A DNA stretch of 64,000 nucleotides from Gallionellaceae bacterium (lineage in GTDB: Bacteria > Pseudomonadota > Gammaproteobacteria > Burkholderiales > Thiobacillaceae): assembly GCA_028714875.1 (NCBI GenBank), contig JAQTLN010000008.1:62001-126000 (forward strand), in the 5' to 3' direction. How positions within the stretch are numbered: position 1 is the first letter of the stretch; each line of letters begins with the position of its first letter. Below are positions 1 to 64,000 of the stretch, one piece after another. The notes beneath the pieces are model-generated. The model searched no databases. It was given only the letters and a program-made list of their open reading frames with translations, and was not told where the DNA came from. The position numbers were made by a program, and so were the translations under genes.

Positions 1-1729
1 GGCGGATGGACGGATTGGCCTGGGTCACCGGAGGCTGGCGATCATCGATTTGTCCGAACTCGGTGCGCAGCCAATGTCCACCAGTGATGGCCGTTATACC
101 GTCAGCTTCAATGGCGAGATCTACAACTACGCCGAGCTGCGCGAGCAACTCGCCCTGACCGGCACCTCATTTCGCAGCCATAGCGACACCGAAGTGCTGC
201 TGCATCTCTACCGCCGTGACGGCGCTGACATGGTTCGACACCTGCGCGGGATGTATGCCTTCGCCATCTGGGATGCGCAAGAGTGTCGCTTGTTCCTGGC
301 GCGCGACCGGCATGGCATCAAACCGCTCTATTACGCCGATGATGGAAAAACCTTCCGTTTCGCATCCCAGGTGCAGGCGCTGCTCGCCGGGGGCGCGTTG
401 CAACGCAGGGTTTCACCGGGCGGCCTGACGGGCTTTCTGATCTGGGGCAGCGTGCCCGAGCCACTGACGTTTTATCAGGGGATACGGGAACTGCCGGCGG
501 GGCACACGCTGCATGTCACCCTTCACGGGGCACAGGCTCCGCTTGCCTATTGGCGCCTGGGCGACGCGCTCGTGCAATCGATTGAGGCGGCACGAGCGAT
601 CCCCATCGGCCAGGAGATCGACATCCTGCGGCAAGCGCTGGCGGATTCGGTGCGCGCCCATTTGGTGGCGGACGTGCCGGTCGGGGCTTTTCTCTCGGCC
701 GGGCTCGACTCCACCACTCTGGTCGGTCTGGCGCATGAAGCCGGCCGCAACATTCAGACCTTTACCGTCACGGCAGATGAATTCCTCGGCAAACCCGGCG
801 ATGAGGCCCCGGCGGCGGCCGAAGCGGCGCGTCACTTCGGGGTGCCGCACACGGTCGCCAGCATTGCGCTGGATCACGCTCACGAAACCATACCCGCCTT
901 TCTTGCCGCCATGGATCAACCCACGGTGGACGGTATCAATACCTGGATGGTCACTGAAGCGACCCGGCGCGCCGGCCTCAAGGTGGTCATCTCCGGCCTC
1001 GGAGGGGATGAGTTATTGGGCGGCTATGAGTCATTTGACCGTATTCCCGCGATTCAGATGAAGGCTTTTGGCTGGATTTCCCAGCGCTGGGTTGGCGGGG
1101 CCTATGGCCACGCTTATGCGTTGCTGGCCAACTGGCTGAAGCAGATGCCGCCTCGCGGTAGCGAAAAATGGTCGGCGACGGGTAACCCGCAAGCCGCCTA
1201 TCTTTGGCAACGCGGTCTGCTCATGCCCTGGGAACTGGCGAAACTGCTGCCGCGTGATGTGTATCTCGCGGGACTGGAGGAACTGCACCTGGCTTCCACC
1301 TGGGAAGCGATGCCGCAAGAACTTCCCCCCTTCGCTCAGGTCAGCCTATTGGAGTCGACGCGCTATATGCGCAATCAGTTGTTGCGTGACTCGGATTGGG
1401 TGGGCATGGCGCACTCACTTGAATTGCGCACGCCGCTGGTCGACCAGCGTCTAACGGAACAACTGGCCGGCCTGGCCGCGCTCGGCCGCTTCGGAAAAGG
1501 CAAGACAGCCCTGGCGCGTATCCTTGCCAATGGCTTGCCTGATGCCGTCCTGAACCGCCCAAAATCCGGGTTCACCCTGCCGATCTGGGCCTGGTTGCAC
1601 AGCGTGGACGAACTCTCCGGATGGAAACGCAATACCTGGCTGCGCAGCCGCCATGCCAGGAACCCGTATACCCGCTGGGGCTATGCCGTGATTGCGCGCA
1701 TGCCCGAGATGCAAGGCCTATTGCTCTAG
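1..1729 (+). CDS. Asparagine synthase (glutamine-hydrolysing)-like amidotransferase, 5' partial
   Basis: The reading frame is open from base 2, and the residues before the first possible start (TTG at 50) already match the family (LGHRRLAIIDLS), so the gene begins before the window and its N-terminal catalytic Cys is not visible. The class II glutamine amidotransferase part continues with FNGEIYNY, SDTEVLLHLY and ARDRHGIKPLYY. The C-terminal synthetase part has the ATP-pyrophosphatase motif SAGLDS (usually SGGLDS) and SGLGGDELLGGY. Enzymes of this type amidate an acid using glutamine and ATP. Those in polysaccharide loci, including exosortase-associated ones, probably modify a sugar or precursor rather than aspartate. 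It is followed 3 bp later by a glycosyltransferase in the same operon. The family is certain; the substrate is inferred. Confidence 0.92.
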   Translation, partial: ADGRIGLGHRRLAIIDLSELGAQPMSTSDGRYTVSFNGEIYNYAELREQLALTGTSFRSHSDTEVLLHLYRRDGADMVRHLRGMYAFAIWDAQECRLFLARDRHGIKPLYYADDGKTFRFASQVQALLAGGALQRRVSPGGLTGFLIWGSVPEPLTFYQGIRELPAGHTLHVTLHGAQAPLAYWRLGDALVQSIEAARAIPIGQEIDILRQALADSVRAHLVADVPVGAFLSAGLDSTTLVGLAHEAGRNIQTFTVTADEFLGKPGDEAPAAAEAARHFGVPHTVASIALDHAHETIPAFLAAMDQPTVDGINTWMVTEATRRAGLKVVISGLGGDELLGGYESFDRIPAIQMKAFGWISQRWVGGAYGHAYALLANWLKQMPPRGSEKWSATGNPQAAYLWQRGLLMPWELAKLLPRDVYLAGLEELHLASTWEAMPQELPPFAQVSLLESTRYMRNQLLRDSDWVGMAHSLELRTPLVDQRLTEQLAGLAALGRFGKGKTALARILANGLPDAVLNRPKSGFTLPIWAWLHSVDELSGWKRNTWLRSRHARNPYTRWGYAVIARMPEMQGLLL

Positions 1730-1732
1730 GGG

Positions 1733-2704
1733 ATGTCTATGGCCGTACCGTCTGTTATCCCTGATCGCATCAGTGTGGTCATGCCCTGCTACAACGCCGC
1801 AACCTATCTTGCGGAGGCGGTGGGCTCGGCACTGCGGCAAAGCTATGGCGATGTTGAAGTTGTACTGGTGGACGATGGCTCGACCGATGGCTCCGCGGAG
1901 ATCGCGGCCAGGCTGGAAGCGGAACATCCCGAACAGATACGGCTTGCCCATACTCACCGCATGGGCCCCTATCCCGCGCGTAATCAGGCACTCCGCATGA
2001 TCCGGGGCGGATATGTCGCGTTTCTCGATGCCGATGACTGGTGGGATATCCGCGCGCTGGAAAAACTGCATTCCGCGCTGCTCGCGGCCGAGGCCGACAT
2101 CGCCTACTGCGGGTGGCAAAACGTGGGCGAGGGTGTGGTTTCGGAACCCTATGTCCCCCCCGAATACGAGCGTGACGACCCGGTGGGCCACTTTGTGCGT
2201 ACCTGTCCCTGGCCCATCCATGGCGCGCTAATCCGCCGCAATCTGGTGGAGAAACTCGGTGGTTTTTCCGAGCGTCGTTTCTCTTCGATGGACTACGATT
2301 TTTGGCTGCGCGCCCTGGCGATGAGCCGCAAGATCGTGCGCGTGCCGGAGGTGCTTGCGTTCTATCGTTGGCACGGCCAAGGCCAGGTGTCCGCCGTGAA
2401 ATGGCGCCAGGTGATCGACGCCCTCGCCGCCCAGCAGGACTTCATCAAAGCCAATCCCGAGCTAGTGGCGCATTTACCCGCCGAACGCCTGCGCGACCTG
2501 ACCGAGGGTAAGGTGCTGCGGCAAGCCTATCGCGCATTCTGGAAACGCGATCTGGTTACGGCGCAGAAATTGTTTCGCCACGCGGCCTCGGCGGGCGCCT
2601 ACAAGATAGGCGATTTGCGCCATATCCTGACCGCACGCTTACTGCCGCCCTCCCTCTATCGCTGGCTGGTAACAACGCTTGACCGCCGTGGCGGGCACGC
2701 ATGA
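1733..2704 (+). CDS. Glycosyltransferase family 2
   Basis: A 323-residue GT-A protein starting with ATG 3 bp after the amidotransferase. The N-terminal Rossmann-like segment is ISVVMPCYNAATYLAEAV (residues about 10-27), followed by VLVDDGSTDGS for nucleotide binding and FLDADDWW, which carries the DXD-type metal and nucleotide-sugar site. No clear transmembrane segment is present, so it probably acts at the cytoplasmic face of the membrane and adds a sugar to a lipid-linked repeat unit. Its stop overlaps the start of the next gene as ATGA, indicating translational coupling. Donor and acceptor cannot be read from the sequence. Confidence 0.93.
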   Translation: MSMAVPSVIPDRISVVMPCYNAATYLAEAVGSALRQSYGDVEVVLVDDGSTDGSAEIAARLEAEHPEQIRLAHTHRMGPYPARNQALRMIRGGYVAFLDADDWWDIRALEKLHSALLAAEADIAYCGWQNVGEGVVSEPYVPPEYERDDPVGHFVRTCPWPIHGALIRRNLVEKLGGFSERRFSSMDYDFWLRALAMSRKIVRVPEVLAFYRWHGQGQVSAVKWRQVIDALAAQQDFIKANPELVAHLPAERLRDLTEGKVLRQAYRAFWKRDLVTAQKLFRHAASAGAYKIGDLRHILTARLLPPSLYRWLVTTLDRRGGHA

Positions 2705-3492
2705 ACGTGGCGCGGATTCCGGTCCTGATGTACCACCGTGTGGGGGCGGTGCGAAGCAGACGGGAAGCACGCTACGCCATCACGCCCGCGCGCTTCGCGG
2801 AACACATGCGGGCGCTGGCACGGGCCGGGCATCGCGCGGTCACCATCGACGCTTTCATGGCCTGGCTGGAGGGCGAAGCGGCTCTTCCCGAGGGTTCCTT
2901 CCTGCTGACCTTCGACGATGGCTTTCGCGGGGTGCGTGAACATGCGCTGCCGATCCTGGAACAGTTGCATTGGCCCTTTACCGTGTTCCTGGTAAGCGAC
3001 CTGATCGGCAAGGAGGATGCCTGGATCAAGGCAGCGAATCCCGCGCGCGCCTCTTATCCACTGCTCAACGCCGAGGAAATCCGCGACATGCAACAACGCG
3101 GGTGCAGCTTTCACTCCCATACTCGCGGCCACGCCGATCTGCCGACACTGAACAACGCCGAATTGGCCGATCAGCTCGCGGTCTCACGCCAAGCACTCGG
3201 CGAATTGCTGGAGCGGGAAGTCGACTACCTCGCTTACCCTTACGGCCATTTCGACGAACGCGTCGAGGCCGCCGCTCGCGCCGCCGGCTACCGCGCCGCC
3301 TTCTCCACACACTCCGGTTTCAACCGCCCAGATATTGAGCGTTTCCGCATACGGCGCCTGGATGTATACGGCAGCGACACCTCGGCGAGGTTGTTGCGCA
3401 AAATCCGCCTGGGCGGCAATGACGGTCGACTCTCCACCCTCATCCGCTACTATCTGCGGGAAACAGCCTCCCGGATGACCGGCAGAACCTGA
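2701..3492 (+). CDS. Polysaccharide deacetylase (NodB-type carbohydrate esterase 4)
   Basis: A 263-residue protein overlapping the previous gene by 4 bp. It carries the NodB signatures in order: IPVLMYHRV near the N-terminus, the catalytic and metal motif TFDDGF (residues about 67-72), the metal-binding HSHTRGH, and the substrate-groove motif YLAYPYGHFD. CE4 enzymes remove N- or O-acetyl groups from amino-sugar polymers or lipid-linked sugars. No signal peptide is evident, so a cytoplasmic or membrane-associated role on a precursor is possible. Similar deacetylases are typical of exosortase-linked exopolysaccharide loci. The next glycosyltransferase begins 1 bp after the stop. Confidence 0.92.
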   Translation: MNVARIPVLMYHRVGAVRSRREARYAITPARFAEHMRALARAGHRAVTIDAFMAWLEGEAALPEGSFLLTFDDGFRGVREHALPILEQLHWPFTVFLVSDLIGKEDAWIKAANPARASYPLLNAEEIRDMQQRGCSFHSHTRGHADLPTLNNAELADQLAVSRQALGELLEREVDYLAYPYGHFDERVEAAARAAGYRAAFSTHSGFNRPDIERFRIRRLDVYGSDTSARLLRKIRLGGNDGRLSTLIRYYLRETASRMTGRT

Positions 3493-3493
3493 T

Positions 3494-4420
3494 ATGCATG
3501 CCTCCATCATCGTCTGCACCTACAACCGCGCCGACTCTCTGCGCGACACGCTGCAAGCGCTCAGAGCGTTAAGTGTGCCGCCTGAACGCGCCTGGGAAGT
3601 GATCGTGGTAGATAACAACTCGCGCGACCACACCCGACAGACGGTTCTTGAAGCGCAACGAGACTGGCCGCTCCTGCGCTACGAGTTCGAGGCGGAACAG
3701 GGGCTGTCGAACGCCCGCAATCATGGCATCGCGGCGGCGAGGGGTGAGGTGCTCCTGTTCACGGATGACGACGTGTTGCCGGAGCCGGACTGGATGGAAG
3801 TCACTTTGGCCGGGCTCGAACGCTATGGCGCGGACGCCTGCGGCGGTTATATCGCACCGATTTGGGAAACCCCACCGCCGCCCTGGCTAACGCCGCGTTT
3901 CTATGGATTTCTCGCGGTGCGTACCGACCGGACCGATGACTACCCGATCGACACCCCCGCGAAGGCACCCTATGGCGCCAATATGGTGGTGAAAAAGTCT
4001 GTTTTCGCAAAGATCGGCGGGTTCGACAGCCGCCGTGGCCGCACAGGCAAGTCGCTGGCCAGTGGCGAGGATGGTGAATTGTTCGAGCGCATCCTGAACG
4101 CGGGAATGAAAGCGGTGTTTCTCGGCCAATCACGAGTTCATCACAAGGTCGAGGCATTTCGCTGCACCAAGCCCTACATGCGCCGCTGGCGCTATCAGAC
4201 CAGCCACAACCTGGCCATCAGCAAGGGGGTGCCTGGAGGCAACAGGCTATTCAACATCCCGCTGTATCTATTTCCGCAATTGCTGCGGGCGCTTTGGCGC
4301 GCGCTGCTGGGCAGGGTGGCCCAGCCCATGGATGAGGCGTTTCAGCGCGAAATCATTGTGGCGCACTTCCTGGGTACCCTGAGTGGCCTGTACCGTTCGC
4401 GGCAACCGTGGACTCGATAA
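3494..4420 (+). CDS. Glycosyltransferase family 2
   Basis: A 308-residue GT2 enzyme with the start motif ASIIVCTYNRADSLRDTL, the donor-binding VIVVDNNSRDHT, the acceptor-side GLSNARNHGI and the metal-site motif LLFTDDDVLPEPDWM. The SGEDGELFERIL segment resembles the catalytic-base region of the family. It is the third gene of the tightly spaced run. It is similar in layout to the GT2 that follows at 4496, so the two may be diverged duplicates acting at successive sugars. Sugar specificity is unknown. Confidence 0.92.
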   Translation: MHASIIVCTYNRADSLRDTLQALRALSVPPERAWEVIVVDNNSRDHTRQTVLEAQRDWPLLRYEFEAEQGLSNARNHGIAAARGEVLLFTDDDVLPEPDWMEVTLAGLERYGADACGGYIAPIWETPPPPWLTPRFYGFLAVRTDRTDDYPIDTPAKAPYGANMVVKKSVFAKIGGFDSRRGRTGKSLASGEDGELFERILNAGMKAVFLGQSRVHHKVEAFRCTKPYMRRWRYQTSHNLAISKGVPGGNRLFNIPLYLFPQLLRALWRALLGRVAQPMDEAFQREIIVAHFLGTLSGLYRSRQPWTR

Positions 4421-4495
4421 GCCGCGACCATGCGCCATTGCCCACACGGTTCCCCCCTCATCCACGCATCGACAGACTGATACGGGCCACGCGAA

Positions 4496-5434
4496 ATGGA
4501 TATCACGGTTGTCATTTGCACCCATAACCGGGCTGAACTGCTGGGTAAAATGCTTGAAGTTCTAAGCCAGGCGGTCTACGCGGAAGGCACCGAGATCGAG
4601 ATCCTCACGATCGCCAATGCTTGTCGGGACAATACGGTACCTGTGCTGGAGCGGTATTCGGAAGTATTCGCCAAACGGTGCCTGCCCCACTTTCGCTGGC
4701 TGACCGAGCCGGTTCCAGGCAAATCAGTGGCGCTCAATCTCGCCATTCGTGAAAGCCGGGGAGAGGTCTTGTGTTTCATCGACGACGACCAATTTGTCGC
4801 CCCCACGTTTTTCCCAGCTCTGACCGAAGCGTTGGCGCGCCACCCGGAATACGAAATCTTCTGTGGCGGAATGGTGCCTGACTGGGATGGTAGCGAGCCT
4901 TCCTGGGTGCATGAAACGGGCCCGTACCGCATCGGCATACGCCCTTTCCCGGAATACGACTTGGGCGACTCGCAACTAGAGGTTACAAGCGAGATGAAAT
5001 TGCCGAGCGGCGGCAACATCACCGTTCGTCGTGATGTCTTCACGCGCGCGGGTGGCTTTTCCACCGAACTGGGGCCGCAGGGGCACAATCTCATGGGAGG
5101 GGAGGATCTCGAATTTGTCCGTCGCGCGATGCAGGTGGGTGCCCGCATCCTGTATGTCCCCGCGATACAGCAGAAACATGCGGTCGAGGCTGACCGTATG
5201 GCCACCCGCTACATGATGCGAAAAAGTTATTTGCGGTCGTTGTCGAACGTGATGATGGATACCTCACCCCCGGAACGCATGCGGCCCTATATGTTCTGGA
5301 AACCCGCACAGTTCGCGCTGCTTGCCCTGACATCCTTGCGCGCCAGTCAGCGCTTCTATTACCTGATTCGGCTCGCCGCCGCATTTGGCGAACTGCGCGG
5401 CGCCTTCAGCAGACAGTTATTCCCCAAGCCATAA
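4496..5434 (+). CDS. Glycosyltransferase family 2
   Basis: A 312-residue GT2 protein beginning [18 protein letters not shown]. It has the DXD-type stretch [15 protein letters not shown] and the acceptor/base region [13 protein letters not shown]. It follows the previous GT2 after a 75 bp gap in which no hairpin stands out. The 3' end precedes gmd by 28 bp, so the operon probably continues. The exact transfer it performs is not deducible. It is a likely cytoplasmic, membrane-peripheral assembler of the exopolysaccharide repeat unit. Confidence 0.92.
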
Positions 5435-5462
5435 CCCCCATAAACCTGATATCGACTCCACC

Positions 5463-6599
5463 ATGACCCATAAAATCGCACTCATCACCGGCGTCACCGG
5501 CCAGGACGGCGCCTACCTTGCTGAATTCCTGCTCAACAAGGGCTATGAAGTGCACGGCATCAAGCGCCGCACCTCGATGTTCAACACCGACCGCATCGAC
5601 CACCTCTACCAGGACCCGCACGAGAGCGAGCGCAAGTTCATCCTGCACCACGGCGACCTCACCGACTCCTCCAGCCTGATCCGCATCATCCAGCAGGTAC
5701 AGCCCGACGAGATCTACAACCTCGCGGCTCAGTCGCACGTCGCCGTCTCCTTCGAAGAACCCGAATACACCGCCAACTCCGACGCCCTGGGCGCCCTGCG
5801 CATTCTCGAAGCCATCCGCATCCTCGGCCTGGACAAGAAGACCCGCTTCTACCAGGCCAGCACCAGCGAACTGTTCGGTTTGGTGCAGGAAATCCCGCAA
5901 AAGGAAACCACCCCCTTCTACCCGCGCAGCCCCTACGCCGTCGCCAAGCTCTACGCCTACTGGATCACGGTCAACTACCGCGAGGCGTATGGCATGTATG
6001 CCTGCAACGGCATCCTGTTCAACCACGAAAGCCCGGTGCGCGGCGAAACCTTCGTCACCCGCAAGATCACGAGAGCCTTGGCCCGGATCAAGCTCGGCCT
6101 GCAAGACTGCCTGTTCCTCGGCAACATGGACGCCAAACGCGACTGGGGTCACGCCAAGGATTACGTCGAAATGCAGTGGCTGATGCTGCAACAGGAGAAG
6201 CCGGAAGACTTCGTCATCGCCACCGGCGTGCAGTACTCGGTCAGAGACTTCGTCGACGCCGCCGCCAAAGAGTTAGGCATGCAAATTCACTGGGAAGGGC
6301 AGGGCGTGGAAGAAAAAGGCTACCTTCTCCCCTCCCCCCCCGGGGGAGGGGCCGGGGGAGAGGGAACAACGCATCGACAAGCGAAACCCATCGTCGCCGT
6401 CGACCCGCGCTACTTCCGCCCCACCGAAGTGGAAACGCTGCTGGGCGACCCGTCCAAGGCCAAGGCCAAACTGGGCTGGACCCCGAAAATCACCTTCGAT
6501 GAGCTTGTCGCGGAAATGGTGCGCGAAGACCTCAAAGCCGCGGAGCGCGACGAACTGGTCAAGAAGCACGGCTACAAGACCATGGATTACCGCGAGTGA
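5463..6599 (+). CDS. gmd: GDP-mannose 4,6-dehydratase
   Basis: Converts GDP-D-mannose to GDP-4-keto-6-deoxymannose with NADP. The start is the ATG at 5463, giving [22 protein letters not shown], because the Rossmann motif GVTGQDG lies a few residues in. The longer frame back to 5385 only reads the end of the previous gene. The SDR catalytic [10 protein letters not shown], the GDP-mannose-specific [17 protein letters not shown] and the C-terminal [18 protein letters not shown] are all present. A palindromic repeat at 6323-6366 (about residues 288-301, rich in Pro and Gly) sits in frame in the loop before VDPRYF, making that loop longer than in other GMDs. The gene is followed immediately by fcl, completing GDP-L-fucose synthesis. 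Confidence 0.97.
6323..6366. repeat. Family B repeat inside gmd
   Basis: CCTCCCCCCCCGGGGGAGGG followed by GCCGGGGGAGAGGG, palindromic, in frame with gmd. Confidence 0.85.
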
Positions 6600-6604
6600 G
6601 CGCC

Positions 6605-7576
6605 ATGGACCAGAACGCCAAGGTCTACATTGCCGGCCATCGCGGCCTGGTCGGCTCCGCGTTGCTGCGCAATCTGCGCGGTAAAAATTGTAACAACCTC
6701 CTCACCCGCACCCATGCCGAACTGGATCTGACCAACCAGGCCGACGTCGAAGCCTTCTTCGCACAAGAAAAGCCCGACTATGTATTTCTGGCCGCCGCCA
6801 GGGTGGGCGGCATCCACGCCAATAACGAATACCCGGCCGAATTTATCCGCGACAACCTCGCCATCCAGACCAACATCATTCACGCGGCGTGGAAGAACCA
6901 AGTCAAACGCCTGCTGTTTCTCGGTTCCAGTTGCATCTACCCCAGGCTATGCCCGCAGCCGATGAAAGAGGAGTACCTGCTCAGCGGCCCCCTGGAGCCC
7001 ACCAACCGGCCCTACGCTCTGGCCAAGATTGCCGGCATTGAAATGTGCTGGAGCTATAACCGCCAGTACGGCACGCAATATCTCGCCGTCATGCCAACCA
7101 ACTTGTACGGCCCCGGCGACAACTACCACCCGGATAACTCCCACGTCATCCCGGCCCTGATCCGCAAGTTTCACGATGGCAAAACCAACCACGCTCCCAC
7201 TGTCACGGTGTGGGGGTCCGGTACGCCGAAACGGGAGTTCCTCTACAGCGAAGACATGGCCGATGCCTGCGTCTACCTGATGAATTTGACGGATGAACAG
7301 TTCAATACCCTGCTCGGCAGCGATGAAACCAGAACCGGCATCTTCATGCCGCCATTGGTCAACATCGGTGTCGGTGAAGACCTCAGCATCAAGGAACTGG
7401 CGGAAACCGTGAAGGCCGTTGTGGGCTACCAGGGCGAGATCGTGTTCGACGCCAGCAAACCCGACGGCACGCCACGCAAGCTGCTGGATGTCTCCCGTCT
7501 GCACAGCCTGGGCTGGGAAGCCAGGACCGACTTCAGGCAAGGCCTGGCCCAGGCCTATCGAGACTTTCTCGGATGA
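6605..7576 (+). CDS. fcl: GDP-L-fucose synthase
   Basis: A bifunctional 3,5-epimerase and 4-reductase that turns GDP-4-keto-6-deoxymannose into GDP-L-fucose. The NADP motif [11 protein letters not shown] is at the N-terminus, with the family-typical [14 protein letters not shown], the GSSCIYP serine segment and catalytic YALAKIAG, plus NLYGPGDNY. The ATG at 6605 is preferred. A GTG at 6596 overlapping the gmd stop is an alternative that adds three residues. The 3' end overlaps the next gene as ATGA. Length of 323 residues is normal for the family. Confidence 0.97.
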
Positions 7577-8511
7577 ACGACGACGCCCTGGTATTTTCCG
7601 CCAAGGATGGCCTGGGTAACCGTCTGCGCGCCCTGGTCGGTTTCCGCGCCCTGGCCGAATTCCAGCAGCTTCCGCTGTTGCTGCATTGGGCGCGTGATGG
7701 CGCCTGTGACGCGGAATTCACGGATTTGTTCGAGACCGCGGGGTGGGAAGCTGTACGCCTGATCGACGCCGAAGAGGCTGCGGCGCGCAAAGCGAGCCAT
7801 CCGGAGCAGTACCACTATTCCTCGGTCTGGTTTACCGAAGTCTGGCTGCGGCATGGTCAGGCGCTTTGCTCATGCGATGAGTTCTCCCGTGCCGCGGTCA
7901 AGTATCTGCGCCTGCTACGTCCGCGCCATGAGTTGCAATCTCGCGTCGATGAATTTGCTCAGGCGCGGAACCTCGCCCAGTGCACCGGACTACACATTCG
8001 CATGACCGACAACGTGCATTCCTACGACTGGTGGGTCAAGAACGACCCCCACTTCGATCTGGAAAAAGTGTCGCAAATTGAAGGATTTCAGGCGGCCATC
8101 AAGGTGCTGGCGGACAAAGGCGAGCGCGCTTTCCTCTGCACCGACAACCAGGAAATCGCCCCGCGACTCAGTTCAACCTTCAATAATCTGGTCGTCTACC
8201 AGAAAGCATTTGATCCGCAGGGATTTAAACATCATGTGAGAACTCATTACAGCGTGCCTAGCCGATTCCAGCGGGCCTTCGACCAGATCAAGGCGGCGTT
8301 CGGCAAGGCCCCGCCAAGTTCATGGCGGACTACGGATGTCGCCGATGCGCTCATCGAAATGATGCTATTGAGCCGCTGCAAGCAGGTTATCGGCACTTAC
8401 TACAGCAGTTTCAGCCAGGTCAGCGCGTTAATCGGTGGCATCCCCTTGTATCGCATGGAAGGCATTTCTGCTGTCGAAGATGCTTTTATTCGCGGTCTTT
8501 TAGCCCGGTAG
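7573..8511 (+). CDS. Putative fucosyltransferase of the NodZ/FUT8-like superfamily
   Basis: A 312-residue protein overlapping fcl by 4 bp. The N-terminal [18 protein letters not shown] resembles the GxGNRL loop of the GT-B O-/alpha-1,6-fucosyltransferase superfamily. GLHIRMTDN matches the donor-binding HxRxTD motif, FLCTDN resembles the following TDD segment, and [13 protein letters not shown] resembles the conserved SSFS element. Its direct coupling to the GDP-fucose synthesis genes supports GDP-L-fucose as donor. What is seen is the motif order; the fucosyltransferase assignment is an inference from motifs and context. No membrane segment is apparent. Confidence 0.7.
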
Positions 8512-8548
8512 ATGGCGGCGGGATGAATTCTCCGAGATATGCCCTGGC

Positions 8549-9619
8549 ATGACCGATACGAAGAAATACGCTTATATCGACGCCATGAGAGGAATGGCCA
8601 TACTCATGGTTATCCTGGTTCACACATCACAGTCGATCGCGGACAAAACCAGTTTTGTGGCAAATGCGGCGCTGGGCCAATTTGGGGTGCAATTGTTTTT
8701 TGTGGCCAGTGCCTTGACGCTGTGCATGTCATACGAACAGCGTCTGAATGATAAACATCGGCTTGTCTCGTTCTTTCTGCGCCGGTGGTTCAGGATCGCG
8801 CCACTCTATTTTATTGGAATCCTGCTGTATTTCCTGATCAGCGCCTACCGAGAATTGTATCTTGGCCTTTTCTACGATTTCTTTCAGAATTACAGCTTGT
8901 TCAATATCCTCTCCAATATCTTCTTGCTGCACGGATTGATACCATCGGCCAATAACAACGTTGTTCCCGGGGGCTGGTCTATTGGCACGGAAGCATTATT
9001 CTATCTCACTTTTCCAGCACTCTACTGGTGGCTTGATAGCATTCACCGCATCTTGTTTGTCTGGGGCGTATATATGGCAATACTGCTCCTGCTCGCCCTG
9101 ATCGGGGCGTTGCATGTAAGTAACAATACTTTTACTTATTTCAGCATACTGATTCAGCTTCCAGTATTTATCAGCGGTTTTCTCTTATACCGCCTGCGCC
9201 ATATCACACAGCATCCTCTACTCGCATCCGGAATGTGGATCTGCTTGGTTGCATTCCTGATTCTCTGGTATTACTGGCGTCTCCAGCCGGTTCGATTCCT
9301 ATTACTCCCGGCGCTCAGCGGGCTGTTGTTTTGTTTTGTCGGTCTACACCTCGCGCGGCTAACCCATATCCCCCGTTTCATTAGCGAAATCGGCCGCCGA
9401 AGTTATTCCATGTATATTTTTCATTTTCTCGCGGCATGGCATCTTGTGCCTTTGCTTGATACCCGGATTACTGGCGCGCTTGGTGGAAACCTTTCTTTAC
9501 TTATCAATTTTTTCGTTGCCACAATACTGACATTCTGGCTCTCCGGCTACAGTTTCAAATATCTGGAGAAATATTTTGTCGCAAAAGGTAACCAGTTTAT
9601 TGAAAAGCGGTTTCAATGA
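8549..9619 (+). CDS. Acyltransferase family 3 membrane protein (OafA/YrhL-like)
   Basis: A 356-residue polytopic membrane protein with about ten hydrophobic segments. The N-terminus has YIDAMRGMAILMVILVHTSQ, where the Arg and His match the catalytic or acyl-binding motif of acyltransferase 3. FGVQLFFVASALTL is also typical. These enzymes O-acetylate or otherwise acylate polysaccharide units at the inner membrane. The base composition is visibly AT-richer than its neighbours, which suggests more recent transfer or relaxed codon use. It starts 37 bp after the putative fucosyltransferase and is followed by the sulfotransferase, fitting a decoration step. Confidence 0.9.
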   Translation: MTDTKKYAYIDAMRGMAILMVILVHTSQSIADKTSFVANAALGQFGVQLFFVASALTLCMSYEQRLNDKHRLVSFFLRRWFRIAPLYFIGILLYFLISAYRELYLGLFYDFFQNYSLFNILSNIFLLHGLIPSANNNVVPGGWSIGTEALFYLTFPALYWWLDSIHRILFVWGVYMAILLLLALIGALHVSNNTFTYFSILIQLPVFISGFLLYRLRHITQHPLLASGMWICLVAFLILWYYWRLQPVRFLLLPALSGLLFCFVGLHLARLTHIPRFISEIGRRSYSMYIFHFLAAWHLVPLLDTRITGALGGNLSLLINFFVATILTFWLSGYSFKYLEKYFVAKGNQFIEKRFQ

Positions 9620-9649
9620 ACTCGAATATGGCATCAACAAGGACTCCAC

Positions 9650-10600
9650 ATGCACAGCTTCAGCAAGCTCGGAAAGATTCTTGATCCGGAAATTCGCCGC
9701 AAGAATATCCGTGCGTTGCAATATGCCATCCGGGGCGGTTATTGGGATGTTTTCCAACCGACGCAACCTGACCCGGTATTTGTTCTCGGCTGCTCCCGTT
9801 CCGGCACTACAGTGACCTACGAGACCTTGGCGGCGGCCCCACAATTCCTCAGCCTGGGCGTGGAAATCCCGGAGTTCTGGAATGGCCTCTATGGCCCGCT
9901 CAACAATGGTTGGTTATCCGAAGCGGCAGGGGCGGAACCGGCACGCCCGGAACACAGAAGTGCCGCCCTGCGCTACTTTTACCAGCGACTCGGGCGTGGC
10001 CAGGTGCTGGACAAGACCTGCATCAATACGCTGCGCGTACCTTATCTGCATGCCCTGTTTCCCAACGCGAAATATGTGTTCATCCAGCGCGACGGGCGCG
10101 ACAACATCAGCTCCATGATCGACGGCTGGCGGCTGGGCCGCAGTGACGGCGCGTTCCATCTGACTCAGTTTTTCGGTCCCTTCCCGGAGCCGGTTGCGAT
10201 CAATGACGGTGAATTCAATGAGTGGCACTTTTTCCTGCCGCCCGGTTGGCGTGACTACAACCGGGCCAGCCTGGAGGAGGTATGCGCGTTTCAGTGGCTT
10301 TCCGCGAACCGCCTGGCACTGGAGGGGAAACGCCTGATTCCCGAGGAACGCTGGATACAACTGCGTTATGAGGATCTGTTCGAGCGCCCGGTGGAGATGT
10401 TCCATGAAGCCTTCGAGCGCTTGGACATTCCGTTCAACGAATCCCTGCGGGCGCGCTGCGCCAACCTCGCCCCGACCAGCATCGTCAAGGGGGCGCCCAA
10501 GAAGCAGAAGTGGAAGGATCACAACCCCGCAGCCATCGAACGTATCCTGCCCATGATTCGGCCCCTCATGCTGGAACTGGGTTATGACGTCGATGCCTGA
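9650..10600 (+). CDS. Sulfotransferase family protein
   Basis: A 316-residue protein with the PAPS-binding 5'-phosphosulfate loop FVLGCSRSGTTVTYE (residues about 44-58) and the 3'-phosphate-binding region YVFIQRDGRDNISSM, both in the expected order and spacing. The ATG at 9650 is preceded by AAGGA at 6 bases. The enzyme would transfer sulfate from PAPS to a hydroxyl, probably on the exopolysaccharide made by this locus; the acceptor is inferred. There is no transmembrane segment. The 3' end overlaps the next glycosyltransferase by 17 bp. The putative sulfatase-fold protein two genes downstream might seem a counterpart, but see that entry. Confidence 0.9.
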   Translation: MHSFSKLGKILDPEIRRKNIRALQYAIRGGYWDVFQPTQPDPVFVLGCSRSGTTVTYETLAAAPQFLSLGVEIPEFWNGLYGPLNNGWLSEAAGAEPARPEHRSAALRYFYQRLGRGQVLDKTCINTLRVPYLHALFPNAKYVFIQRDGRDNISSMIDGWRLGRSDGAFHLTQFFGPFPEPVAINDGEFNEWHFFLPPGWRDYNRASLEEVCAFQWLSANRLALEGKRLIPEERWIQLRYEDLFERPVEMFHEAFERLDIPFNESLRARCANLAPTSIVKGAPKKQKWKDHNPAAIERILPMIRPLMLELGYDVDA

Positions 10601-11522
10601 ACACGCCACGCCCGTGTCGATCGAATCCGATGCCATGCCGCGCGTTTCGGTCATCATCCCGGCCTATAACGCCGCCTGGTGTGTGCGCCGCGCGCTGGAT
10701 AGCGTGCTGGTCCAGGACTATCGGGATTTCGAGGTGATCGTGGTGGATGACGGCAGCCAGGATGATACGGCCGCCGTTCTGGCCGGTTATGGCGATGCCG
10801 CGCGGGTACTGAGCAAGCCCAATGGCGGCTTGTCCAGCGCGCGCAATGCGGGCATTGCCGCCGCGCGCGGCGAATATGTCGCGTTTCTCGATGCCGATGA
10901 CTGGTGGCTGCCAGCCAAGCTGTCGCGTCAGGTGGCGCTGATGGACGGGCAGCCCACGCTGCTGTTCTGTTCCACCACCACCTCGGCCCAAACCCCCGAA
11001 GGCCGACGTCTGCCCGACTGGCGTTGCGGAAACGGCCAACGCGCCGCGCTGGAATGCATCTTCGCGGTCAATGCTTATGTGGCGGGCAGTGGTTCGAGCG
11101 TGCTGGCTCGCCGCGCGGCTTTCGCGCGCGTGGGCGGTTTTGACGAATCCCTGCGCAGCCTGGAAGACATCGACATGTGGATGCGCCTGGCCGCGTTGGG
11201 TGACTATGCCTGTATCGACGAGCCGCTGACGGTGATCGAAAAGAGCGCCAACAGCATGAGCGGCAACCTCGATGTCATGCGCCATGCCGCCATCCGGGTC
11301 ATGCGCAAGAATCGCGCCCTGCTGGCGCCGCCCCTGCGTGGCCGATTCTGGCGGACGGCTTATGCCGGCATGCTGTCGGACTATGCCAAGTGGGCGTATC
11401 GGCGGGGACGCACCGCGCGGGCGTTGGGCGATCTCGCATGGGCATTGATGTTGGCGCCGTTGAGCCGCGGCCGCTTGATCATCAGCCTGCTGCTGGCGAT
11501 GCTGGCACGGCAACAGATATAG
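10584..11522 (+). CDS. Glycosyltransferase family 2
   Basis: A 312-residue GT2 enzyme with PRVSVIIPAYNAAWCVRRAL, the nucleotide-binding VIVVDDGSQDDTAAVL, the acceptor-side GGLSSARNAGIA and the metal motif AFLDADDWW, very like the GT2 at 1733. The ATG at 10584 lies inside the end of the sulfotransferase gene. A second in-frame ATG at 10593 is an equally good start. It is the last glycosyltransferase on the plus strand of the locus. Sugar specificity is unknown. Confidence 0.92.
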   Translation: MTSMPEHATPVSIESDAMPRVSVIIPAYNAAWCVRRALDSVLVQDYRDFEVIVVDDGSQDDTAAVLAGYGDAARVLSKPNGGLSSARNAGIAAARGEYVAFLDADDWWLPAKLSRQVALMDGQPTLLFCSTTTSAQTPEGRRLPDWRCGNGQRAALECIFAVNAYVAGSGSSVLARRAAFARVGGFDESLRSLEDIDMWMRLAALGDYACIDEPLTVIEKSANSMSGNLDVMRHAAIRVMRKNRALLAPPLRGRFWRTAYAGMLSDYAKWAYRRGRTARALGDLAWALMLAPLSRGRLIISLLLAMLARQQI

Positions 11523-11527
11523 CCACA

Positions 11528-13651
11528 ATGAATGATCTGAACTTTCTCGCGCTGGCAATCCGAGCCAGCAACATGGCTGGCCTCGTGGCGTTGGTCTTCG
11601 CCTTGTTGCTCCTGGTCAAATCCCTGATCGACTTCAGCCAGACCGGACCGGTGCGGCGCGAAGTGTTGGCGCGCCATCGTGCCTACCTGGCGCTCAGCCT
11701 GGGGCGTTTGACCCTGGCCGCGTTTCTCGTCGCCAACTTGCTCGCGCTGCCTGGAGTGCTGGCCTATTTGCTGGGTTTGTCGATCTTCGGCCTGGCCTAT
11801 CACAAAGAAGCGGCTGCCCTGGCGGCGGTCATATCACTCGGCCTGTTGTCCTTGTTCCAGTTCTGCCGCGTGCTGCACGATTCGCCGGGGGTGATCGTCG
11901 CCTCTTCCAACTACGCCATCGATCGCTTTTACCCACTCTGGGAACGCCTATCCAGCGAACGTCTAGCCGGGGTGGCTCGCCTGCTCATCCGGGCCTATTC
12001 CCTGTGGCTGCTGCTCGGATTGGCCGTTTTGCTGTGGCACGGAGACGTCTATTCGGCCTTGGGCATCGTGATGCTGCATGGCTTGGCGCTGTTGTTCTAT
12101 CGCCTCTGGATCGAAGACAGCGAACCCTTGCCCGCGCGCGGGGAGACGCCGAGCGAGCGCGCCAATTTGCTGATGATCGGCTCTGATACCCTGCGCGCCG
12201 ACCGCCTTGGCCACGCCGGCTACAAGCGCAAGCTCACGCCGAACCTGGACCGCCTGGCCGCGCGAGGCGCCGCGCTCACGCAATGCTATGTTCCCTGCGC
12301 GCGCACGGCCCCCAGCCTGCTTTCCCTGCTGACCGGAACCTGGCCGCATACCCACGGCGTTCGCGACAATTTCGTGGCCGACGAGCAGACCCGGCTAACG
12401 CTGCCCACCCTGCCCCGGTTGCTGGCCAAGGAGGGGTACCACACGGCCGTTCTCGGTGATTGGGCCGGCTCCGATATGGGCAAGTTCGACCTGGGATTCG
12501 AGGAAGAGGACTTGCCGGGCGACCAGTGGAATATCCATTTCTTCATGCGCCAGGGGCCCAAGGACATCCGTCTTTTCCTGTCCCTGTTCCTTGCCAACCG
12601 TATCGGAAAATTTTTCCTGGAAGAAATCTATTACCTGGGCGGCGTCCCGCTGACCCGGCAACTGGGCCTGCGCGCGCGGCAAATGCTGAAACGCCTGGGC
12701 GAACAGGAACAGCCGTTCTTCCTCAATGTGTTCATGGCCAGCACCCACCCGCCCTTCGCCAGCGAATACCCCTATTACACGATGTTCGCGGATGCTGATT
12801 ATCGTGGCCCCTCCAAGTTCGCCATGGCCAAGCTGACCGATCCCTTCGAGATCATCCGGCGCCAGGGCGAGCCGCGCGAGGAGTTCGATCTGGAGCAAAT
12901 CCTCGATCTCTATGACGGCTGTGTAAAAAGCTTTGATGACGAGGTGGGGCGTATTCTCGATTTCCTGCAAGCCAGCGGCCTGGCCGAAAACACCCTGGTG
13001 GTCATCTACAGCGACCACGGCATGGAGTTCTTCGAACATGAAACCTGGGGGCAGGGAAATTCCGCGATCGGAGACTTTTCGGCGCGGGTTCCGGTAGTCA
13101 TGGCCGGTCCCCAGTTAACGTCCACGACCCGACTGGATGGCGTCACCCGCAGTGTCGATCTGGCCCCCACCCTGCTCGAACTGCTGGGGTTGCCCGTCCC
13201 GCCGGAAATGGAAGGCGTCTCCCTGGCGGCCGCTTTGCGCGGCGACACGCTGCCGGAACTCCCCGCCTTCCATGAAACCGGCATCTGGCTGACCGAGGTG
13301 CCCGGGATGCCGGCCGACCACTTGCGTTATCCCAACCTGCTGGACATGTTGGAAATCCCGGATCCGAGCAGCGGTACGATGGCCATCAAGCCGGAGTACC
13401 AGAATCGCATCATCGCCGCCAAGGATCGCATGATCCGGAGCGGGCGCTGGAAACTGGTCTATCAGCCCTTGGTCGAAGGGGAGTTGTTACGCCTGTTTGA
13501 CCTGGAGAATGACCCTGAATGTCGCCGCAACGTGGCGGCGGCGCAACTCGAAGTCACCGCTCGGCTTTGGGGACAACTCCAGGCATGGATGGCGAACGCG
13601 CCGGCGGGGCCGCCGGCGTATCAGGACAGAAACGACACCAGGGATTCGTAG
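11528..13651 (+). CDS. Membrane sulfatase-fold (alkaline phosphatase superfamily) enzyme
   Basis: The ATG at 11528 (MNDLNFLALA) is 5 bp after the previous stop. The longer frame back to 11390 only reads the glycosyltransferase. Of the 707 residues, roughly the first 200 form four or five hydrophobic helices. A periplasmic-type sulfatase domain follows with metal motif SDTLRADRLG, NLDRLAARG, the nucleophile region ARTAPSLLSLLTG and YSDHGMEFFEHE. At the place where true sulfatases carry Cys or Ser for formylglycine (CxPSR), this protein has TAPSL, i.e. Thr. Thr is the nucleophile in LtaS- and EptA-like phosphotransferases, which also have N-terminal helices. It may therefore add or remove a phospho-group rather than hydrolyse sulfate. 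It overlaps the convergent TPR gene by 98 bp. Confidence 0.85.
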   Translation: MNDLNFLALAIRASNMAGLVALVFALLLLVKSLIDFSQTGPVRREVLARHRAYLALSLGRLTLAAFLVANLLALPGVLAYLLGLSIFGLAYHKEAAALAAVISLGLLSLFQFCRVLHDSPGVIVASSNYAIDRFYPLWERLSSERLAGVARLLIRAYSLWLLLGLAVLLWHGDVYSALGIVMLHGLALLFYRLWIEDSEPLPARGETPSERANLLMIGSDTLRADRLGHAGYKRKLTPNLDRLAARGAALTQCYVPCARTAPSLLSLLTGTWPHTHGVRDNFVADEQTRLTLPTLPRLLAKEGYHTAVLGDWAGSDMGKFDLGFEEEDLPGDQWNIHFFMRQGPKDIRLFLSLFLANRIGKFFLEEIYYLGGVPLTRQLGLRARQMLKRLGEQEQPFFLNVFMASTHPPFASEYPYYTMFADADYRGPSKFAMAKLTDPFEIIRRQGEPREEFDLEQILDLYDGCVKSFDDEVGRILDFLQASGLAENTLVVIYSDHGMEFFEHETWGQGNSAIGDFSARVPVVMAGPQLTSTTRLDGVTRSVDLAPTLLELLGLPVPPEMEGVSLAAALRGDTLPELPAFHETGIWLTEVPGMPADHLRYPNLLDMLEIPDPSSGTMAIKPEYQNRIIAAKDRMIRSGRWKLVYQPLVEGELLRLFDLENDPECRRNVAAAQLEVTARLWGQLQAWMANAPAGPPAYQDRNDTRDS

Positions 13652-14387
13652 GCGAACCGATTTCATCCCGCACTTCGACGGGAGTGTCCGCCACTGCCAG
13701 CGGGGTTTCCTGTTTTCCCGCTTTGTCTTGCGGCGGCTCGGCGGCGTTAGGTGGCTGAGCGTTCGCCGCGGCGTCATCCGGCTTCTTGCCGGGCGCTTCC
13801 GCCACGGCTGCCGTAGGCACGGGGTAAGGCATCGCACCACCCAACTCCTTGTACATGCGCTTCAGCCCCTTGCTCTCCGGGTTGTTCTGCAAACCCGTGG
13901 TAATGATTTCAAGCGCTTTTTTCTTGTCATTTTTTTGGCTGAAATAATCCGCCATGCCGATATAAGCCTTGACCAGTTTGTTATTGCCGCTAATTGCCCT
14001 GAGATATTCCCCCGCGGCTAATGAATCTTCTCCTCTCAACGAATAGATCACCCCTTTCTGAAGGAATATTTCCGGGAGCAAGGAAAAATCCGGCGTGGTG
14101 TGGCTGATGACATAATTGCAACCACCCATGGCTTCGCCGAGGTTAAATGAGACCGCCTGTTTGTCTTTTCCCAGAGCGGCATAAGCTCGGTTGGTGAAGC
14201 GAACGCAGTCGCAATAGTGGTGTACATGTGACCAATTCTGATCTCCCTGGACCATTCGACTCCAGATGGTGACATCACACATTTTTTTCTCTTCCGGCGT
14301 GGCCTTGAAATCGGCGCTGGCAAGGATTGGAAAAGATAGCGCCATAAAACCAGCCACCAAGGTTCGGAAAATAATTGTGCTGCCCAT
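13554..14387 (-). CDS. Secreted TPR-repeat protein of unknown function
   Basis: A 277-residue protein. The ATG at 14387 is chosen because AGGAG lies 8 bases upstream and the protein then begins with a Sec signal peptide ending in ILASA. Frames reaching back to 14543 read into the next gene. After the signal there is a Cys-containing segment (EKKMCD, HHYCDCVRF), then two or three TPR-like helical pairs (about residues 110-180, e.g. AYIGMADYFSQKNDKKKALE), then a Pro/Ala-rich low-complexity tail. It is probably a periplasmic or outer-membrane-associated scaffold for the polysaccharide machinery, by context only. Part of the gene is AT-richer than its surroundings. Its last 98 bp lie opposite the sulfatase-fold gene. 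Confidence 0.75.
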   Translation of the reverse strand: MGSTIIFRTLVAGFMALSFPILASADFKATPEEKKMCDVTIWSRMVQGDQNWSHVHHYCDCVRFTNRAYAALGKDKQAVSFNLGEAMGGCNYVISHTTPDFSLLPEIFLQKGVIYSLRGEDSLAAGEYLRAISGNNKLVKAYIGMADYFSQKNDKKKALEIITTGLQNNPESKGLKRMYKELGGAMPYPVPTAAVAEAPGKKPDDAAANAQPPNAAEPPQDKAGKQETPLAVADTPVEVRDEIGSPTNPWCRFCPDTPAAPPARSPSMPGVVPKAER

Positions 14388-14439
14388 CCCATCGATCTCC
14401 TGTTTCATTTTCCTGGAGCCTAAGCGATCCAGACTTGCA

Positions 14440-15594
14440 TTAAACGAGAGCGGATGTCTTCTCCGCCACCGAATCCCAACTGAACGCTGATTCCACGCGT
14501 TCCCGCGCCGCGCGCGCCAACTGTTCCGCCAGCGGCTTGTCACTCAGCACGCCGGCAAGCGCGCTCGCCACCGCATGAAGACTGTCGCCATCGACTCGCA
14601 AGCCGGTTTCTCCATCGATCACCGCCGCTCCGGTGCCCCCCGCCTTCCCGGCGACGGCCACTTTCCCGCATGCCGCCGCTTCCAGGAACACCATGCCGAA
14701 CCCTTCCGTATCGCCGTTGATCTCACGGTTGGCCATGATGAAAACATCGCAGGCGTTGTACCAACGCGGTAGATCTTCCGGGCTGACGTGGCCGAGTAGA
14801 TGCAGGCGTTCGGAAACCCCCAGCTCCGCCGCCAGCCCGGTCAGATAATCCCAGTCCTCGCCGATGCCGATCAGCGCGTAATGCGCGTCGATACCCTGCT
14901 TCACCAGTCCCGGCAAAGCGCGGATGACCTGGTCGAAGCCCTTGCGCCGCACCAGGCGGCCCACCGAGAGTATCAGCCGCGGCTCGGCTTGAAGCCCGAC
15001 GGATTGCTTCAGGTCGTCGCAGGGCAGGTTGGGGCGGAAACGCTCGGTATCGACTCCGGGATAGATCAGGGTGATGGTTTCGCGCCGCACGCCCAGACGC
15101 ACCATCGCTTCCACGGTGTATTCGCTGTTGGCGATGTTGGCGTCGGCATGGCGGTAGACCCAGAGCATGGCGCGGTACTTGCGCCCGCGCCCCCAGGTGG
15201 TGAGCTCCTCGCCGTGGCAGTAGACCACCAGCGGCTTGCGCAGGAGGCGCGCCATGACCCAGGCCACCAGCCCCTCGGGCAGTGAGCGCGCGCCATGCAC
15301 CGCGTCGAAGCGATGGCGCAGCGCCAGCTGCAACGATTTCCCCAGCATCTTCAGATACATACCCAGCGATTCCGGTTTCAGCCACCAGACCCGCTTGAGC
15401 CCTATGCGATGAATGCTGTTGCGGTGGTCACGGTCGATCGCGGCGGCGCCGGGAACGTCGGCGGTGACGATATGCACCCCCTTGCCGCCCAGCCGGCTAT
15501 AAACCGCGTCGTACCAGACGGTGGTGCCGCCCTTGGTGGGCAAGAACAGTTCGGAAATGACCAGCAGTCGGGAAGGATGTGGCACAGGTTTCAC
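14440..15594 (-). CDS. Glycosyltransferase family 4 (GT-B)
   Basis: A 384-residue GT-B enzyme starting with GTG at 15594, which overlaps the stop of the upstream deacetylase-like gene by 4 bp (GTGA). The N-terminal domain begins RLLVISELFLPTKGGTTVW. The C-terminal domain has the donor-binding core LILSVGRLVRRKGFDQVIRAL and the EX7E-type region GDTEGFGMVFLEAAACGKVAVAG. These enzymes use nucleotide sugars to extend lipid-linked glycans in the cytoplasm. It lies 53 bp before the TPR gene on the same strand. Sugar specificity is unknown. Confidence 0.93.
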   Translation of the reverse strand: MKPVPHPSRLLVISELFLPTKGGTTVWYDAVYSRLGGKGVHIVTADVPGAAAIDRDHRNSIHRIGLKRVWWLKPESLGMYLKMLGKSLQLALRHRFDAVHGARSLPEGLVAWVMARLLRKPLVVYCHGEELTTWGRGRKYRAMLWVYRHADANIANSEYTVEAMVRLGVRRETITLIYPGVDTERFRPNLPCDDLKQSVGLQAEPRLILSVGRLVRRKGFDQVIRALPGLVKQGIDAHYALIGIGEDWDYLTGLAAELGVSERLHLLGHVSPEDLPRWYNACDVFIMANREINGDTEGFGMVFLEAAACGKVAVAGKAGGTGAAVIDGETGLRVDGDSLHAVASALAGVLSDKPLAEQLARAARERVESAFSWDSVAEKTSALV

Positions 15595-16778
15595 GGGCGG
15601 TGGCCTGATTGGGCAAAAAGGTTGAGCAGTGCCAGGAGGCCGCTCAGTCGAGCGGCCTTGCCGAAACGCGGCAGGCTGGCGGCGCGACGCAGCCAGATGG
15701 TAAACCGGCGCCGACAGTCCTGCTCGATCCTGGCGGGATCGTTGCTGGACAAGGTTCGCCCCAGTTCCGCGACGGACAGGAAACGCAGGTTCGGGTAAGT
15801 AGCGAGCGCTTGCCGGTAGAGGCTGTCGAGCGCCGCGAGCGACTGTTCGGGAGCGCCCCCCGCCGCCGCCAGGAAATTGTTGCGATGCGTCTCCAGCAGG
15901 CAGGGACGCCCCAGTTCAGTCTTGCGCGCCAGCGCGGCGAGCGCGTGTTCCGGCGTATGCCCGAGCAGCGGCTCGAAGTAATCGTCGCGCACCAAGTAAA
16001 GCACATCTCCCTCGCCCAGCTCGCCGTTGCACATCGTCTTGTCGATTCCGGCCGGGCGCCCCGCGCCATCGCGGCGGGTATAGCGCCGGCCTGGCGTCAC
16101 CAGCACGCGCACACCCGCCGCCACCCAGGCCGCTTCCACGGCGGCGGTCCAGACGAAGGTGGGGGGCACCACCACATGCGGCGGTGTGCCCAGCAAACGT
16201 GTATATGCGGCCACCTCCTCGGCGACCGCCGCGCGGACAAGCTCGTCATCCAACGGATGCGACGGCAATTCGGACGCATCGGTCCAGCGGCTTTGCAGGG
16301 GAGAAGGGAGTTGTTCGGTCAAGCCGGGCGCGTCCAGCCAGGCCGCCACTGGCGGTTGAGCCAGGGCGGCGCGGGCGAGGGCGGGGGGCCAGAAATGCGT
16401 CATCCCGTGCAGTTGCGGTGCCAGCACGCCGCGCGCGATGCCGGCATGCAAGGTGGCGAGTATCGGGGCCAATTCGGGCGCGTCCAGTTGGCGTAGGTGG
16501 GTGGCCGCGTTCGCCTCGGGCAGCGCCAGGATCAAGGCCACGGTCATCACCGGCGAGCGGCCCTCGCTGTCGTGGTGTCGCGCCAGACAATCCGTGATGG
16601 CGGTGAGCGCCGTCGCCTGCTCCAGCGGGCCAGCGCCCCAGTCGTCGCTTTCGACGATCAGCACTGGATGGCGCATGACCGGCTCGCGCCAGAGCGCAAT
16701 CAGCGCGCGCCGATGCAGTAATAGAATGGCGGCCACACCCAGGCTCCAGGCCGCGCCGAGCAGAGTCAGAAGTTGCAT
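15591..16778 (-). CDS. Polysaccharide deacetylase-like protein with N-terminal membrane anchor
   Basis: A 395-residue protein. The ATG at 16778 is chosen since it opens with a hydrophobic anchor ([19 protein letters not shown]). The open frame continues upstream to 17558 but only as antisense of exonuclease III. The sequence [14 protein letters not shown], the histidines of [10 protein letters not shown] and LETHRNNF recall the TIM-barrel carbohydrate esterase/deacetylase superfamily, but the classical TFDDG motif is absent, so the assignment is tentative. It is translationally coupled to the GT4 gene, so a role in glycan processing is likely. It starts 42 bp from the divergent exonuclease gene, so both promoters share that gap. 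Confidence 0.7.
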
Positions 16779-16820
16779 GGCGCGGCAGTCTACCACCCCA
16801 TTTTTCCACGCTTCCTTCCC

Positions 16821-17591
16821 ATGAAAATCGCCACCTGGAATGTCAATTCCCTGAAAGTGCGCCTTCCGCATCTGCTCGACTGGCTGGCCGCGACGCAGAC
16901 CGATGTGGTCTGCGTGCAGGAAACCAAAACGGAAGACGCGAAGTTCCCGCGCGCGGAAATCGAGGCGGCCGGTTACCAGGTCGCCTACGCCGGACAGAAG
17001 ACCTACAACGGCGTCGCCATCGTCAGCCGCTTGCCGTTGCGGGACGTTCAGGCCGGCATTCCCGGTTTCGAGGACGAACAGAAACGGGTGCTGGCGGCCA
17101 CGGTGGACGGCATCCGGGTGATCTGCGCCTACATCCCCAACGGCCAGAGCCTGGATTCCGACAAATACCTCTACAAACTGCGCTGGCTGAATGCGCTGCA
17201 TGCCTGGCTCAAGGACGAATTGGCGCGCAACCCGCGTCTGGCTCTGTTGGGCGACTACAACATCGCGCCGGAAGACCGCGACGTGCACGACCCGGCCGCC
17301 TGGGTGGGCAATGTGCTGGTGTCGGAACCGGAACGCGAGCAATTCCGGGCGCTGCTGGGCCTCGGCCTGGCGGATGCCTTTCGCCTGTTCGAGCAACCGG
17401 AAAAAAGTTTTTCCTGGTGGGATTACCGCGCCGCCGGTTTTCGCCGCAATCTGGGCTTGCGCATCGACCACATCCTGCTGTCGCCGGAACTGGCGACCCG
17501 TTGCACGGCGGTGGAAATCGACAAGGCGCCGCGCAAACTGGAACGTCCATCGGACCACACGCCGGTGGTCGCGACCCTCGCCAGCCCCTGA
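16821..17591 (+). CDS. xth: Exodeoxyribonuclease III
   Basis: A 256-residue apurinic/apyrimidinic endonuclease and 3'-5' exonuclease of base-excision repair. [19 protein letters not shown] is the canonical N-terminus, so the ATG at 16821 is the start rather than the frame opening at 16773. Metal ligand Glu is in [20 protein letters not shown] carries catalytic Asp and Asn, and [13 protein letters not shown] with [11 protein letters not shown] contains the catalytic Asp-His pair at the end. All key residues are present. It is a monocistronic housekeeping gene between the polysaccharide locus and nrdJ. Confidence 0.96.
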
Positions 17592-17679
17592 TTTTTCCCT
17601 TTCCGGCCGAGATCTCGCTGCCGTGGCGGGCTGTGCTCGGGCCTCGGGAAACGCCGTGTTTCAGTAAAATAAATTTTTC

Positions 17680-17708
17680 TTGAAAACACTGCCCATAGTG
17701 TCTAAAAA
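17680..17708 (+). promoter_or_regulatory. Sigma-70-type promoter of the ribonucleotide reductase gene
   Basis: TTGAAA at 17680-17685 (five of six bases to TTGACA) and TAAAAA at 17703-17708 (four of six to TATAAT) are separated by exactly 17 bp. The spacer is almost entirely the first NrdR box. An AT-rich stretch lies just upstream. The start codon of nrdJ is 38 bp downstream of the -10. The element is read from sequence only. Confidence 0.6.
17686..17701 (+). promoter_or_regulatory. NrdR box 1
   Basis: ACACTGCCCATAGTGT is a 16 bp site with perfect outer half sites ACACT/AGTGT and matches the NrdR consensus at 12 of 16 positions by eye. It fills the -35/-10 spacer of the putative promoter, so bound repressor would block RNA polymerase. 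Confidence 0.7.
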
Positions 17709-17717
17709 GCGACTTCC

Positions 17718-17733
17718 ACCATATATCTAGTGT
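17718..17733 (+). promoter_or_regulatory. NrdR box 2
   Basis: ACCATATATCTAGTGT matches the NrdR consensus (acaCwAtATaTwGtgt) at 13 of 16 positions. It begins 32 bp after box 1, the three-helical-turn spacing known for tandem NrdR boxes. It lies over the expected transcription start and just before the GAGG ribosome-binding site of nrdJ. Confidence 0.75.
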
Positions 17734-17745
17734 GAGGACGCCACC

Positions 17746-20628
17746 ATGCAGGAAGCCCTGTTCCCCGAACTGGCCGATCAGGCCATCTCCAGTGAAGTGC
17801 TGTTGGAAAAATACGCCAAAGGTGACGAGCAGAACGTCGTCGATGTGCGCATCCGGGTGGCGCAGGCGCTGGCTTCGGTGGAAAAAAAAGCGCAACGGGC
17901 ACATTGGGAAAAGGCTTTCTTCCACGCCATGGAGGCCGGCTTCATCCCGGCCGGGCGCATCAACTCGGCGGCCGGCACCGGCCTGCAGGCGACCCTCATC
18001 AACTGTTTCGTGCAGCCGGTGGGCGATGCGATCTCCGGGATCAGCGACGGTCGGCCCGGCATCTATGTGGCCCTGGAAGAAGCCGCCGAAACCATGCGCC
18101 GGGGCGGCGGGGTCGGCTATGACTTCTCCACCATCCGCCCCAAGGGTGCGCTGGTGAAAGGCACCCAGTCGCGCGCCAGCGGCCCGGTTTCCTACATGCG
18201 CGTGTTCGACCGCTCCTGTGAGACGGTGGAATCCGCCGGCAGCCGGCGCGGCGCGCAGATGGGCGTGATGCGCTGCGACCACCCCGACATCGAAGACTTC
18301 ATCCACGCCAAGGACAAGGGCGACCTGAAGAACTTCAACATCTCCGTGGGCATCACCGATGCCTTCATGCGGGCGGTGGAAGCCGATGGCGACGTGGAAC
18401 TGGTGCACAAGGCGGAACCCGGCGCCGAGCAGAAAGCCAACGGCGCTTATCAACATAAAAGCGATAGCGGCGATGGCCTCTGGGTCTACCGCAAATTGCC
18501 GGCGCGCGAGCTGTGGACCCAGATCATGGCCTCCACCTATGACCACGCCGAACCCGGCGTGCTGTTCATCGACCGCATCAACCGCGACAACAACCTCGGC
18601 TACTGCGAGACCATTGAGGCGACCAACCCCTGCGGCGAGCAACCGTTGCCGCCCTACGGCTGCTGCTGCCTCGGTTCGCTCAACCTCACCCGCTTCGTCA
18701 GCAGCCCCTTCGGCGACGAGGCAAGCTTCGACTTCGACGGTCTCAAACGCATCCTCCCCATCTGCGTGCGCGCGCTCGACAACGTGCTCGACCTCACCGC
18801 CTGGCCGCTGGATAAGCAGCGCAACGAAGCCCACAGCAAGCGTCGCGTCGGCCTCGGCTTCACCGGCCTGGGCGATGCTTTGGTCATGCTCGGCCTGCGC
18901 TACGACACCCCGGCGGCGCTCGCCTTCTCCACCAAAGTGGCCGAGTTCATGCGTGACCAGTCTTACCTCGCCTCGGTGGAACTGGCGGTCGAGCGTGATC
19001 CCTTCCCGCTGTTCAACGCCGACCTCTACCTGTCCGGCGGCAACTTCGCCTCGCGCCTGCCGGAGGAGATCAAGGCAAAAATCCGCGAACACGGCATCCG
19101 CAATTCCCACCTGCTCTCCATCGCCCCCACCGGCACCATTTCCCTGGCCTTCGCCGACAACGCCAGCAACGGCATCGAACCGCCGTTCTCCTGGGCCTAC
19201 ACGCGCAAGAAGCGCCTGGCCGAAGGCGGCTGGAAGGAATATCAGGTGGAAGACCACGCCTGGCGCGTCTACCGCGAACAGGGCGGCGACATGGAAAATC
19301 TGCCGGACTCCTTCGTTACCGCCCTGGAAATCTCCGCCCTGGCGCACATGAACATCGTCGCCGCCGTCGCGCCCTACGTCGATTCCGCCATCTCCAAGAC
19401 CGTCAACGTCCCGGTCGACTACCCCTACACCGACTTCGAAGGCCTCTACATGGCGGGCTGGAAAGCCGGCCTCAAGGGCCTCGCCACCTACCGCCCCAAC
19501 GCCGTGCTGGGCAGCGTGCTGTCCACCGGCACGGAAACGCCGGCACCAACCAAGACAGCATCCAACCCGCAGGATTTCGAGCTCTCCGACGTCAACCGCC
19601 GCATCGAAATCAAGGCCCTGCCGGCGCCGGTGCTGGAAAGCCTGAAATGGCCCGGCCGCCCGAAACTGTCCGGCGGCAACCCGGCCTGGTGCTACATGCT
19701 CGACAGCGAATGCGGCAGCTTCGCCCTGTTCGTCGGCCACACCGAAAGCGAAGGCCGCGCCTGGCCGTTCGAGGTCTGGGTCAACGGGGCGGAACAGCCG
19801 CGCGGCCTCGGGGCCGTCGCCAAAACCCTGTCCATGGACATGCGCGCCAATGATCGCGGCTGGCTCAAGTTGAAGCTCGACACCCTGGCGAAAACGCGCG
19901 GCGACGACAGTTGTTCCATTCCCTTTCCGCCCGACGGCGAACCCAAGTTGATGCCCAGTCTGGTCTCCGCCACCGCGCAACTCCTGCGCTGGCGCCTGGA
20001 TGAGCTGAACGCGCTCGATGGTGGCGGCGCCACGCCAGTGCTCGACGCCCTGTTCTCGCCCAAGGAACCCAAGACCGGCACCGACGGCACCCTGTCCTGG
20101 ACCGTGGATGTCTACAACCCGCACACCGGCGACGATTTCGTCCTCGGCCTCAAGGAAATCACCCTCCCGGACGGCGTCACCCGCCCCTATTCCCTCTGGC
20201 TCTCCGGCGAATACCCAAGGGCGCTGGATGGCCTGTGCAAACTCTTGTCGCTGGACATGCGCGTCATGGACCCGGCCTGGGCCGGCATGAAACTCCGGAA
20301 GCTACTCAACTACCCGGAACCCCTGGGCGACTTCATGGCCTTCGTCCCCGGCCAATCGAAACAGACCAACTGGCCCTCCACCGTCGCCTACGTCGCCCGC
20401 CTCATCATCCACCGCTACGCCATGCTCGGCATCCTCACGGAAGAAGGCCTGCCGGTGAAGGAAATGGGCATCCTGCAAACCCCCTCGCTGCCCCCGACCC
20501 ATACCGGCGAACCCGCCAAAGTCGTCATGACCGGCTCAGTCTGCAAGGAATGCGGCAACGCCACAGTGATCAGGAAAGACGGCTGTGATTTCTGCACCGC
20601 TTGCGGGGCGGTGGGGGCGTGCGGGTGA
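17746..20628 (+). CDS. nrdJ: Adenosylcobalamin-dependent (class II) ribonucleotide reductase
   Basis: A 960-residue enzyme that reduces ribonucleotides to deoxyribonucleotides using vitamin B12 coenzyme, independent of oxygen. The radical-site motif [14 protein letters not shown] (residues about 292-305) and the phosphate-binding [20 protein letters not shown] are present, with [15 protein letters not shown] holding the first redox Cys. The C-terminus has paired cysteines ([13 protein letters not shown]), a thiol shuttle or zinc site. Between residues about 610 and 910 there are two related copies of a domain ([20 protein letters not shown] and [19 protein letters not shown]). GAGG precedes the ATG. 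It is controlled by a promoter with tandem NrdR boxes. Confidence 0.96.
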
Positions 20629-20692
20629 GGGCGCTTGCGGGGTTGCGGCACGACACAGCCGCCCCCAGCCAGACAAACCCGCCGTTCTCCGC

Positions 20693-21703
20693 TCAGGCCG
20701 CGAACAAGGGTTCCCGCCTCGCGATGGGGCGGTGAATCCAGTACAGCGGCAGCAGGCCGGCGCAGAGGAGAAGTAGGATGCCCGGTTCCGGCACGGCTTT
20801 GGCGAAGGCGTTGCCGACTATCTGGTTCAAGCGTGCGCTGGGGTGGACGTTGTCCCAGAACATGTATTGGTCGGCCAGGCCGGCGGTTGTATAGCAGCCG
20901 TCACCGACGCAGGAGGTGGTGGTGTAGTTGAAGCCGTAGGCGGCGGCGTTGCCGTAGATGTCCTGGAACAGCGTGTTGGTATCGAAGCTGGTGATGTCGA
21001 CGCCTGGGTTCGCGCTACCCAGGCTCGCTAGCGCGGCGGCCAGTTCGCTGTTGAATTGCGCGTTGAGGGCGCTCATGTAGGCGCGGGTTCCCGCGCTGCT
21101 GGCCTGACCTTCCGGGGTCAGCGACCAGTCCGCCATGTCGGGAATCAGGAACTGGCTGGCGCCGATGCCAATGAGGGCGCTGATTTCGTTGCTCAGGTTG
21201 ACCACCGCCTGGCTCATGGTGGCGCTGGTGGGGGCGATGAACAGGTCGTTGGAGCCGCCCCAGAGCACGAACAAGGTGTCGGAAAGCCCGCTGGGCGAGG
21301 TACCGAGATAGGCGGCGAGCTGTTTATCCATGCCGGTCAGGCTATTGAGGCCGGCGAGCGCGGGGTAGGCGTAGGCGACGTAACTGTCATAGGTGCCGCT
21401 ACCCGTGGCGACGCCGCCGGTGGCCGCGCCGGCGACAGCATAGTTGCCGCCACCGATGGTCGAGGGCGCAAGTGCCACGCCCAGATCGCCGGCCAGATAT
21501 TCCACCGCCACCGGGCCGTTGCTGAAACGCTGCGCATAGGGGGGCGAGGTGGGTACGGCGCCGCCCGTGATGTTGTAGAGGTTGCCGCTGTCCGAAAGGC
21601 TGTCGCCGAATACGACCATCCGGGTGATCGTGGCGGATGCCTGGTTGGAAACGATTAAAGCGGTGAAGGCCAGCACGAGCAGGTAAGGACGAGAGAGTCG
21701 CAT
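20693..21703 (-). CDS. PEP-CTERM SGNH/GDSL-family hydrolase
   Basis: A 336-residue secreted esterase or lipase-like protein. A signal peptide at residues 1-24 ends in QASA. Block I of the GDSL family is VVFGDSLSDSGNLY with the nucleophile Ser. LWGGSNDLF supplies the block III Asn, and WDNVHPSARLNQIVG the catalytic Asp and His. The C-terminus has the exosortase sorting signal: VPEP, a hydrophobic helix (GILLLLCAGLLPLYW), then basic residues RPIARR. It should thus be processed by an exosortase and retained at the cell surface, which fits the nearby polysaccharide locus. No exosortase gene is in the window. It may deacetylate surface glycan; the substrate is unknown. Confidence 0.9.
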   Translation of the reverse strand: MRLSRPYLLVLAFTALIVSNQASATITRMVVFGDSLSDSGNLYNITGGAVPTSPPYAQRFSNGPVAVEYLAGDLGVALAPSTIGGGNYAVAGAATGGVATGSGTYDSYVAYAYPALAGLNSLTGMDKQLAAYLGTSPSGLSDTLFVLWGGSNDLFIAPTSATMSQAVVNLSNEISALIGIGASQFLIPDMADWSLTPEGQASSAGTRAYMSALNAQFNSELAAALASLGSANPGVDITSFDTNTLFQDIYGNAAAYGFNYTTTSCVGDGCYTTAGLADQYMFWDNVHPSARLNQIVGNAFAKAVPEPGILLLLCAGLLPLYWIHRPIARREPLFAA

Positions 21704-21878
21704 GGTGGTTTTCTCAGGCAGGTTGGGTAGCTAAAAATTTGCCGCCCACCTTACCGCAAGCTCCCCGCGTATTGTTCAAATGTTGCGCTTTTTCGCCTGT
21801 CCGCCGCGAGTGTGGCCACAAGCTGTGCGTGCTTTGCCGTGCGCCGGCGGCTTGCAGCTCAAGTCCGCCGGGCGCGGC

Positions 21879-24005
21879 TCAGAACAGCCCGTATTGGGTG
21901 AAGTCCGGTTCGGCGGATTTCCCCGCCACGCTGTGTTGCAGGGCGGAGAGTTTTTCCAGTATCTGGTCTTTCAGGGCGAGCAGTTCATGTACTTGTCCGC
22001 GTGCCTGTTCCAGTTTGCCGGCTTTGCGCAGTTCGACAATGCCGGGTCCGACCCGATGCACGTCGATGTGGATGGATTCCAGATCGGTGAATTCCTGGAG
22101 CTGGCCGTAGCGGCGCCGGCCGTGGCCGTAATACCAGTGGCCGAAGCGGCACTGGCGGTGGTCGCAAAGTTCTTCCGCGCTCAATTGCAGCGCGGCGCCG
22201 TCCATGTAGAGCAGGATGCGGCGCACCCATTTGATGTGGTCGTATTGCGCCACCAGGAGTGGGAAATCGCTCATTTCCCACTCGGTGTCGGCCCATAGCG
22301 CCCATTGCGGGTCCGGGCGGTAGGCGGCGATCCAGGCCGGAATGTCCTCGGGCGGCATCGGCCGGGCAATGCCGTAGCCCTGGGCGATGTCACAACCCAG
22401 GCGCATGAGCAGCACGCCCTGTTCCGGTGTTTCCACGCCCTCGGCCACCACGGTGCGGCGGAAGGCGGTGGCCAGGCCGATGATGCCTTCCACCAGGGTC
22501 AGGTCGTCGCTGTCTTCGAGCACGTCGCGCACGAAACTCTGGTCGATCTTCAGCGTTTCGGCGGGAATGTCGCGCAGGTAGGAAAGCGAGGCGTAGCCGG
22601 TGCCGAAGTCGTCCAGGGCGAAGCCCACGCCCATGCCCCAGCAGGCTTCGATCACGCCGCGCACATGGCGGGTGTTTTCCAGCGCCGCCGATTCGAGGAT
22701 TTCCAGTTCCAGGCGTCCCGGCGGCACATCAGGAAAATCATCCAGGCAGTGGCGCATGCAATCGGTGAAATCTTCTCGCAGGAGTTGCCGCGCCGCCACG
22801 TTGACGCTCACCGGGATGGCCAGGCCGGCCTGGTCCCAGACGCCAATCTGGGCGAGCGCCTGGCGCACCACCCATTCGCCGACTTCCACGATCAGGTCGT
22901 GATGTTCCACATGTGGCAGAAAGGTGCCGGGCAACAACAGGCCCTGTGTCGGGTGCCGCCAGCGCAACAGGGCTTCGACACCGATGACCTGGCCGGTGCG
23001 CAGGTTGACCTTGGGCTGGTAGCGCAGCACCAGTTCGTCATGGGCCAGGCCATGGGCGAGGCGGTCGAGCAGTTGGCGCCGGGTCTGCGCCTGCTGGTCA
23101 CGTTCCGCGTCGAACAGGTGGTAGCGGTTGCGGCCGCCTTCCTTGGCCTGGTACATGGCCTGGTCGGCATGGCGCAGGAGGGTGTCCGGGTCGGCGCTGT
23201 CGAAGGGGAACAGGGTGATGCCGAGGCTGGCTGAGAGCTGGTAGCGCTGGCCGTCGATCTCGCACGGCGCGCCAGCGAGGGTGAGGATGCGGTCGGCCAC
23301 CCGTTCCACTTCATCCATGTGCGGCAGGCCGCGCAGCACCAGGGCAAACTCGTCACCTCCCAGGCGCGCCACCACGTCGCTGCTGCGCGCCACCTGTTTC
23401 AGGCGTTGCGCGATGGCGACCAGAACACGGTCGCCCAGGGCATGGCCATAACGATCATTGAGGTTCTTGAAGCCGTCGAGGTCGAGCAGCATGACGGCTA
23501 GCAACTGGTGGTTGCCGCGCGCCGCTTCCACCAACTGGTGCAGGCGTTCGCTGAGCTGGGCGCGGTTGGGCAGTTCGGTAAGCGCGTCGAAGTGGGTGAG
23601 GCGCTGCAACTTCTCTTCCGCGCGTTGCAGCGCCTGGATGTCGGTGAACACCGCCACATAGCACTCGATCTGACCGTCGCCATCGCGCACGGCGGTGATG
23701 CTGAGCCGCTCCGGGTAGATGTCGCCGTTCTTGCGGCGATCCCAGATTTCCCCTTGCCATTGCCCGGCTTCGCCCAACGTGGTCCACATCCCCTGATAGA
23801 ACGCCGCGTCATGGTGGCCGGAACTCAGCAGGCTGGGGGGATGGCCGACCGCCTCCTCGAAGGCATAGCCGGTGACTTCGCAGAAGGCGCGGTTCACATA
23901 GACGATACGGTTGTCGGCGTTCGTGATCATGATGCCGTCGCTCGTGTGTTCCAGGGCAATGCTCGCCAGACGCGGGGCGATGTTGAACTGAAACGAGTGG
24001 GACAT
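21879..24005 (-). CDS. PAS-GGDEF-EAL-CZB cyclic-di-GMP turnover protein
   Basis: A 708-residue cytoplasmic protein. Order: PAS sensor (residues about 10-125), GGDEF domain with intact ARLGGDEFALVLRG, EAL domain with intact GVEALLRWRHP and DDFGTGYASLSYL, then a C-terminal chemoreceptor zinc-binding (CZB) domain. The CZB part has CDHRQCRFGHWYYGHGRRR and IHIDVH, giving the 3 His/1 Cys pattern. Both catalytic domains keep their signature residues, so it may be bifunctional or switchable. CZB domains sense zinc or HOCl-type oxidants in diguanylate cyclases and chemoreceptors, so zinc may set the direction. The target is plausibly the exopolysaccharide locus nearby, by inference. Confidence 0.94.
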   Translation of the reverse strand: MSHSFQFNIAPRLASIALEHTSDGIMITNADNRIVYVNRAFCEVTGYAFEEAVGHPPSLLSSGHHDAAFYQGMWTTLGEAGQWQGEIWDRRKNGDIYPERLSITAVRDGDGQIECYVAVFTDIQALQRAEEKLQRLTHFDALTELPNRAQLSERLHQLVEAARGNHQLLAVMLLDLDGFKNLNDRYGHALGDRVLVAIAQRLKQVARSSDVVARLGGDEFALVLRGLPHMDEVERVADRILTLAGAPCEIDGQRYQLSASLGITLFPFDSADPDTLLRHADQAMYQAKEGGRNRYHLFDAERDQQAQTRRQLLDRLAHGLAHDELVLRYQPKVNLRTGQVIGVEALLRWRHPTQGLLLPGTFLPHVEHHDLIVEVGEWVVRQALAQIGVWDQAGLAIPVSVNVAARQLLREDFTDCMRHCLDDFPDVPPGRLELEILESAALENTRHVRGVIEACWGMGVGFALDDFGTGYASLSYLRDIPAETLKIDQSFVRDVLEDSDDLTLVEGIIGLATAFRRTVVAEGVETPEQGVLLMRLGCDIAQGYGIARPMPPEDIPAWIAAYRPDPQWALWADTEWEMSDFPLLVAQYDHIKWVRRILLYMDGAALQLSAEELCDHRQCRFGHWYYGHGRRRYGQLQEFTDLESIHIDVHRVGPGIVELRKAGKLEQARGQVHELLALKDQILEKLSALQHSVAGKSAEPDFTQYGLF

Positions 24006-24056
24006 GGACGAACTGCTCCGACGAAAACACGCGGGAATGGTACCCGCGCGGGCAAC

Positions 24057-24084
24057 AAAAAGCCCCGCCTCGGCGGGGCTTTTT
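24057..24084 (-). terminator. Rho-independent terminator after rpmG
   Basis: A perfect 9 bp stem, AGCCCCGCC/GGCGGGGCT (24061-24069 and 24072-24080), with a two-base loop is flanked by four A on the left and four T on the right, so it can act in both directions. It ends the rpmB-rpmG transcript and lies just upstream of the GGDEF-EAL gene. Confidence 0.88.
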
Positions 24085-24102
24085 GTTGAACAGGAAAGGG
24101 GC

Positions 24103-24270
24103 TTATTTCAGCTTGATTTCCTTGTAAGCCACATGCTTGCGGGCGACGGGATCGAACTTGCTGATCTCCATCTTGCCGGGCATGGTCTTCTTGTTCTTGG
24201 TGGTGGTGTAGAAATGGCCGGTGCCCGCGGTGGACTCCAGCTTGATCTTTTCACGTCCGCCTTTAGCCAT
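24103..24270 (-). CDS. rpmG: 50S ribosomal protein L33
   Basis: A 55-residue basic protein, the normal length. It translates as [20 protein letters not shown], with the conserved [20 protein letters not shown] segment and C-terminal YKEIKLK. It lacks the zinc-binding CxxC pairs, as in the Cys-minus L33 form of most Proteobacteria. It is found 11 bp after rpmB, the usual rpmB-rpmG order, and is followed by a strong terminator. It sits in the large ribosomal subunit near the E site. Confidence 0.97.
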
Positions 24271-24281
24271 GATGTTTCTCC

Positions 24282-24515
24282 TTACAGCGCGCCGCTGGCA
24301 CGCAGGTCGGCCAGGACGGATTCGATGCCGTTCTTGTCGATGGTGCGCAGCGCGGCATTGGTGACACGCAGACGCACCCAGCGGTTCTCGCTCTCCACCC
24401 AGAAACGGCGGGATTGCAGATTGGGCAGGAAACGACGCTTGGTTCTGTTGTTGGCGTGGGAAACGTTGTTACCCACCATCGGCTTCTTGCCGGTCACCTG
24501 ACATACACGGGCCAT
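24282..24515 (-). CDS. rpmB: 50S ribosomal protein L28
   Basis: A 77-residue protein starting [20 protein letters not shown], the diagnostic L28 N-terminus, with [13 protein letters not shown] and [18 protein letters not shown]. Length is as in E. coli. AGGGA lies 9 bases before the ATG. It is transcribed from the promoter overlapping the end of radC and co-transcribed with rpmG. Confidence 0.98.
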
Positions 24516-24553
24516 GATAATTATCCCTGCTACACGAATACGGAAAGTCCGCC

Positions 24554-24582
24554 TTTATACGCGAAACCTTTTCTTAGGTCAA
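24554..24582 (-). promoter_or_regulatory. Sigma-70 promoter of rpmB-rpmG
   Basis: On the minus strand TTGACC (24582-24577) and TATAAA (24559-24554) are separated by exactly 17 bp, each with five of six consensus bases. The -35 overlaps the last codons of radC. Transcription would start about 30 bp before the rpmB ATG. Confidence 0.75.
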
Positions 24583-25253
24583 AGCCAACCTCGTTCGCAG
24601 AAGGAGAAACCTTCACTGCCGGCGACGATGAAATGGTCGATGACCTTCACATCGACCAGGCCCAACGCGGTTTTCAACTGGTCGGTCAGCCAGCGGTCGG
24701 CTTGCGAGGGTTCGGCGACGCCGGAGGGATGGTTGTGCGCCAGAATCACCCCGGCGGCGTTGTGGCGCAGAGCATGGACGAGGATCTCGCGTGGGTAGAC
24801 CGAAGTTTGTGTCAGCGTGCCGCGAAACATTTCCTCGGCGGCGAGCACGCGGTTCTGCGCGTCGAGGAACACCACCATGAATATTTCATGGTTGCGGCCA
24901 CCCAGTCGCAAGCGCAGGTAATCGCGTACCGCGCGCGGCGAGTTGAGGGCGTCACCCTGTTTCATGTCCTCGCCCAGCGCGCGCCGGGCCATTTCCAGCA
25001 CCGCTTGCAATTGCGCGTATTTGGCCGGGCCCATGCCGGGGAAGGCGTTGAATTCGGCTTGAGCCGCGTTGAACAAACGGGTCAGGCCGCCGAAGTGCTG
25101 TAACAGATCGCGCGCCAGATCGACCGCGCTTTTCCCGGTCACGCCCACGCGCAGGAAGATCGCCAGCAACTCCGCATCGGCAAGGGCTTCCGCTCCGCGT
25201 TGCAACAGTTTTTCCCGGGGTCGTTCGCCCTCGGGCCAATCGGTGATCGCCAT
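24579..25253 (-). CDS. radC: RadC family JAB-domain protein
   Basis: A 224-residue protein with N-terminal helix-hairpin-helix ([19 protein letters not shown]) and C-terminal JAMM/MPN+ metalloprotease-like domain carrying the metal site [14 protein letters not shown]. The ATG at 25253 ([16 protein letters not shown]) has GGGAGGGG just upstream. A GTG two codons earlier is possible. RadC's biochemical role is unsettled despite its DNA-repair name. It is often next to rpmB-rpmG as here. The start is 24 bp after the glcF stop, so it may share that transcript. Confidence 0.95.
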
Positions 25254-25277
25254 GTTCACCCCTCCCTTTTTTTATAT

Positions 25278-26567
25278 TCAGGAGGAGGCATTCTCCAACA
25301 AGGTAATCCAGTGCACCACCGGCACGCCGCTGGCGGCGGCAAGGTGGCTCTGGCAGCCGATGTTGGCGGTGGCGATGAGGTCGGGCCGTTCCGCCTGCAA
25401 GTTGCCGAGCTTGCGCTCGCGCAGTTGGCCGGCGAGTGCCGGCTGCAACAGGGAATAGGTGCCGGCGGAGCCGCAGCAGAGATGCGATTCCTGTACCGGC
25501 ACCAGTTCATGGCCGAGGCCGGTGAGGATGACCTCAATCACGCCACGCACTTGCTGGCCGTGTTGCAGGCTGCACGGCGGGTGAAAGGCGACGCGACGCG
25601 GCGCGCCCCCGCGCAGGCGGCTCAGGTCTTCGCGCGCCAGCACTTCCGCCAGATCGAGCGTTAGTTCGGAGACGCGCGCGGCCTTTTCCGCGTAGGCCGG
25701 ATCGTCGCGCAGATGGTGGCCATATTCCTTGACCGTGCCGCCGCAGCCGCTGGCGGTCATGACGATGGCCTCGATGTTGCCACCCTCGCCCGCTTCGAGA
25801 TAGGGCCACCAGGCGTCGATGTTGCGGCGCATGGCGGCTTTCGCGGCTTCCGGCGCGGCCAGGTGCTGGTCGATGGCGCCGCAGCAACCGGCCTCGGGCG
25901 CGGCGAAGAGCTGAATACCGAGAGAGGCGAGCACACGCGCGGCAACCAGATTGGTTTCTGGCGCCAGCGCCGGTTGCACGCAACCCTCCAGCACCAACAT
26001 GCGGCGGCTGCTCTTCTCCCCCCTTTGCCAAAGGGGGGCGGGGGGGGATTTGTCGACGCTGACAGGCGTGGAACGGTTACGGAAATCCCCCCCGCCCCCC
26101 TTTGATAAAGGGGGGAGATGTTCGCGCAGCGTCGCCGGCAGCGCCCAGGTCACGCCACGCCCCAGCTTCAGCAGCGAGCCGAACAGCGTGGGTGAAGCCA
26201 GCGTTCGCCGCAGCCCCATGCGCAGCAAGCGTTCGCCCAGCGGGCGCGGGCTCAGTTTTTCCACCACCTCGCGGCCGATGTCGACGAGGCGGCCGTATTG
26301 CACGCCGGAGGGGCAGGTGGTTTCGCAGTTGCGGCAGGTCAGGCAGCGGTCCAGGTGTTCGCGCGTCACGGCGGTCACCGGCTGGCCTTCCAGCATCTGC
26401 TTCATCAGGTAGATGCGCCCGCGCGGCCCGTCGAGTTCGTCGCCCAGGAGTTGATAGGTGGGGCAGGTGGCGTTGCAGAAGCCGCAATGCACGCAATTAC
26501 GCAGGATGGCTTCGGCTTCCCGGCCCTGCGCGGTGTCACGAATGAAATCGGCGAGATTGGTTTGCAT
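25278..26567 (-). CDS. glcF: Glycolate oxidase iron-sulfur subunit
   Basis: A 429-residue subunit. The ATG at 26567 (MQTNLADFIRDTAQGREAEA) overlaps the glcE stop as TGATG; the frame upstream of it is antisense. Two 4Fe-4S motifs are CVHCGFCNATCPT and CLTCRNCETTCPSG. Cys-rich CCG-domain segments (EAGCCGAID, SGCGGTVKEYGHH, SHLCCGSAGTY) follow. It passes electrons from GlcD to the quinone pool during glycolate oxidation to glyoxylate. A 105 bp inverted pair of palindromic repeats (26014-26118, residues about 150-184, Gly/Pro/Lys-rich) is inserted in frame between the ferredoxin part and the first CCG domain. Confidence 0.95.
   Translation of the reverse strand: MQTNLADFIRDTAQGREAEAILRNCVHCGFCNATCPTYQLLGDELDGPRGRIYLMKQMLEGQPVTAVTREHLDRCLTCRNCETTCPSGVQYGRLVDIGREVVEKLSPRPLGERLLRMGLRRTLASPTLFGSLLKLGRGVTWALPATLREHLPPLSKGGGGDFRNRSTPVSVDKSPPAPLWQRGEKSSRRMLVLEGCVQPALAPETNLVAARVLASLGIQLFAAPEAGCCGAIDQHLAAPEAAKAAMRRNIDAWWPYLEAGEGGNIEAIVMTASGCGGTVKEYGHHLRDDPAYAEKAARVSELTLDLAEVLAREDLSRLRGGAPRRVAFHPPCSLQHGQQVRGVIEVILTGLGHELVPVQESHLCCGSAGTYSLLQPALAGQLRERKLGNLQAERPDLIATANIGCQSHLAAASGVPVVHWITLLENASS
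26014..26118. repeat. Inverted pair of family A repeats inside glcF
   Basis: Two facing copies of the CCCCCCTTTG-N-AAAGGGGGG hairpin with GGGGGGGATTT tails, about 30 bases apart. The arrangement equals the intergenic element at 30632. Confidence 0.9.
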
Positions 26568-27730
26568 CAGAGACCTTGGTACAGGCGGCCGGGATTGAAC
26601 AGGTCGTGCGGGTCGAGCGACCGTTTCACCCGCTGGTGCAGCGCCAGCATGGCCGCGGGAAGGGGATGGAACACTTCGCCCGTGCTGTCGTGGCCACGGA
26701 ACAGCGTGGCATGACCACCGAGGACGGCAACCTGGCGGCGGATGGCCTCGGCGGGTTCGTCGGAGACGATCCAGCGCAAGGCGCCGCCCCATTCAGTCAG
26801 TCCCTCTCTCGGCAAGGCCGGCGCGGCGGCGGGCAGAGAAACGCGCCATAGCGGCGCATCGGTGAGGAAGAACGGCAGGGTCTGCTCGCGCGCCTCGGCC
26901 CAGAGGGCGGAGGCATCTCGTTCCCACGCTCCAGCGTGGGAACGCAGTTCTTCTCCACCCATAGCCGCATGCGCGGCCTGGACGCCCTGGGTGCTGCCGG
27001 ACAGGCGCACGTACAGGCGGCCAGCTTCATAAAGGGTGGCGGACAAGGGCAGTGGCCGGCGCCCCCATTCAATCTGCCGGGTCGCGGCGGTGGCCGCATC
27101 CAGCTCAAACACCAGGGTGCGTTCCTCGGCCGGGCGCGGCAGGACTTTGACCGAGACTTCCAGCAACACGCCCAGTGTCCCCAACGCCCCCACCATCAGG
27201 CGCGAGAGGTCGTAACCGGCGACATTCTTCATTACCTGACCACCCAGGCGCAGCACTTCGCCACGACCGTTGAGCAGCTTCACGCCGAGCACGGCATCGC
27301 GCACCGAGCCGCCCCAGGGCCGGCGCGGGCCGGACAGGCCGGTGGCGACCATGCCGCCGAGGGTAGCTTGCCCCCTCCCCCCCCGGGGGAGAGCCGGGGA
27401 GAGGGAAGCCGCGTTATCCATGTGCAAGCGTTGCTCCCTCTCCCCCGGCCCCTCCCCCGGAGGGGGAGGGGAGAAGTGCGGCGGCTCGAACGGCAGCATC
27501 TGGTTGTTCGCCGCCAGCAGTGTCTCGATTTCCGCCAGCGGCGTGCCGGCGCGGGCGGTGAGGACCAGTTCCGAGGGTTCGTAGCGGACGTCGCCGGCAT
27601 GGCCGGAGACATCCAGTGGCTCGCCCAGGCAGGTTCGGCCGTAAAAGGATTTGCTGCCGCCACCCTGGATGCGTAGCGGGGTGCGGTCGGCGATGGCTTG
27701 TTTTATCCGTGCGATCAGTTCGGTTTCCAT
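26567..27730 (-). CDS. glcE: Glycolate oxidase FAD-binding subunit
   Basis: A 387-residue FAD-binding PCMH-type protein. The ATG at 27730 (METELIARIKQAIADRTPLR) is chosen; a TTG three codons earlier is possible. LRIQGGGSKSFYGR and ATLGGMVATGLSGPRRPWGG form the FAD pocket, and the C-terminus HDLFNPGRLYQGL is typical. Two separate palindromic repeats interrupt it in frame: one pair at 27368-27477 (residues about 85-121, Pro/Gly-rich, before the second FAD motif) and a short one at 26919-26944 encoding SHAGAWER (residues about 263-271). Both appear tolerated as loops. It functions with GlcD and GlcF. Confidence 0.93.
   Translation of the reverse strand: METELIARIKQAIADRTPLRIQGGGSKSFYGRTCLGEPLDVSGHAGDVRYEPSELVLTARAGTPLAEIETLLAANNQMLPFEPPHFSPPPPGEGPGEREQRLHMDNAASLSPALPRGGRGQATLGGMVATGLSGPRRPWGGSVRDAVLGVKLLNGRGEVLRLGGQVMKNVAGYDLSRLMVGALGTLGVLLEVSVKVLPRPAEERTLVFELDAATAATRQIEWGRRPLPLSATLYEAGRLYVRLSGSTQGVQAAHAAMGGEELRSHAGAWERDASALWAEAREQTLPFFLTDAPLWRVSLPAAAPALPREGLTEWGGALRWIVSDEPAEAIRRQVAVLGGHATLFRGHDSTGEVFHPLPAAMLALHQRVKRSLDPHDLFNPGRLYQGL
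26919..26944. repeat. Short perfect palindrome (family G, SHAGAWER) inside glcE
   Basis: CGTTCCCACGCT and AGCGTGGGAACG, 12 bp arms around two bases. Read in frame it gives SHAGAWER. Confidence 0.9.
27368..27477. repeat. Inverted pair of family B repeats inside glcE
   Basis: Copy one near 27370-27407 and an inverted copy at 27435-27476 with unit CCCTCTCCCCCGGCCCCTCC. In frame with glcE. Confidence 0.9.
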
Positions 27731-27735
27731 GCGCT

Positions 27736-29187
27736 TCAAAACCTCGGCAATTCCGGGAACGGCAACGCGCCGCTCTGGACATGCATCCGCCCCATCTCGG
27801 CGCAGCGGTGCAGGGTGGGGACGGCCTTGCCGGGGTTGAGCAGGCCTGCCGGGTCGAAGGCGGCCTTGATGGCGTGGAACTGGGCGAGTTCGGCGGCGGT
27901 GAACTGGCTACAGGCCGCATCCAGCTTCTCGACGCCGATGCCGTGCTCGCCGGTGACCGTGCCGCCCACTTCCACGCACAGGCGGAGGATGTCGGTGCCG
28001 AAGTCCTCGGCCTTTTCCATTTCACCCGGCTGGTTGGCGTCGAACAGGATCAGCGGGTGCAGGTTGCCGTCGCCGGCGTGGAACACATTGGCCACGCGCA
28101 GGCCGTAATGTTCCGAGAGTTCGCCGATGCGCTTCAACACCCGCGCCAGGTGTTGCCGTGGGATGGTGCCGTCCATGCAGTAATAATCGGGGCTGATGCG
28201 GCCGACCGCCGGGAAGGCGCCCTTGCGCCCGGCCCAGAACTTCATGCGCTGAGCCTCGTCCTCGGCGGTGCGGACTTCCGTCGCGCCGGTGGCGAACAGC
28301 ACCTCGCGCACCGCCATGATCTGTTCCGACACCTCGGCGTTGGCGCCGTCGAGTTCACACAGCAGGATGGCGGCGGCGTCCACCGGGTAACCGGCGTGGA
28401 CGAAATCCTCGGCGGCGCGGATCGACAGGTTGTCCATCATCTCCAGCCCGGCGGGCAGGATGCCGGCGCCGATGATCGCGGCCACCGCCGCCCCCGCCGT
28501 TTCCACCGAGGCGAACGCCGCCAGCACCACCTGGGCGCGTTCCGGCTTCACCAGCAGTTTTACGGTGACTTCCACCACCACGCCCAACAGCCCTTCCGAG
28601 CCGGTCATCAAGGCGAGCAGATCGTAGCCGGGGCTATCGAGCGCGGGCAGACCAATATCGAGCAACTCGCCGTCCATCGTCAGCACCTTGAGCGCCAGCA
28701 GGTTGTGGACGGTGAGGCCGTATTTCAGGCAATGCACGCCGCCGGAGTTCTCGGCGACGTTGCCGCCGATGGAACAGGCGATCTGCGAGGAAGGGTCGGG
28801 TGCGTAATACAAGCCGTAAGCGGCCGCCGCCTCGGAGATAGCGAGGTTGCGGACACCGGGCTGCACCCGTGCGAGACGGTTGTCGGCGTCGATGCCGAGA
28901 ATGCGGTTGAAGCGCGCCAGCGACAGCACCACGCCATCGGCCAGCGGCAGGGCGCCGCCGGACAGGCCGGTACCGGCGCCGCGCGCCACCACCGGGACGT
29001 TGTGTTCACGGCAGATGCGCAGTACCGCTTGCGCCTGTTCCAGCGTTTCCGGCAGGCACACCGCCAGCGGCACCTGGCGATAGGCGGAAAGACCGTCGCA
29101 CTCGTAAGGGCGCAAGGCTTCGGCCTCGATCAGCAACGATTGGGGCGGCAGGGTGGCGCGTAGGGCCGTAATAAATGGTGGGGTCAT
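27736..29187 (-). CDS. glcD: Glycolate oxidase catalytic subunit, FAD-linked
   Basis: A 483-residue FAD-linked oxidase. VVARGAGTGLSGGALPLADG is the PP-loop of the FAD_binding_4 domain, with IGGNVAENSGGVHCLKYGLT, and the C-terminal domain ends VTGEHGIGVEKLD...LNPGKAVPTLHRC. It oxidises glycolate (or D-lactate) to glyoxylate; glcD-glcE-glcF order supports glycolate. In an autotroph this would salvage phosphoglycolate made by RuBisCO oxygenation, an inference since no RuBisCO gene is in the window. It begins 103 bp after the acid-sugar kinase gene, the gap being mostly a palindromic repeat. No insertion is seen in this subunit, unlike its two partners. Confidence 0.96.
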   Translation of the reverse strand: MTPPFITALRATLPPQSLLIEAEALRPYECDGLSAYRQVPLAVCLPETLEQAQAVLRICREHNVPVVARGAGTGLSGGALPLADGVVLSLARFNRILGIDADNRLARVQPGVRNLAISEAAAAYGLYYAPDPSSQIACSIGGNVAENSGGVHCLKYGLTVHNLLALKVLTMDGELLDIGLPALDSPGYDLLALMTGSEGLLGVVVEVTVKLLVKPERAQVVLAAFASVETAGAAVAAIIGAGILPAGLEMMDNLSIRAAEDFVHAGYPVDAAAILLCELDGANAEVSEQIMAVREVLFATGATEVRTAEDEAQRMKFWAGRKGAFPAVGRISPDYYCMDGTIPRQHLARVLKRIGELSEHYGLRVANVFHAGDGNLHPLILFDANQPGEMEKAEDFGTDILRLCVEVGGTVTGEHGIGVEKLDAACSQFTAAELAQFHAIKAAFDPAGLLNPGKAVPTLHRCAEMGRMHVQSGALPFPELPRF

Positions 29188-29190
29188 GGC

Positions 29191-29263
29191 CGTAGGGTGT
29201 GGTGAGGTACGAACCGCACCAATCGTGACCGATGCGGTTCGCTGCGCTCACCACATCCTACAA
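29191..29263. repeat. Palindromic intergenic repeat (family F)
   Basis: GTAGGGTGTGGTGAGG at the left and GCTCACCACATCCTAC at the right are near-inverse copies, with inner arms GAACCGCA and TGCGGTTC. The whole can fold into one long imperfect hairpin between glcD and the kinase gene. No gene is present in the gap. Confidence 0.75.
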
Positions 29264-29290
29264 GTTTCGGCTTGGCTCTCATGTCGCCGA

Positions 29291-30604
29291 TTATGCCGAA
29301 AGCCTGCGCACCGCCGTCGCCATGGCTTCATCGTCGCCGACGTTGCCGGGGAAGATCACCACCGGCAGGTCGGGAAAGCGCGGGTGGTCGGCGGGGCAGC
29401 GCACCACCGAGCAGCCGGGCAGGATCTGCCCGAGCACGCTGGCGGCCCTCAATGCGAGGCCATCGGAAAGCACATCGTTGGAGGTGATGCCGCCCTTGCT
29501 GATGAGAAAGCCCAGGGTAATCGGCAGGCCGCGCACTACATCCATGAGGAAGGCGGAGACCGACTCGCCGAAGGCCAGGCGGGTGGCTTGGTCGGGAAAC
29601 TGGCGTTCGCCCCGGCTGGTGTAGATCACCGAAGTCGCGCCCGCCGCGTGCGCCAGGGCCGCCTGCTCAAGGACGCTTTTCAGCAGATCGACGCATTCGC
29701 CCGCGATGCGGTCCACCTCGACCTCGATGGCGCGCACGCCGGGTTCCAGCAGCAGCTTTTCCAGTTGCGCCGTGGTTTTCTTCACATGCGAACCGACGAT
29801 CACCGCGCCCGCGCATTTGCCAACCCCGTTGTTACGCACGTAGGCGTGCATCGCCTCGGCTGCCACCGGCTGCGGTGGCAGTTTTGCCAGGGCGGTCAAC
29901 AGGCTGGCGGCGGAGCGGAACAGAAAGCGCTTGCCCCGTGCCGCCGCCGCTTGCAGTTGATCGGCGAAATGGTTCAGGTCAGCCTGGGTTTCCGCATCCA
30001 CCGCGCAACAACTATTTCCCTGCAGGGCCATCAATCGCGCGGAAACATCGCCGCGCACGTCGTCGAGCAGGAAACGTTCGACCTCGCCCGCCTTGATGCG
30101 GCCGGCGGTTTTTTCCTCGACGTAATCGGGCAGGTAGCTGTGGCGGTAGCCGAACACCGAATCGCGCGCGAACTCGGTATCAGCCACCGGCGTCGGCGCG
30201 CCGTTGACGACCAGGTAATGAATGCTGTCGCGGGTGAAACGGCCGCCCTCGAAGAAGGCGGGGGTGAGGAAGTGGGCATCAAACGGGCCGAGTTCTTCCG
30301 CCATCACATCGGTTTCCACCGGGTAATGCCCGCGCAGGGTGGAATCGGAACGGCTGACGAAGATCGGGTTGAGGTTGATGCCGTCGAGCGCCAGTTTCAG
30401 GTTATGGCAGACCTCGCGCGTCACGGCGGCGGCACGCGCCGCATCCATGCCGCGCGTGTTGGTCAGGACGAAGAACAGCGGTGACGCATCGAGCAGCGCT
30501 TCACGCAAGGTGGATACATCCCAGCGCGTCAACAGCTTGCAGGAATGCACCGTCTGCGAACCGGTGGGGTCGTCGTCGAGAACGATTATTTTGGTGGAGG
30601 TCAT
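29291..30604 (-). CDS. Four-carbon acid-sugar kinase family protein (DUF1537/OtnK-like)
   Basis: A 437-residue kinase. The N-terminal substrate domain starts KIIVLDDDPTGSQTVHSC, the family signature, with SRSDSTLRGHYPVETDV. The C-terminal nucleotide-binding domain has LISKGGITSNDVL and FPGNVGDDEAM. Characterised members phosphorylate D-threonate, D-erythronate or 3-oxo-tetronate at O4. The usual partner dehydrogenase, aldolase or PdxA2 genes are absent here; instead it lies between the transketolase/phosphoketolase-like gene and glcD. The substrate is therefore uncertain, a C4 (or possibly C3) hydroxy acid linked to glycolate metabolism. Confidence 0.9.
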   Translation of the reverse strand: MTSTKIIVLDDDPTGSQTVHSCKLLTRWDVSTLREALLDASPLFFVLTNTRGMDAARAAAVTREVCHNLKLALDGINLNPIFVSRSDSTLRGHYPVETDVMAEELGPFDAHFLTPAFFEGGRFTRDSIHYLVVNGAPTPVADTEFARDSVFGYRHSYLPDYVEEKTAGRIKAGEVERFLLDDVRGDVSARLMALQGNSCCAVDAETQADLNHFADQLQAAAARGKRFLFRSAASLLTALAKLPPQPVAAEAMHAYVRNNGVGKCAGAVIVGSHVKKTTAQLEKLLLEPGVRAIEVEVDRIAGECVDLLKSVLEQAALAHAAGATSVIYTSRGERQFPDQATRLAFGESVSAFLMDVVRGLPITLGFLISKGGITSNDVLSDGLALRAASVLGQILPGCSVVRCPADHPRFPDLPVVIFPGNVGDDEAMATAVRRLSA

Positions 30605-30631
30605 GGCATCTTCAGGTTGATGTACTCGGAT

Positions 30632-30734
30632 GCTCCCCCCTTTCTCAAAGGGGGGCTGGGGGGGGATTTATACAAGCGCCGTGCATGGGGCCGTCGTGCA
30701 AATCCCCCCTAGCCCCCCTTTGGAAAAGGGGGGG
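30632..30734. repeat. Inverted pair of family A repeats
   Basis: Two facing copies of the unit with stem CCCCCCTTT...AAAGGGGGG followed by CTGGGGGGGATTT. The first copy starts near 30633 and the second, inverted, ends near 30733, with about 30 unrelated bases between them. The 150 bp gap between the kinase and transketolase-like genes holds nothing else. Confidence 0.85.
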
Positions 30735-30754
30735 ATTGGCATTCGGTTATGACT

Positions 30755-32968
30755 TCAACCCAACAAAGCCGTTGCCCGTGCCGCCATCGCTTCTCCGGTC
30801 AAGCCGTTGAAGGCCATGATCTCGCCGGGGCTGGCGGTGGTTTCGCCGCGTTTCCAGGCCATCACGTCGCGTTTGACTGCGCGGGTGCGCAGCATGATCG
30901 GCTCCAGCGGGCCGGAGGGGCCGCCGGAGACGCCGATCAGGACATCGCCGTCGAACAGGGCGTTGAACTGGGCGTCTTCCATGAAGGCGTTGTCCGGCTC
31001 GGACACCGTGCCCCAGGCCACATCGGTGGGCCGATACAGGCGGCGCGGGTTGGCGGCGCTGACGACGCGAACCTTGTGGCCGGCGGCTTCCAGTTTGTCC
31101 CTGGCCTCGAACACCGGCAGCAGAACCATGTCGCCGGTGACGGCGAACACCACGGTCTTGTCGCCGCGCTTGCTTTCATACAGGGTCACCGCGCCGCGCT
31201 CGATGCCTTCCCGCGCCTGCTCCAGCGTGGTGTAGACCGGCAGCGGCGACTTCGAGGCGATGATGGCGATGCCCTTGTTGTAAGTGCCCAGCGCCCAGTC
31301 GTAGGCGACCTGGATCTGGTTGGCGTCGCACGGGAACAGCGGGTAGACGTTGCCGTTGCGCATCTGCGCGGCGAAGTAGTTCTCGATCTCCGGGCGCTGG
31401 TGGGTCCAGCCGTTGCGGCCTTGTTCCAGCGCGCCGGCGGTGAACATGCAGATGTAGGAGGGGGTCTTGCGACGCAACTCGGCCATCGCCTGCGCCACGG
31501 TCTGCACGATGGGCCAGCCGTTGATGGCGAAGCTCTCGTAGGACAGCCAGATCGAGCGCGAGCCGAACAGCGCCAGGGCGGCGGTGAGGCCGGCACAGGC
31601 GTCCTCGTTCAGCGGTTCGTACACCTGGCCGGTGGGGCCCTGGTGATAAAGCCCGTCTTCCACCGGGTGGCGAATCTTGAGGGCGACGTTGATGTTGGCC
31701 ATCGCGCTGGCTTCGTTGCCGTCGGCGTTACTGACCACGAAACGCGGGTCGGCCTGGCCGACAGCGGCCACCAGGGCGCCGAAAGCGGTGGCGGGCACCT
31801 GTTTCTCGCCCGGCTGGAAAGCCTGGATCGGCAGTTTCGGCAGGGGCACGATGTCCAGCACCTGTTCGGTCACGGCGGTCTTGGCGGCGGGGCCGCCACC
31901 GGCGCGGGTGAAGTTGTCGCGCACGATCCGCCAGGCGTCGGGAGACAGCGCGCGGCGTTGCAGGCCGCTGACGATGTGTTCAGCGTCCAGGGTGTCGGCC
32001 GGGTACAGGTTGTGCGCCTTGGCGCCCAGCTTGTGCACGCCCGCGCCCTTCAACTGCTTGAGGATCATCACGGTGCGACGCCCGCCCAGCGCGCTCTTGG
32101 CGGCGGAATCGGCGGCGGCAAGCACGGCGGCGGCGAAGGCCTGGCGGCGGTCGAAGGCGAACTGGCTGCTGTCCACATAGGCGCCGGCCTGGTCCTTGTC
32201 ATCGAAGTTCTTGGCGTCGACCAGGAACACGTTTTCGAAACCGTGGCCCTTCCAGTACGCCGTCATTTCGGCATTGCTCCAGGTGGTGCACATGGAGTGG
32301 TGTTCCTGGCTGTAACCGTTCCAGATCAGCACCGGCAGGTAATTGGTCACCTCGGGGTAGGCGGTGTTGAAGTGCATCATGGAATTCAGCACATAGGGCT
32401 CGCCCATGCCGCCGTCGCCGATGGTCACCGGGAAAAGTGTGCCGGGATGCAGCATGGCGCCGGCCATGGCGAAATGCTGGCCCTGGCCGAGCGGGCCGGC
32501 GGGGGCCAGCAGACCGGGGATGGCGCCGGAGAGGTGGCCCAGTAGGCCATGCTTCTCGCGGAAGCGGTCGCGCATCTCCTGGACGGTGCGGATGCCCATT
32601 TCTTCCAGGGAACGGTCGAGGAACATGGCGGAATAGAAGCCGGGCGCGTGGTGGCCCACTTCGGTGACGATGTTGGTGTGGCCCAGCATCACCAGAGCGG
32701 CATAAGCCTCGGCGCTGGAGGCGAAACCGCCGGGGTGGCCGGAAGCCTTGGCGGCGCAGATTTGCAGGGTCAGGTAACGCAGTGCGTCGGCGGCCAGCAG
32801 CGTCTGGTAGGCGGCGGAGGCCGAGTTGGCGCTGCTGATGGCCTTGCTGCCCTCGGCGATGGCCGGCGTCGCGGCATGCTCGGCAAAGCCCGGCCAGGAC
32901 GGCGCGTAATACTGGATGCCCTCGCAGAAGTCAGGAGCAAGTGAGGCGGGCTGGGTGGTGGCATTCAT
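30755..32968 (-). CDS. Transketolase/phosphoketolase-like thiamine-diphosphate enzyme
   Basis: A 737-residue protein of the transketolase superfamily. The N-terminal half is transketolase-like: AKASGHPGGFASSAEAYAAL, PAGPLGQGQHFAMAGAM and the ThDP motif IGDGGMGEPYVLNSM ending in LPVLIWNGYSQ. The C-terminal half reads more like phosphoketolase: EPLNEDACAGLTAALALFG, WLSYESFAINGWPIVQ, NGWTHQRPEIENYF, LFPCDANQIQVAYDWAL and SKSPLPVYTTLEQAREG. Length is between transketolase (about 660) and phosphoketolase (about 790). It probably cleaves or transfers a ketol unit; whether it makes acetyl phosphate cannot be told. GGAG precedes the ATG. It is divergent from an IclR regulator and heads a set with the acid-sugar kinase and glcDEF. 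Confidence 0.88.
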   Translation of the reverse strand: MNATTQPASLAPDFCEGIQYYAPSWPGFAEHAATPAIAEGSKAISSANSASAAYQTLLAADALRYLTLQICAAKASGHPGGFASSAEAYAALVMLGHTNIVTEVGHHAPGFYSAMFLDRSLEEMGIRTVQEMRDRFREKHGLLGHLSGAIPGLLAPAGPLGQGQHFAMAGAMLHPGTLFPVTIGDGGMGEPYVLNSMMHFNTAYPEVTNYLPVLIWNGYSQEHHSMCTTWSNAEMTAYWKGHGFENVFLVDAKNFDDKDQAGAYVDSSQFAFDRRQAFAAAVLAAADSAAKSALGGRRTVMILKQLKGAGVHKLGAKAHNLYPADTLDAEHIVSGLQRRALSPDAWRIVRDNFTRAGGGPAAKTAVTEQVLDIVPLPKLPIQAFQPGEKQVPATAFGALVAAVGQADPRFVVSNADGNEASAMANINVALKIRHPVEDGLYHQGPTGQVYEPLNEDACAGLTAALALFGSRSIWLSYESFAINGWPIVQTVAQAMAELRRKTPSYICMFTAGALEQGRNGWTHQRPEIENYFAAQMRNGNVYPLFPCDANQIQVAYDWALGTYNKGIAIIASKSPLPVYTTLEQAREGIERGAVTLYESKRGDKTVVFAVTGDMVLLPVFEARDKLEAAGHKVRVVSAANPRRLYRPTDVAWGTVSEPDNAFMEDAQFNALFDGDVLIGVSGGPSGPLEPIMLRTRAVKRDVMAWKRGETTASPGEIMAFNGLTGEAMAARATALLG

Positions 32969-33024
32969 GACGGACTCCAGGGGTGTCGATTGCGATGGGG
33001 AATACTCTACCTAAACAATCAACT

Positions 33025-33054
33025 TTTCACAATGCAGATTACGTTTCATAATGC
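33025..33054 (+). promoter_or_regulatory. Candidate IclR operator (two direct repeats)
   Basis: TTTCACAATGC (33025-33035) and TTTCATAATGC (33044-33054) are direct repeats starting 19 bp apart in the divergent intergenic region. The first overlaps a possible -35 (TTGTGA, 17 bp from TAGAGT) for the transketolase-like gene on the minus strand. The second overlaps the first possible start codon of the regulator, as expected for autoregulation. Confidence 0.5.
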
Positions 33055-33818
33055 GAAACATGAACGAAGACAAAACCTCCTCCATCCAGGTCATCGACCG
33101 CATGTCCGCCCTGCTCGACGCGCTCGCCGCGCGGGAAAATGGCGCCTCTCTGAAATATCTCGGCGCGGAGACTGGCCTGCACCCGTCCACAGCCTTCCGC
33201 ATCCTTGCCTCGCTGAGTCAGCATGGCTTTGTCGCCCGCGACGAGGCGGGCCTCTATCTGCTCGGCCCGCACCTCCTGCAACTGGCGGCGAAAGTGCGAG
33301 TGGGCCTGGACGTGCGCGCGGTGGCGCGGCCGGAAATGGAATGGCTACGCGATCAGATCGGCGAGACGGTGAACCTCACCGTGCGCCAGGGCGACGAAGT
33401 GGTCTACATCGAGCGGGTCACCTCCAACCGCATGATGCGGGTGGAGCAGGTGATCGGCAGCCGCGCGCCGCTGCACGTCACCGCCGTCGGCAAGCTGATG
33501 CTGGGCGAGGTGGGCGCGGCCGCCACCCGCGACTACGCCAAACGCACCCGCCTGCCCGCCTACACGGTGAACACCCGCCAGGAAATCAAGACGCTGCTGG
33601 AGGACATCGGCGTCAGTACCGCGCGCGGCTATGCCCTTGATGACGAGGAGGCGGAACTGGGCGTCGGCTGCATCGGCGCACTGGTGCGCGACGCCAGCGG
33701 CGCGGCGGTGGCCGGCCTGTCGGTTTCAGCGCCGATGGAGCGGCGCAAGATGGATTGGGTGCCGCTGGTACAGGAAGCCGCGCGTCGCGTCTCGGCCAAA
33801 CTGGGCTATGCGGGGTGA
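33051..33818 (+). CDS. IclR family transcriptional regulator
   Basis: A 255-residue regulator. N-terminal winged helix (SIQVIDRMSALLDALAAREN, HPSTAFRILASLSQHGF) and C-terminal effector-binding IclR domain (GETVNLTVRQGDEVVYIERV, APLHVTAVGKLML, RGYALDDEEAELGVGCIGA). The start may be the ATG at 33051 or the one at 33060; neither has a clear Shine-Dalgarno. It is divergent from the transketolase-like gene, so it most likely controls that gene and the kinase-glcDEF set in response to a small acid. The effector is unknown. Confidence 0.95.
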   Translation: MRNMNEDKTSSIQVIDRMSALLDALAARENGASLKYLGAETGLHPSTAFRILASLSQHGFVARDEAGLYLLGPHLLQLAAKVRVGLDVRAVARPEMEWLRDQIGETVNLTVRQGDEVVYIERVTSNRMMRVEQVIGSRAPLHVTAVGKLMLGEVGAAATRDYAKRTRLPAYTVNTRQEIKTLLEDIGVSTARGYALDDEEAELGVGCIGALVRDASGAAVAGLSVSAPMERRKMDWVPLVQEAARRVSAKLGYAG

Positions 33819-33847
33819 TACCGGATTGGCCGCCGGCCGTGGCCGGC

Positions 33848-33920
33848 ATGTAGCGCCGGCGTCTCGCCGGCTTCGTGGGCCTGATCAGAAGAACGAGCCG
33901 GCGAGACGCCAGCGCTACAT
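33848..33920. repeat. Palindromic repeat (family C) between convergent genes
   Basis: ATGTAGCGCCGGCGTCTCGC begins the left arm (33848-33872) and its near-perfect complement ends at 33920 in GCGCTACAT. The 25 bp arms are separated by 23 bases. It fills most of the gap between the IclR and chemoreceptor gene ends and could terminate both transcripts. Confidence 0.88.
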
Positions 33921-33953
33921 GAAGGGGCCGCCGCTACATGCCGTGGCCGCGGA

Positions 33954-35564
33954 TCAACGCAGGCGGAAACGCCCCACCAGTTCGTTCAGTTGGTGGGCCA
34001 GGGCGACCAGTTCCTCGCTGACGCCACGGGTTTCCACCGCTTCATTGGCGGTGCGCTGGGCGATCTGGCCGATGCTGGCCATGCGCTGATCGACCGCGTC
34101 GGTCAGCTCACCCTGGATGCGTACCGATTGCGCCATGTGGGCGTTGAGCTCGCGAATATCGGCGACCCGGGTGGCGATGCGGTCGAGTCCCGCCACCGAG
34201 TTTTCCAGTTGCTGGCTGTGACTGGCGGCGGTGTTCTGGGCGGTGTTCATCACCAGTACCGCGTGGCGCGCTTCCTGGCGCAGTTGCGTGACGATGTCCT
34301 CGATGTCGCGGGTGGATTTGTGCGACAGATTCGCCAGTTTGCGCACTTCATCCGCCACCACCGCGAAGCCGCGCCCCATTTCACCGGCGCGGGCGGCTTC
34401 GATGGCGGCGTTGAGCGCCAGTAGATTGGTCTGTTCGGCGATGCCCTTGATGACTTCCAGCACATTGCTGACCTCCTGGCTGCGCTGATCCAGGGCTTCG
34501 ATCACCGTACCGGCCTGGCCGATTTCCTGTACCAGACTGAAAATGCCGGCGATGGCTTCGCGCGTCATCTGCGTGCTGTTGCCGGCTTCCTGGTCCGCGG
34601 CCACGGAGGCCTCGGCGGTTTTCGCGGCATCCACTTCCGCCTCGGCGGCGATGTTTTTCAGGTGGCAGATGGAGCGTGAGGTTTCCTCGGATGCGCGCAG
34701 TTGCTGGCTCGCCGCCTCGGCGGTCAGCAGGGAAACCGAGGAAACCCGATCGGCCGCGCCGGACAGGCGTCCCGAGGTATCCGCGACCAGGCCCAGGCTG
34801 GCGCCGAACTTGTCGAGCATGCTGTTGATGGCCTGCGCCAGGGCGCCCACTTCGTCGTCGGAAGTGGCCGTGAGACGGCGGCCCAGGTCGGCGTTCTGTT
34901 CGATGTCGCGCATGGTGTTGCGCATGGCCAACAGCGGCTTGATGACGATGCCGCGCAACAGAACAATCACCAGCCCAATGCCGAGCAGGGAGAGCAGCAG
35001 ATTGAGTCCGGCCACCAATAGCAGGTTATGGCGCGAGCCGGCATCCAGTTCATTCAGGGAATAAGTGACGCGCACGGCGCCAAGCACGGTATTGGGCGCC
35101 ACCTGGTGGCAACTCAGGCAGTTGGTGCCGAGGTGGTTCTCGCTGGCCAGCAAGGGCGCCAGATAGGTGACGAAACGCCCCTTGGCATCCGCGCCGATCT
35201 CGACGATCTGTTCGCCCTTGATGGCGCGACGCTCCAGGTCGTCACGCGGCGCCGCCTGGCGGGTGCTGATGCCGTCGAGCACGCCGGGGGCATGCACGAT
35301 GCCGATGTCGCGCACGCCGGGCATGGCCAGGTATTTGCCGCGCAGGCTTTCCTGCTGCGCCATGCTGCCGGTCAGCATCAGCGTATTGACGCCGTCGAAA
35401 TAGGAATGGGCGGCATCCCTGGCCTTGTCCTGGCCGATCTGCAATGCCCAGGCGCGCTCGTTGCTTCCGGTCAGCAGGGTGGCGGTGGCGAGAATGGCGA
35501 TGAAGATCAGGACAATGGCGACGACGATTTTTGCCTGCACGGACTGCGTGGCGAGTCGGTTCAT
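33954..35564 (-). CDS. Methyl-accepting chemotaxis protein with c-type heme sensor domain
   Basis: A 536-residue receptor. The ATG at 35564 ([19 protein letters not shown]) places the first membrane helix right at the N-terminus; a start at 35651 is possible but adds a polar stretch. The periplasmic domain (residues about 40-185) has [10 protein letters not shown], a CxxCH heme attachment motif, in a setting like the Tll0287/DUF3365-type domain. Then come the second helix, HAMP, and the signalling domain with hairpin [20 protein letters not shown]. It probably senses redox state, oxygen or another heme ligand. No che genes are nearby. The C-terminus lacks an obvious CheR-binding pentapeptide. 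Confidence 0.93.
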
Positions 35565-35725
35565 GGCGCGATACCCAGGAAATTGTCGGAATGCCTTTTT
35601 ATCGGCGGAATTCAGGATGGCTTTAGCGGAATTTGTCAGCGGCAAATTCAACTTGGCGGGGACGACGCTGCGCTAACCCGGCCGACACACTAAACTGGCG
35701 ACACCACGGTATACCCGCCCCAAAC

Positions 35726-37009
35726 ATGGTTCCCCATCTCACCACCGCACTGACCGGCCCCTTGCTGGAACTGGAACGCCAGTTCATCGAAGCGCAGGGC
35801 GATATCGAACACTGGTTGCGCTTGCAGTGGCTGACACACCCGGCGCCGTTCTACAGTTCGGTGGACCTGCGCAATGCCGGCTTCAAGCTGGCGCCGGTGG
35901 ATACCAATCTGTTCCCCGGCGGCTTCAACAACCTGAACCCGGATTTCCTGCCGTTGGCGGTGCAGGCGGCGCAGGTGGCGGTGGAAAAGATGTGCGCCGA
36001 CGCGCGCAGCTTTCTCATCATTCCCGAGAATCACACGCGCAATCTGTATTACTTGCAGAACGTCGCGGCGCTGGCCGACATCATCAGCAAGACCGGTCTG
36101 ACGGTACGCATTGGCAGCCTGATTCCGGATCTGGTGGAACCCCTGGTGCTGGACTTGCCGGAGGGCGGCCAACTCACCCTGGAACCGGTCCGGCGTGAGG
36201 GCAATCGATTGAAATTGGCGGACTTCGATCCCTGCTCGATCCTGCTCAACAACGATCTCACCTCCGGCGCGCCCGCGATCCTGCAAGGCCTCGACCCCAG
36301 CCAGACCATGCTGCCGCCGTTGCACGCCGGCTGGGCGACGCGGAGCAAATCCAAGCACTTCGCCGCCTATGACGGGGTGGCGCACGACTTCGCCGGCCTC
36401 ATCGGTATCGACCCCTGGCTGATCAACCCCTACCACGCGCTGTGCGGCGAGGTGAATTTCCAGGCGCGCGAGGGCGAGGAATGCCTGGCCGACCATGTCG
36501 CCGCGCTGCTGGAAAAAATCCGCGTGAAATACCGCGAGCACGCCATAGACCGCGAGCCCTTCGTCATCGTCAAGGCCGATGCCGGCACCTACGGCATGGG
36601 CATCATGACCGTGAAGTCACCGGACGACGTGCGCGACCTCAACCGCAAACAACGCAACAAAATGGCGGTGGTGAAGGAAGGCCTGTCGGTCACCCAGGTG
36701 CTGGTGCAGGAAGGCGTGCCCACCTTCGAGAGCCTCAACGAGGCGGTCGCCGAACCGGTGGTGTACATGATCGACCACTTCGTCATCGGTGGTTTCTACC
36801 GCGTCCACACCGGCCGCCGCGTCGATGAAAACCTCAACGCCCCCGGCATGCACTTCGTCCCGCTGGCTTTCGACCAGAGCGGCAGCTTCTGCGACTGCGG
36901 CGCCCGCCCCGACGCCCCGATGAACCGCTTCTACACCTACGGCGTCCTCGCCCGCCTGGCCGCGCTGGCGGCGGCGATCGAACTGGAAAGCACCGACCCG
37001 GAACAGTGA
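35726..37009 (+). CDS. gshA: Glutamate-cysteine ligase (proteobacterial type)
   Basis: A 427-residue enzyme of the GshA family found in many beta- and other Proteobacteria, not the E. coli type. It makes gamma-glutamylcysteine, the first step of glutathione synthesis. The start MVPHLTTALTGPLLELERQF at 35726 matches the family. Conserved stretches are VDTNLFPGGFNNLN, IPENHTRNLYYLQN, KADAGTYGMGIMTV and NAPGMHFVPLAFD. gshB normally follows directly, but here an 800 bp toxin-antitoxin pair lies between. The 161 bp upstream gap shows no clear promoter. Confidence 0.95.
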   Translation: MVPHLTTALTGPLLELERQFIEAQGDIEHWLRLQWLTHPAPFYSSVDLRNAGFKLAPVDTNLFPGGFNNLNPDFLPLAVQAAQVAVEKMCADARSFLIIPENHTRNLYYLQNVAALADIISKTGLTVRIGSLIPDLVEPLVLDLPEGGQLTLEPVRREGNRLKLADFDPCSILLNNDLTSGAPAILQGLDPSQTMLPPLHAGWATRSKSKHFAAYDGVAHDFAGLIGIDPWLINPYHALCGEVNFQAREGEECLADHVAALLEKIRVKYREHAIDREPFVIVKADAGTYGMGIMTVKSPDDVRDLNRKQRNKMAVVKEGLSVTQVLVQEGVPTFESLNEAVAEPVVYMIDHFVIGGFYRVHTGRRVDENLNAPGMHFVPLAFDQSGSFCDCGARPDAPMNRFYTYGVLARLAALAAAIELESTDPEQ

Positions 37010-37019
37010 ACTGGATGTG

Positions 37020-37042
37020 GTGTGCGTCATATTGACGTACAC
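37020..37042 (+). promoter_or_regulatory. Operator palindrome of the toxin-antitoxin pair
   Basis: GTGTGCGTCA and TGACGTACAC (nine of ten complementary) flank TAT, 29 bp before the antitoxin ATG. Ribbon-helix-helix antitoxins of the TacA kind bind such palindromes to repress their own operon, so this is the likely autoregulatory site. Confidence 0.7.
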
Positions 37043-37071
37043 TTTTACCGTTCGCTCAACGGAGTTACGCC

Positions 37072-37335
37072 ATGCCCACCACCGCCACCGATTCCGCCCG
37101 CATCAACCTGCGCACCAGCCCGGAAGCCAAGGCGCTGATCGAACGTGCCGCCGCGCTGATGGGTACCACGGTGTCCGGCTTCATGCTGCAAAACGCTTAT
37201 GAAGCCGCGCGCCGGGTGGTCGCGGACAACGATATGTTGATGCTCTCCCAGCGAGATTTCGAAGCTTTCATTGCTACCTGTGAAGACCCTCCACTACCCA
37301 ATGAAGCCCTGCGGAAACTCATGTCGCTGCGCTGA
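37072..37335 (+). CDS. tacA: DUF1778 (TacA-like) antitoxin
   Basis: An 87-residue protein. The N-terminal ribbon-helix-helix part (ARINLRTSPEAKALIERAAA, MGTTVSGFMLQNAYEAA) is typical of DUF1778 antitoxins. The C-terminal segment, including LSQRDFEAFIA, is the toxin-wrapping region. GGAG lies 8 bases before the ATG. It is expected to neutralise the GNAT toxin encoded 2 bp downstream and to repress the operon via the palindrome at 37020. Confidence 0.9.
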   Translation: MPTTATDSARINLRTSPEAKALIERAAALMGTTVSGFMLQNAYEAARRVVADNDMLMLSQRDFEAFIATCEDPPLPNEALRKLMSLR

Positions 37336-37337
37336 TC

Positions 37338-37844
37338 ATGGCGCGTATCGAGCTGCTGAACGCGCGGCACTGCCGCGATGGTTTCGATTGCGGCGAGCCC
37401 GCGCTCAACGATTTCCTGCTGCGCCTGGCTGGGCAGCAACAGCGTCGCGGCTTCGGCAAAACCTATGTGGCGGTGAGCGAGGCGGGTGCGAATGTGCTTG
37501 GTTTTGTCACGGTCAGCGCCGGCCAGGTGGCGACCGACCAGCGGCCCGCGCACTTGAAGTTGCCTCGCTATCCGGTCCCCATGTTGCGCATCGGCCGCCT
37601 GGCGGTGAGCCGGTCGCATCAAGGGCACGGCATCGGCCAGGATTTGCTCGCTTTCGCGCTCAACCTGGCGTTGGAGTTTTCCCGCAGTGTCGGGCTGTAC
37701 GCGGTGGTGGTGGATGCCAAGCACGAGAAAGCCCGCGCGCTCTATGCGGGGCTGGGTTTCCAGGCCTGCGGGGATAATCCGTTATGTTTGTATATGCCGA
37801 TTGCCGCGTTGGAACGCGCAACCAGACCGAATGCCACTGGCTGA
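37338..37844 (+). CDS. tacT: GNAT-family toxin (TacT-like acetyltransferase)
   Basis: A 168-residue GNAT protein. LNARHCRDGFDCGEPALNDF is the N-terminal signature of the TacT/AtaT group. RIGRLAVSRSHQGHGIGQDL gives the acetyl-CoA-binding R/Q-x-x-G-x-G/A loop, and ARALYAGLGFQ the C-terminal part. Such toxins acetylate the amino group of aminoacyl-tRNA and stop translation. The pair sits between gshA and gshB, 7 bp before gshB, so gshB transcription may depend on the TA promoter. The target tRNA is not known. Confidence 0.9.
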   Translation: MARIELLNARHCRDGFDCGEPALNDFLLRLAGQQQRRGFGKTYVAVSEAGANVLGFVTVSAGQVATDQRPAHLKLPRYPVPMLRIGRLAVSRSHQGHGIGQDLLAFALNLALEFSRSVGLYAVVVDAKHEKARALYAGLGFQACGDNPLCLYMPIAALERATRPNATG

Positions 37845-37851
37845 CCAATAA

Positions 37852-38883
37852 ATGACCACACCCCTTAACCTCCTCTTCATCGCCGACCCCCTGGAAACCT
37901 TCAAGACCTACAAGGATTCCACCTACGCCATGATGGTCGAGGCGGCCCGGCGCGACCACACGATCAGCGCGATGCTGGCGGGCGATCTGGTGTGGAAGGC
38001 GGAGTGGGTGGTGGGGCGCACGCAGCGGGTTGTTCTCTCCGCTTCCGCAAAAGGGGGCGGGGGCGGCACCTCCGAAAATCCCCCCCAGCCCCCCTTTGGC
38101 AAAGGGGGGGGCACGCACACAACGCCCTGGTTCGAGCGCGGTGAGGCGGAATGGCACGATCTGGCGTCGTTCGACGCGGTGATCATGCGCACCGATCCGC
38201 CCTTCGATCAGGCCTACCTCTATGCCACCTGGTTGCTGGAGATGGCCGAACGGCAGGGGGCGCGGGTGTTCAACTCGCCGCGCGCCTTGCGCGATTTCAA
38301 CGAGAAACTGGCGATCGCGCGCTATCCGCGCTTCATCGCGCCGACGCTGGTGACCTGCCACGCTGATCTGATCCGCGAGTTTCTCGCCGAGCAGGGCGAC
38401 ATCGTGGTGAAGCCGCTCAACGCGATGGGCGGCGCCATGGTGTTCCGCCTGCGTCCGGATGATGCCAACCTGGGCGCGATCCTGGAGACCATCACCCAAT
38501 ACGGGCGCGAGACCGTGATGGCGCAGCGCTATCTGCCGGAAATCAAGGAGGGCGACAAACGCATTCTGGTGATCGCCGGACAGGCGGTACCGTATTGCCT
38601 GGCGCGCATTCCCGCCGCGGGCGAGACGCGCGGCAACCTGGCGGCGGGCGGCACCGGCGTGGCGCGGCCCTTGTCGGAACGCGACTGGGAGATCGCCCGC
38701 GCTCTGGGGCCGGAATTGAAGGACGCCGGCCTGTTGTTGGTCGGCCTGGACGTGATCGGCGATTGCCTGACCGAAGTGAATGTCACCAGCCCCACCTGCT
38801 TCCAGGAAATCACCCAGCAGACCGGCTTCAATGTGGCGGGCATGTTCATGGATGCGCTGGAGCGCGAGGTGAACGGTGAGTAA
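37852..38883 (+). CDS. gshB: Glutathione synthetase
   Basis: A 343-residue ATP-grasp enzyme joining gamma-glutamylcysteine and glycine. [20 protein letters not shown] is the family N-terminus; [35 protein letters not shown] and [18 protein letters not shown] are the substrate and ATP-grasp motifs. It is about 28 residues longer than E. coli GshB because a degenerate family A repeat (38045-38113, residues about 65-87, rich in Gly and Pro) is inserted in frame in the N-terminal domain, in the loop before [13 protein letters not shown]. Active-site motifs are intact, so it is probably functional. Confidence 0.95.
38045..38113. repeat. Degenerate family A repeat pair inside gshB
   Basis: A full copy (38075-38112, AAAATCCCCCCCAGCCCCCC then TTTGGCAAAGGGGGGG) and a decayed facing copy at 38045-38060. 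Confidence 0.85.
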
Positions 38884-39949
38884 TCCATCTCGGGTGCTTC
38901 GCGCGCCCTATGGCTTCTGGGCGTTGCTGCTGGTCTTGTTGCTCACCGGCTGTGGCGAGCGCATCCACAAGCAGCAGTCCTATGTATTCGGCACCCTGGT
39001 GGAAATCACGATTTACGGCGAGGAGGAGGACAAGGCGCGGCGTGTCACCGACCAGGTGCTGCGTGATTTCGACGAGATGCACCAGACCCTGCATGCCTGG
39101 CAGCCGGGTTCGCTGGAACGCCTCAATGGTTTGATTGCCCTGGCGACGCCACAAGCACCGATCCGTATCGCGTTGCCGCCCGGTCTGATTTCGACCCTGA
39201 CCGATGCGGCGCGCCTGTCGGAACAAGGCGAGCACCTGTTCAATCCGGCCATCGGCAATCTGGTGCGGCTGTGGGGCTTTCATTCCGACACGTTCGAGCC
39301 GCGCCTGCCGGACCCGAAAGAAATCGCGCGCCTGGTCAAGGCCAACCCGCGCATGTCCGACTTCAAGATCACCGGCGTCATGCTGGAAGCCGGCAATCCG
39401 GCGATGCGCCTGGATCTGGGCGGTTATGCCAAGGGCTATGCGCTGGATCTGGCGGCGGCCTATCTGAAAAGCCAGGGGGTGAACAACGCGCTGATCAACA
39501 TCGGCGGCAACATCATGGCGCTGGGGAAGAAGGGGAGTCAGGCCTGGAAGGTGGGCATCCAGCACCCGCGCCGCGCCGGCGCCCTGGCGATGCTGGAATT
39601 GCATGACGGCGAAGCGATCGGCACCTCCGGCGACTATCAGCGTTTCTTCGAGGTGAACGGCAAACGCTATTGCCATCTGATAGACCCGCGCAGCGGCTGG
39701 CCGGCGGATCAGACCCAGGCGGTGACGGTAATCGCGCATGGGCCACACGCCGGCACGCTGTCGGACGTGTCCAGCAAACCGCTATTCATCGCCGGACCGG
39801 GCGATTGGCGGCGAATGGCGAAAAAAATGGGCATCGGCGAAGTCTTGTTCATCGCCGCCGACGGCGGCGTCAGCGCCACTCGCGCGATGAACGGCCGCCT
39901 CATCTGGGAGAAACCGGCGCCCGCCGTGAAGGTGGTCGAAGCGCCGTAG
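38876..39949 (+). CDS. apbE: FAD:protein FMN transferase (lipoprotein)
   Basis: A 357-residue protein starting with GTG at 38876, overlapping the gshB end by 8 bp. A lipobox (LLTGCGE) follows a hydrophobic signal, so it is anchored to a membrane. The ApbE core includes [39 protein letters not shown] and [10 protein letters not shown]-like [10 protein letters not shown]. It attaches FMN to a Thr of target proteins such as NqrB/C, RnfG or NosR. The TAG stop (39947-39949) is formed by the first bases of the family D repeat that follows, so the original stop may have been elsewhere. Confidence 0.95.
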
Positions 39950-39978
39950 GTTGGGCAAAGCGAAGTGTGCCCAACCCG
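39945..39978. repeat. Palindromic repeat (family D) at the apbE stop
   Basis: GTAGGTTGGGCA then AAGCGAAG then TGTGCCCAACC form an inverted repeat. Its second to fourth bases supply the TAG stop of apbE. A close relative is at 60251-60287. Confidence 0.8.
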
Positions 39979-40024
39979 CGGCGCTATAGTTCGCCCTATC
40001 CGAATCAAAAAAGAAGGGGTTGCC

Positions 40025-40546
40025 ATGTATTCCTGGAAATCACATTTCTCCGTACTCGCCGACTACCAGCACTGGGCCAACGAAATGCTGTTCAACTCCC
40101 TGGACCATCTGCAAGAAGAGGTCATCGGCAGCGATCAGGGGCTGTACTTCAACAGCATTCACCACACGGTCGATCATCTGCTCTTGGTCAGCCAGGTCTG
40201 GTTGGCGCGGATGCGGGGCGCAAATATGGAAGCCAACTACCGGCTGATCAATCATCCCGATTTCCGCGAGCTGAAACTGGCGTTGCGACGCGAAACGCGC
40301 AAGCTGCAATCCTGGCTGGATGAACAGCCGGAGACGTTCTTCGAGGCGGAAATAAGTTTTTCCGGCAGCGACGGCAAGCCGCGCAACATGTGGGTACGGG
40401 AAGCGCTGACGCATCTGTATACCCACTATGCCCACCATCGCGGCCAGATTTCGGCCGTGATCACCCGCCTCGGAGGCCCCTGCCCGGAAATGGATTTCGT
40501 CTATTACCGGCGCGAGATGGACAAGGTGATCAGCGAGGTGAAGTAG
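40025..40546 (+). CDS. DinB family protein
   Basis: A 173-residue four-helix-bundle protein of the DinB/YfiT metalloenzyme-like superfamily. The ATG at 40025 gives MYSWKSHFSVLADYQHWANE. The metal-binding histidines are seen in IHHTVDHLL and THYAHHRGQIS. Family members include thiol-dependent transferases and damage-induced proteins of unknown reaction; proximity to glutathione genes makes a thiol S-transferase role thinkable but unproven. The final 17 bp overlap the convergent thioredoxin-like gene. Confidence 0.9.
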   Translation: MYSWKSHFSVLADYQHWANEMLFNSLDHLQEEVIGSDQGLYFNSIHHTVDHLLLVSQVWLARMRGANMEANYRLINHPDFRELKLALRRETRKLQSWLDEQPETFFEAEISFSGSDGKPRNMWVREALTHLYTHYAHHRGQISAVITRLGGPCPEMDFVYYRREMDKVISEVK

Positions 40547-41063
40547 GCGTTTGCAGCAACAAAGGCTCGATCAATTTTTCCAGCCGTCCACTGTGCACCT
40601 GGCCGGCGATGCGATGCCGGATCATGCCGTCGCGGTCCACCACGAAGGACAGCGGCACCCGATCCACCCCACCGAAGGCCTGAATGATCCGCGTGGTCGC
40701 CAACGGCGCCGGGAAGGTATAACCCTCCGTTCGCATGTAGGCATCCACCTCGGCCTGGGTTTTATCCAGACTGTAGGCGACAATCTCGAACCCGCGCGAC
40801 TGGTTGGCCTCGTAGAACGCCTGCATGGCCGGCATTTCGTGGCGGCAGTAGGGGCACCAGGTGCCCCAGAAATTCACCAGCAACACCTTGCCATGCAGAT
40901 CGGAGAGGTATTTGCCCGCCTGTACCGGCACTTCCGGCGCCGGTTGGTTCTGTTCCGTCACCCAGGCCGGGGGGCGGAACCACAGGTATACGATCAGCCC
41001 GATCAGGATCATGGTGACCGGGCTGGGCTTCAGTTTTTTGAGGAATTCTTCCCTTGTCATCAT
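40530..41063 (-). CDS. TlpA/ResA-like membrane-anchored thioredoxin
   Basis: A 177-residue protein. The ATG at 41063 is followed by a short basic stretch and one membrane helix (MILIGLIVYLWF, residues about 18-29), then a periplasmic thioredoxin fold with active site NFWGTWCPYCRHEMPAM (CPYC) and the cis-Pro region RVPLSFVVDRDG. Proteins of this type reduce disulphides in the periplasm, often for cytochrome c maturation. The 5' end overlaps the divergent methyltransferase gene by 10 bp, if that gene starts at 41054. Confidence 0.92.
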   Translation of the reverse strand: MMTREEFLKKLKPSPVTMILIGLIVYLWFRPPAWVTEQNQPAPEVPVQAGKYLSDLHGKVLLVNFWGTWCPYCRHEMPAMQAFYEANQSRGFEIVAYSLDKTQAEVDAYMRTEGYTFPAPLATTRIIQAFGGVDRVPLSFVVDRDGMIRHRIAGQVHSGRLEKLIEPLLLQTPTSPR

Positions 41064-42550
41064 CCAACTCCGATCGTCCAAAAATTGCGCTGAAGCGCCC
41101 CGTCGAGGCCGCGAAAGAGCCCGCCAAGCCGTCCAAGTTCCGCCCCAAGCTGGGCGACCGGCGCGCCGGCAACAAGCCGCGCCCCCCTGAACCTGACGCA
41201 ACCACGGGGCAGCAGGATAGACCAGCCGCGAAGCCGCGCAAGCCGAGGCCGGAGGGAAAGTTCGCCTCCCCCGACTCCAGGCCACGCGCCCAGTCGGAGA
41301 GAAACGCGCCCCCTCCCCCCCCGGGGGAGGGCTGGGGAGAGGGGCGGCGGCGTAGATCGGCGGCATCGACCGAGTCAGCGTCGTTCCCTCACCCCCGGGG
41401 TGGGAAGGGAGAGCGGCATCGCTTCTTCGTCTCCTGTCCGCGCGGCCTGGAAGATGAGCTGGCGCGCGAGTTGGCGGATATCGGCGCCGGCGACCAGATG
41501 CCGGCGCGCGGCGGCGTGATCTTCCTGGGCGACATGACGCTGGCCTGGAAGGTCAACCTGTGGAGCCGTCTGGCGATTCGCGTCCTCTGGCAGGTGGCCG
41601 ATGGCCACTATCGCAATGAGGACGATCTCTACGAAGTCGCCATGTCGCTCGACTGGCCCAGCCTGTTCGACGTTTCGCGCACGATCGCGGTCACCACCGT
41701 GGGCAAATCCAGCCCGCTGAAAAGCCTCAACTTCGTCACCCTGCGCATCAAGGACGCGGTGTGCGACCGCTTCCGCTCCGCCATCGGCGAACGTCCCAGT
41801 GTGGAAACCCGCGACCCGCAGGTGCCCATCACCTTGTTCCTGTCCGAAGAGAAATTCACCCTCTACCTCGATCTCTCCGGCAGTCCGCTCAATCGCCGCG
41901 GCTACCGGGTCGAGGCCGCTCCCGCGCCGCTCAACGAAAACCTGGCCGCCGGGTTGTTGAAGCTGTCCGGTTGGACCCCGAACGTGCCGCTCTACGACCC
42001 CATGATGGGCGGCGGCACCATCCTGCTGGAGGCGGCGCTGATCGCGCTCAACATCGCCCCTGGCATCAATCGCCACTTCGCCTTCGAGAATCTGGCCAAT
42101 TTCGACATGATCGAGTGGCAACGCCTGCGCAAGAACGCCCAGGCGGCGGCGCTGGAACCGCATCCCCTGGCCATCTTCGGCTCCGACATCGACCCGCTCA
42201 TGGTGCGCGCCGCCGGCCTCAACCTGAAAGCCGCCGGTGTGTTCGATTGTGTCCGTCTGATGGAAGCCGACTTTCTCAACGTCGACCCGCCCGTGCCGGA
42301 AGGCATCATCGTCAGCAACCCGCCCTACGGCGTGCGTCTCGGCAGCGAAGACGACCTGATCGCCTTCTACCACGCGGTCGGCGACAACCTGAAACAGCAC
42401 TTCCCCGGCTGGACCGCCTGCATGATCTCGGGCGACCCCGATTTTCCCAAGTCCATCGGCCTCAGCGCCAACCGCCGCACACCGCTGTTCAACGGCCCGC
42501 TGGAATGTCGGCTGTACGAATACCGGCTGGTGGCGGGAAGCAATCGCTGA
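41054..42550 (+). CDS. THUMP-domain class I rRNA methyltransferase (RlmL N-terminal-like)
   Basis: A 498-residue protein. The conserved part starts at RFFVSCPRGLEDELARELAD (residue about 124). THUMP follows, and the methyltransferase domain has NVPLYDPMMGGGTILLEAAL, FGSDIDPLMVRAAG and the N2-guanine motif IIVSNPPYGVRLG. It resembles the part of RlmL that makes m2G2445 in 23S rRNA. The first 120 residues are basic and low in complexity and include an in-frame inverted pair of family B repeats (41306-41416, residues about 84-121). TTG at 41054 is the only start that reaches the frame before the THUMP domain, so the N-terminus is uncertain. Confidence 0.9.
   Translation: MSSSNSDRPKIALKRPVEAAKEPAKPSKFRPKLGDRRAGNKPRPPEPDATTGQQDRPAAKPRKPRPEGKFASPDSRPRAQSERNAPPPPPGEGWGEGRRRRSAASTESASFPHPRGGKGERHRFFVSCPRGLEDELARELADIGAGDQMPARGGVIFLGDMTLAWKVNLWSRLAIRVLWQVADGHYRNEDDLYEVAMSLDWPSLFDVSRTIAVTTVGKSSPLKSLNFVTLRIKDAVCDRFRSAIGERPSVETRDPQVPITLFLSEEKFTLYLDLSGSPLNRRGYRVEAAPAPLNENLAAGLLKLSGWTPNVPLYDPMMGGGTILLEAALIALNIAPGINRHFAFENLANFDMIEWQRLRKNAQAAALEPHPLAIFGSDIDPLMVRAAGLNLKAAGVFDCVRLMEADFLNVDPPVPEGIIVSNPPYGVRLGSEDDLIAFYHAVGDNLKQHFPGWTACMISGDPDFPKSIGLSANRRTPLFNGPLECRLYEYRLVAGSNR
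41306..41416. repeat. Inverted pair of family B repeats inside the rRNA methyltransferase gene
   Basis: Copy one at 41306-41345 (CCCCCTCCCCCCCCGGGGGA) and an inverted relative at 41382-41416, in frame in the low-complexity N-terminal region. Confidence 0.85.
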
Positions 42551-42560
42551 CCCGTCTCCG

Positions 42561-42597
42561 CTTCCCCCTTTCCCAAAGGGGGGCTGGGGGGGATTTC
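42561..42597. repeat. Single family A repeat
   Basis: A CCCCCTTTCCCAAAGGGGGG hairpin followed by CTGGGGGGGATTT lies 10 bp after the methyltransferase stop. The rest of the 183 bp gap before yqgE shows no gene. Confidence 0.85.
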
Positions 42598-42733
42598 TCC
42601 GCCAACCAAGGTGCAAGCCCGCGCTGTTGCCGCCACGCGGGTCGCCGCAAAACCGAATGAAAGTGGAATCCATCGGTCGATTCAGGCCGCCGCCGGGCAG
42701 GGTTACAATCGCCGCTCAACCCGGAAGCCCCTC

Positions 42734-43294
42734 ATGGACAACGCCAATTTCACCGACCATTTCCTGATCGCCATGCCCAAGATGATGGACCCCAACTTCT
42801 CCGGCACGCTGACCTATATCTGCGATCACGGCGACCAGGGCGCGCTTGGTGTGGTGGTGAACCGCCCCATCGAACTCAACCTGGATAGCCTGTTCAGCCA
42901 GATCGGCCTCGATCTGACCGACGAGCACCTGAAGCAGGCGTCGGTCTACTACGGCGGCCCGGTGCAGGTGGAACGCGGTTTCGTGCTGCACCGGCCGGTG
43001 GGCACCTGGAGTTCCACGTTGTCGGTGAACGACCGCGTGGGGCTGACCACATCCAAGGACATTCTGGAGGCCACCGCCCGCCGCGAAGGCCCGGCCGAGA
43101 TTCTGGTGACCCTGGGCTATGCCGGCTGGGGGCCGGGGCAGCTGGAAGACGAGATCAAGCAGAACGCCTGGTTGACCGTGCCGGCCGACCCGCAAGTGAT
43201 CTTCGGCTACCCCGCCAAAGAGCGCCTGAACGCGGCCATGCACCTGCTGGGCATCGACCTTTCCATGCTTTCGGAAGAAGCCGGACACGCCTGA
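42734..43294 (+). CDS. yqgE: YqgE/AlgH family protein
   Basis: A 186-residue cytoplasmic protein of unknown biochemical function. [20 protein letters not shown] and [18 protein letters not shown] are the diagnostic N-terminal blocks; [16 protein letters not shown] and [15 protein letters not shown] follow. The ATG at 42734 is chosen by alignment to the family; the upstream frame runs through the repeat-bearing gap. Its stop overlaps the ruvX start as TGATG, the usual yqgE-ruvX pairing. Confidence 0.96.
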
Positions 43295-43743
43295 TGTCGG
43301 AACGACGGGGAACGGTCATGGCCTTCGATTTCGGCACCACCAAGATCGGTGTCGCCGTGGGCGACTGGGAAACCCGGATGGCGCATCCGCTGGAAGTGAT
43401 CCGTGGAGAAGCCAACGACCCGCGTTTCGCGCGCATCGCCGCCCTCATCGACGAGTGGCGCCCGAACCAGTTGGTGGCCGGCCTGCCGTTGTCGCTGGAT
43501 GGTGAGGAGCACGATCTGACCCGGCGCGCGCGCCGCTTCGCCAACCAGCTCAATGGCCGTTTCAATCTGCCCGTCACCCTGGTCGACGAGCGTCTCACCT
43601 CCGTGGAAGCCGATGCCCGCCTGCGCGAGGCCGGCGTCAACGCGGCCGGGCGCAAACGGGTGGAAGACAGTGTGGCGGCCCAACAAATCCTGCAGGACCA
43701 TTTCGATCATGTCGCCAACGACCATGCCACTGCCCACGCCTGA
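43294..43743 (+). CDS. ruvX: RuvX/YqgF family Holliday-junction resolvase-like pre-16S rRNA nuclease
   Basis: A 149-residue RNase H-fold protein. MAFDFGTTKIGVAVGDWETR holds the first catalytic Asp; VAGLPLSLDGEE and TLVDERLTSVEAD supply the later acidic residues. It is needed in E. coli for 16S rRNA 5'-end processing. It overlaps yqgE by one base, and pyrR starts inside its end. Confidence 0.95.
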   Translation: MSERRGTVMAFDFGTTKIGVAVGDWETRMAHPLEVIRGEANDPRFARIAALIDEWRPNQLVAGLPLSLDGEEHDLTRRARRFANQLNGRFNLPVTLVDERLTSVEADARLREAGVNAAGRKRVEDSVAAQQILQDHFDHVANDHATAHA

Positions 43744-44221
43744 ACAACTCATCTCCCGCCTGGCGGACCAACTTTCTCCCACACTGGGGCCGGACCTGGC
43801 CCTGGTCGGCATTCACACCGGCGGGGTCTGGGTGATGGACGCCCTGGCCGAACGTCTCGGACGCGACCTGCCGCGCGGCGTGCTCGACATCTCCTTCTAC
43901 CGCGACGACTTTTCCCGCATCGGCCTGCATCCGCAGGTAAAGCCCTCGGACATTCCGTTCGACATGGAGGGCCGCCGCGTTCTGCTCATCGACGACGTGC
44001 TCTACACCGGCCGCACCATCCGCGCGGCCATGAACATCCTGTTCGATTACGGCCGTCCGGCGGCGATCCGCCTGGCGGTGCTGGTGGACCGGGGCGGCCG
44101 GGAAATGCCGATCTGCCCGGATTTCGTCGGCGCCCACCTGGAACTGGCGGAACACGAGAACATCGCCCTCACCCGCGCCGACGATGGCACGCTGGGCTTC
44201 AAGGTCAATCAACGCACATGA
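43724..44221 (+). CDS. pyrR: PyrR-like phosphoribosyltransferase
   Basis: A 165-residue type I phosphoribosyltransferase. The PRPP-binding loop is [20 protein letters not shown], and [19 protein letters not shown] and [14 protein letters not shown] match PyrR. The ATG at 43724 is favoured; one at 43709 is possible. In Gram-positives PyrR controls pyrimidine operons by mRNA binding; in Proteobacteria its regulatory role is less clear. It is coupled to pyrB by an ATGA overlap, so it likely responds to UMP or acts in uracil salvage. Confidence 0.94.
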
Positions 44222-45168
44222 AAAACAATTTGCAGTTGACCGAGGACGGTCGCCTCAAGCACCTGTTGAGTCTGGACGGCTTGCCCGCGCGCATCCTCAC
44301 GCAAATTCTGGACACCGCCGCCTCATTCGTCGCGGTGGGCGAGCGCGAGGTGAAGTCAGTGCCGCTGTTGCGCGGCAAGGCGGTGTTCAACATCTTCTTC
44401 GAGAACTCCACACGCACCCGCACCACCTTCGAGATCGCCGCCAAGCGGCTGTCGGCGGACGTGGTCAACCTCAACATCAACGCCTCCTCGCAGAGCAAGG
44501 GCGAGACCCTGCTCGATACCGTGGCCAATCTCTCGGCCATGCATGCCGACATGTTCGTGGTGCGCCACGCCGCCGCCGGCGCCGCCCACCTGATCGCCCG
44601 CCATGTGGCGCCGCACATCAGCGTGGTGAACGCCGGCGACGGCCGCTGCGCCCACCCCACCCAGGGTCTGCTCGACATGTTCACCATCCGCCACTTCAAG
44701 GGCGGCTTCCACAACCTGCGCGTGGCCATCGTCGGCGACGTGCTGCATTCGCGCGTGGCGCGCTCGCAAATCCACGGCCTCACCACCCTGGGCTGCCCGG
44801 AAGTGCGGGTGATCGCGCCGAAAACCCTGCTCCCGCGCGACGTCGGCAACCTCGGCGTGCACGTCTATCACAACATGGAACAGGGCCTGAAGGATGTCGA
44901 CGTGGTGATGATGCTGCGCCTGCAGAACGAACGCATGCAGGGCGCGCGCCTGCCCTCCGCCGGCGAGTTCTACAAACACTGGGGCCTCACCACCGAGAAA
45001 CTGCGTTACGCCAAGCCCGACGCCATCGTCATGCACCCCGGCCCGATGAACCGCGGCGTGGAAATCGACTCCGAAGTCGCCGACGGCCCGCAGGCCGTGA
45101 TCCTCGCGCAAGTCACTTTCGGCATCGCCGTGCGCATGGCGGTGATGAGTATTCTGGCGGGGAATTGA
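44218..45168 (+). CDS. pyrB: Aspartate carbamoyltransferase catalytic subunit
   Basis: A 316-residue enzyme forming N-carbamoyl-aspartate in pyrimidine synthesis. [18 protein letters not shown] is the carbamoyl phosphate loop, [15 protein letters not shown] the 80s-type loop, [12 protein letters not shown] and [11 protein letters not shown] follow, and [12 protein letters not shown] is the aspartate-side loop. All key residues are present. No pyrI is nearby; the next gene encodes a pseudo-dihydroorotase, consistent with the ATCase-PyrC' complex type. Confidence 0.97.
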
Positions 45169-45171
45169 GCA

Positions 45172-46464
45172 ATGAAAATCCACATCAAGAACGGCCGTGT
45201 CATCGACCCCGCCAGCGGCATGGACAGTGTTCAGGACGTCTTCGTCGCCGCCGGGCATATCCAGGCATTGGGACAGGCGCCCGCCGATTTCCACGCCAAT
45301 CAGGTGCTCGACGCGACCGGGCTGATCGTCTGTCCTGGCTTGGTGGACCTGTCCCTGCGTCTGCGCGAGCCGGGGCTGGAATACATCGCCGGGCTGGAAT
45401 CGGAGATGCACGCGGCGGCGGTGGGCGGCGTGACTTCGCTGGCCTGCCCGCCCGATACCGACCCACCCCTGGACGAACCGGGCCTGGTGGAAATGCTCAA
45501 GTTCCGCGCCCGCAACATGCCGGGGCCGCGCGTCTATCCGGTGGGAGCGCTGACCCGCGAGCTCAAGGGCGAACGCCTCACCGAGATGGCGGAACTGCAC
45601 GAAGCCGGTTGCGTGGCGTTCAGCCAGGCCGACGCGCCGTTGCTCGATACCCAGGTGCTGCTACGCGCGCTGGAATACGCCACCACCTTCGATCTGCCGG
45701 TGTGGTTGCGCCCGCAGGACATGCATCTGTCGCGCAACGGCGTCGCCCATGACGGCGTCGTCGCCGCGCGCCTGGGGCTACATCCCATTCCGGTGCCGGC
45801 GGAAACCGTGGCGCTGTCCACCATCCTGCTGCTGACACGGGAAACCGGCGCCCGCGTGCACCTGTGCCGACTCTCCAGTCGCGCCGGGGTGGAAATGGTG
45901 CGCCAGGCGAAGCGGGACGGCCTGCGTATCACCTGCGATGTGAACATCCACCATGTGCATCTTTCCGAGATGGACACGGCGGACTTCGATTCCAACTGCC
46001 ATTTGGTGCCGCCGCTCAGAAGCCAGCGCGACCGCGATGCCATACGCCAAGCGCTCAGGGAAGGTGTGATCGACGCGATCTGTTCCGACCACGCGCCGGT
46101 GGACGACGATGCCAAGGAGTTGCCGTTCCAGGAGGCCGAACCGGGCGCCACCGGCGTCGAACTGCTGCTGCCGCTGACGCTGAAATGGGCGAGCGAAACC
46201 GGCCTGCCGCTAGCCCAGGCCCTGGGCTACATCACCCATCGCGCGGCCGCCATCATGGGCGTGAACGCCGGCCATCTCGCTGTCGGCGCGCCGGCCGATA
46301 TTTGCGTGTTCGACCCCGAGGCCGCTTGGCTGGTCAGCCCCTCCAACCTCGCCAGCCTGGGCAAGAACAGCCCTTATCTCGGCCTGGAGATGATCGGCCA
46401 GGTACGCTACACGATCATCGACGGACATCTGGATTTCAAGCGGGGTGCCCGTAGGTCGGGTTAG
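45172..46464 (+). CDS. pyrC': Dihydroorotase-like protein PyrC' (probably non-catalytic)
   Basis: A 430-residue amidohydrolase-fold protein starting 3 bp after pyrB. In active type I dihydroorotases the metal site begins DxHxHLRxPG; here it reads VDLSLRLREPG, so both His ligands are lost. Other family blocks remain (VTSLACPPDTDPPLDEP, ICSDHAPVDDDAKELPF). In Pseudomonas an inactive PyrC' is a structural partner of aspartate carbamoyltransferase, and this gene probably does the same; an active pyrC must then be elsewhere. The last residues (RGARRSG) and the TAG stop are encoded by a palindromic repeat remnant. Confidence 0.93.
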   Translation: MKIHIKNGRVIDPASGMDSVQDVFVAAGHIQALGQAPADFHANQVLDATGLIVCPGLVDLSLRLREPGLEYIAGLESEMHAAAVGGVTSLACPPDTDPPLDEPGLVEMLKFRARNMPGPRVYPVGALTRELKGERLTEMAELHEAGCVAFSQADAPLLDTQVLLRALEYATTFDLPVWLRPQDMHLSRNGVAHDGVVAARLGLHPIPVPAETVALSTILLLTRETGARVHLCRLSSRAGVEMVRQAKRDGLRITCDVNIHHVHLSEMDTADFDSNCHLVPPLRSQRDRDAIRQALREGVIDAICSDHAPVDDDAKELPFQEAEPGATGVELLLPLTLKWASETGLPLAQALGYITHRAAAIMGVNAGHLAVGAPADICVFDPEAAWLVSPSNLASLGKNSPYLGLEMIGQVRYTIIDGHLDFKRGARRSG

Positions 46465-46480
46465 CGAAGTAATCGGCCCG
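46447..46480. repeat. Family E repeat remnant at the pyrC' stop
   Basis: CGTAGGTCGGGTTAGCGAAG supplies the last codons and the TAG stop of the dihydroorotase-like gene. The same motif, inverted, is in the gap at 53483-53555. Confidence 0.65.
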
Positions 46481-46508
46481 CGGCCGCAAAGCGTGCCGAT
46501 GCACCGCG

Positions 46509-46573
46509 TGTAGCGCCGCTTCCAGCCGGCGTCTTTACAGTAACGGCAGCCGGCTGGAAGCCGGCGCTACAAG
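46509..46573. repeat. Palindromic repeat (family C) between convergent pyrC' and uppP
   Basis: TGTAGCGCCGCTTCCAGCCG at the left and GCTGGAAGCCGGCGCTACA at the right are near-inverse arms around a short spacer. The element abuts the uppP stop and can fold into a long hairpin. Confidence 0.88.
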
Positions 46574-46574
46574 T

Positions 46575-47399
46575 CTAATCCGCCGCCCAGTGGATGATCC
46601 CCAGGTAATGCGTCGCCAGCACCGCGACACCGAAGGCGATGCGGTACCAGGCGAACCAGGTGAAATCGTGGCGGCTGATGAAGCGGATCAGACCACGCAC
46701 CACCAGGAAGGCGGAGATGAAGGAGGCCACGCCGCCCACCGCGAACAGACTCAGGTCGTCGGCGCTGAACAGTTCACGGTTCTTGTAAACGTCATACAAG
46801 GTGGCCGCGAACATGGTGGGAATGGCCAGGAAGAAGGAAAACTCCGTGGCCGCCTTGCGCGACAGTCCGAAGAACAGGCCGCCGATGATGGTGGCGCCGG
46901 AACGCGAAGTGCCGGGAATCATCGCCAGGGCCTGCGCGAAGCCCACCTTCAAGGCGTCCTGCCAGCGCATCTCCTCGACTTCCTGTACCCGAATCACATG
47001 TGACCGCCGTTCCGCCCAGAGGATCAGCAGGCCGCCGACGATGAAGGCGGAAGCCACCACAATCGGGTTGAACAGGTAGAACTTGATCTGTTTGAGGAAC
47101 AGCAGACCCAGCACGGCGGCCGGCATGAATGCCACGATCAGGTTCATGGCGAAGCGGCGCGATGCCGGCTCTCGGGTCATGGAAACGACGACATGACCCA
47201 GGCGGGCCCGGTATTCCCACACCACGGCAAAGATGGCGGCCAACTGGATGGCGACTTCGAACACCTTGGCTTTATCGCCGGTGAAGTCGAGCAACTGGCC
47301 GGCGAGGATGAGGTGGCCGGTACTGGAAACCGGCAGGAATTCGGTCACACCCTCGACCAGGCCGAGGATGAGCGCTTTGAGCAGGATGGGAATGTCCAC
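46575..47399 (-). CDS. uppP: Undecaprenyl-diphosphatase
   Basis: A 274-residue BacA/UppP membrane protein that recycles undecaprenyl pyrophosphate to the monophosphate lipid carrier used for peptidoglycan and polysaccharide. [19 protein letters not shown] and [20 protein letters not shown] are the two signature motifs with catalytic Glu, Ser and Arg. About eight membrane helices are present. The start is GTG at 47399 with only a weak ribosome-binding site. It is monocistronic, between two repeat-bearing gaps. Confidence 0.97.
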
Positions 47400-47450
47400 G
47401 GGAATTTCTATCTTGGTTCTTGGAAGAGGCGCGATTCTAGCAGCCGACTG

Positions 47451-47591
47451 TTAAACCTTGATTCCTCAGCTGAATGCGGCCGAGTGTGCGGCGGGCACGC
47501 CCAAATGGTGAGAATCGCCGAAGGCTACGCGGCCGGCATTCATGAGACGCTCCAGTGGAGGATGAGCGGTCAACTGAGGAATCAAGGTTAA
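47451..47591. mobile_element. MITE-like element with terminal inverted repeats
   Basis: AACCTTGATTCCTCAG (47454-47469) is repeated exactly in inverse orientation as CTGAGGAATCAAGGTT (47574-47589). TTAA lies at both outer edges (47451-47454 and 47588-47591), possibly a target-site duplication, though it could also be part of the palindrome. The roughly 140 bp interior has no convincing gene. It fills the 257 bp gap between uppP and the zinc-ribbon gene. Confidence 0.65.
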
Positions 47592-47656
47592 ACCACTTGG
47601 CCCGGCTTGCAGGTCCAGACTATCCTTGCCGCCAGTCACCACTCAGAGAGGCGAAC

Positions 47657-47953
47657 ATGGCGCGCCGCAGCTTCATTTTTTGCGACATCTGCAACCCGCT
47701 GGCACTGCGTTCCATCGAAATGCGCCGCACTTCCGGGCGCGACAGCCGCGATGGGCGACGCCTGACCGATGGCCGCGCCTGGTTCGACGGCAGCGACAGC
47801 GATGCGAAACACGCCGGCTGGGTGATCGCGGACGACGGCCAGCACATCTGCACGGCCTGCTTCGAGCGGCTGCGTTCCATGCGCAACGTGCTGGAAGAGC
47901 GGCTGTTCGTCGGCATCAGCATGACCGAAGTCCTGCGCGACGAGATCGACTGA
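47657..47953 (+). CDS. Small zinc-ribbon-like protein of unknown function
   Basis: A 98-residue protein. The ATG at 47657 has GAGAGG upstream. Two Cys pairs, FCDIC near the N-terminus and CTACFERLR near residue 78, are spaced like a split zinc ribbon. The middle is charged and hydrophilic, and no membrane segment is present. I do not recognise the family. It is flanked by the MITE-like element and a hairpin terminator, so it is probably transcribed alone. Codon usage looks like its neighbours, supporting a real gene. Confidence 0.7.
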   Translation: MARRSFIFCDICNPLALRSIEMRRTSGRDSRDGRRLTDGRAWFDGSDSDAKHAGWVIADDGQHICTACFERLRSMRNVLEERLFVGISMTEVLRDEID

Positions 47954-47986
47954 GTGCGGCAACGAGGCTTTTCCGCGCCCCTGTAG

Positions 47987-48010
47987 CGCCGGCTTCCAGC
48001 CGGCGTTTTT
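47987..48010 (+). terminator. Hairpin terminator made from a half family C repeat
   Basis: CGCCGGC, TTCCA loop, GCCGGCG and then five T. A perfect 7 bp stem with T-run follows the zinc-ribbon gene and lies between it and the convergent ATPase gene. Confidence 0.75.
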
Positions 48011-48028
48011 ATTGGTTTCCGGTGATTT

Positions 48029-48955
48029 TCAGCGTGTTTTCTTCCGCGCCAATCCCTGCCTTCCCACCCAATCCGCCGCGAACTGGCGGGCGACCCGGCC
48101 GGAGCGGCCACCACGGGAAATCGCCCAGTTGATGGCTTCCTGGCGCATGGCTTCGTCTTCGCGCCCGCCGAGTGTCGCCACCCAGGCGCCGACGATGGCC
48201 AGGTAGTCGTCCTGGTTGAACGGCCAGAAGGTCAGCGTGAGGCCGAAGCGGTCGGACAGGCTGATTTTTTCCTCGATGCTTTCCGCCGGTCGCACTTCGC
48301 CCCCCAGGTGTTGAGTGGCTTCGTTCTCCGCGAAAAACTCCGGCATCAGATGGCGCCGGTTCGAGGTGGCGCAGATCAACACGTTATCCGGCAAGCCCGC
48401 CACGGAACCGTCGAGCGCTGCTTTCAGCGGCTTGTAGGCGGCGTCATTCGGCTCGAAGGACAGGTCGTCGGTGAACAGGATGAAGCGCCAGGGTTGGCCT
48501 TCCAGGCGCGCGGTGATGTCGGGCAGGTCGATCAGGTCTTCGCGATCCACTTCCACCAGGCGCAGGCCTTTCTTCGCGTGGCGCGGCAGCAGGGCCTTGA
48601 TCAACGAGGATTTGCCGCAGCCCCGGCTGCCGGCGAGCAACACATTGTTGGCCGGCAGCAGCTTGAGGAACTGGCGCGTGTTGCGCTCCAGTTCCGCCTT
48701 CTGCTCGTCAATGCCGGTGAGCGCCTCCCAGGGCGGGCAATTCAGCGTGGTGACCGGTAGCAACATGCCGCGTCCCATCTGCTTGCGCCAGCGGCAGGCC
48801 AGGGTCACGCGCCAATCCACCCGTGGCGGCACCGGCGGCAGCCAGGCATCCAGACGCGCCAGCAGGTCGTTGGCGCGGGCAACCAGGAGGGCGAGTTCCG
48901 GGCTGACCTGGTAAATCGGGGCGACGTCTTCCTCGTCGTCAAACTCGCCGTTCAT
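48029..48955 (-). CDS. DUF815 family AAA ATPase
   Basis: A 308-residue P-loop ATPase. Walker A is AGSRGCGKSSLIKALL, Walker B FILFTDDLSFE, and sensor 1 CATSNRRHLMPEF. ALTGIDEQKAELERNTRQFL precedes the P-loop as in the DUF815 family. The cellular role is unknown. It often lies beside argJ in beta/gammaproteobacteria, as here, where it follows argJ on the same strand after an 86 bp gap filled by a palindromic repeat. Confidence 0.92.
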   Translation of the reverse strand: MNGEFDDEEDVAPIYQVSPELALLVARANDLLARLDAWLPPVPPRVDWRVTLACRWRKQMGRGMLLPVTTLNCPPWEALTGIDEQKAELERNTRQFLKLLPANNVLLAGSRGCGKSSLIKALLPRHAKKGLRLVEVDREDLIDLPDITARLEGQPWRFILFTDDLSFEPNDAAYKPLKAALDGSVAGLPDNVLICATSNRRHLMPEFFAENEATQHLGGEVRPAESIEEKISLSDRFGLTLTFWPFNQDDYLAIVGAWVATLGGREDEAMRQEAINWAISRGGRSGRVARQFAADWVGRQGLARKKTR

Positions 48956-48968
48956 TGCGTTACTCCAA

Positions 48969-49043
48969 ATGTAGAGCCGGCATCCTTGCCGGCTCGTCCG
49001 TGCGGATTGCGAAAGACACCGGCAAGGATGCCGGCGCTACATC
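48969..49043. repeat. Palindromic repeat (family C) between argJ and the ATPase gene
   Basis: ATGTAGAGCCGGCATCCTTG and CAAGGATGCCGGCGCTACAT are near-inverse arms with about 35 bases between. It starts directly at the argJ stop codon. Confidence 0.88.
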
Positions 49044-50271
49044 AGGTCCGGTACTCGGCATTGATCTTCACGTAGTCGTAGGAAAAATCGCAGGTCCACA
49101 CCGTCGCCACCATGTTGCCGCGCGCCAGGTCGACGCGCACCGCGATTTCCGGCGCCGCCATCACGCGGGCGCCCTCCTCTTCCCGGTAAGCCGGGGCGCG
49201 GCCGCCGTTTTCCGCAACCAGGACGTTGCCCAGCCAGAGGCGGATGCGCTCCACATCGAGGTCGTCTATGCCGGCATAGCCGATGGCGGCCAGGATGCGG
49301 CCGAGGTTGGGGTCGGAGGCGAAGAAAGCGGTCTTTACCAGGGGCGAGCGGGCGATGGCGTAGGCCACCTGTTTGCATTCGGCTTCGCTCTTGCCGCCTT
49401 CCACGCGCACTTCCATGAACTTGGTGGCGCCCTCGCCATCGCGCACGATGGCTTGCGCGAGTTCGATCATCACTTCGGTGATGACGGACTGGAGGGAATC
49501 AAAGCGGGAATCGCCGTCGTCCATGATCACCGGCGCGGGCGTGCTTCCGGTGGCGATGAGGATGCAGGAATCGTTGGTGGAGGTGTCGCCATCCACCGTG
49601 ATGCAGTTGAACGACTTGTTCACCGCGTGGCGCAACATGGCTTCCAGCGCCTCGCAGGAGACTGGCGCGTCGGTGGCGACGAAGGACAGCATGGTCGCCA
49701 TGTTCGGGTGAATCATGCCGGAGCCCTTGGCGATGCCGGTAACCGTGAAATCCACGCCGTTCAGGGCGGCCTTGCGGGAGGTGGCCTTGGACACGATGTC
49801 GGTGGTCATGATCGCTTCGGCCGCCGCCGCCCAGTTGCCCGCTTGGAGGTCGTCGAGGGCGGCGGGCAGGGCGGCGATGATCTTGTCGTGCGGCAGGGGT
49901 TCCAGAATCACGCCGGTGGAGAAGGGCAACACCTGCTCCGCTTTGATGTTCAGGTTTTCCGCCACGGCGGCGCAGGTCTCGCGCGCGCGGCGCAGGCCAT
50001 CCTCGCCGGTGCCGGCGTTGGCGTTGCCGGTGTTCACCACCAGGGCGCGGATGCCGCCCTCCTGGTGCAGATGCTCCTTGCAGACGGTGACGGGCGCGGC
50101 GCAGAAGCGGTTCTGGGTGAACACGCCCACCACTTCACTGTCATGCGGAAGGGTGATCACCAGCACATCGCGGCGGCCGGGCTTCTTGATGCCGGCGGAT
50201 GCGATGCCCAGTTCGACGCCGGGAACGGGCCGCAGGGAGGCGGGATCGGGAGCGGAAAGATTGACGGGCAT
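49042..50271 (-). CDS. argJ: Bifunctional ornithine acetyltransferase/N-acetylglutamate synthase
   Basis: A 409-residue ArgJ. It recycles the acetyl group from N-acetylornithine to glutamate in arginine synthesis. [20 protein letters not shown] is the family start. The self-cleavage site is [19 protein letters not shown], where Thr of ATM is the nucleophile of the beta chain. [14 protein letters not shown] and the C-terminal [19 protein letters not shown] are canonical. It is intact, with no inserted repeat. Confidence 0.97.
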
Positions 50272-50384
50272 GGTGGCAACGCTCGAAGTGGGAGTGGCCC
50301 GATTTTAGCGGGTGGTTACCCTGTTCAAGTCCATGCGATTGATGCCGATAACGCCATGTCGACCACATCAATCCGGGAGCCATC

Positions 50385-51527
50385 ATGCAAGTTCGCCAAA
50401 CCGTCCTTACCGCGCTGGATGCCGACGCGCTCGCGCCGCTGGCGGACATCTCACCCAATCTGGTACTGGTGTTCGCCGCGCCCATGTTTTTTACCGATGC
50501 CGCTTTCGCCGCCGAACTGGCGCGAGCATTTCCCCAGGCGCGGCGCCTGGCCTTGTCCACCGCCGGCGAAATCTCCAGCCAGGGGGTGAGCGACAACAGC
50601 ATCGTGGTCACCGCCATACGCTTCGAGCACATTCACTTCAAAGTGGCGTCCACCGATTTCACCGGCATGGACGACTCCGCCGCCGCCGGCCAACGTCTCG
50701 CCGAGCAGTTGATGGCGCCGGACTTGAAAGCCGTGTTGCTGCTGTCGCAGGGGGTGGCGGTGAACGGCAGTGACTTGATCGGCGGCGCGGTATCCGTGCT
50801 GGGCAAGGCAGTTCCCCTGACCGGCGGCCTGGCCGGCGACAACGGGGCGTTCACGCGCACCTGGGCGATGCTCGATGAGGTGGTTTCGGATCGCTTGATG
50901 CTGGCGGTCGGCTTCTATGGCGACTCGGTCAGCTTCGCGCACGGCTCCTTCGGTGGCTGGCAGAGCTTCGGCCCGGCCCGGCGCGCGACCCGGGCGACCG
51001 GCAACGTGCTCTACGAACTGGACGGGGAGCCGGCGCTGGCCATCTACAAACGCTATCTCGGCGAATATGCCAAGGATCTGCCCGCCTCCGGCCTCCTGTT
51101 CCCCTTTGCCATCCTCTCGCACGAGCGCGAGGAAACCGGCCTGATCCGCACCCTGCTGGGCATCGACGAGGCCGACGGCAGCCTAACCCTGGCCGGCGAC
51201 ATTCCCCAGGACGGTTATCTCAAGTTGATGCACGCCTCCACCGAGGCCCTGGTGGATGGCGCCGAAGCGGCCGCGGAGGCCGCCCGGCGGATGGCTGGCG
51301 CGGACGGCCAGTCGCTCGCGCTCCTGATTTCCTGCATCGGCCGCAAATTGGTGATGGGCGATCGGGTGGACGAGGAAGTCGAGGCGGTGGGCGCGGTGTT
51401 CGGCCAGGGTTGCGCGCTGACCGGCTTCTATTCCAACGGCGAGATCAGCCCCTTCCTGGAAACCACCGAGTGCAAGCTGCACAACCAGACCATGACCATC
51501 ACCTGGCTGGGCGAGGTGCTGGACTAA
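50385..51527 (+). CDS. FIST domain-containing sensory protein
   Basis: A 380-residue protein with FIST-N (residues about 20-220) and FIST-C (about 230-365) domains. Typical segments are [42 protein letters not shown] and [18 protein letters not shown] domains are predicted to bind small ligands such as amino acids and occur with signalling modules. GGGAG precedes the ATG. The hybrid histidine kinase starts 16 bp downstream, so the FIST protein probably supplies its signal. Confidence 0.93.
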
Positions 51528-51543
51528 TGCGGACCCGTCGCTG

Positions 51544-53484
51544 ATGCACCGCCTCCTGGATCGCCAGATCAAGCGCGCCCTCGGCCTGGAAACCGGGCAG
51601 TGGCAACACCTGGGTGTAGCGCTCAACACCCTGGCCGATAAATGCGCGGACGAGGATGCCGGCCTGGCGCGCGCGCTGTACGGCCTGCCGACGCTGCTGG
51701 AACGGGTGTCCGAAGCCTACGCCCAGCAGGATCGTGATCTCGCCCTGATCCGGCGCGGCCTGGAACTATCTTCCGCGGAGCTCAGCGATGCCAACGTGAA
51801 ATTGCGTGACGAGGCGGCGGCCAGCGCGCAGGCCCTGGCCGCCCTGCAGGTCGCCTTCGATGCCCTGCATGGCGAGGAAGAGGTGAAGGGCGGCGATCTG
51901 GTCGCCCTGGCCGGGCAGATCGCCGCCCTGACCCGCGACCGCGAACAGATCCGCGCCGCCCTGGCGAAAAGCGAGGAACGCTTCTACCTCGCCATGCGCG
52001 GAGCGAACGACGGGGTGTGGGACTGGGACATGGTCCACAACAGCGTCTACTACTCGCCGCGCTGGAAGGCCATGCTCGGCCACGGCGAGGATGAGATAGG
52101 CGCCGCCTTGAGTGAATGGTCGGGTCGCGTGCACCCCGACGATCTGGCGGCGGCCAGAATGGCCATCGATTCACATCTCTCCGGCAAGACCGACAAGTTC
52201 GAGACCGTGTTCCGCTTTCGCCACAAGGATGGCCACTATCTCTGGCTCCTCTCGCGCGGTCAGGCGGTGTTCGCCGCCGACGGCACGCCGCTGCGCATGG
52301 TCGGCACGCATAGCGACATCAGCGCGCAGAAACAGGCGGAGGTGGCGCTGATCCAGGCCAAGGAAGCGGCGGAAGCGGCGAGCCGATCCAAGAGCGAGTT
52401 CCTGGCCAACATGAGCCACGAAATCCGCACCCCCATGAACGGCATCCTCGGCATGCTGACCCTGACGCAGGACACCTCACTCAGCGCGGAGCAGCGCGAA
52501 TACCTGGGCCTGGCGAGTTCCTCCGCCGACGCGCTGCTGCACATCCTCAACGACATTCTGGATTTCTCCAAGATCGAGGCCGGTCGCCTGGAGGTGGCGG
52601 CGGAAGCCTTCGACCTGAGCGCCCTGCTGCGCGAACTGGTGCGTCTGGAAATGCCGCGCTGCCGCGAGAAAGGCCTGGTTCTGACCCTGGAGCTCGCCCC
52701 CGATCTGCCCGCCACCCTGATCGCCGATCCGGCCCGGGTGCGCCAGGTGTTGCTCAACCTGCTCGGCAATGCCATCAAGTTCACCCCGCGCGGCGCGATC
52801 ATCCTGGAAGCGCGGCGCGACGGCGACCAGGCCCGCATCGCCGTGCGCGACACCGGCATCGGTATTCCGCTCGACAAACAGCCCGCCGTGTTCGAGGCGT
52901 TTACCCAGGCGGATGGCTCCATCACCCGACGTTTCGGCGGCACCGGCCTGGGACTGACCATTTCCAGCCGACTGGTCCAGCTCATGGGAGGTCGGATGGG
53001 CCTGAACAGCGAGCCGGGAGCGGGCAGCGAGTTCCATTTCTCCTTGCCGCTGGTGACGGCTCCGCTAGCCGCCGCCACGCCCGCTGCCGTTTCGGCGATC
53101 ACGCGCCGCGCGCCGCTGGACATCCTGCTGGCCGAGGACAACCCCATCAATCAGCGCCTCGCCATCGCTCTTCTCAGCCGCGAGGGGCACCGCGTCACGC
53201 TGGCGGAAAACGGCCTGGAAACCCTGGCGCGACTGGCGCAAGCCCGCTTCGATCTGGTGCTGATGGATATGCAGATGCCGGACCTGGATGGGCTGGAAAC
53301 CACACGGCGAATCCGCGCACAGGAGGCCGGGGAAGGCAGGCGCCTGCCGATCATCGCCCTGACCGCCAACGCCTACGCGGAAGACCGCGATCGTTGCCTG
53401 GCCGCCGGCATGGACGATTTCGTCAGCAAACCAATCCGGCGCGAGGAACTGCTGGCGGCGATACAGGCGGCGATGAAAGCGTAA
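51544..53484 (+). CDS. Hybrid histidine kinase (PAS-HisKA-HATPase-REC)
   Basis: A 646-residue cytoplasmic kinase with no membrane helix. An N-terminal coiled coil (residues about 55-145) leads to a PAS fold (about 145-265). HisKA follows with [20 protein letters not shown] (His phosphoacceptor), HATPase with [19 protein letters not shown] and GGTGLGLTI, and a C-terminal receiver domain with [22 protein letters not shown] and KPIRREEL. There is no Hpt domain, so a separate phosphotransfer protein is needed. It is paired with the FIST gene. The TAA stop abuts a family E repeat. Confidence 0.95.
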
Positions 53485-53555
53485 CCCGTCGGCGCTTGTC
53501 GGGTTCCCCCATTCGGGGACGATGACGCGATAAAGCCGCTAACCCGACCTACGGA
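53483..53555. repeat. Palindromic repeat (family E) between convergent genes
   Basis: GTAACCCGTCGGCG near the left and CCGCTAACCCGACCTACGG at the right; the right arm is the inverse of the motif seen at 46447. It occupies the gap between the kinase and tldD ends. Confidence 0.7.
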
Positions 53556-53557
53556 TT

Positions 53558-55024
53558 TTACGAAGTACCCCCCACGGTCAAGCCATCCACCCGTAACGTT
53601 GGCTGTCCCACGCCGACCGGGACGCTCTGGCCTTCCTTGCCGCAGGTGCCGACGCCGGGGTCGAGTTTCATGTCGTTGCCGATCATGGAGACGCGAGTCA
53701 GTACGTCGGGGCCGTTGCCGATCAGGCTGGCGCCCTTCACCGGGCGGGTAATGCGGCCGTCTTCGATCAGATAGGCCTCGGCGGCCGAGAACACGAATTT
53801 GCCGCTGGTGATGTCGACCTGGCCACCGCCGAAGTTGGCGGCATAGAGACCTTTTTTCACCGAGGCGATGATTTCCGCCGGATCTTTGTCTCCCGCCAGC
53901 ATGTAGGTGTTGGTCATGCGCGGCATCGGCAGATGGGCGAAGGATTCGCGGCGGCCGTTGCCGGTGGGGGCCATACCCATCAGGCGGGCGTTCATGGCGT
54001 CCTGCATATAGCCCTTGAGGATGCCGTTTTCGATCAGCACGGTGCGTTGCGTCGGCGTGCCCTCGTCATCGACGTTGAGCGAGCCGCGACGGTCGGCCAG
54101 GGTGCCGTCATCCACCACGGTGACGCCGTCCGCCGCCACCCGCTCACCAATGCGGCCGGAAAACGCGGAAGAACCCTTGCGGTTGAAATCGCCTTCCAGG
54201 CCGTGGCCGATGGCCTCGTGCAGCAGAATGCCGGGCCAGCCGGCGCCGAGCACCACGGTCATGCTGCCTGCGGGAGCCGGGATGGCGTCCAGGTTGGTGA
54301 GCGCCTGGGCGACCGCCAACTGCGCGTATTCGAGCAACTGGTCATCGCTGAAGTGGGCGTAGTTGAAACGGCCGCCGCCGCCCGCCGAGCCCTGTTCGCG
54401 GCGCCCATCCTGTTCGACGATGACTTGCAGCGAGACCCGCACCAGGGGCCGCACGTCCGCCGCCAGACGGCCATCCAGGCGCGCCACCATCATTACTTCA
54501 TATTCGCCGGCGAGGCTGGCCATGACCTGGCTGACCCGGGGATCGAGTTCACGCGCGTATTTTTCCAGCCGGTGCAGCAGGGCAACCTTGTCCGCCTCGG
54601 TGAGCGAGGCGAGCGGGTCGATCGGCGCGTAGAGCGCGCGTCCATGCACCTGGCTCGCCACCGAGTTTGCCACTCGCGCGCTGGCTGACTGGCCGGCGGC
54701 GGCGATGGCGCGCACCGTGGTCGCGGCTTCCCGGATGGCTTTCAGGCTGATGTCGTCGGAATAGGCGAAGGCGGTGCGGTCCCCTGTCACGGCGCGCACG
54801 CCGACGCCCTGGTCGATATTGAAGCTGCCGGATTTGACCTGCCCTTCTTCCAGGCTCCAGGCCTCGGAACGGGAGTACTGAAAATACAGATCGGCATCAT
54901 CCACCTGATGCGCGCCGAGCAGGCCGAACACCTCGTCGAGTTGCTCCAGATCGAGCTCGTTGGGCAGCAACAGGGTGGATTCGGCGGTGGAGAAAAGATA
55001 GAGGTTGGGGTCGACGGCGTTCAT
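53558..55024 (-). CDS. tldD: Metalloprotease TldD
   Basis: A 488-residue TldD of the TldD/TldE peptidase pair. The ATG at 55024 ([20 protein letters not shown]) is the start; the longer frame runs into a repeat. The metal motif [13 protein letters not shown] (HExxxH) is intact, with [11 protein letters not shown] before it and [19 protein letters not shown] after. TldD-TldE degrade small peptides and process microcin-type precursors. tldE is not in the window. It follows the nitrilase gene on the same strand, the usual nit-tldD order. Confidence 0.96.
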
Positions 55025-55033
55025 GGGGTTCTC

Positions 55034-55092
55034 GTAGCGCCGACAGGGTTGCCGGCTTGGGTGGGCGGCCGGCCAGTGGGCCGGCGCTATCC
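55034..55092. repeat. Degenerate family C repeat before tldD
   Basis: CGTAGCGCCGACAGGGTTGC at the left and GGCCGGCGCTAT at the right keep the outer arms of the family with a diverged centre. It lies between the nitrilase stop and the tldD start. Confidence 0.6.
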
Positions 55093-55098
55093 GCGTGC

Positions 55099-56013
55099 TC
55101 AGGGTTTGATCAGATCCACTTTGATGCCTTTCCTGCACTCCAGCGTGCGGTGCTTGAGGGCGGGCAGGCTGGTGCGCAGACCGGCCTGGTAGGTGGGGTT
55201 GAGGCCGGCGATGACCACGCCGGAGCCGCGCGGCAGGCGGTCGAGAACGTTGCCCCAGGGATCGACGATCATGCTGTCGCCGTGGGTCTCGCGGCCGGAG
55301 ATATGGTAGCCGCCCTGCGCCGGCGCGATCACGTAGGCCAGGTTCTCGATGGCGCGGGCGCGGATCAGGGTTTCGAAGTGCGCCTTGCCGGTGGTGGCGG
55401 TGAAGGCGGCGGGCACCACGATCATGTCCACGTCGCCCATCGCCCGGTACAACTCGGGGAAGCGCAGGTCGTAGCAGATCGACAGGCCGAGGCGGCCGAA
55501 CGGGGTTTCCACCACCACCACGCGGTCGCCCGGCTCGATGGTGCTTTCCTCGCGATAGTGCTCGTTGCCGAGGTCGAGGCCGAACAGGTGGATCTTGTCG
55601 TAGCGCGCCGCCAACTTGCCCTTGTCGTCGTAGACCAGGCAGGCGTTGCGCACCTTGTCGGGGTTGTCGCAGGCCATCGGAATCGAGCCGCCGACCAGCC
55701 AGATGCCGTGCTTCTTGGCCTGGGCGGCGAGGAAGCGTTGCATCGGCCCCTTGCCCGGCTGTTCCCGCACCTTGATCTTGTCGGTGTCGTTGAGGCCCAT
55801 GATGGAGAAGTTTTCCGGCAGCGCCACCAGCTTGGCGCCGGCGTTCGCCGCCATGCCGATGAGTCGCTCGGCTTCCGCCAGGTTGGCCGCCACATTGGGG
55901 CCGGAGGCCATCTGGATGGCCGCCACCCGAGTGATGCCGGTAGTTTCCTTGGCGGGTTTCGGGGCGGCGCGGGATTTGGTCTTGGCGAAGCTGGAGGGTT
56001 TGACGCGGGTCAC
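55099..56013 (-). CDS. Nitrilase-superfamily amidohydrolase (Nit1/NIT2-like)
   Basis: A 304-residue enzyme. GTG at 56013 is preferred because AAGGA lies 7 bases upstream; the frame reaching 56160 has no support. The Glu-Lys-Cys triad is visible in [19 protein letters not shown] and [16 protein letters not shown]. This active-site wording matches deaminated-glutathione amidases (Nit1), which repair a glutathione by-product, and omega-amidases. An N-terminal basic stretch of about 28 residues precedes the domain. It is upstream of tldD, a frequent arrangement. Confidence 0.92.
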
Positions 56014-56126
56014 GAGGGCATCCTTGCTGCGTGAGGGAAGGGCAAGCGTGGCTTGAGGGTACACAAGGATTTCGCCGCGCCGCAATAGCAAATCGCCCAA
56101 ACGGACGCTATAGCCGGCTAACCGGC

Positions 56127-58325
<2,199 letters not shown>

Positions 58326-58382
58326 CGTAGCGTGCGCCGCGCGCACGAAAAGCACTCATTCGTGCGCGCGGCGCACGCTACG
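58326..58382. repeat. Perfect palindrome (family H) abutting the priA start
   Basis: The 24 bp left arm starts CGTAGCGTGCGCCGCGCGCA and its exact complement ends at 58382, with a 9-base loop. It touches the priA ATG with no space for a Shine-Dalgarno. Confidence 0.92.
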
Positions 58383-58458
58383 TGGCAGATCGTCCGATCA
58401 ATATTCATGTTGCAGAGCCGCATTTGTGCCGGTCAATTAACGCTCGAAGTTAAAGTGG

Positions 58459-58706
58459 TTTGTCACAACAAAAGGCGAAGCCGATGCCATTCAAGGAGGT
58501 TTTCGAGTTGTCCACCGAACCTGTGGATAACCATGTGGACAAGCTGTCACCAAACCGTCAAAAACACTTGTAGAACGGGTGCTTATGCCATTGGCCTGTT
58601 TTTTATGCACAAAACAAATTATTGAAAATCAATGAGTTACGTTAGGCGACGGGATATATCCAAAGGCAGGTGCGGGAAGTTAAGTCAAGCGCATTAATGT
58701 GCATAA
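58459..58706. other. DnaA-box cluster with IHF site in the priA-dacB gap
   Basis: The 388 bp gap has no gene and, beyond the palindrome, is AT-richer than its surroundings. Perfect DnaA boxes are TGTGGATAA (58522-58530), TTATGCACA (58603-58611) and TGTGCATAA (58698-58706). One-mismatch boxes are TTTGTCACA (58459-58467) and TGTGGACAA (58534-58542). AATCAATGAGTTA (58627-58639) fully matches the IHF consensus WATCAANNNNTTR. This layout resembles DnaA-titrating or -reactivating loci (datA, DARS) or a secondary origin. No DnaA gene is near. Function is inferred. Confidence 0.65.
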
Positions 58707-58713
58707 GTGCTTG

Positions 58714-60312
58714 CTAATTTAATGTTTTTCCGACGCTCTCCCGCGCGCTTGAAGCCGTTTCACCCACCCGGTAGCCCAAAGTGTCGGTGGCCCATTCCAC
58801 CAGTGCGTCCTGCGCGCGGCCGGCGGCGCCGGCGTTGCGATGGTTGATCAGGAACACGACGACGCGGCGATGCCCATTCGGGGTGCGTGCGTAGCCGGCC
58901 AGGTTACGCACGCCATTGAGGCTGCCGCTCTTCAGCCAGGCCTGGCCTTGAGCCGCGGAATCGTTGAGGCGATTTTTTTGCGTGCCTTCCAGCCCCACCG
59001 CCGGCAGGGAGGCCGCGAACTCGAACCAGGCCGGTTGCAGGGTGGCCCAGCGCAGCAATTTGGCCAGCGAGGCCGCCGAGATGCGCTCGATGCGGGAAAG
59101 GCCGGCGCCGTTTTCCAGCACCAGCTTGCTGCATTCGAGGTCGCGCTCCGCCAGCCAGGCGCGTAGCGCGCGCGTGCCCTTGTCCCAGGTGGCGGGCGCG
59201 CCGAATCGGGCGGCGCCGAGATTGAGCAGCAGCATCTTGGCCATGACGTTGTTGCTGAACTTGTTGGTGTCGCGCACCAGTTGCGCGACCGGCTGCGAAT
59301 CGAATTCCAGCAACGGCCGCGCCGTGGCCGGTGTCTGGCCGCTCACCACGCCGCCACTGAGTTGGCCACCCAGCTCGTTCCAGAGGCGGCTGAACCAGGC
59401 CGCCGTGGTGGCGTCCGGCGGCAGCAGGTTGAGGCTGATGCTCTGATCGCCGCAAGCGGTGGGATAACGGCCGGCCAACAGCACCTCCGGTCCGGAAAAT
59501 GCGCCCGAGTCGCAATCCGCGTCGGAGGCACACCGCCGATGCGCTCCTGTAGCGCCGGCATCCTTGCCGGCGTCTTTTACCCCCGCCGGCAAGGATGCCG
59601 TCGCTACCAGTTCGCGCAGGCCATCACAGGCGCCGTCGCCAGGCGTCAACTGGTTGACGAGCGTGGGGGCGTCGAGCGGCGGGTCGAAGCGCGTGCCGAC
59701 CTTGGCGCCGTCACTCGCCAGTCGCAAGGACACGGTATTGAAGTTGACCAGCAGGGCGGCGGGCGGGGCGTTGTAGGGCCGCAGCGGCGCCTGGTCGAAG
59801 GCGGCTGGGTCGATCGGGTCGAGGCGGTAGTAATCACCGTCGAGCAGCACCCCGCCGCGTATCTCGCGCACCCCGCGCGCGCGGATTTCCCTGAGCAACA
59901 GCCAGAAGCGTTCGACAGTCAGAGACGGGTCGCCGCCACCCTGCAAGACCAGGCGGCCGTCGAGGATGCCGTCCTTGAGCGTGCCATCCAGAAAGACGCG
60001 GGTTTTGAAGGTGTGAGCGGGGCCGAAACTGTCGAGCGTGGCCAGGGTGGTGACCAGTTTCATCACCGAGGCGGGATTCAGCGAACGCGCGCCGCCATGC
60101 ATCAGTATGGGTTCGGGGGAATCGAGGTCGTGGACCACGATGGCCACGTTGCTGTCGGGAATGCCGGCCTGTTTCAGCGCCAGGGCGACGGAGGGCGGCA
60201 GGGCGGCATGGGCGTCGGCCGCCAGGAAAAAGAGAATCGCGGCGGCAAACCGTAGGCTGGGCAAAGCGAAGCGTGCCCAACCTACACTCGCATCAACGCT
60301 CCACAAGGTCAT
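58714..60312 (-). CDS. dacB: D-alanyl-D-alanine carboxypeptidase/endopeptidase (PBP4)
   Basis: A 532-residue penicillin-binding protein 4 with a signal peptide ending in DAHA. Motifs: SVMK (NPASVMKLV), SNN (KFSNNVMAK) and KSG (LKSGSLNGV; usually KTG). It cleaves peptidoglycan cross-links or terminal D-Ala in the periplasm. Two repeats shape it: a family D copy at 60251-60287 encodes residues about 9-21, the n-region of the signal ([12 protein letters not shown]), and a family C copy at 59546-59610 inserts about 22 residues (Lys/Asp/Ala-rich) in the domain between the SVMK and SNN motifs. The ATG lies inside the end of the epimerase gene. Confidence 0.94.
59546..59610. repeat. Family C repeat inside dacB
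   Basis: CTGTAGCGCCGGCATCCTTG and CAAGGATGCCGTCGCTACCAG are inverse arms. The element is in frame within dacB and has the same outer sequence as the intergenic copies. Confidence 0.88.
60251..60287. repeat. Family D repeat at the dacB 5' end
   Basis: CGTAGGCTGGGCA, AAGCGAAGCG, TGCCCAACCTAC form an inverted repeat that is translated as part of the DacB signal peptide. Confidence 0.85.
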
Positions 60313-61327
60313 TCACATACCAGTCCATCGCCTCCAGCAATCCTTCCTTGATGCGATGGCTGGGTTCATAGCCGAGCAGGGTCTTCGCCTTGGTGATGTC
60401 GGCGAGTGAATGGCGCACGTCGCCGGCGCGGAACTCGCGATAGCTGGGTTTGAAGTCTTTCAGGTGCGGGAAGCGCGGCTCCAGGGTGGAGCGGATGGCC
60501 TCGAACAAGTCGTTCAGCGTGGTGCGATCGCCCACCGCGACGTTGTAGACCTGATTCGCCGCGTCCGGATGCTCTGCGGTGGCGGCCAGCAGGTTGGCCT
60601 GCACGGTGTTGGCGATGTAGCAGAAGTCGCGGCTGGTCTCGCCGTCGCCGTTGATGAATACCGGCTCGTTGTTGACCATCGCCGCCGTCCATTTCGGCAC
60701 CACGGCGGCATAGGCGCCCTCCGGGTCCTGGTGGGCGCCGAAGATGTTGAAGTAGCGCAGGCCTATTGCTTTGAAGCCATAGGCGCGGGCGAACACCTCG
60801 GCGTATTGCTCGTTGACCAGCTTGGTCACCGCATAGGGCGACAAGGGCTTGCCGATCACGTCCTCGACCTTGGGCAGGCCGGGATGGTCACCGTAGGTGG
60901 AACTGGACGCCGCATAGACGAAACGCGCCACACCGGCGTCGCGCGCCGCCACCAGCATGTTGAGGAAGCCGTCGATGTTGGCGCCGTTGGTGGTGATGGG
61001 GTCTTCCAGCGAACGCGGCACCGAACCGAGGGCGGCTTGATGCAGCACGTAATCGACCCCCTTGCAGGCTTCGTGGCAATCCATCTGGACGCGAATATCG
61101 CCCTCGTTGAACTTGAAGCGCGCCCACTGTTCCGGGGTCACCGCATCAAAAATCTGCTTCAGGTTATGGCGATGCCCGGTGGCGAAGTTGTCCAGGCCGA
61201 CCACGTTCTGGTCGAGCTTGAGCAGCGTTTCCAGCAGGTTGCAGCCGATGAAGCCGGCGACGCCGGTGATCAACCAGGTTTTCGGGGCGGCGGGCAGGTT
61301 GGCGCGGAGTTGTTCGTAGACGGTCAT
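60293..61327 (-). CDS. wbpP: UDP-N-acetylglucosamine 4-epimerase (WbpP/TviC-like)
   Basis: A 344-residue SDR epimerase. The N-terminus [20 protein letters not shown] with [12 protein letters not shown], then [27 protein letters not shown] and catalytic [17 protein letters not shown] is characteristic of the WbpP/TviC type, which interconverts UDP-GlcNAc and UDP-GalNAc or their uronic acids. The dehydrogenase at 62120 is the matching WbpO/TviB. Its start overlaps the hepT stop by 4 bp, so the toxin-antitoxin pair is embedded in this operon. Confidence 0.94.
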
Positions 61328-61740
61328 AACGAGTCAAGTTTCATGATGGCTGCCGCGAATGCCCGGAAATCATCAAGGCTATGGCGACAGATGCCATGCA
61401 CGATATGCCAGTTGATGGCACCGTAATCGTGAACGGCAAGATTTCGGAATCCCACGGCTTTCTTGAGTTGGCGAGCCAGATCGTGTGGGATGAGGTCCGC
61501 TTCGGCGAGGGCGTCGAACGCTTGTCCCATCGTATCGGGTGCGGGGATTTCTCGGCTGGCGATCAGGTGGGTGGCGAGATCAACGGCAAGTTGCACGGCA
61601 CGGGTGAGATTCAGCGACACGATGTCCTGGGCATCGAGGTCAGTCGCGAGCGTCTCGGCGTCTACGGGGCACTTGAGGGCAATCCGCCGCAGGCAACGAC
61701 GCAAGGATTCGAGCTTTTCCTCGATCAGGCGCCGATCCAC
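61324..61740 (-). CDS. hepT: HepT-like HEPN ribonuclease toxin
   Basis: A 138-residue HEPN protein starting with GTG at 61740 within the end of mntA. The RX4HXY motif is RNLAVHDY: Arg and His form the RNase site and the Tyr is the residue that the MntA antitoxin AMPylates. [20 protein letters not shown] and [20 protein letters not shown] are the first helices typical of DUF86. It likely degrades tRNA or mRNA when unmodified. Confidence 0.92.
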
Positions 61741-62114
61741 GCGCGCCTCCTTGCCGCCAGAATGCGGCTGCGATAGGGCGCGAAGTCGGCCATGTCGAAC
61801 AAATGTTTGCTCAGGAGCCGGGCGTATTGCGCATCGCTGCCGAGTAGGCGGCGGCCGTGCCGGAGAATTTGCCCCAGCAACGGCTCGCCCACCGTGGCAA
61901 GATCAATCAGGTCGACGGGCCTGCCCAGTGCTTCCGCGAGATCCGCAATCAGCACCGTGCTTTCCAGGGAGCCAAGCGGCGTCGCCGCCGCCACTGCCAG
62001 GTCCAGATCGCTTTCCGGCCGGGCCGTGTCGGTGGCCAGGGAACCGAACAGGATGGCTTGATGAATGCGCGGATGGCGAGCCAACGTCGCGATAATCAAG
62101 TCGACCGTAAGCAT
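61725..62114 (-). CDS. mntA: MntA-like minimal nucleotidyltransferase antitoxin
   Basis: A 129-residue protein with the GSX10DXD motif of minimal nucleotidyltransferases: LFGSLATDTARPESDLDLAV. The third acidic residue is probably in RPVDLIDLA. In characterised pairs the enzyme transfers AMP to a Tyr of HepT and disarms it. It begins 6 bp after the dehydrogenase stop and overlaps hepT by 16 bp. Confidence 0.93.
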   Translation of the reverse strand: MLTVDLIIATLARHPRIHQAILFGSLATDTARPESDLDLAVAAATPLGSLESTVLIADLAEALGRPVDLIDLATVGEPLLGQILRHGRRLLGSDAQYARLLSKHLFDMADFAPYRSRILAARRRAWIGA

Positions 62115-62119
62115 CGGCC

Positions 62120-63403
62120 TTACAGCCTCCAGAGCTTGAACCCGGCCGCTTTCACCGCTTCCTGGTCATAAGCGGATTTCACATCGGTGAAGACGCCGCC
62201 TTTCTTCAGTTTGGCGGTGATCTCGGCCAGGCTCATGGCCAGGTATTCCTGGTGCGAGACGGCGGCGACGATGGCTTCGGCGTCGTTCGGCAGCTTGTCC
62301 CAGGGGGTCAGGCTGATGCCGTATTCGTGTTCGGCCTCGGACGATTCAGCAATGGGGTCGTGCACCGACACGTCACAGCCAAAGGATTGCAGTTCCTTGA
62401 CCAGATCGGCGACCTTGGAATTGCGCAGGTCGGGGCAGTTTTCCTTGAAGGTGAGGCCGAGGACGATGACCTTGGCGCCTTTCACCGCGCAGCCGTTGTT
62501 GATCATGCCCTTGACGGTCTGCTGCGCCACATAGGCGGCCATGCCGTCGTTGATGCGACGGCCGGCGAGGATGACTTGCGGGTGGTAGCCCAGCATGTCG
62601 GCCTTGTGGGTGAGGTAATAGGGGTCGACGCCGATGCAGTGGCCGCCGACCAAGCCGGGACGGAAGGGCAGGAAGTTCCACTTGGTGCCGGCGGCTTGCA
62701 GCACTTCCAGGGTGTCGATGCCGAGACGGTCGAAAATCAGGGCGAGTTCGTTCATCAGGGCGATATTGAGGTCGCGCTGGGTGTTTTCGATGACCTTGGC
62801 GGCTTCAGCCACTTTGATGGAGCTGGCGCGGTGGACGCCGGCGGTGATGACCGAGGCGTACAACTCGGCGACGGCTTCCGAGGTGGGGCCGTCGTCACCG
62901 GAGACGACTTTCACGATCTTGGTGATGGTGCGTTCCTTGTCGCCGGGGTTGACCCGCTCGGGCGAGTAGCCGACGTGGAAGTCTTCCTTCCACTTCATGC
63001 CGGAATGCTTTTCCAGGAGGGGAATGCACACTTCCTCGGTGGCGCCGGGGTAGACGGTGGATTCATAGACCACCGTGGCGCCCTTCTTCATGTGCTTGCC
63101 AACCGTGGTGGAGGAGCCGACCAGGGGCGAGAAATCGGGGATGTGGGCCGCGTCGACCGGGGTGGGCACGGCGATGATGATGAAGTCGGCGCGACTGATC
63201 GTGGCGGGGTCGGTGCTGACCGAGAGGCGGGTCGCCGCTTTCAGGTCCGCCGTGCTGACTTCGCCGGTGGGATCGCAGTAGTTCTTGTAATGCGTGATCT
63301 TGGCTTCCGAGAGATCAAAGCCGATGGTTTCGAATTTCTTGCCGAATTCAACCGCAAGGGGCAGGCCGACATAGCCCAGGCCAACTACCGCGACGATGCT
63401 CAT
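62120..63403 (-). CDS. wbpO: UDP-N-acetyl-hexosamine 6-dehydrogenase (WbpO/TviB-like)
   Basis: A 427-residue UDP-glucose/GlcNAc dehydrogenase-superfamily enzyme. NAD-binding VAVVGLGYVGLPLAVEFGKK is at the N-terminus; VYESTVYPGATEE and GYSPERVNPGD are typical of the TviB/WbpO group. The catalytic Cys is in GLVGGHCIGVDPYYLTHKA, and the C-terminal domain has LGLTFKENCPDLRNSK. It oxidises UDP-GlcNAc or UDP-GalNAc to the uronic acid, for Vi-like or other acidic polysaccharide. Together with WbpP it would make UDP-GalNAcA. Confidence 0.95.
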   Translation of the reverse strand: MSIVAVVGLGYVGLPLAVEFGKKFETIGFDLSEAKITHYKNYCDPTGEVSTADLKAATRLSVSTDPATISRADFIIIAVPTPVDAAHIPDFSPLVGSSTTVGKHMKKGATVVYESTVYPGATEEVCIPLLEKHSGMKWKEDFHVGYSPERVNPGDKERTITKIVKVVSGDDGPTSEAVAELYASVITAGVHRASSIKVAEAAKVIENTQRDLNIALMNELALIFDRLGIDTLEVLQAAGTKWNFLPFRPGLVGGHCIGVDPYYLTHKADMLGYHPQVILAGRRINDGMAAYVAQQTVKGMINNGCAVKGAKVIVLGLTFKENCPDLRNSKVADLVKELQSFGCDVSVHDPIAESSEAEHEYGISLTPWDKLPNDAEAIVAAVSHQEYLAMSLAEITAKLKKGGVFTDVKSAYDQEAVKAAGFKLWRL

Positions 63404-63488
63404 GACGACTCCTGAGAAATTAACCCGCGCATTCTAACGGGCATGGCGGAACGGCCACCACGCAAGATGAGAGTATCAGGCCATGCCC

Positions 63489-63593
63489 GTCCCTCACCCC
63501 CAACCCCTCCAGCCTAGCCTCCGGCAACTGCCGCTCGATGTTCCCCTCCCCCCCATGGGGGAGGGGCTAGGGGTGAGGGAGGGAGAGGGGAGC
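63489..63593. repeat. Inverted pair of family B repeats
   Basis: CCCTCACCCCCAACCCCTCC and, inverted, CCCCATGGGGGAGGGG...GGGGTGAGGGAGG flank an about 35-base spacer. It is the intergenic counterpart of the in-gene copies at 6323, 27368 and 41306. It lies between wbpO and the protease gene. Confidence 0.82.
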
Positions 63594-63668
63594 GTCGAGA
63601 GCCGCTCCGCGGCTTTCGCGTTAATGGCGATTGTGCGTGGCATCATGCCGACATGGAGGACACCCCCG

Positions 63669-64000
63669 ATGATTCATTCGAATATTCCGCGCCTGCTCGC
63701 GGTGCTTTGTCTTTTTCTCGCCGCCGTTGCCCAGGCCGGCATCGTCGAGTTGTTGCCGCGTATCAAGCCGGCCATCGTCGGCGTGGGGAGCCAACACCCC
63801 TTGCGCAGCCCGCGTACCCGTATGAGCGGCACGGGGTTCGTGGTGGCGGATGGCCACTATGTGGTGACCAACGCGCATGTGCCGCCCACGCTGCTGGAAA
63901 CGGAGAAGGGCGAGACCCTGGCCGTGCTGCTGCATACCCCCGGCGGCATGGAAGCGCGCCGCGCCGAAAAGGTGCGGAGCGATCTGGAGCATGATCTGGT
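63669..64000 (+). CDS. Secreted trypsin-like (Do-like) serine protease, 3' partial
   Basis: An ATG at 63669 with GGAGG 9-13 bases upstream opens a frame that runs past the window end; 110 codons are visible. Residues 1-23 form a signal peptide (LLAVLCLFLAAVAQA). GTGFVVADGHYVVTNAHV carries the catalytic His of the trypsin-like/DegP fold, and LEHDL near the end is probably the Asp region. Any PDZ domain would be beyond the window. It probably acts in the periplasm on misfolded or specific proteins. Confidence 0.85.
   Translation, partial: MIHSNIPRLLAVLCLFLAAVAQAGIVELLPRIKPAIVGVGSQHPLRSPRTRMSGTGFVVADGHYVVTNAHVPPTLLETEKGETLAVLLHTPGGMEARRAEKVRSDLEHDL

What the first reader, a model, noticed from the sequence alone, without database searches (positions are those of the whole stretch)
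6323..60287. Palindromic repeats inserted in frame into at least six conserved proteins
The same short repeat families that occupy intergenic gaps (e.g. 30632, 42561, 63489, 48969) also occur inside gmd, glcF, glcE (twice), gshB, the THUMP methyltransferase gene and dacB (twice). Each keeps the frame and adds roughly 9-37 residues, mostly Gly/Pro-rich, placed between conserved motifs. This is like the Rickettsia palindromic elements, but with several unrelated families in one GC-rich genome. It implies a mobile or gene-conversion process that tolerates translation, and a source of new loops in essential enzymes.
Basis: partly seen in the sequence, partly recalled or inferred. Interest (0 to 1): 0.82.

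Follow-up and report, generated by a model that had tools for sequence, protein, structure and literature searches.

The report
Repeats that reinvade the same loops
In a group of related environmental bacteria, short palindromic DNA repeats have jumped in frame into genes, and a few protein loops have been invaded several times, by different repeats in different species.

Summary
Two details fail: the glcE "two" repeats are one doublet, and the second dacB repeat lies in the unconserved N-terminus. Relatives with short or empty loops show these are gains.

In an 864-kb sample I found five families; 21 of 152 elements lie inside genes. Four families sit mostly between genes; only family B (12 of 23) is common inside. 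Doublet lengths show no triplet bias, so selection, not the element, keeps the frame.

Three loops are reused. The glcE loop holds family B in six genomes of four genera, needing six changes on the tree. The glcF loop holds family A, B, E or G in different species, in 8 of 11 cases one common in that genome. gmd was hit about three times. Four other loops show repeats only in the own genome or its closest relatives. A doublet inside glcF lies inverted in one relative, frame still open.

Intragenic REPs and Rickettsia palindromic elements are known, and same-site REPs in recB are in print. This is a new variant; what moves families A and B is unknown.

The parts
6324..6380 (+). gmd insert, one family-B unit (HMM hit 6327-6366, reverse orientation); residues 288-306 of GDP-mannose dehydratase (gene 5463-6599)
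   Evidence: the loop is 30 aa in empty orthologues, 46 aa here
26013..26117 (-). glcF insert, family-A doublet 26017-26116 with single-copy spacer; residues 151-185 (gene 25278-26567)
   Evidence: spacer inverted in relative G017
27368..27472 (-). glcE insert, family-B doublet 27372-27473; residues 87-121 (gene 26567-27730)
   Evidence: absent in G006, G011, G017, G022
38038..38118 (+). gshB insert, degraded family-A doublet (intact arm 38076-38109); residues 63-89
   Evidence: the only stretch with pLDDT below 50 in the model is 69-89
41306..41413 (+). RlmL-type methyltransferase N-terminal linker, family-B unit 41310-41343 plus a shortened second arm; residues 85-120
   Evidence: my gene caller started this gene downstream (41471), so one search counts the unit as intergenic
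59503..59607 (-). dacB insert, family-C (GTAG) doublet 59548-59607; residues 236-270
   Evidence: absent in all 29 relatives aligned
60247..60288 (-). family-D (GTAG) unit at the dacB 5' end, residues 9-22; doubtful as an insertion into the protein
30634..30733 (.). intergenic family-A doublet; relative G017 has a D-type palindrome in this gap instead (judged by eye)
42563..42596 (.). intergenic family-A single unit
48970..49041 (.). intergenic family-C doublet, kept in the same orientation in G006
63542..63580 (.). intergenic family-B unit
39946..39976 (.). family-D unit overlapping the stop codon of the gene at 38894-39949

Best explanation
Several families of short, non-autonomous mobile palindromic repeats (REP/BIME-like) insert around this genome. 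Most insertions into genes break them and are lost. Those that happen to keep the frame and fall in a floppy loop survive. A few loops are so tolerant that they have been colonised several times independently, often by a family common in that lineage. Once in place, doublets may be inherited, lose an arm, or flip between their inverted arms. Shown: short or empty sites, several changes per loop on the tree, different families in one loop, one inverted doublet inside a gene, intergenic bias. Inferred: that transposition (rather than copying by repair) brings them in, that selection removes the rest, and that loop tolerance rather than target preference explains reuse.
For: Multi-copy families. 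Short or empty sites in close relatives: glcE in G006, G011, G017, G022; gmd in G022, G011, G006; dacB in all 29 others aligned. Of 10 own intragenic elements with both flanks aligned in a fetched relative, 6 are absent there and 4 present. Tree of 29 taxa: glcE six parsimony changes for six carriers (24 taxa with a glcE state), gmd three for three, glcF six over four families. In relatives' loci, own genome excluded, 13 of 26 repeat elements fall in three loops making up 3.8% of the sequence. The six genomes with A in glcF have 161, 103, 79, 70, 26 and 11 exact A units; the 23 others whose loop could be read have 0-11. The GshB insert is the only stretch under pLDDT 50, between two strands.
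Against: No transposase was linked to A or B: G016 and G020 carry 79 and 26 A units but no Y1_Tnp hit. No target duplication was seen by eye at the aligned borders of five loops. In G022 the glcF loop holds G although G is rare there (2 elements in 800 kb), and G005 holds A with only 11 units. Stop-free frames do not explain why B is so often intragenic and C so rarely. Four other loops show no repeats outside the closest relatives, so reuse is not general. Some glcF A copies may share descent, and tree nodes near the own genome are weakly supported (0.607 for G006+G011).
Confidence: 0.7

Rival explanations
1. Target preference: the repeats insert preferentially at particular DNA sequences or hairpins, so loops are reused because the DNA attracts insertion, not because the protein tolerates it. 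A repeat already present may itself be the target.
For: Different families at one glcF site; an A doublet and a D-like palindrome in the same intergenic gap in G000 and G017; 120-121-nt A elements with a nested extra segment. IS elements are reported to target REPs (title and start of abstract of PMC1525189 in the listing).
Against: glcE inserts of different genera sit where relatives have a clean 19-residue motif. I saw no shared flanking motif by eye, but ran no statistical test for one.
Confidence: 0.3
2. One ancient insertion per loop, followed by many losses and by gene conversion between repeats that swapped the family.
For: G000 and G006 share inserts at three further loops that G011 lacks, and G017 shares one of them, so loss or an unresolved tree does occur. 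A putA-like and a heptosyltransferase-like gene have B at the same site in G000 and G022 (gene names recalled).
Against: The short glcE form is constant (19 residues in 24 of 30 genomes) and would need many precise losses; unrelated families are not expected to convert each other by homology.
Confidence: 0.13
3. Artefact: assembly error, frameshifted pseudogenes or mis-called starts.
For: The genome is in 54 contigs; the dacB D repeat and perhaps part of the methyltransferase linker depend on the start chosen; G006 glcF has a stop codon at the repeat border.
Against: Frames are open in six genes, with conserved domain matches on both sides of the insert in five; the same loops carry in-frame inserts in other assemblies; related inserts are shared by G000 and G006.
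Confidence: 0.04

Closest known systems
Rickettsia palindromic elements (RPE; Ogata 2000, 2002, known here only through passages of the review PMC10969869)
   Same: Several palindromic families inserted in frame in unrelated metabolic genes, with other copies outside genes.
   Different: Another bacterial clade; units of 24-40 nt (HMM lengths) and doublets of about 60-120 nt; strong intergenic bias for most families; one loop taken by different families in related species. Sequence relation to RPE not tested.
Intragenic GTAG/CGTC REPs (Di Nocera et al. 2013, PMC3733652; section 15 and part 1 of 2 of section 17 read)
   Same: REPs and dimers lie inside genes of many species, dimers and groups encoding 20-30 residues; linked tyrosine transposases; different REPs reported at about the same site in recB of two Xanthomonas species.
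   Different: Families A and B lack the GTAG/CGTC tag; here loops were compared in up to 30 genomes each, with a link to copy number and an inversion in place.
Bacterial MITEs
   Same: Family A: short non-autonomous element with inverted arms.
   Different: No target duplication seen; no parent transposon identified (only Y1_Tnp was searched).

Membership tests
GTAG/CGTC REP superfamilies | GTAG or CGTC tag beside a short stem-loop (families C, D, G, E) | tested here: met
   Consensus of C TGTAGCGCCGGC, D GTAGGTTGGGC, G CGTAGGTCAGG; E GTAGCCCGGAT
GTAG/CGTC REP superfamilies | Same tag in families A and B, the commonest in-gene families of this genome | tested here: not met
   Consensus of A starts AAATCCCCCC, of B TTCCCTCTCCCC
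GTAG/CGTC REP superfamilies | Cognate RAYT gene flanked by units of the family | tested here: inconclusive
   Met for G: nine units around the Y1_Tnp gene of L019. A: no hit in five loci. B: one weak unit at the far edge of L016. C: two weak units near L017. A-rich genomes G016 and G020 lack Y1_Tnp hits
Rickettsia palindromic elements | In-frame insertion into unrelated genes by several palindromic families | tested here: met
Rickettsia palindromic elements | Sequence relation to RPE families | not tested
   No RPE sequence was fetched
MITE | Terminal inverted repeats | tested here: met
   A: 42 of 60 elements are two arms in opposite orientation; 37 of these 42 are 94-101 nt long
MITE | Target site duplication | tested here: inconclusive
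   None visible by eye at the aligned borders of five loops
MITE | Related autonomous transposon in the genome | not tested
   Only Y1_Tnp was searched

The most novel reading that the evidence does not exclude
A few loops of core enzymes act as standing landing sites for the mobile repeat pool of a lineage, so that the loop of GlcF or GlcE is rewritten again and again by whichever repeat is active, and the doublet inside it can flip in place, giving two in-frame versions of one enzyme loop.
Probability: 0.2. Interest if true: 0.8.

Novelty: new variant of a known kind. Interest (0 to 1): 0.55.

Why it matters
It gives a natural replicated experiment on how proteins gain new loops: the same loop, in related species, with no insert, with one repeat family, or with another. 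It suggests that surviving coding insertions reflect the tolerance of the protein and the current repeat pool, and it offers testable cases (glcE, glcF) for measuring the cost of a 20-30 residue insert and for finding the unknown agent that moves families A and B.

Tried and rejected
Chance GC-rich similarity: rejected, reversed control 0 against 363. A resident RAYT as the driver of family A: no linkage in five loci and two A-rich genomes without Y1_Tnp hits; a missed or lost RAYT is not excluded. Triplet-length elements: intergenic A doublets 14, 13, 10 over the three classes. Stop-free frames as the cause of B's in-gene share: among non-internal elements B has 4.8 and C 4.5 of 6 frames open, yet 12 of 23 against 2 of 41 are internal. 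Universal loop reuse: not seen at dacB nor at three loops of two further host genes; those genes were picked among hosts whose insert G022 lacks, which biases against reuse. My first reading of the third of these loops missed an insert in G017; one search found it. Rows not used: the RND line (regex took a wrong element), wrong-frame or empty rows of kinase site 1, empty or wrong rows. Paper search returned nothing; claims about print rest on searches in one open-licence library.

Full report
WHAT WAS CHECKED. The window is part of contig C8 of a 4.08-Mb draft genome. The closest named GshB relatives are metagenome assemblies labelled Pseudomonadota, Hydrogenophilales or Betaproteobacteria. 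Of these, L021, L022 and L038 are the genomes called G006, G017 and G022 here, matched by equal contig lengths.

THE REPEATS. Profile HMMs built from the sample gave five families. A is AAATCCCCCCCAG followed by CCCCCCTTTnnnAAAGGGGGG, usually as two inverted arms around a spacer of about 30 nt. B is TTCCCTCTCCCCCAG followed by a C-rich/G-rich hairpin. C, D and G are GTAG-tagged. A sixth GTAG family, E, is common in some relatives: 139 pattern hits on both strands in G011, 33 in G004, 32 in G021, 51 in G017, 22 in G006, 12 in the own genome, 3 in G022 (some sites count on both strands).

WHERE THEY LIE. The sample is 40 stretches of 20 kb plus the window, 864 kb, with 734 genes called by a simple codon-usage gene finder written here. 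Elements intergenic / internal / at gene ends: A 50/7/3, B 9/12/2, C 30/2/9, D 8/0/4, G 13/0/3. Random placement would give 9%, 72% and 19%. So coding insertions are strongly depleted, least so in B (B against A, Fisher P 0.0002; outside the window alone 10 of 19 against 5 of 56, P 0.0002). The 21 internal elements lie in 20 genes, 15 of them outside the window. In 800 kb of G022 the same HMMs find A 3 elements (1 internal), B 14 (4), C 48 (6), G 2 (1).

EMPTY SITES. The glcE motif EPPHF..ATLGG is 19 residues in 24 of 30 genomes and longer in six. The gmd loop has 30 residues in 18 of 29 relatives. The dacB insert is in none of 29 relatives aligned. Of ten own intragenic elements with both flanks aligned in a fetched relative, six are absent there. 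Four are present: the putA-like and heptosyltransferase-like B inserts in G022, glcF in G017 and gshB in G006 (the first two gene names are recalled).

LOOP REUSE. glcE: the six carriers of B-type sequence (G000, G005, G007, G030, G031, G032; best HMM score 13.8 to 39 bits, weakest in G005) are in four genera, and the tree needs six changes. gmd: B-type hits in G000, G030 and G013 (the last only 14.9 bits), three changes. Eight further genomes have longer gmd loops, such as PSPHREMGQ in G021, without an HMM hit. glcF: family A in G000, G006, G017, G005, G020 and G016; E in G011, G021 and G004; G in G022; B (13.2 bits) in G015. Excluding the own genome, 13 of 26 repeat elements in 58 loci fall in these three loops, 3.8% of the sequence (binomial P 2e-12, not corrected for shared descent). 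gshB: other relatives (L026, L029) also have longer loops that read like translated repeats, but these were judged by eye and not by HMM.

CONTROLS FOR REUSE. Two further host genes from outside the window (a 1051-aa RND-pump-like and a 547-aa kinase-like protein, names recalled) gave three loops. In the RND loop, A is in the own genome and G006 and in none of 12 other readable relatives; G024 has a long loop without a hit. At kinase loop 1, B is in the own genome and G006, and in none of 19 other relatives readable. At kinase loop 2, A is in the own genome, G006 and, as a larger insert, G017; 23 other readable relatives have none, and G008 has a longer loop with no repeat recognised by eye. 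With dacB, four of seven HMM-tested loops thus have repeats only in the own genome or its closest relatives. Reuse is a property of some loops.

THE LOOP AND THE POOL. Exact family-A units per genome: 161, 103, 79, 70, 26 and 11 in the six genomes with A in glcF; 0-11 in the 23 others whose loop could be read. G011, G021 and G004 have E there and 139, 32 and 33 E hits. So in 8 of 11 occupied genomes the occupant is a common family. Against this: G005 has only 11 A units, G022 holds G although only 2 G elements lie in 800 kb, one of them this one, and B was not counted in G015. G036 has a weak A hit in the loop (12.3 bits) and no exact A unit.

INVERSION IN PLACE. The glcF spacer occurs once in G000 and once in G017, in none of the other 21 genus genomes searched at up to three mismatches, and in opposite orientation relative to the gene. 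Whole-element alignment scores are 91 direct and 160 inverted. Both frames are open with loops of equal length, 56 residues. An intergenic C doublet is also inverted in G017 (33 against 77). Two other doublets kept in a relative are not (144 against 28, 114 against 76). So two of the four doublets that could be scored are inverted. Elements also change size: the kinase loop 2 insert is a single unit in G000, a doublet in G006 and larger in G017. In G006 the glcF frame runs through the repeat but meets a stop codon at its right border, so insertion is not always harmless.

STRUCTURE. An AlphaFold2 model of GshB from 35 aligned sequences has mean pLDDT 87.4. Its only segment below 50 is residues 69-89, inside the insert and between strands 52-62 and 94-103. 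Low confidence there may partly reflect few aligned sequences.

MOBILISER. Five Y1_Tnp genes are in the genome. One is flanked by nine G units, the RAYT arrangement. None has an A unit within the fetched 1.5-kb flanks. G016 and G020 hold 79 and 26 A units with no Y1_Tnp hit. Families A and B therefore lack an identified mover.

COMPARISON WITH PRINT. Di Nocera and colleagues (PMC3733652, section 15 and part 1 of section 17 read) describe intragenic REPs in many species, discuss neutral insertion in linkers or loops, and note different REPs at about the same recB site in two Xanthomonas species. Rickettsia elements are summarised in PMC10969869 (passages seen). Coding palindromes of Nematomorpha mitochondria (PMC6649704, start of abstract and passages seen) are longer and perfect. 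The basic phenomenon is known. Capture of single loops by several families across a genus, its partial match to the repeat pool, and flipping inside a gene were not found in searches, which cover one open-licence library.

Noticed in passing
L019 (G000:C11:3365-3622): A Y1_Tnp (RAYT-like) gene is surrounded by nine family-G GTAG repeats, the usual REP arrangement; no family-G element was found in the window itself.
   Followed up: partly
G000 contig C5, about 101286-102813: Eight family-A doublets spaced 204-205 nt apart form a tandem array with near-identical spacers.
   Followed up: no
G000:C1:153846, C1:308012, C3:57620, C8:7746 and L022 gshB loop: Some family-A elements are 120-121 nt long because of an extra segment containing GGTACCGAAGGGTAGGGGCTTCATCA, apparently nested in one arm.
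   Followed up: no
window 39946-39976: A D repeat overlaps the stop codon of the gene at 38894-39949; in G006 a D-like palindrome lies in the same gap.
   Followed up: no
window 33847-33921: Inverted pair of C-type repeats (26-nt arms, 96% complementary) in the gap after the gene ending at 33818; only one arm scored in the HMM scan.
   Followed up: no
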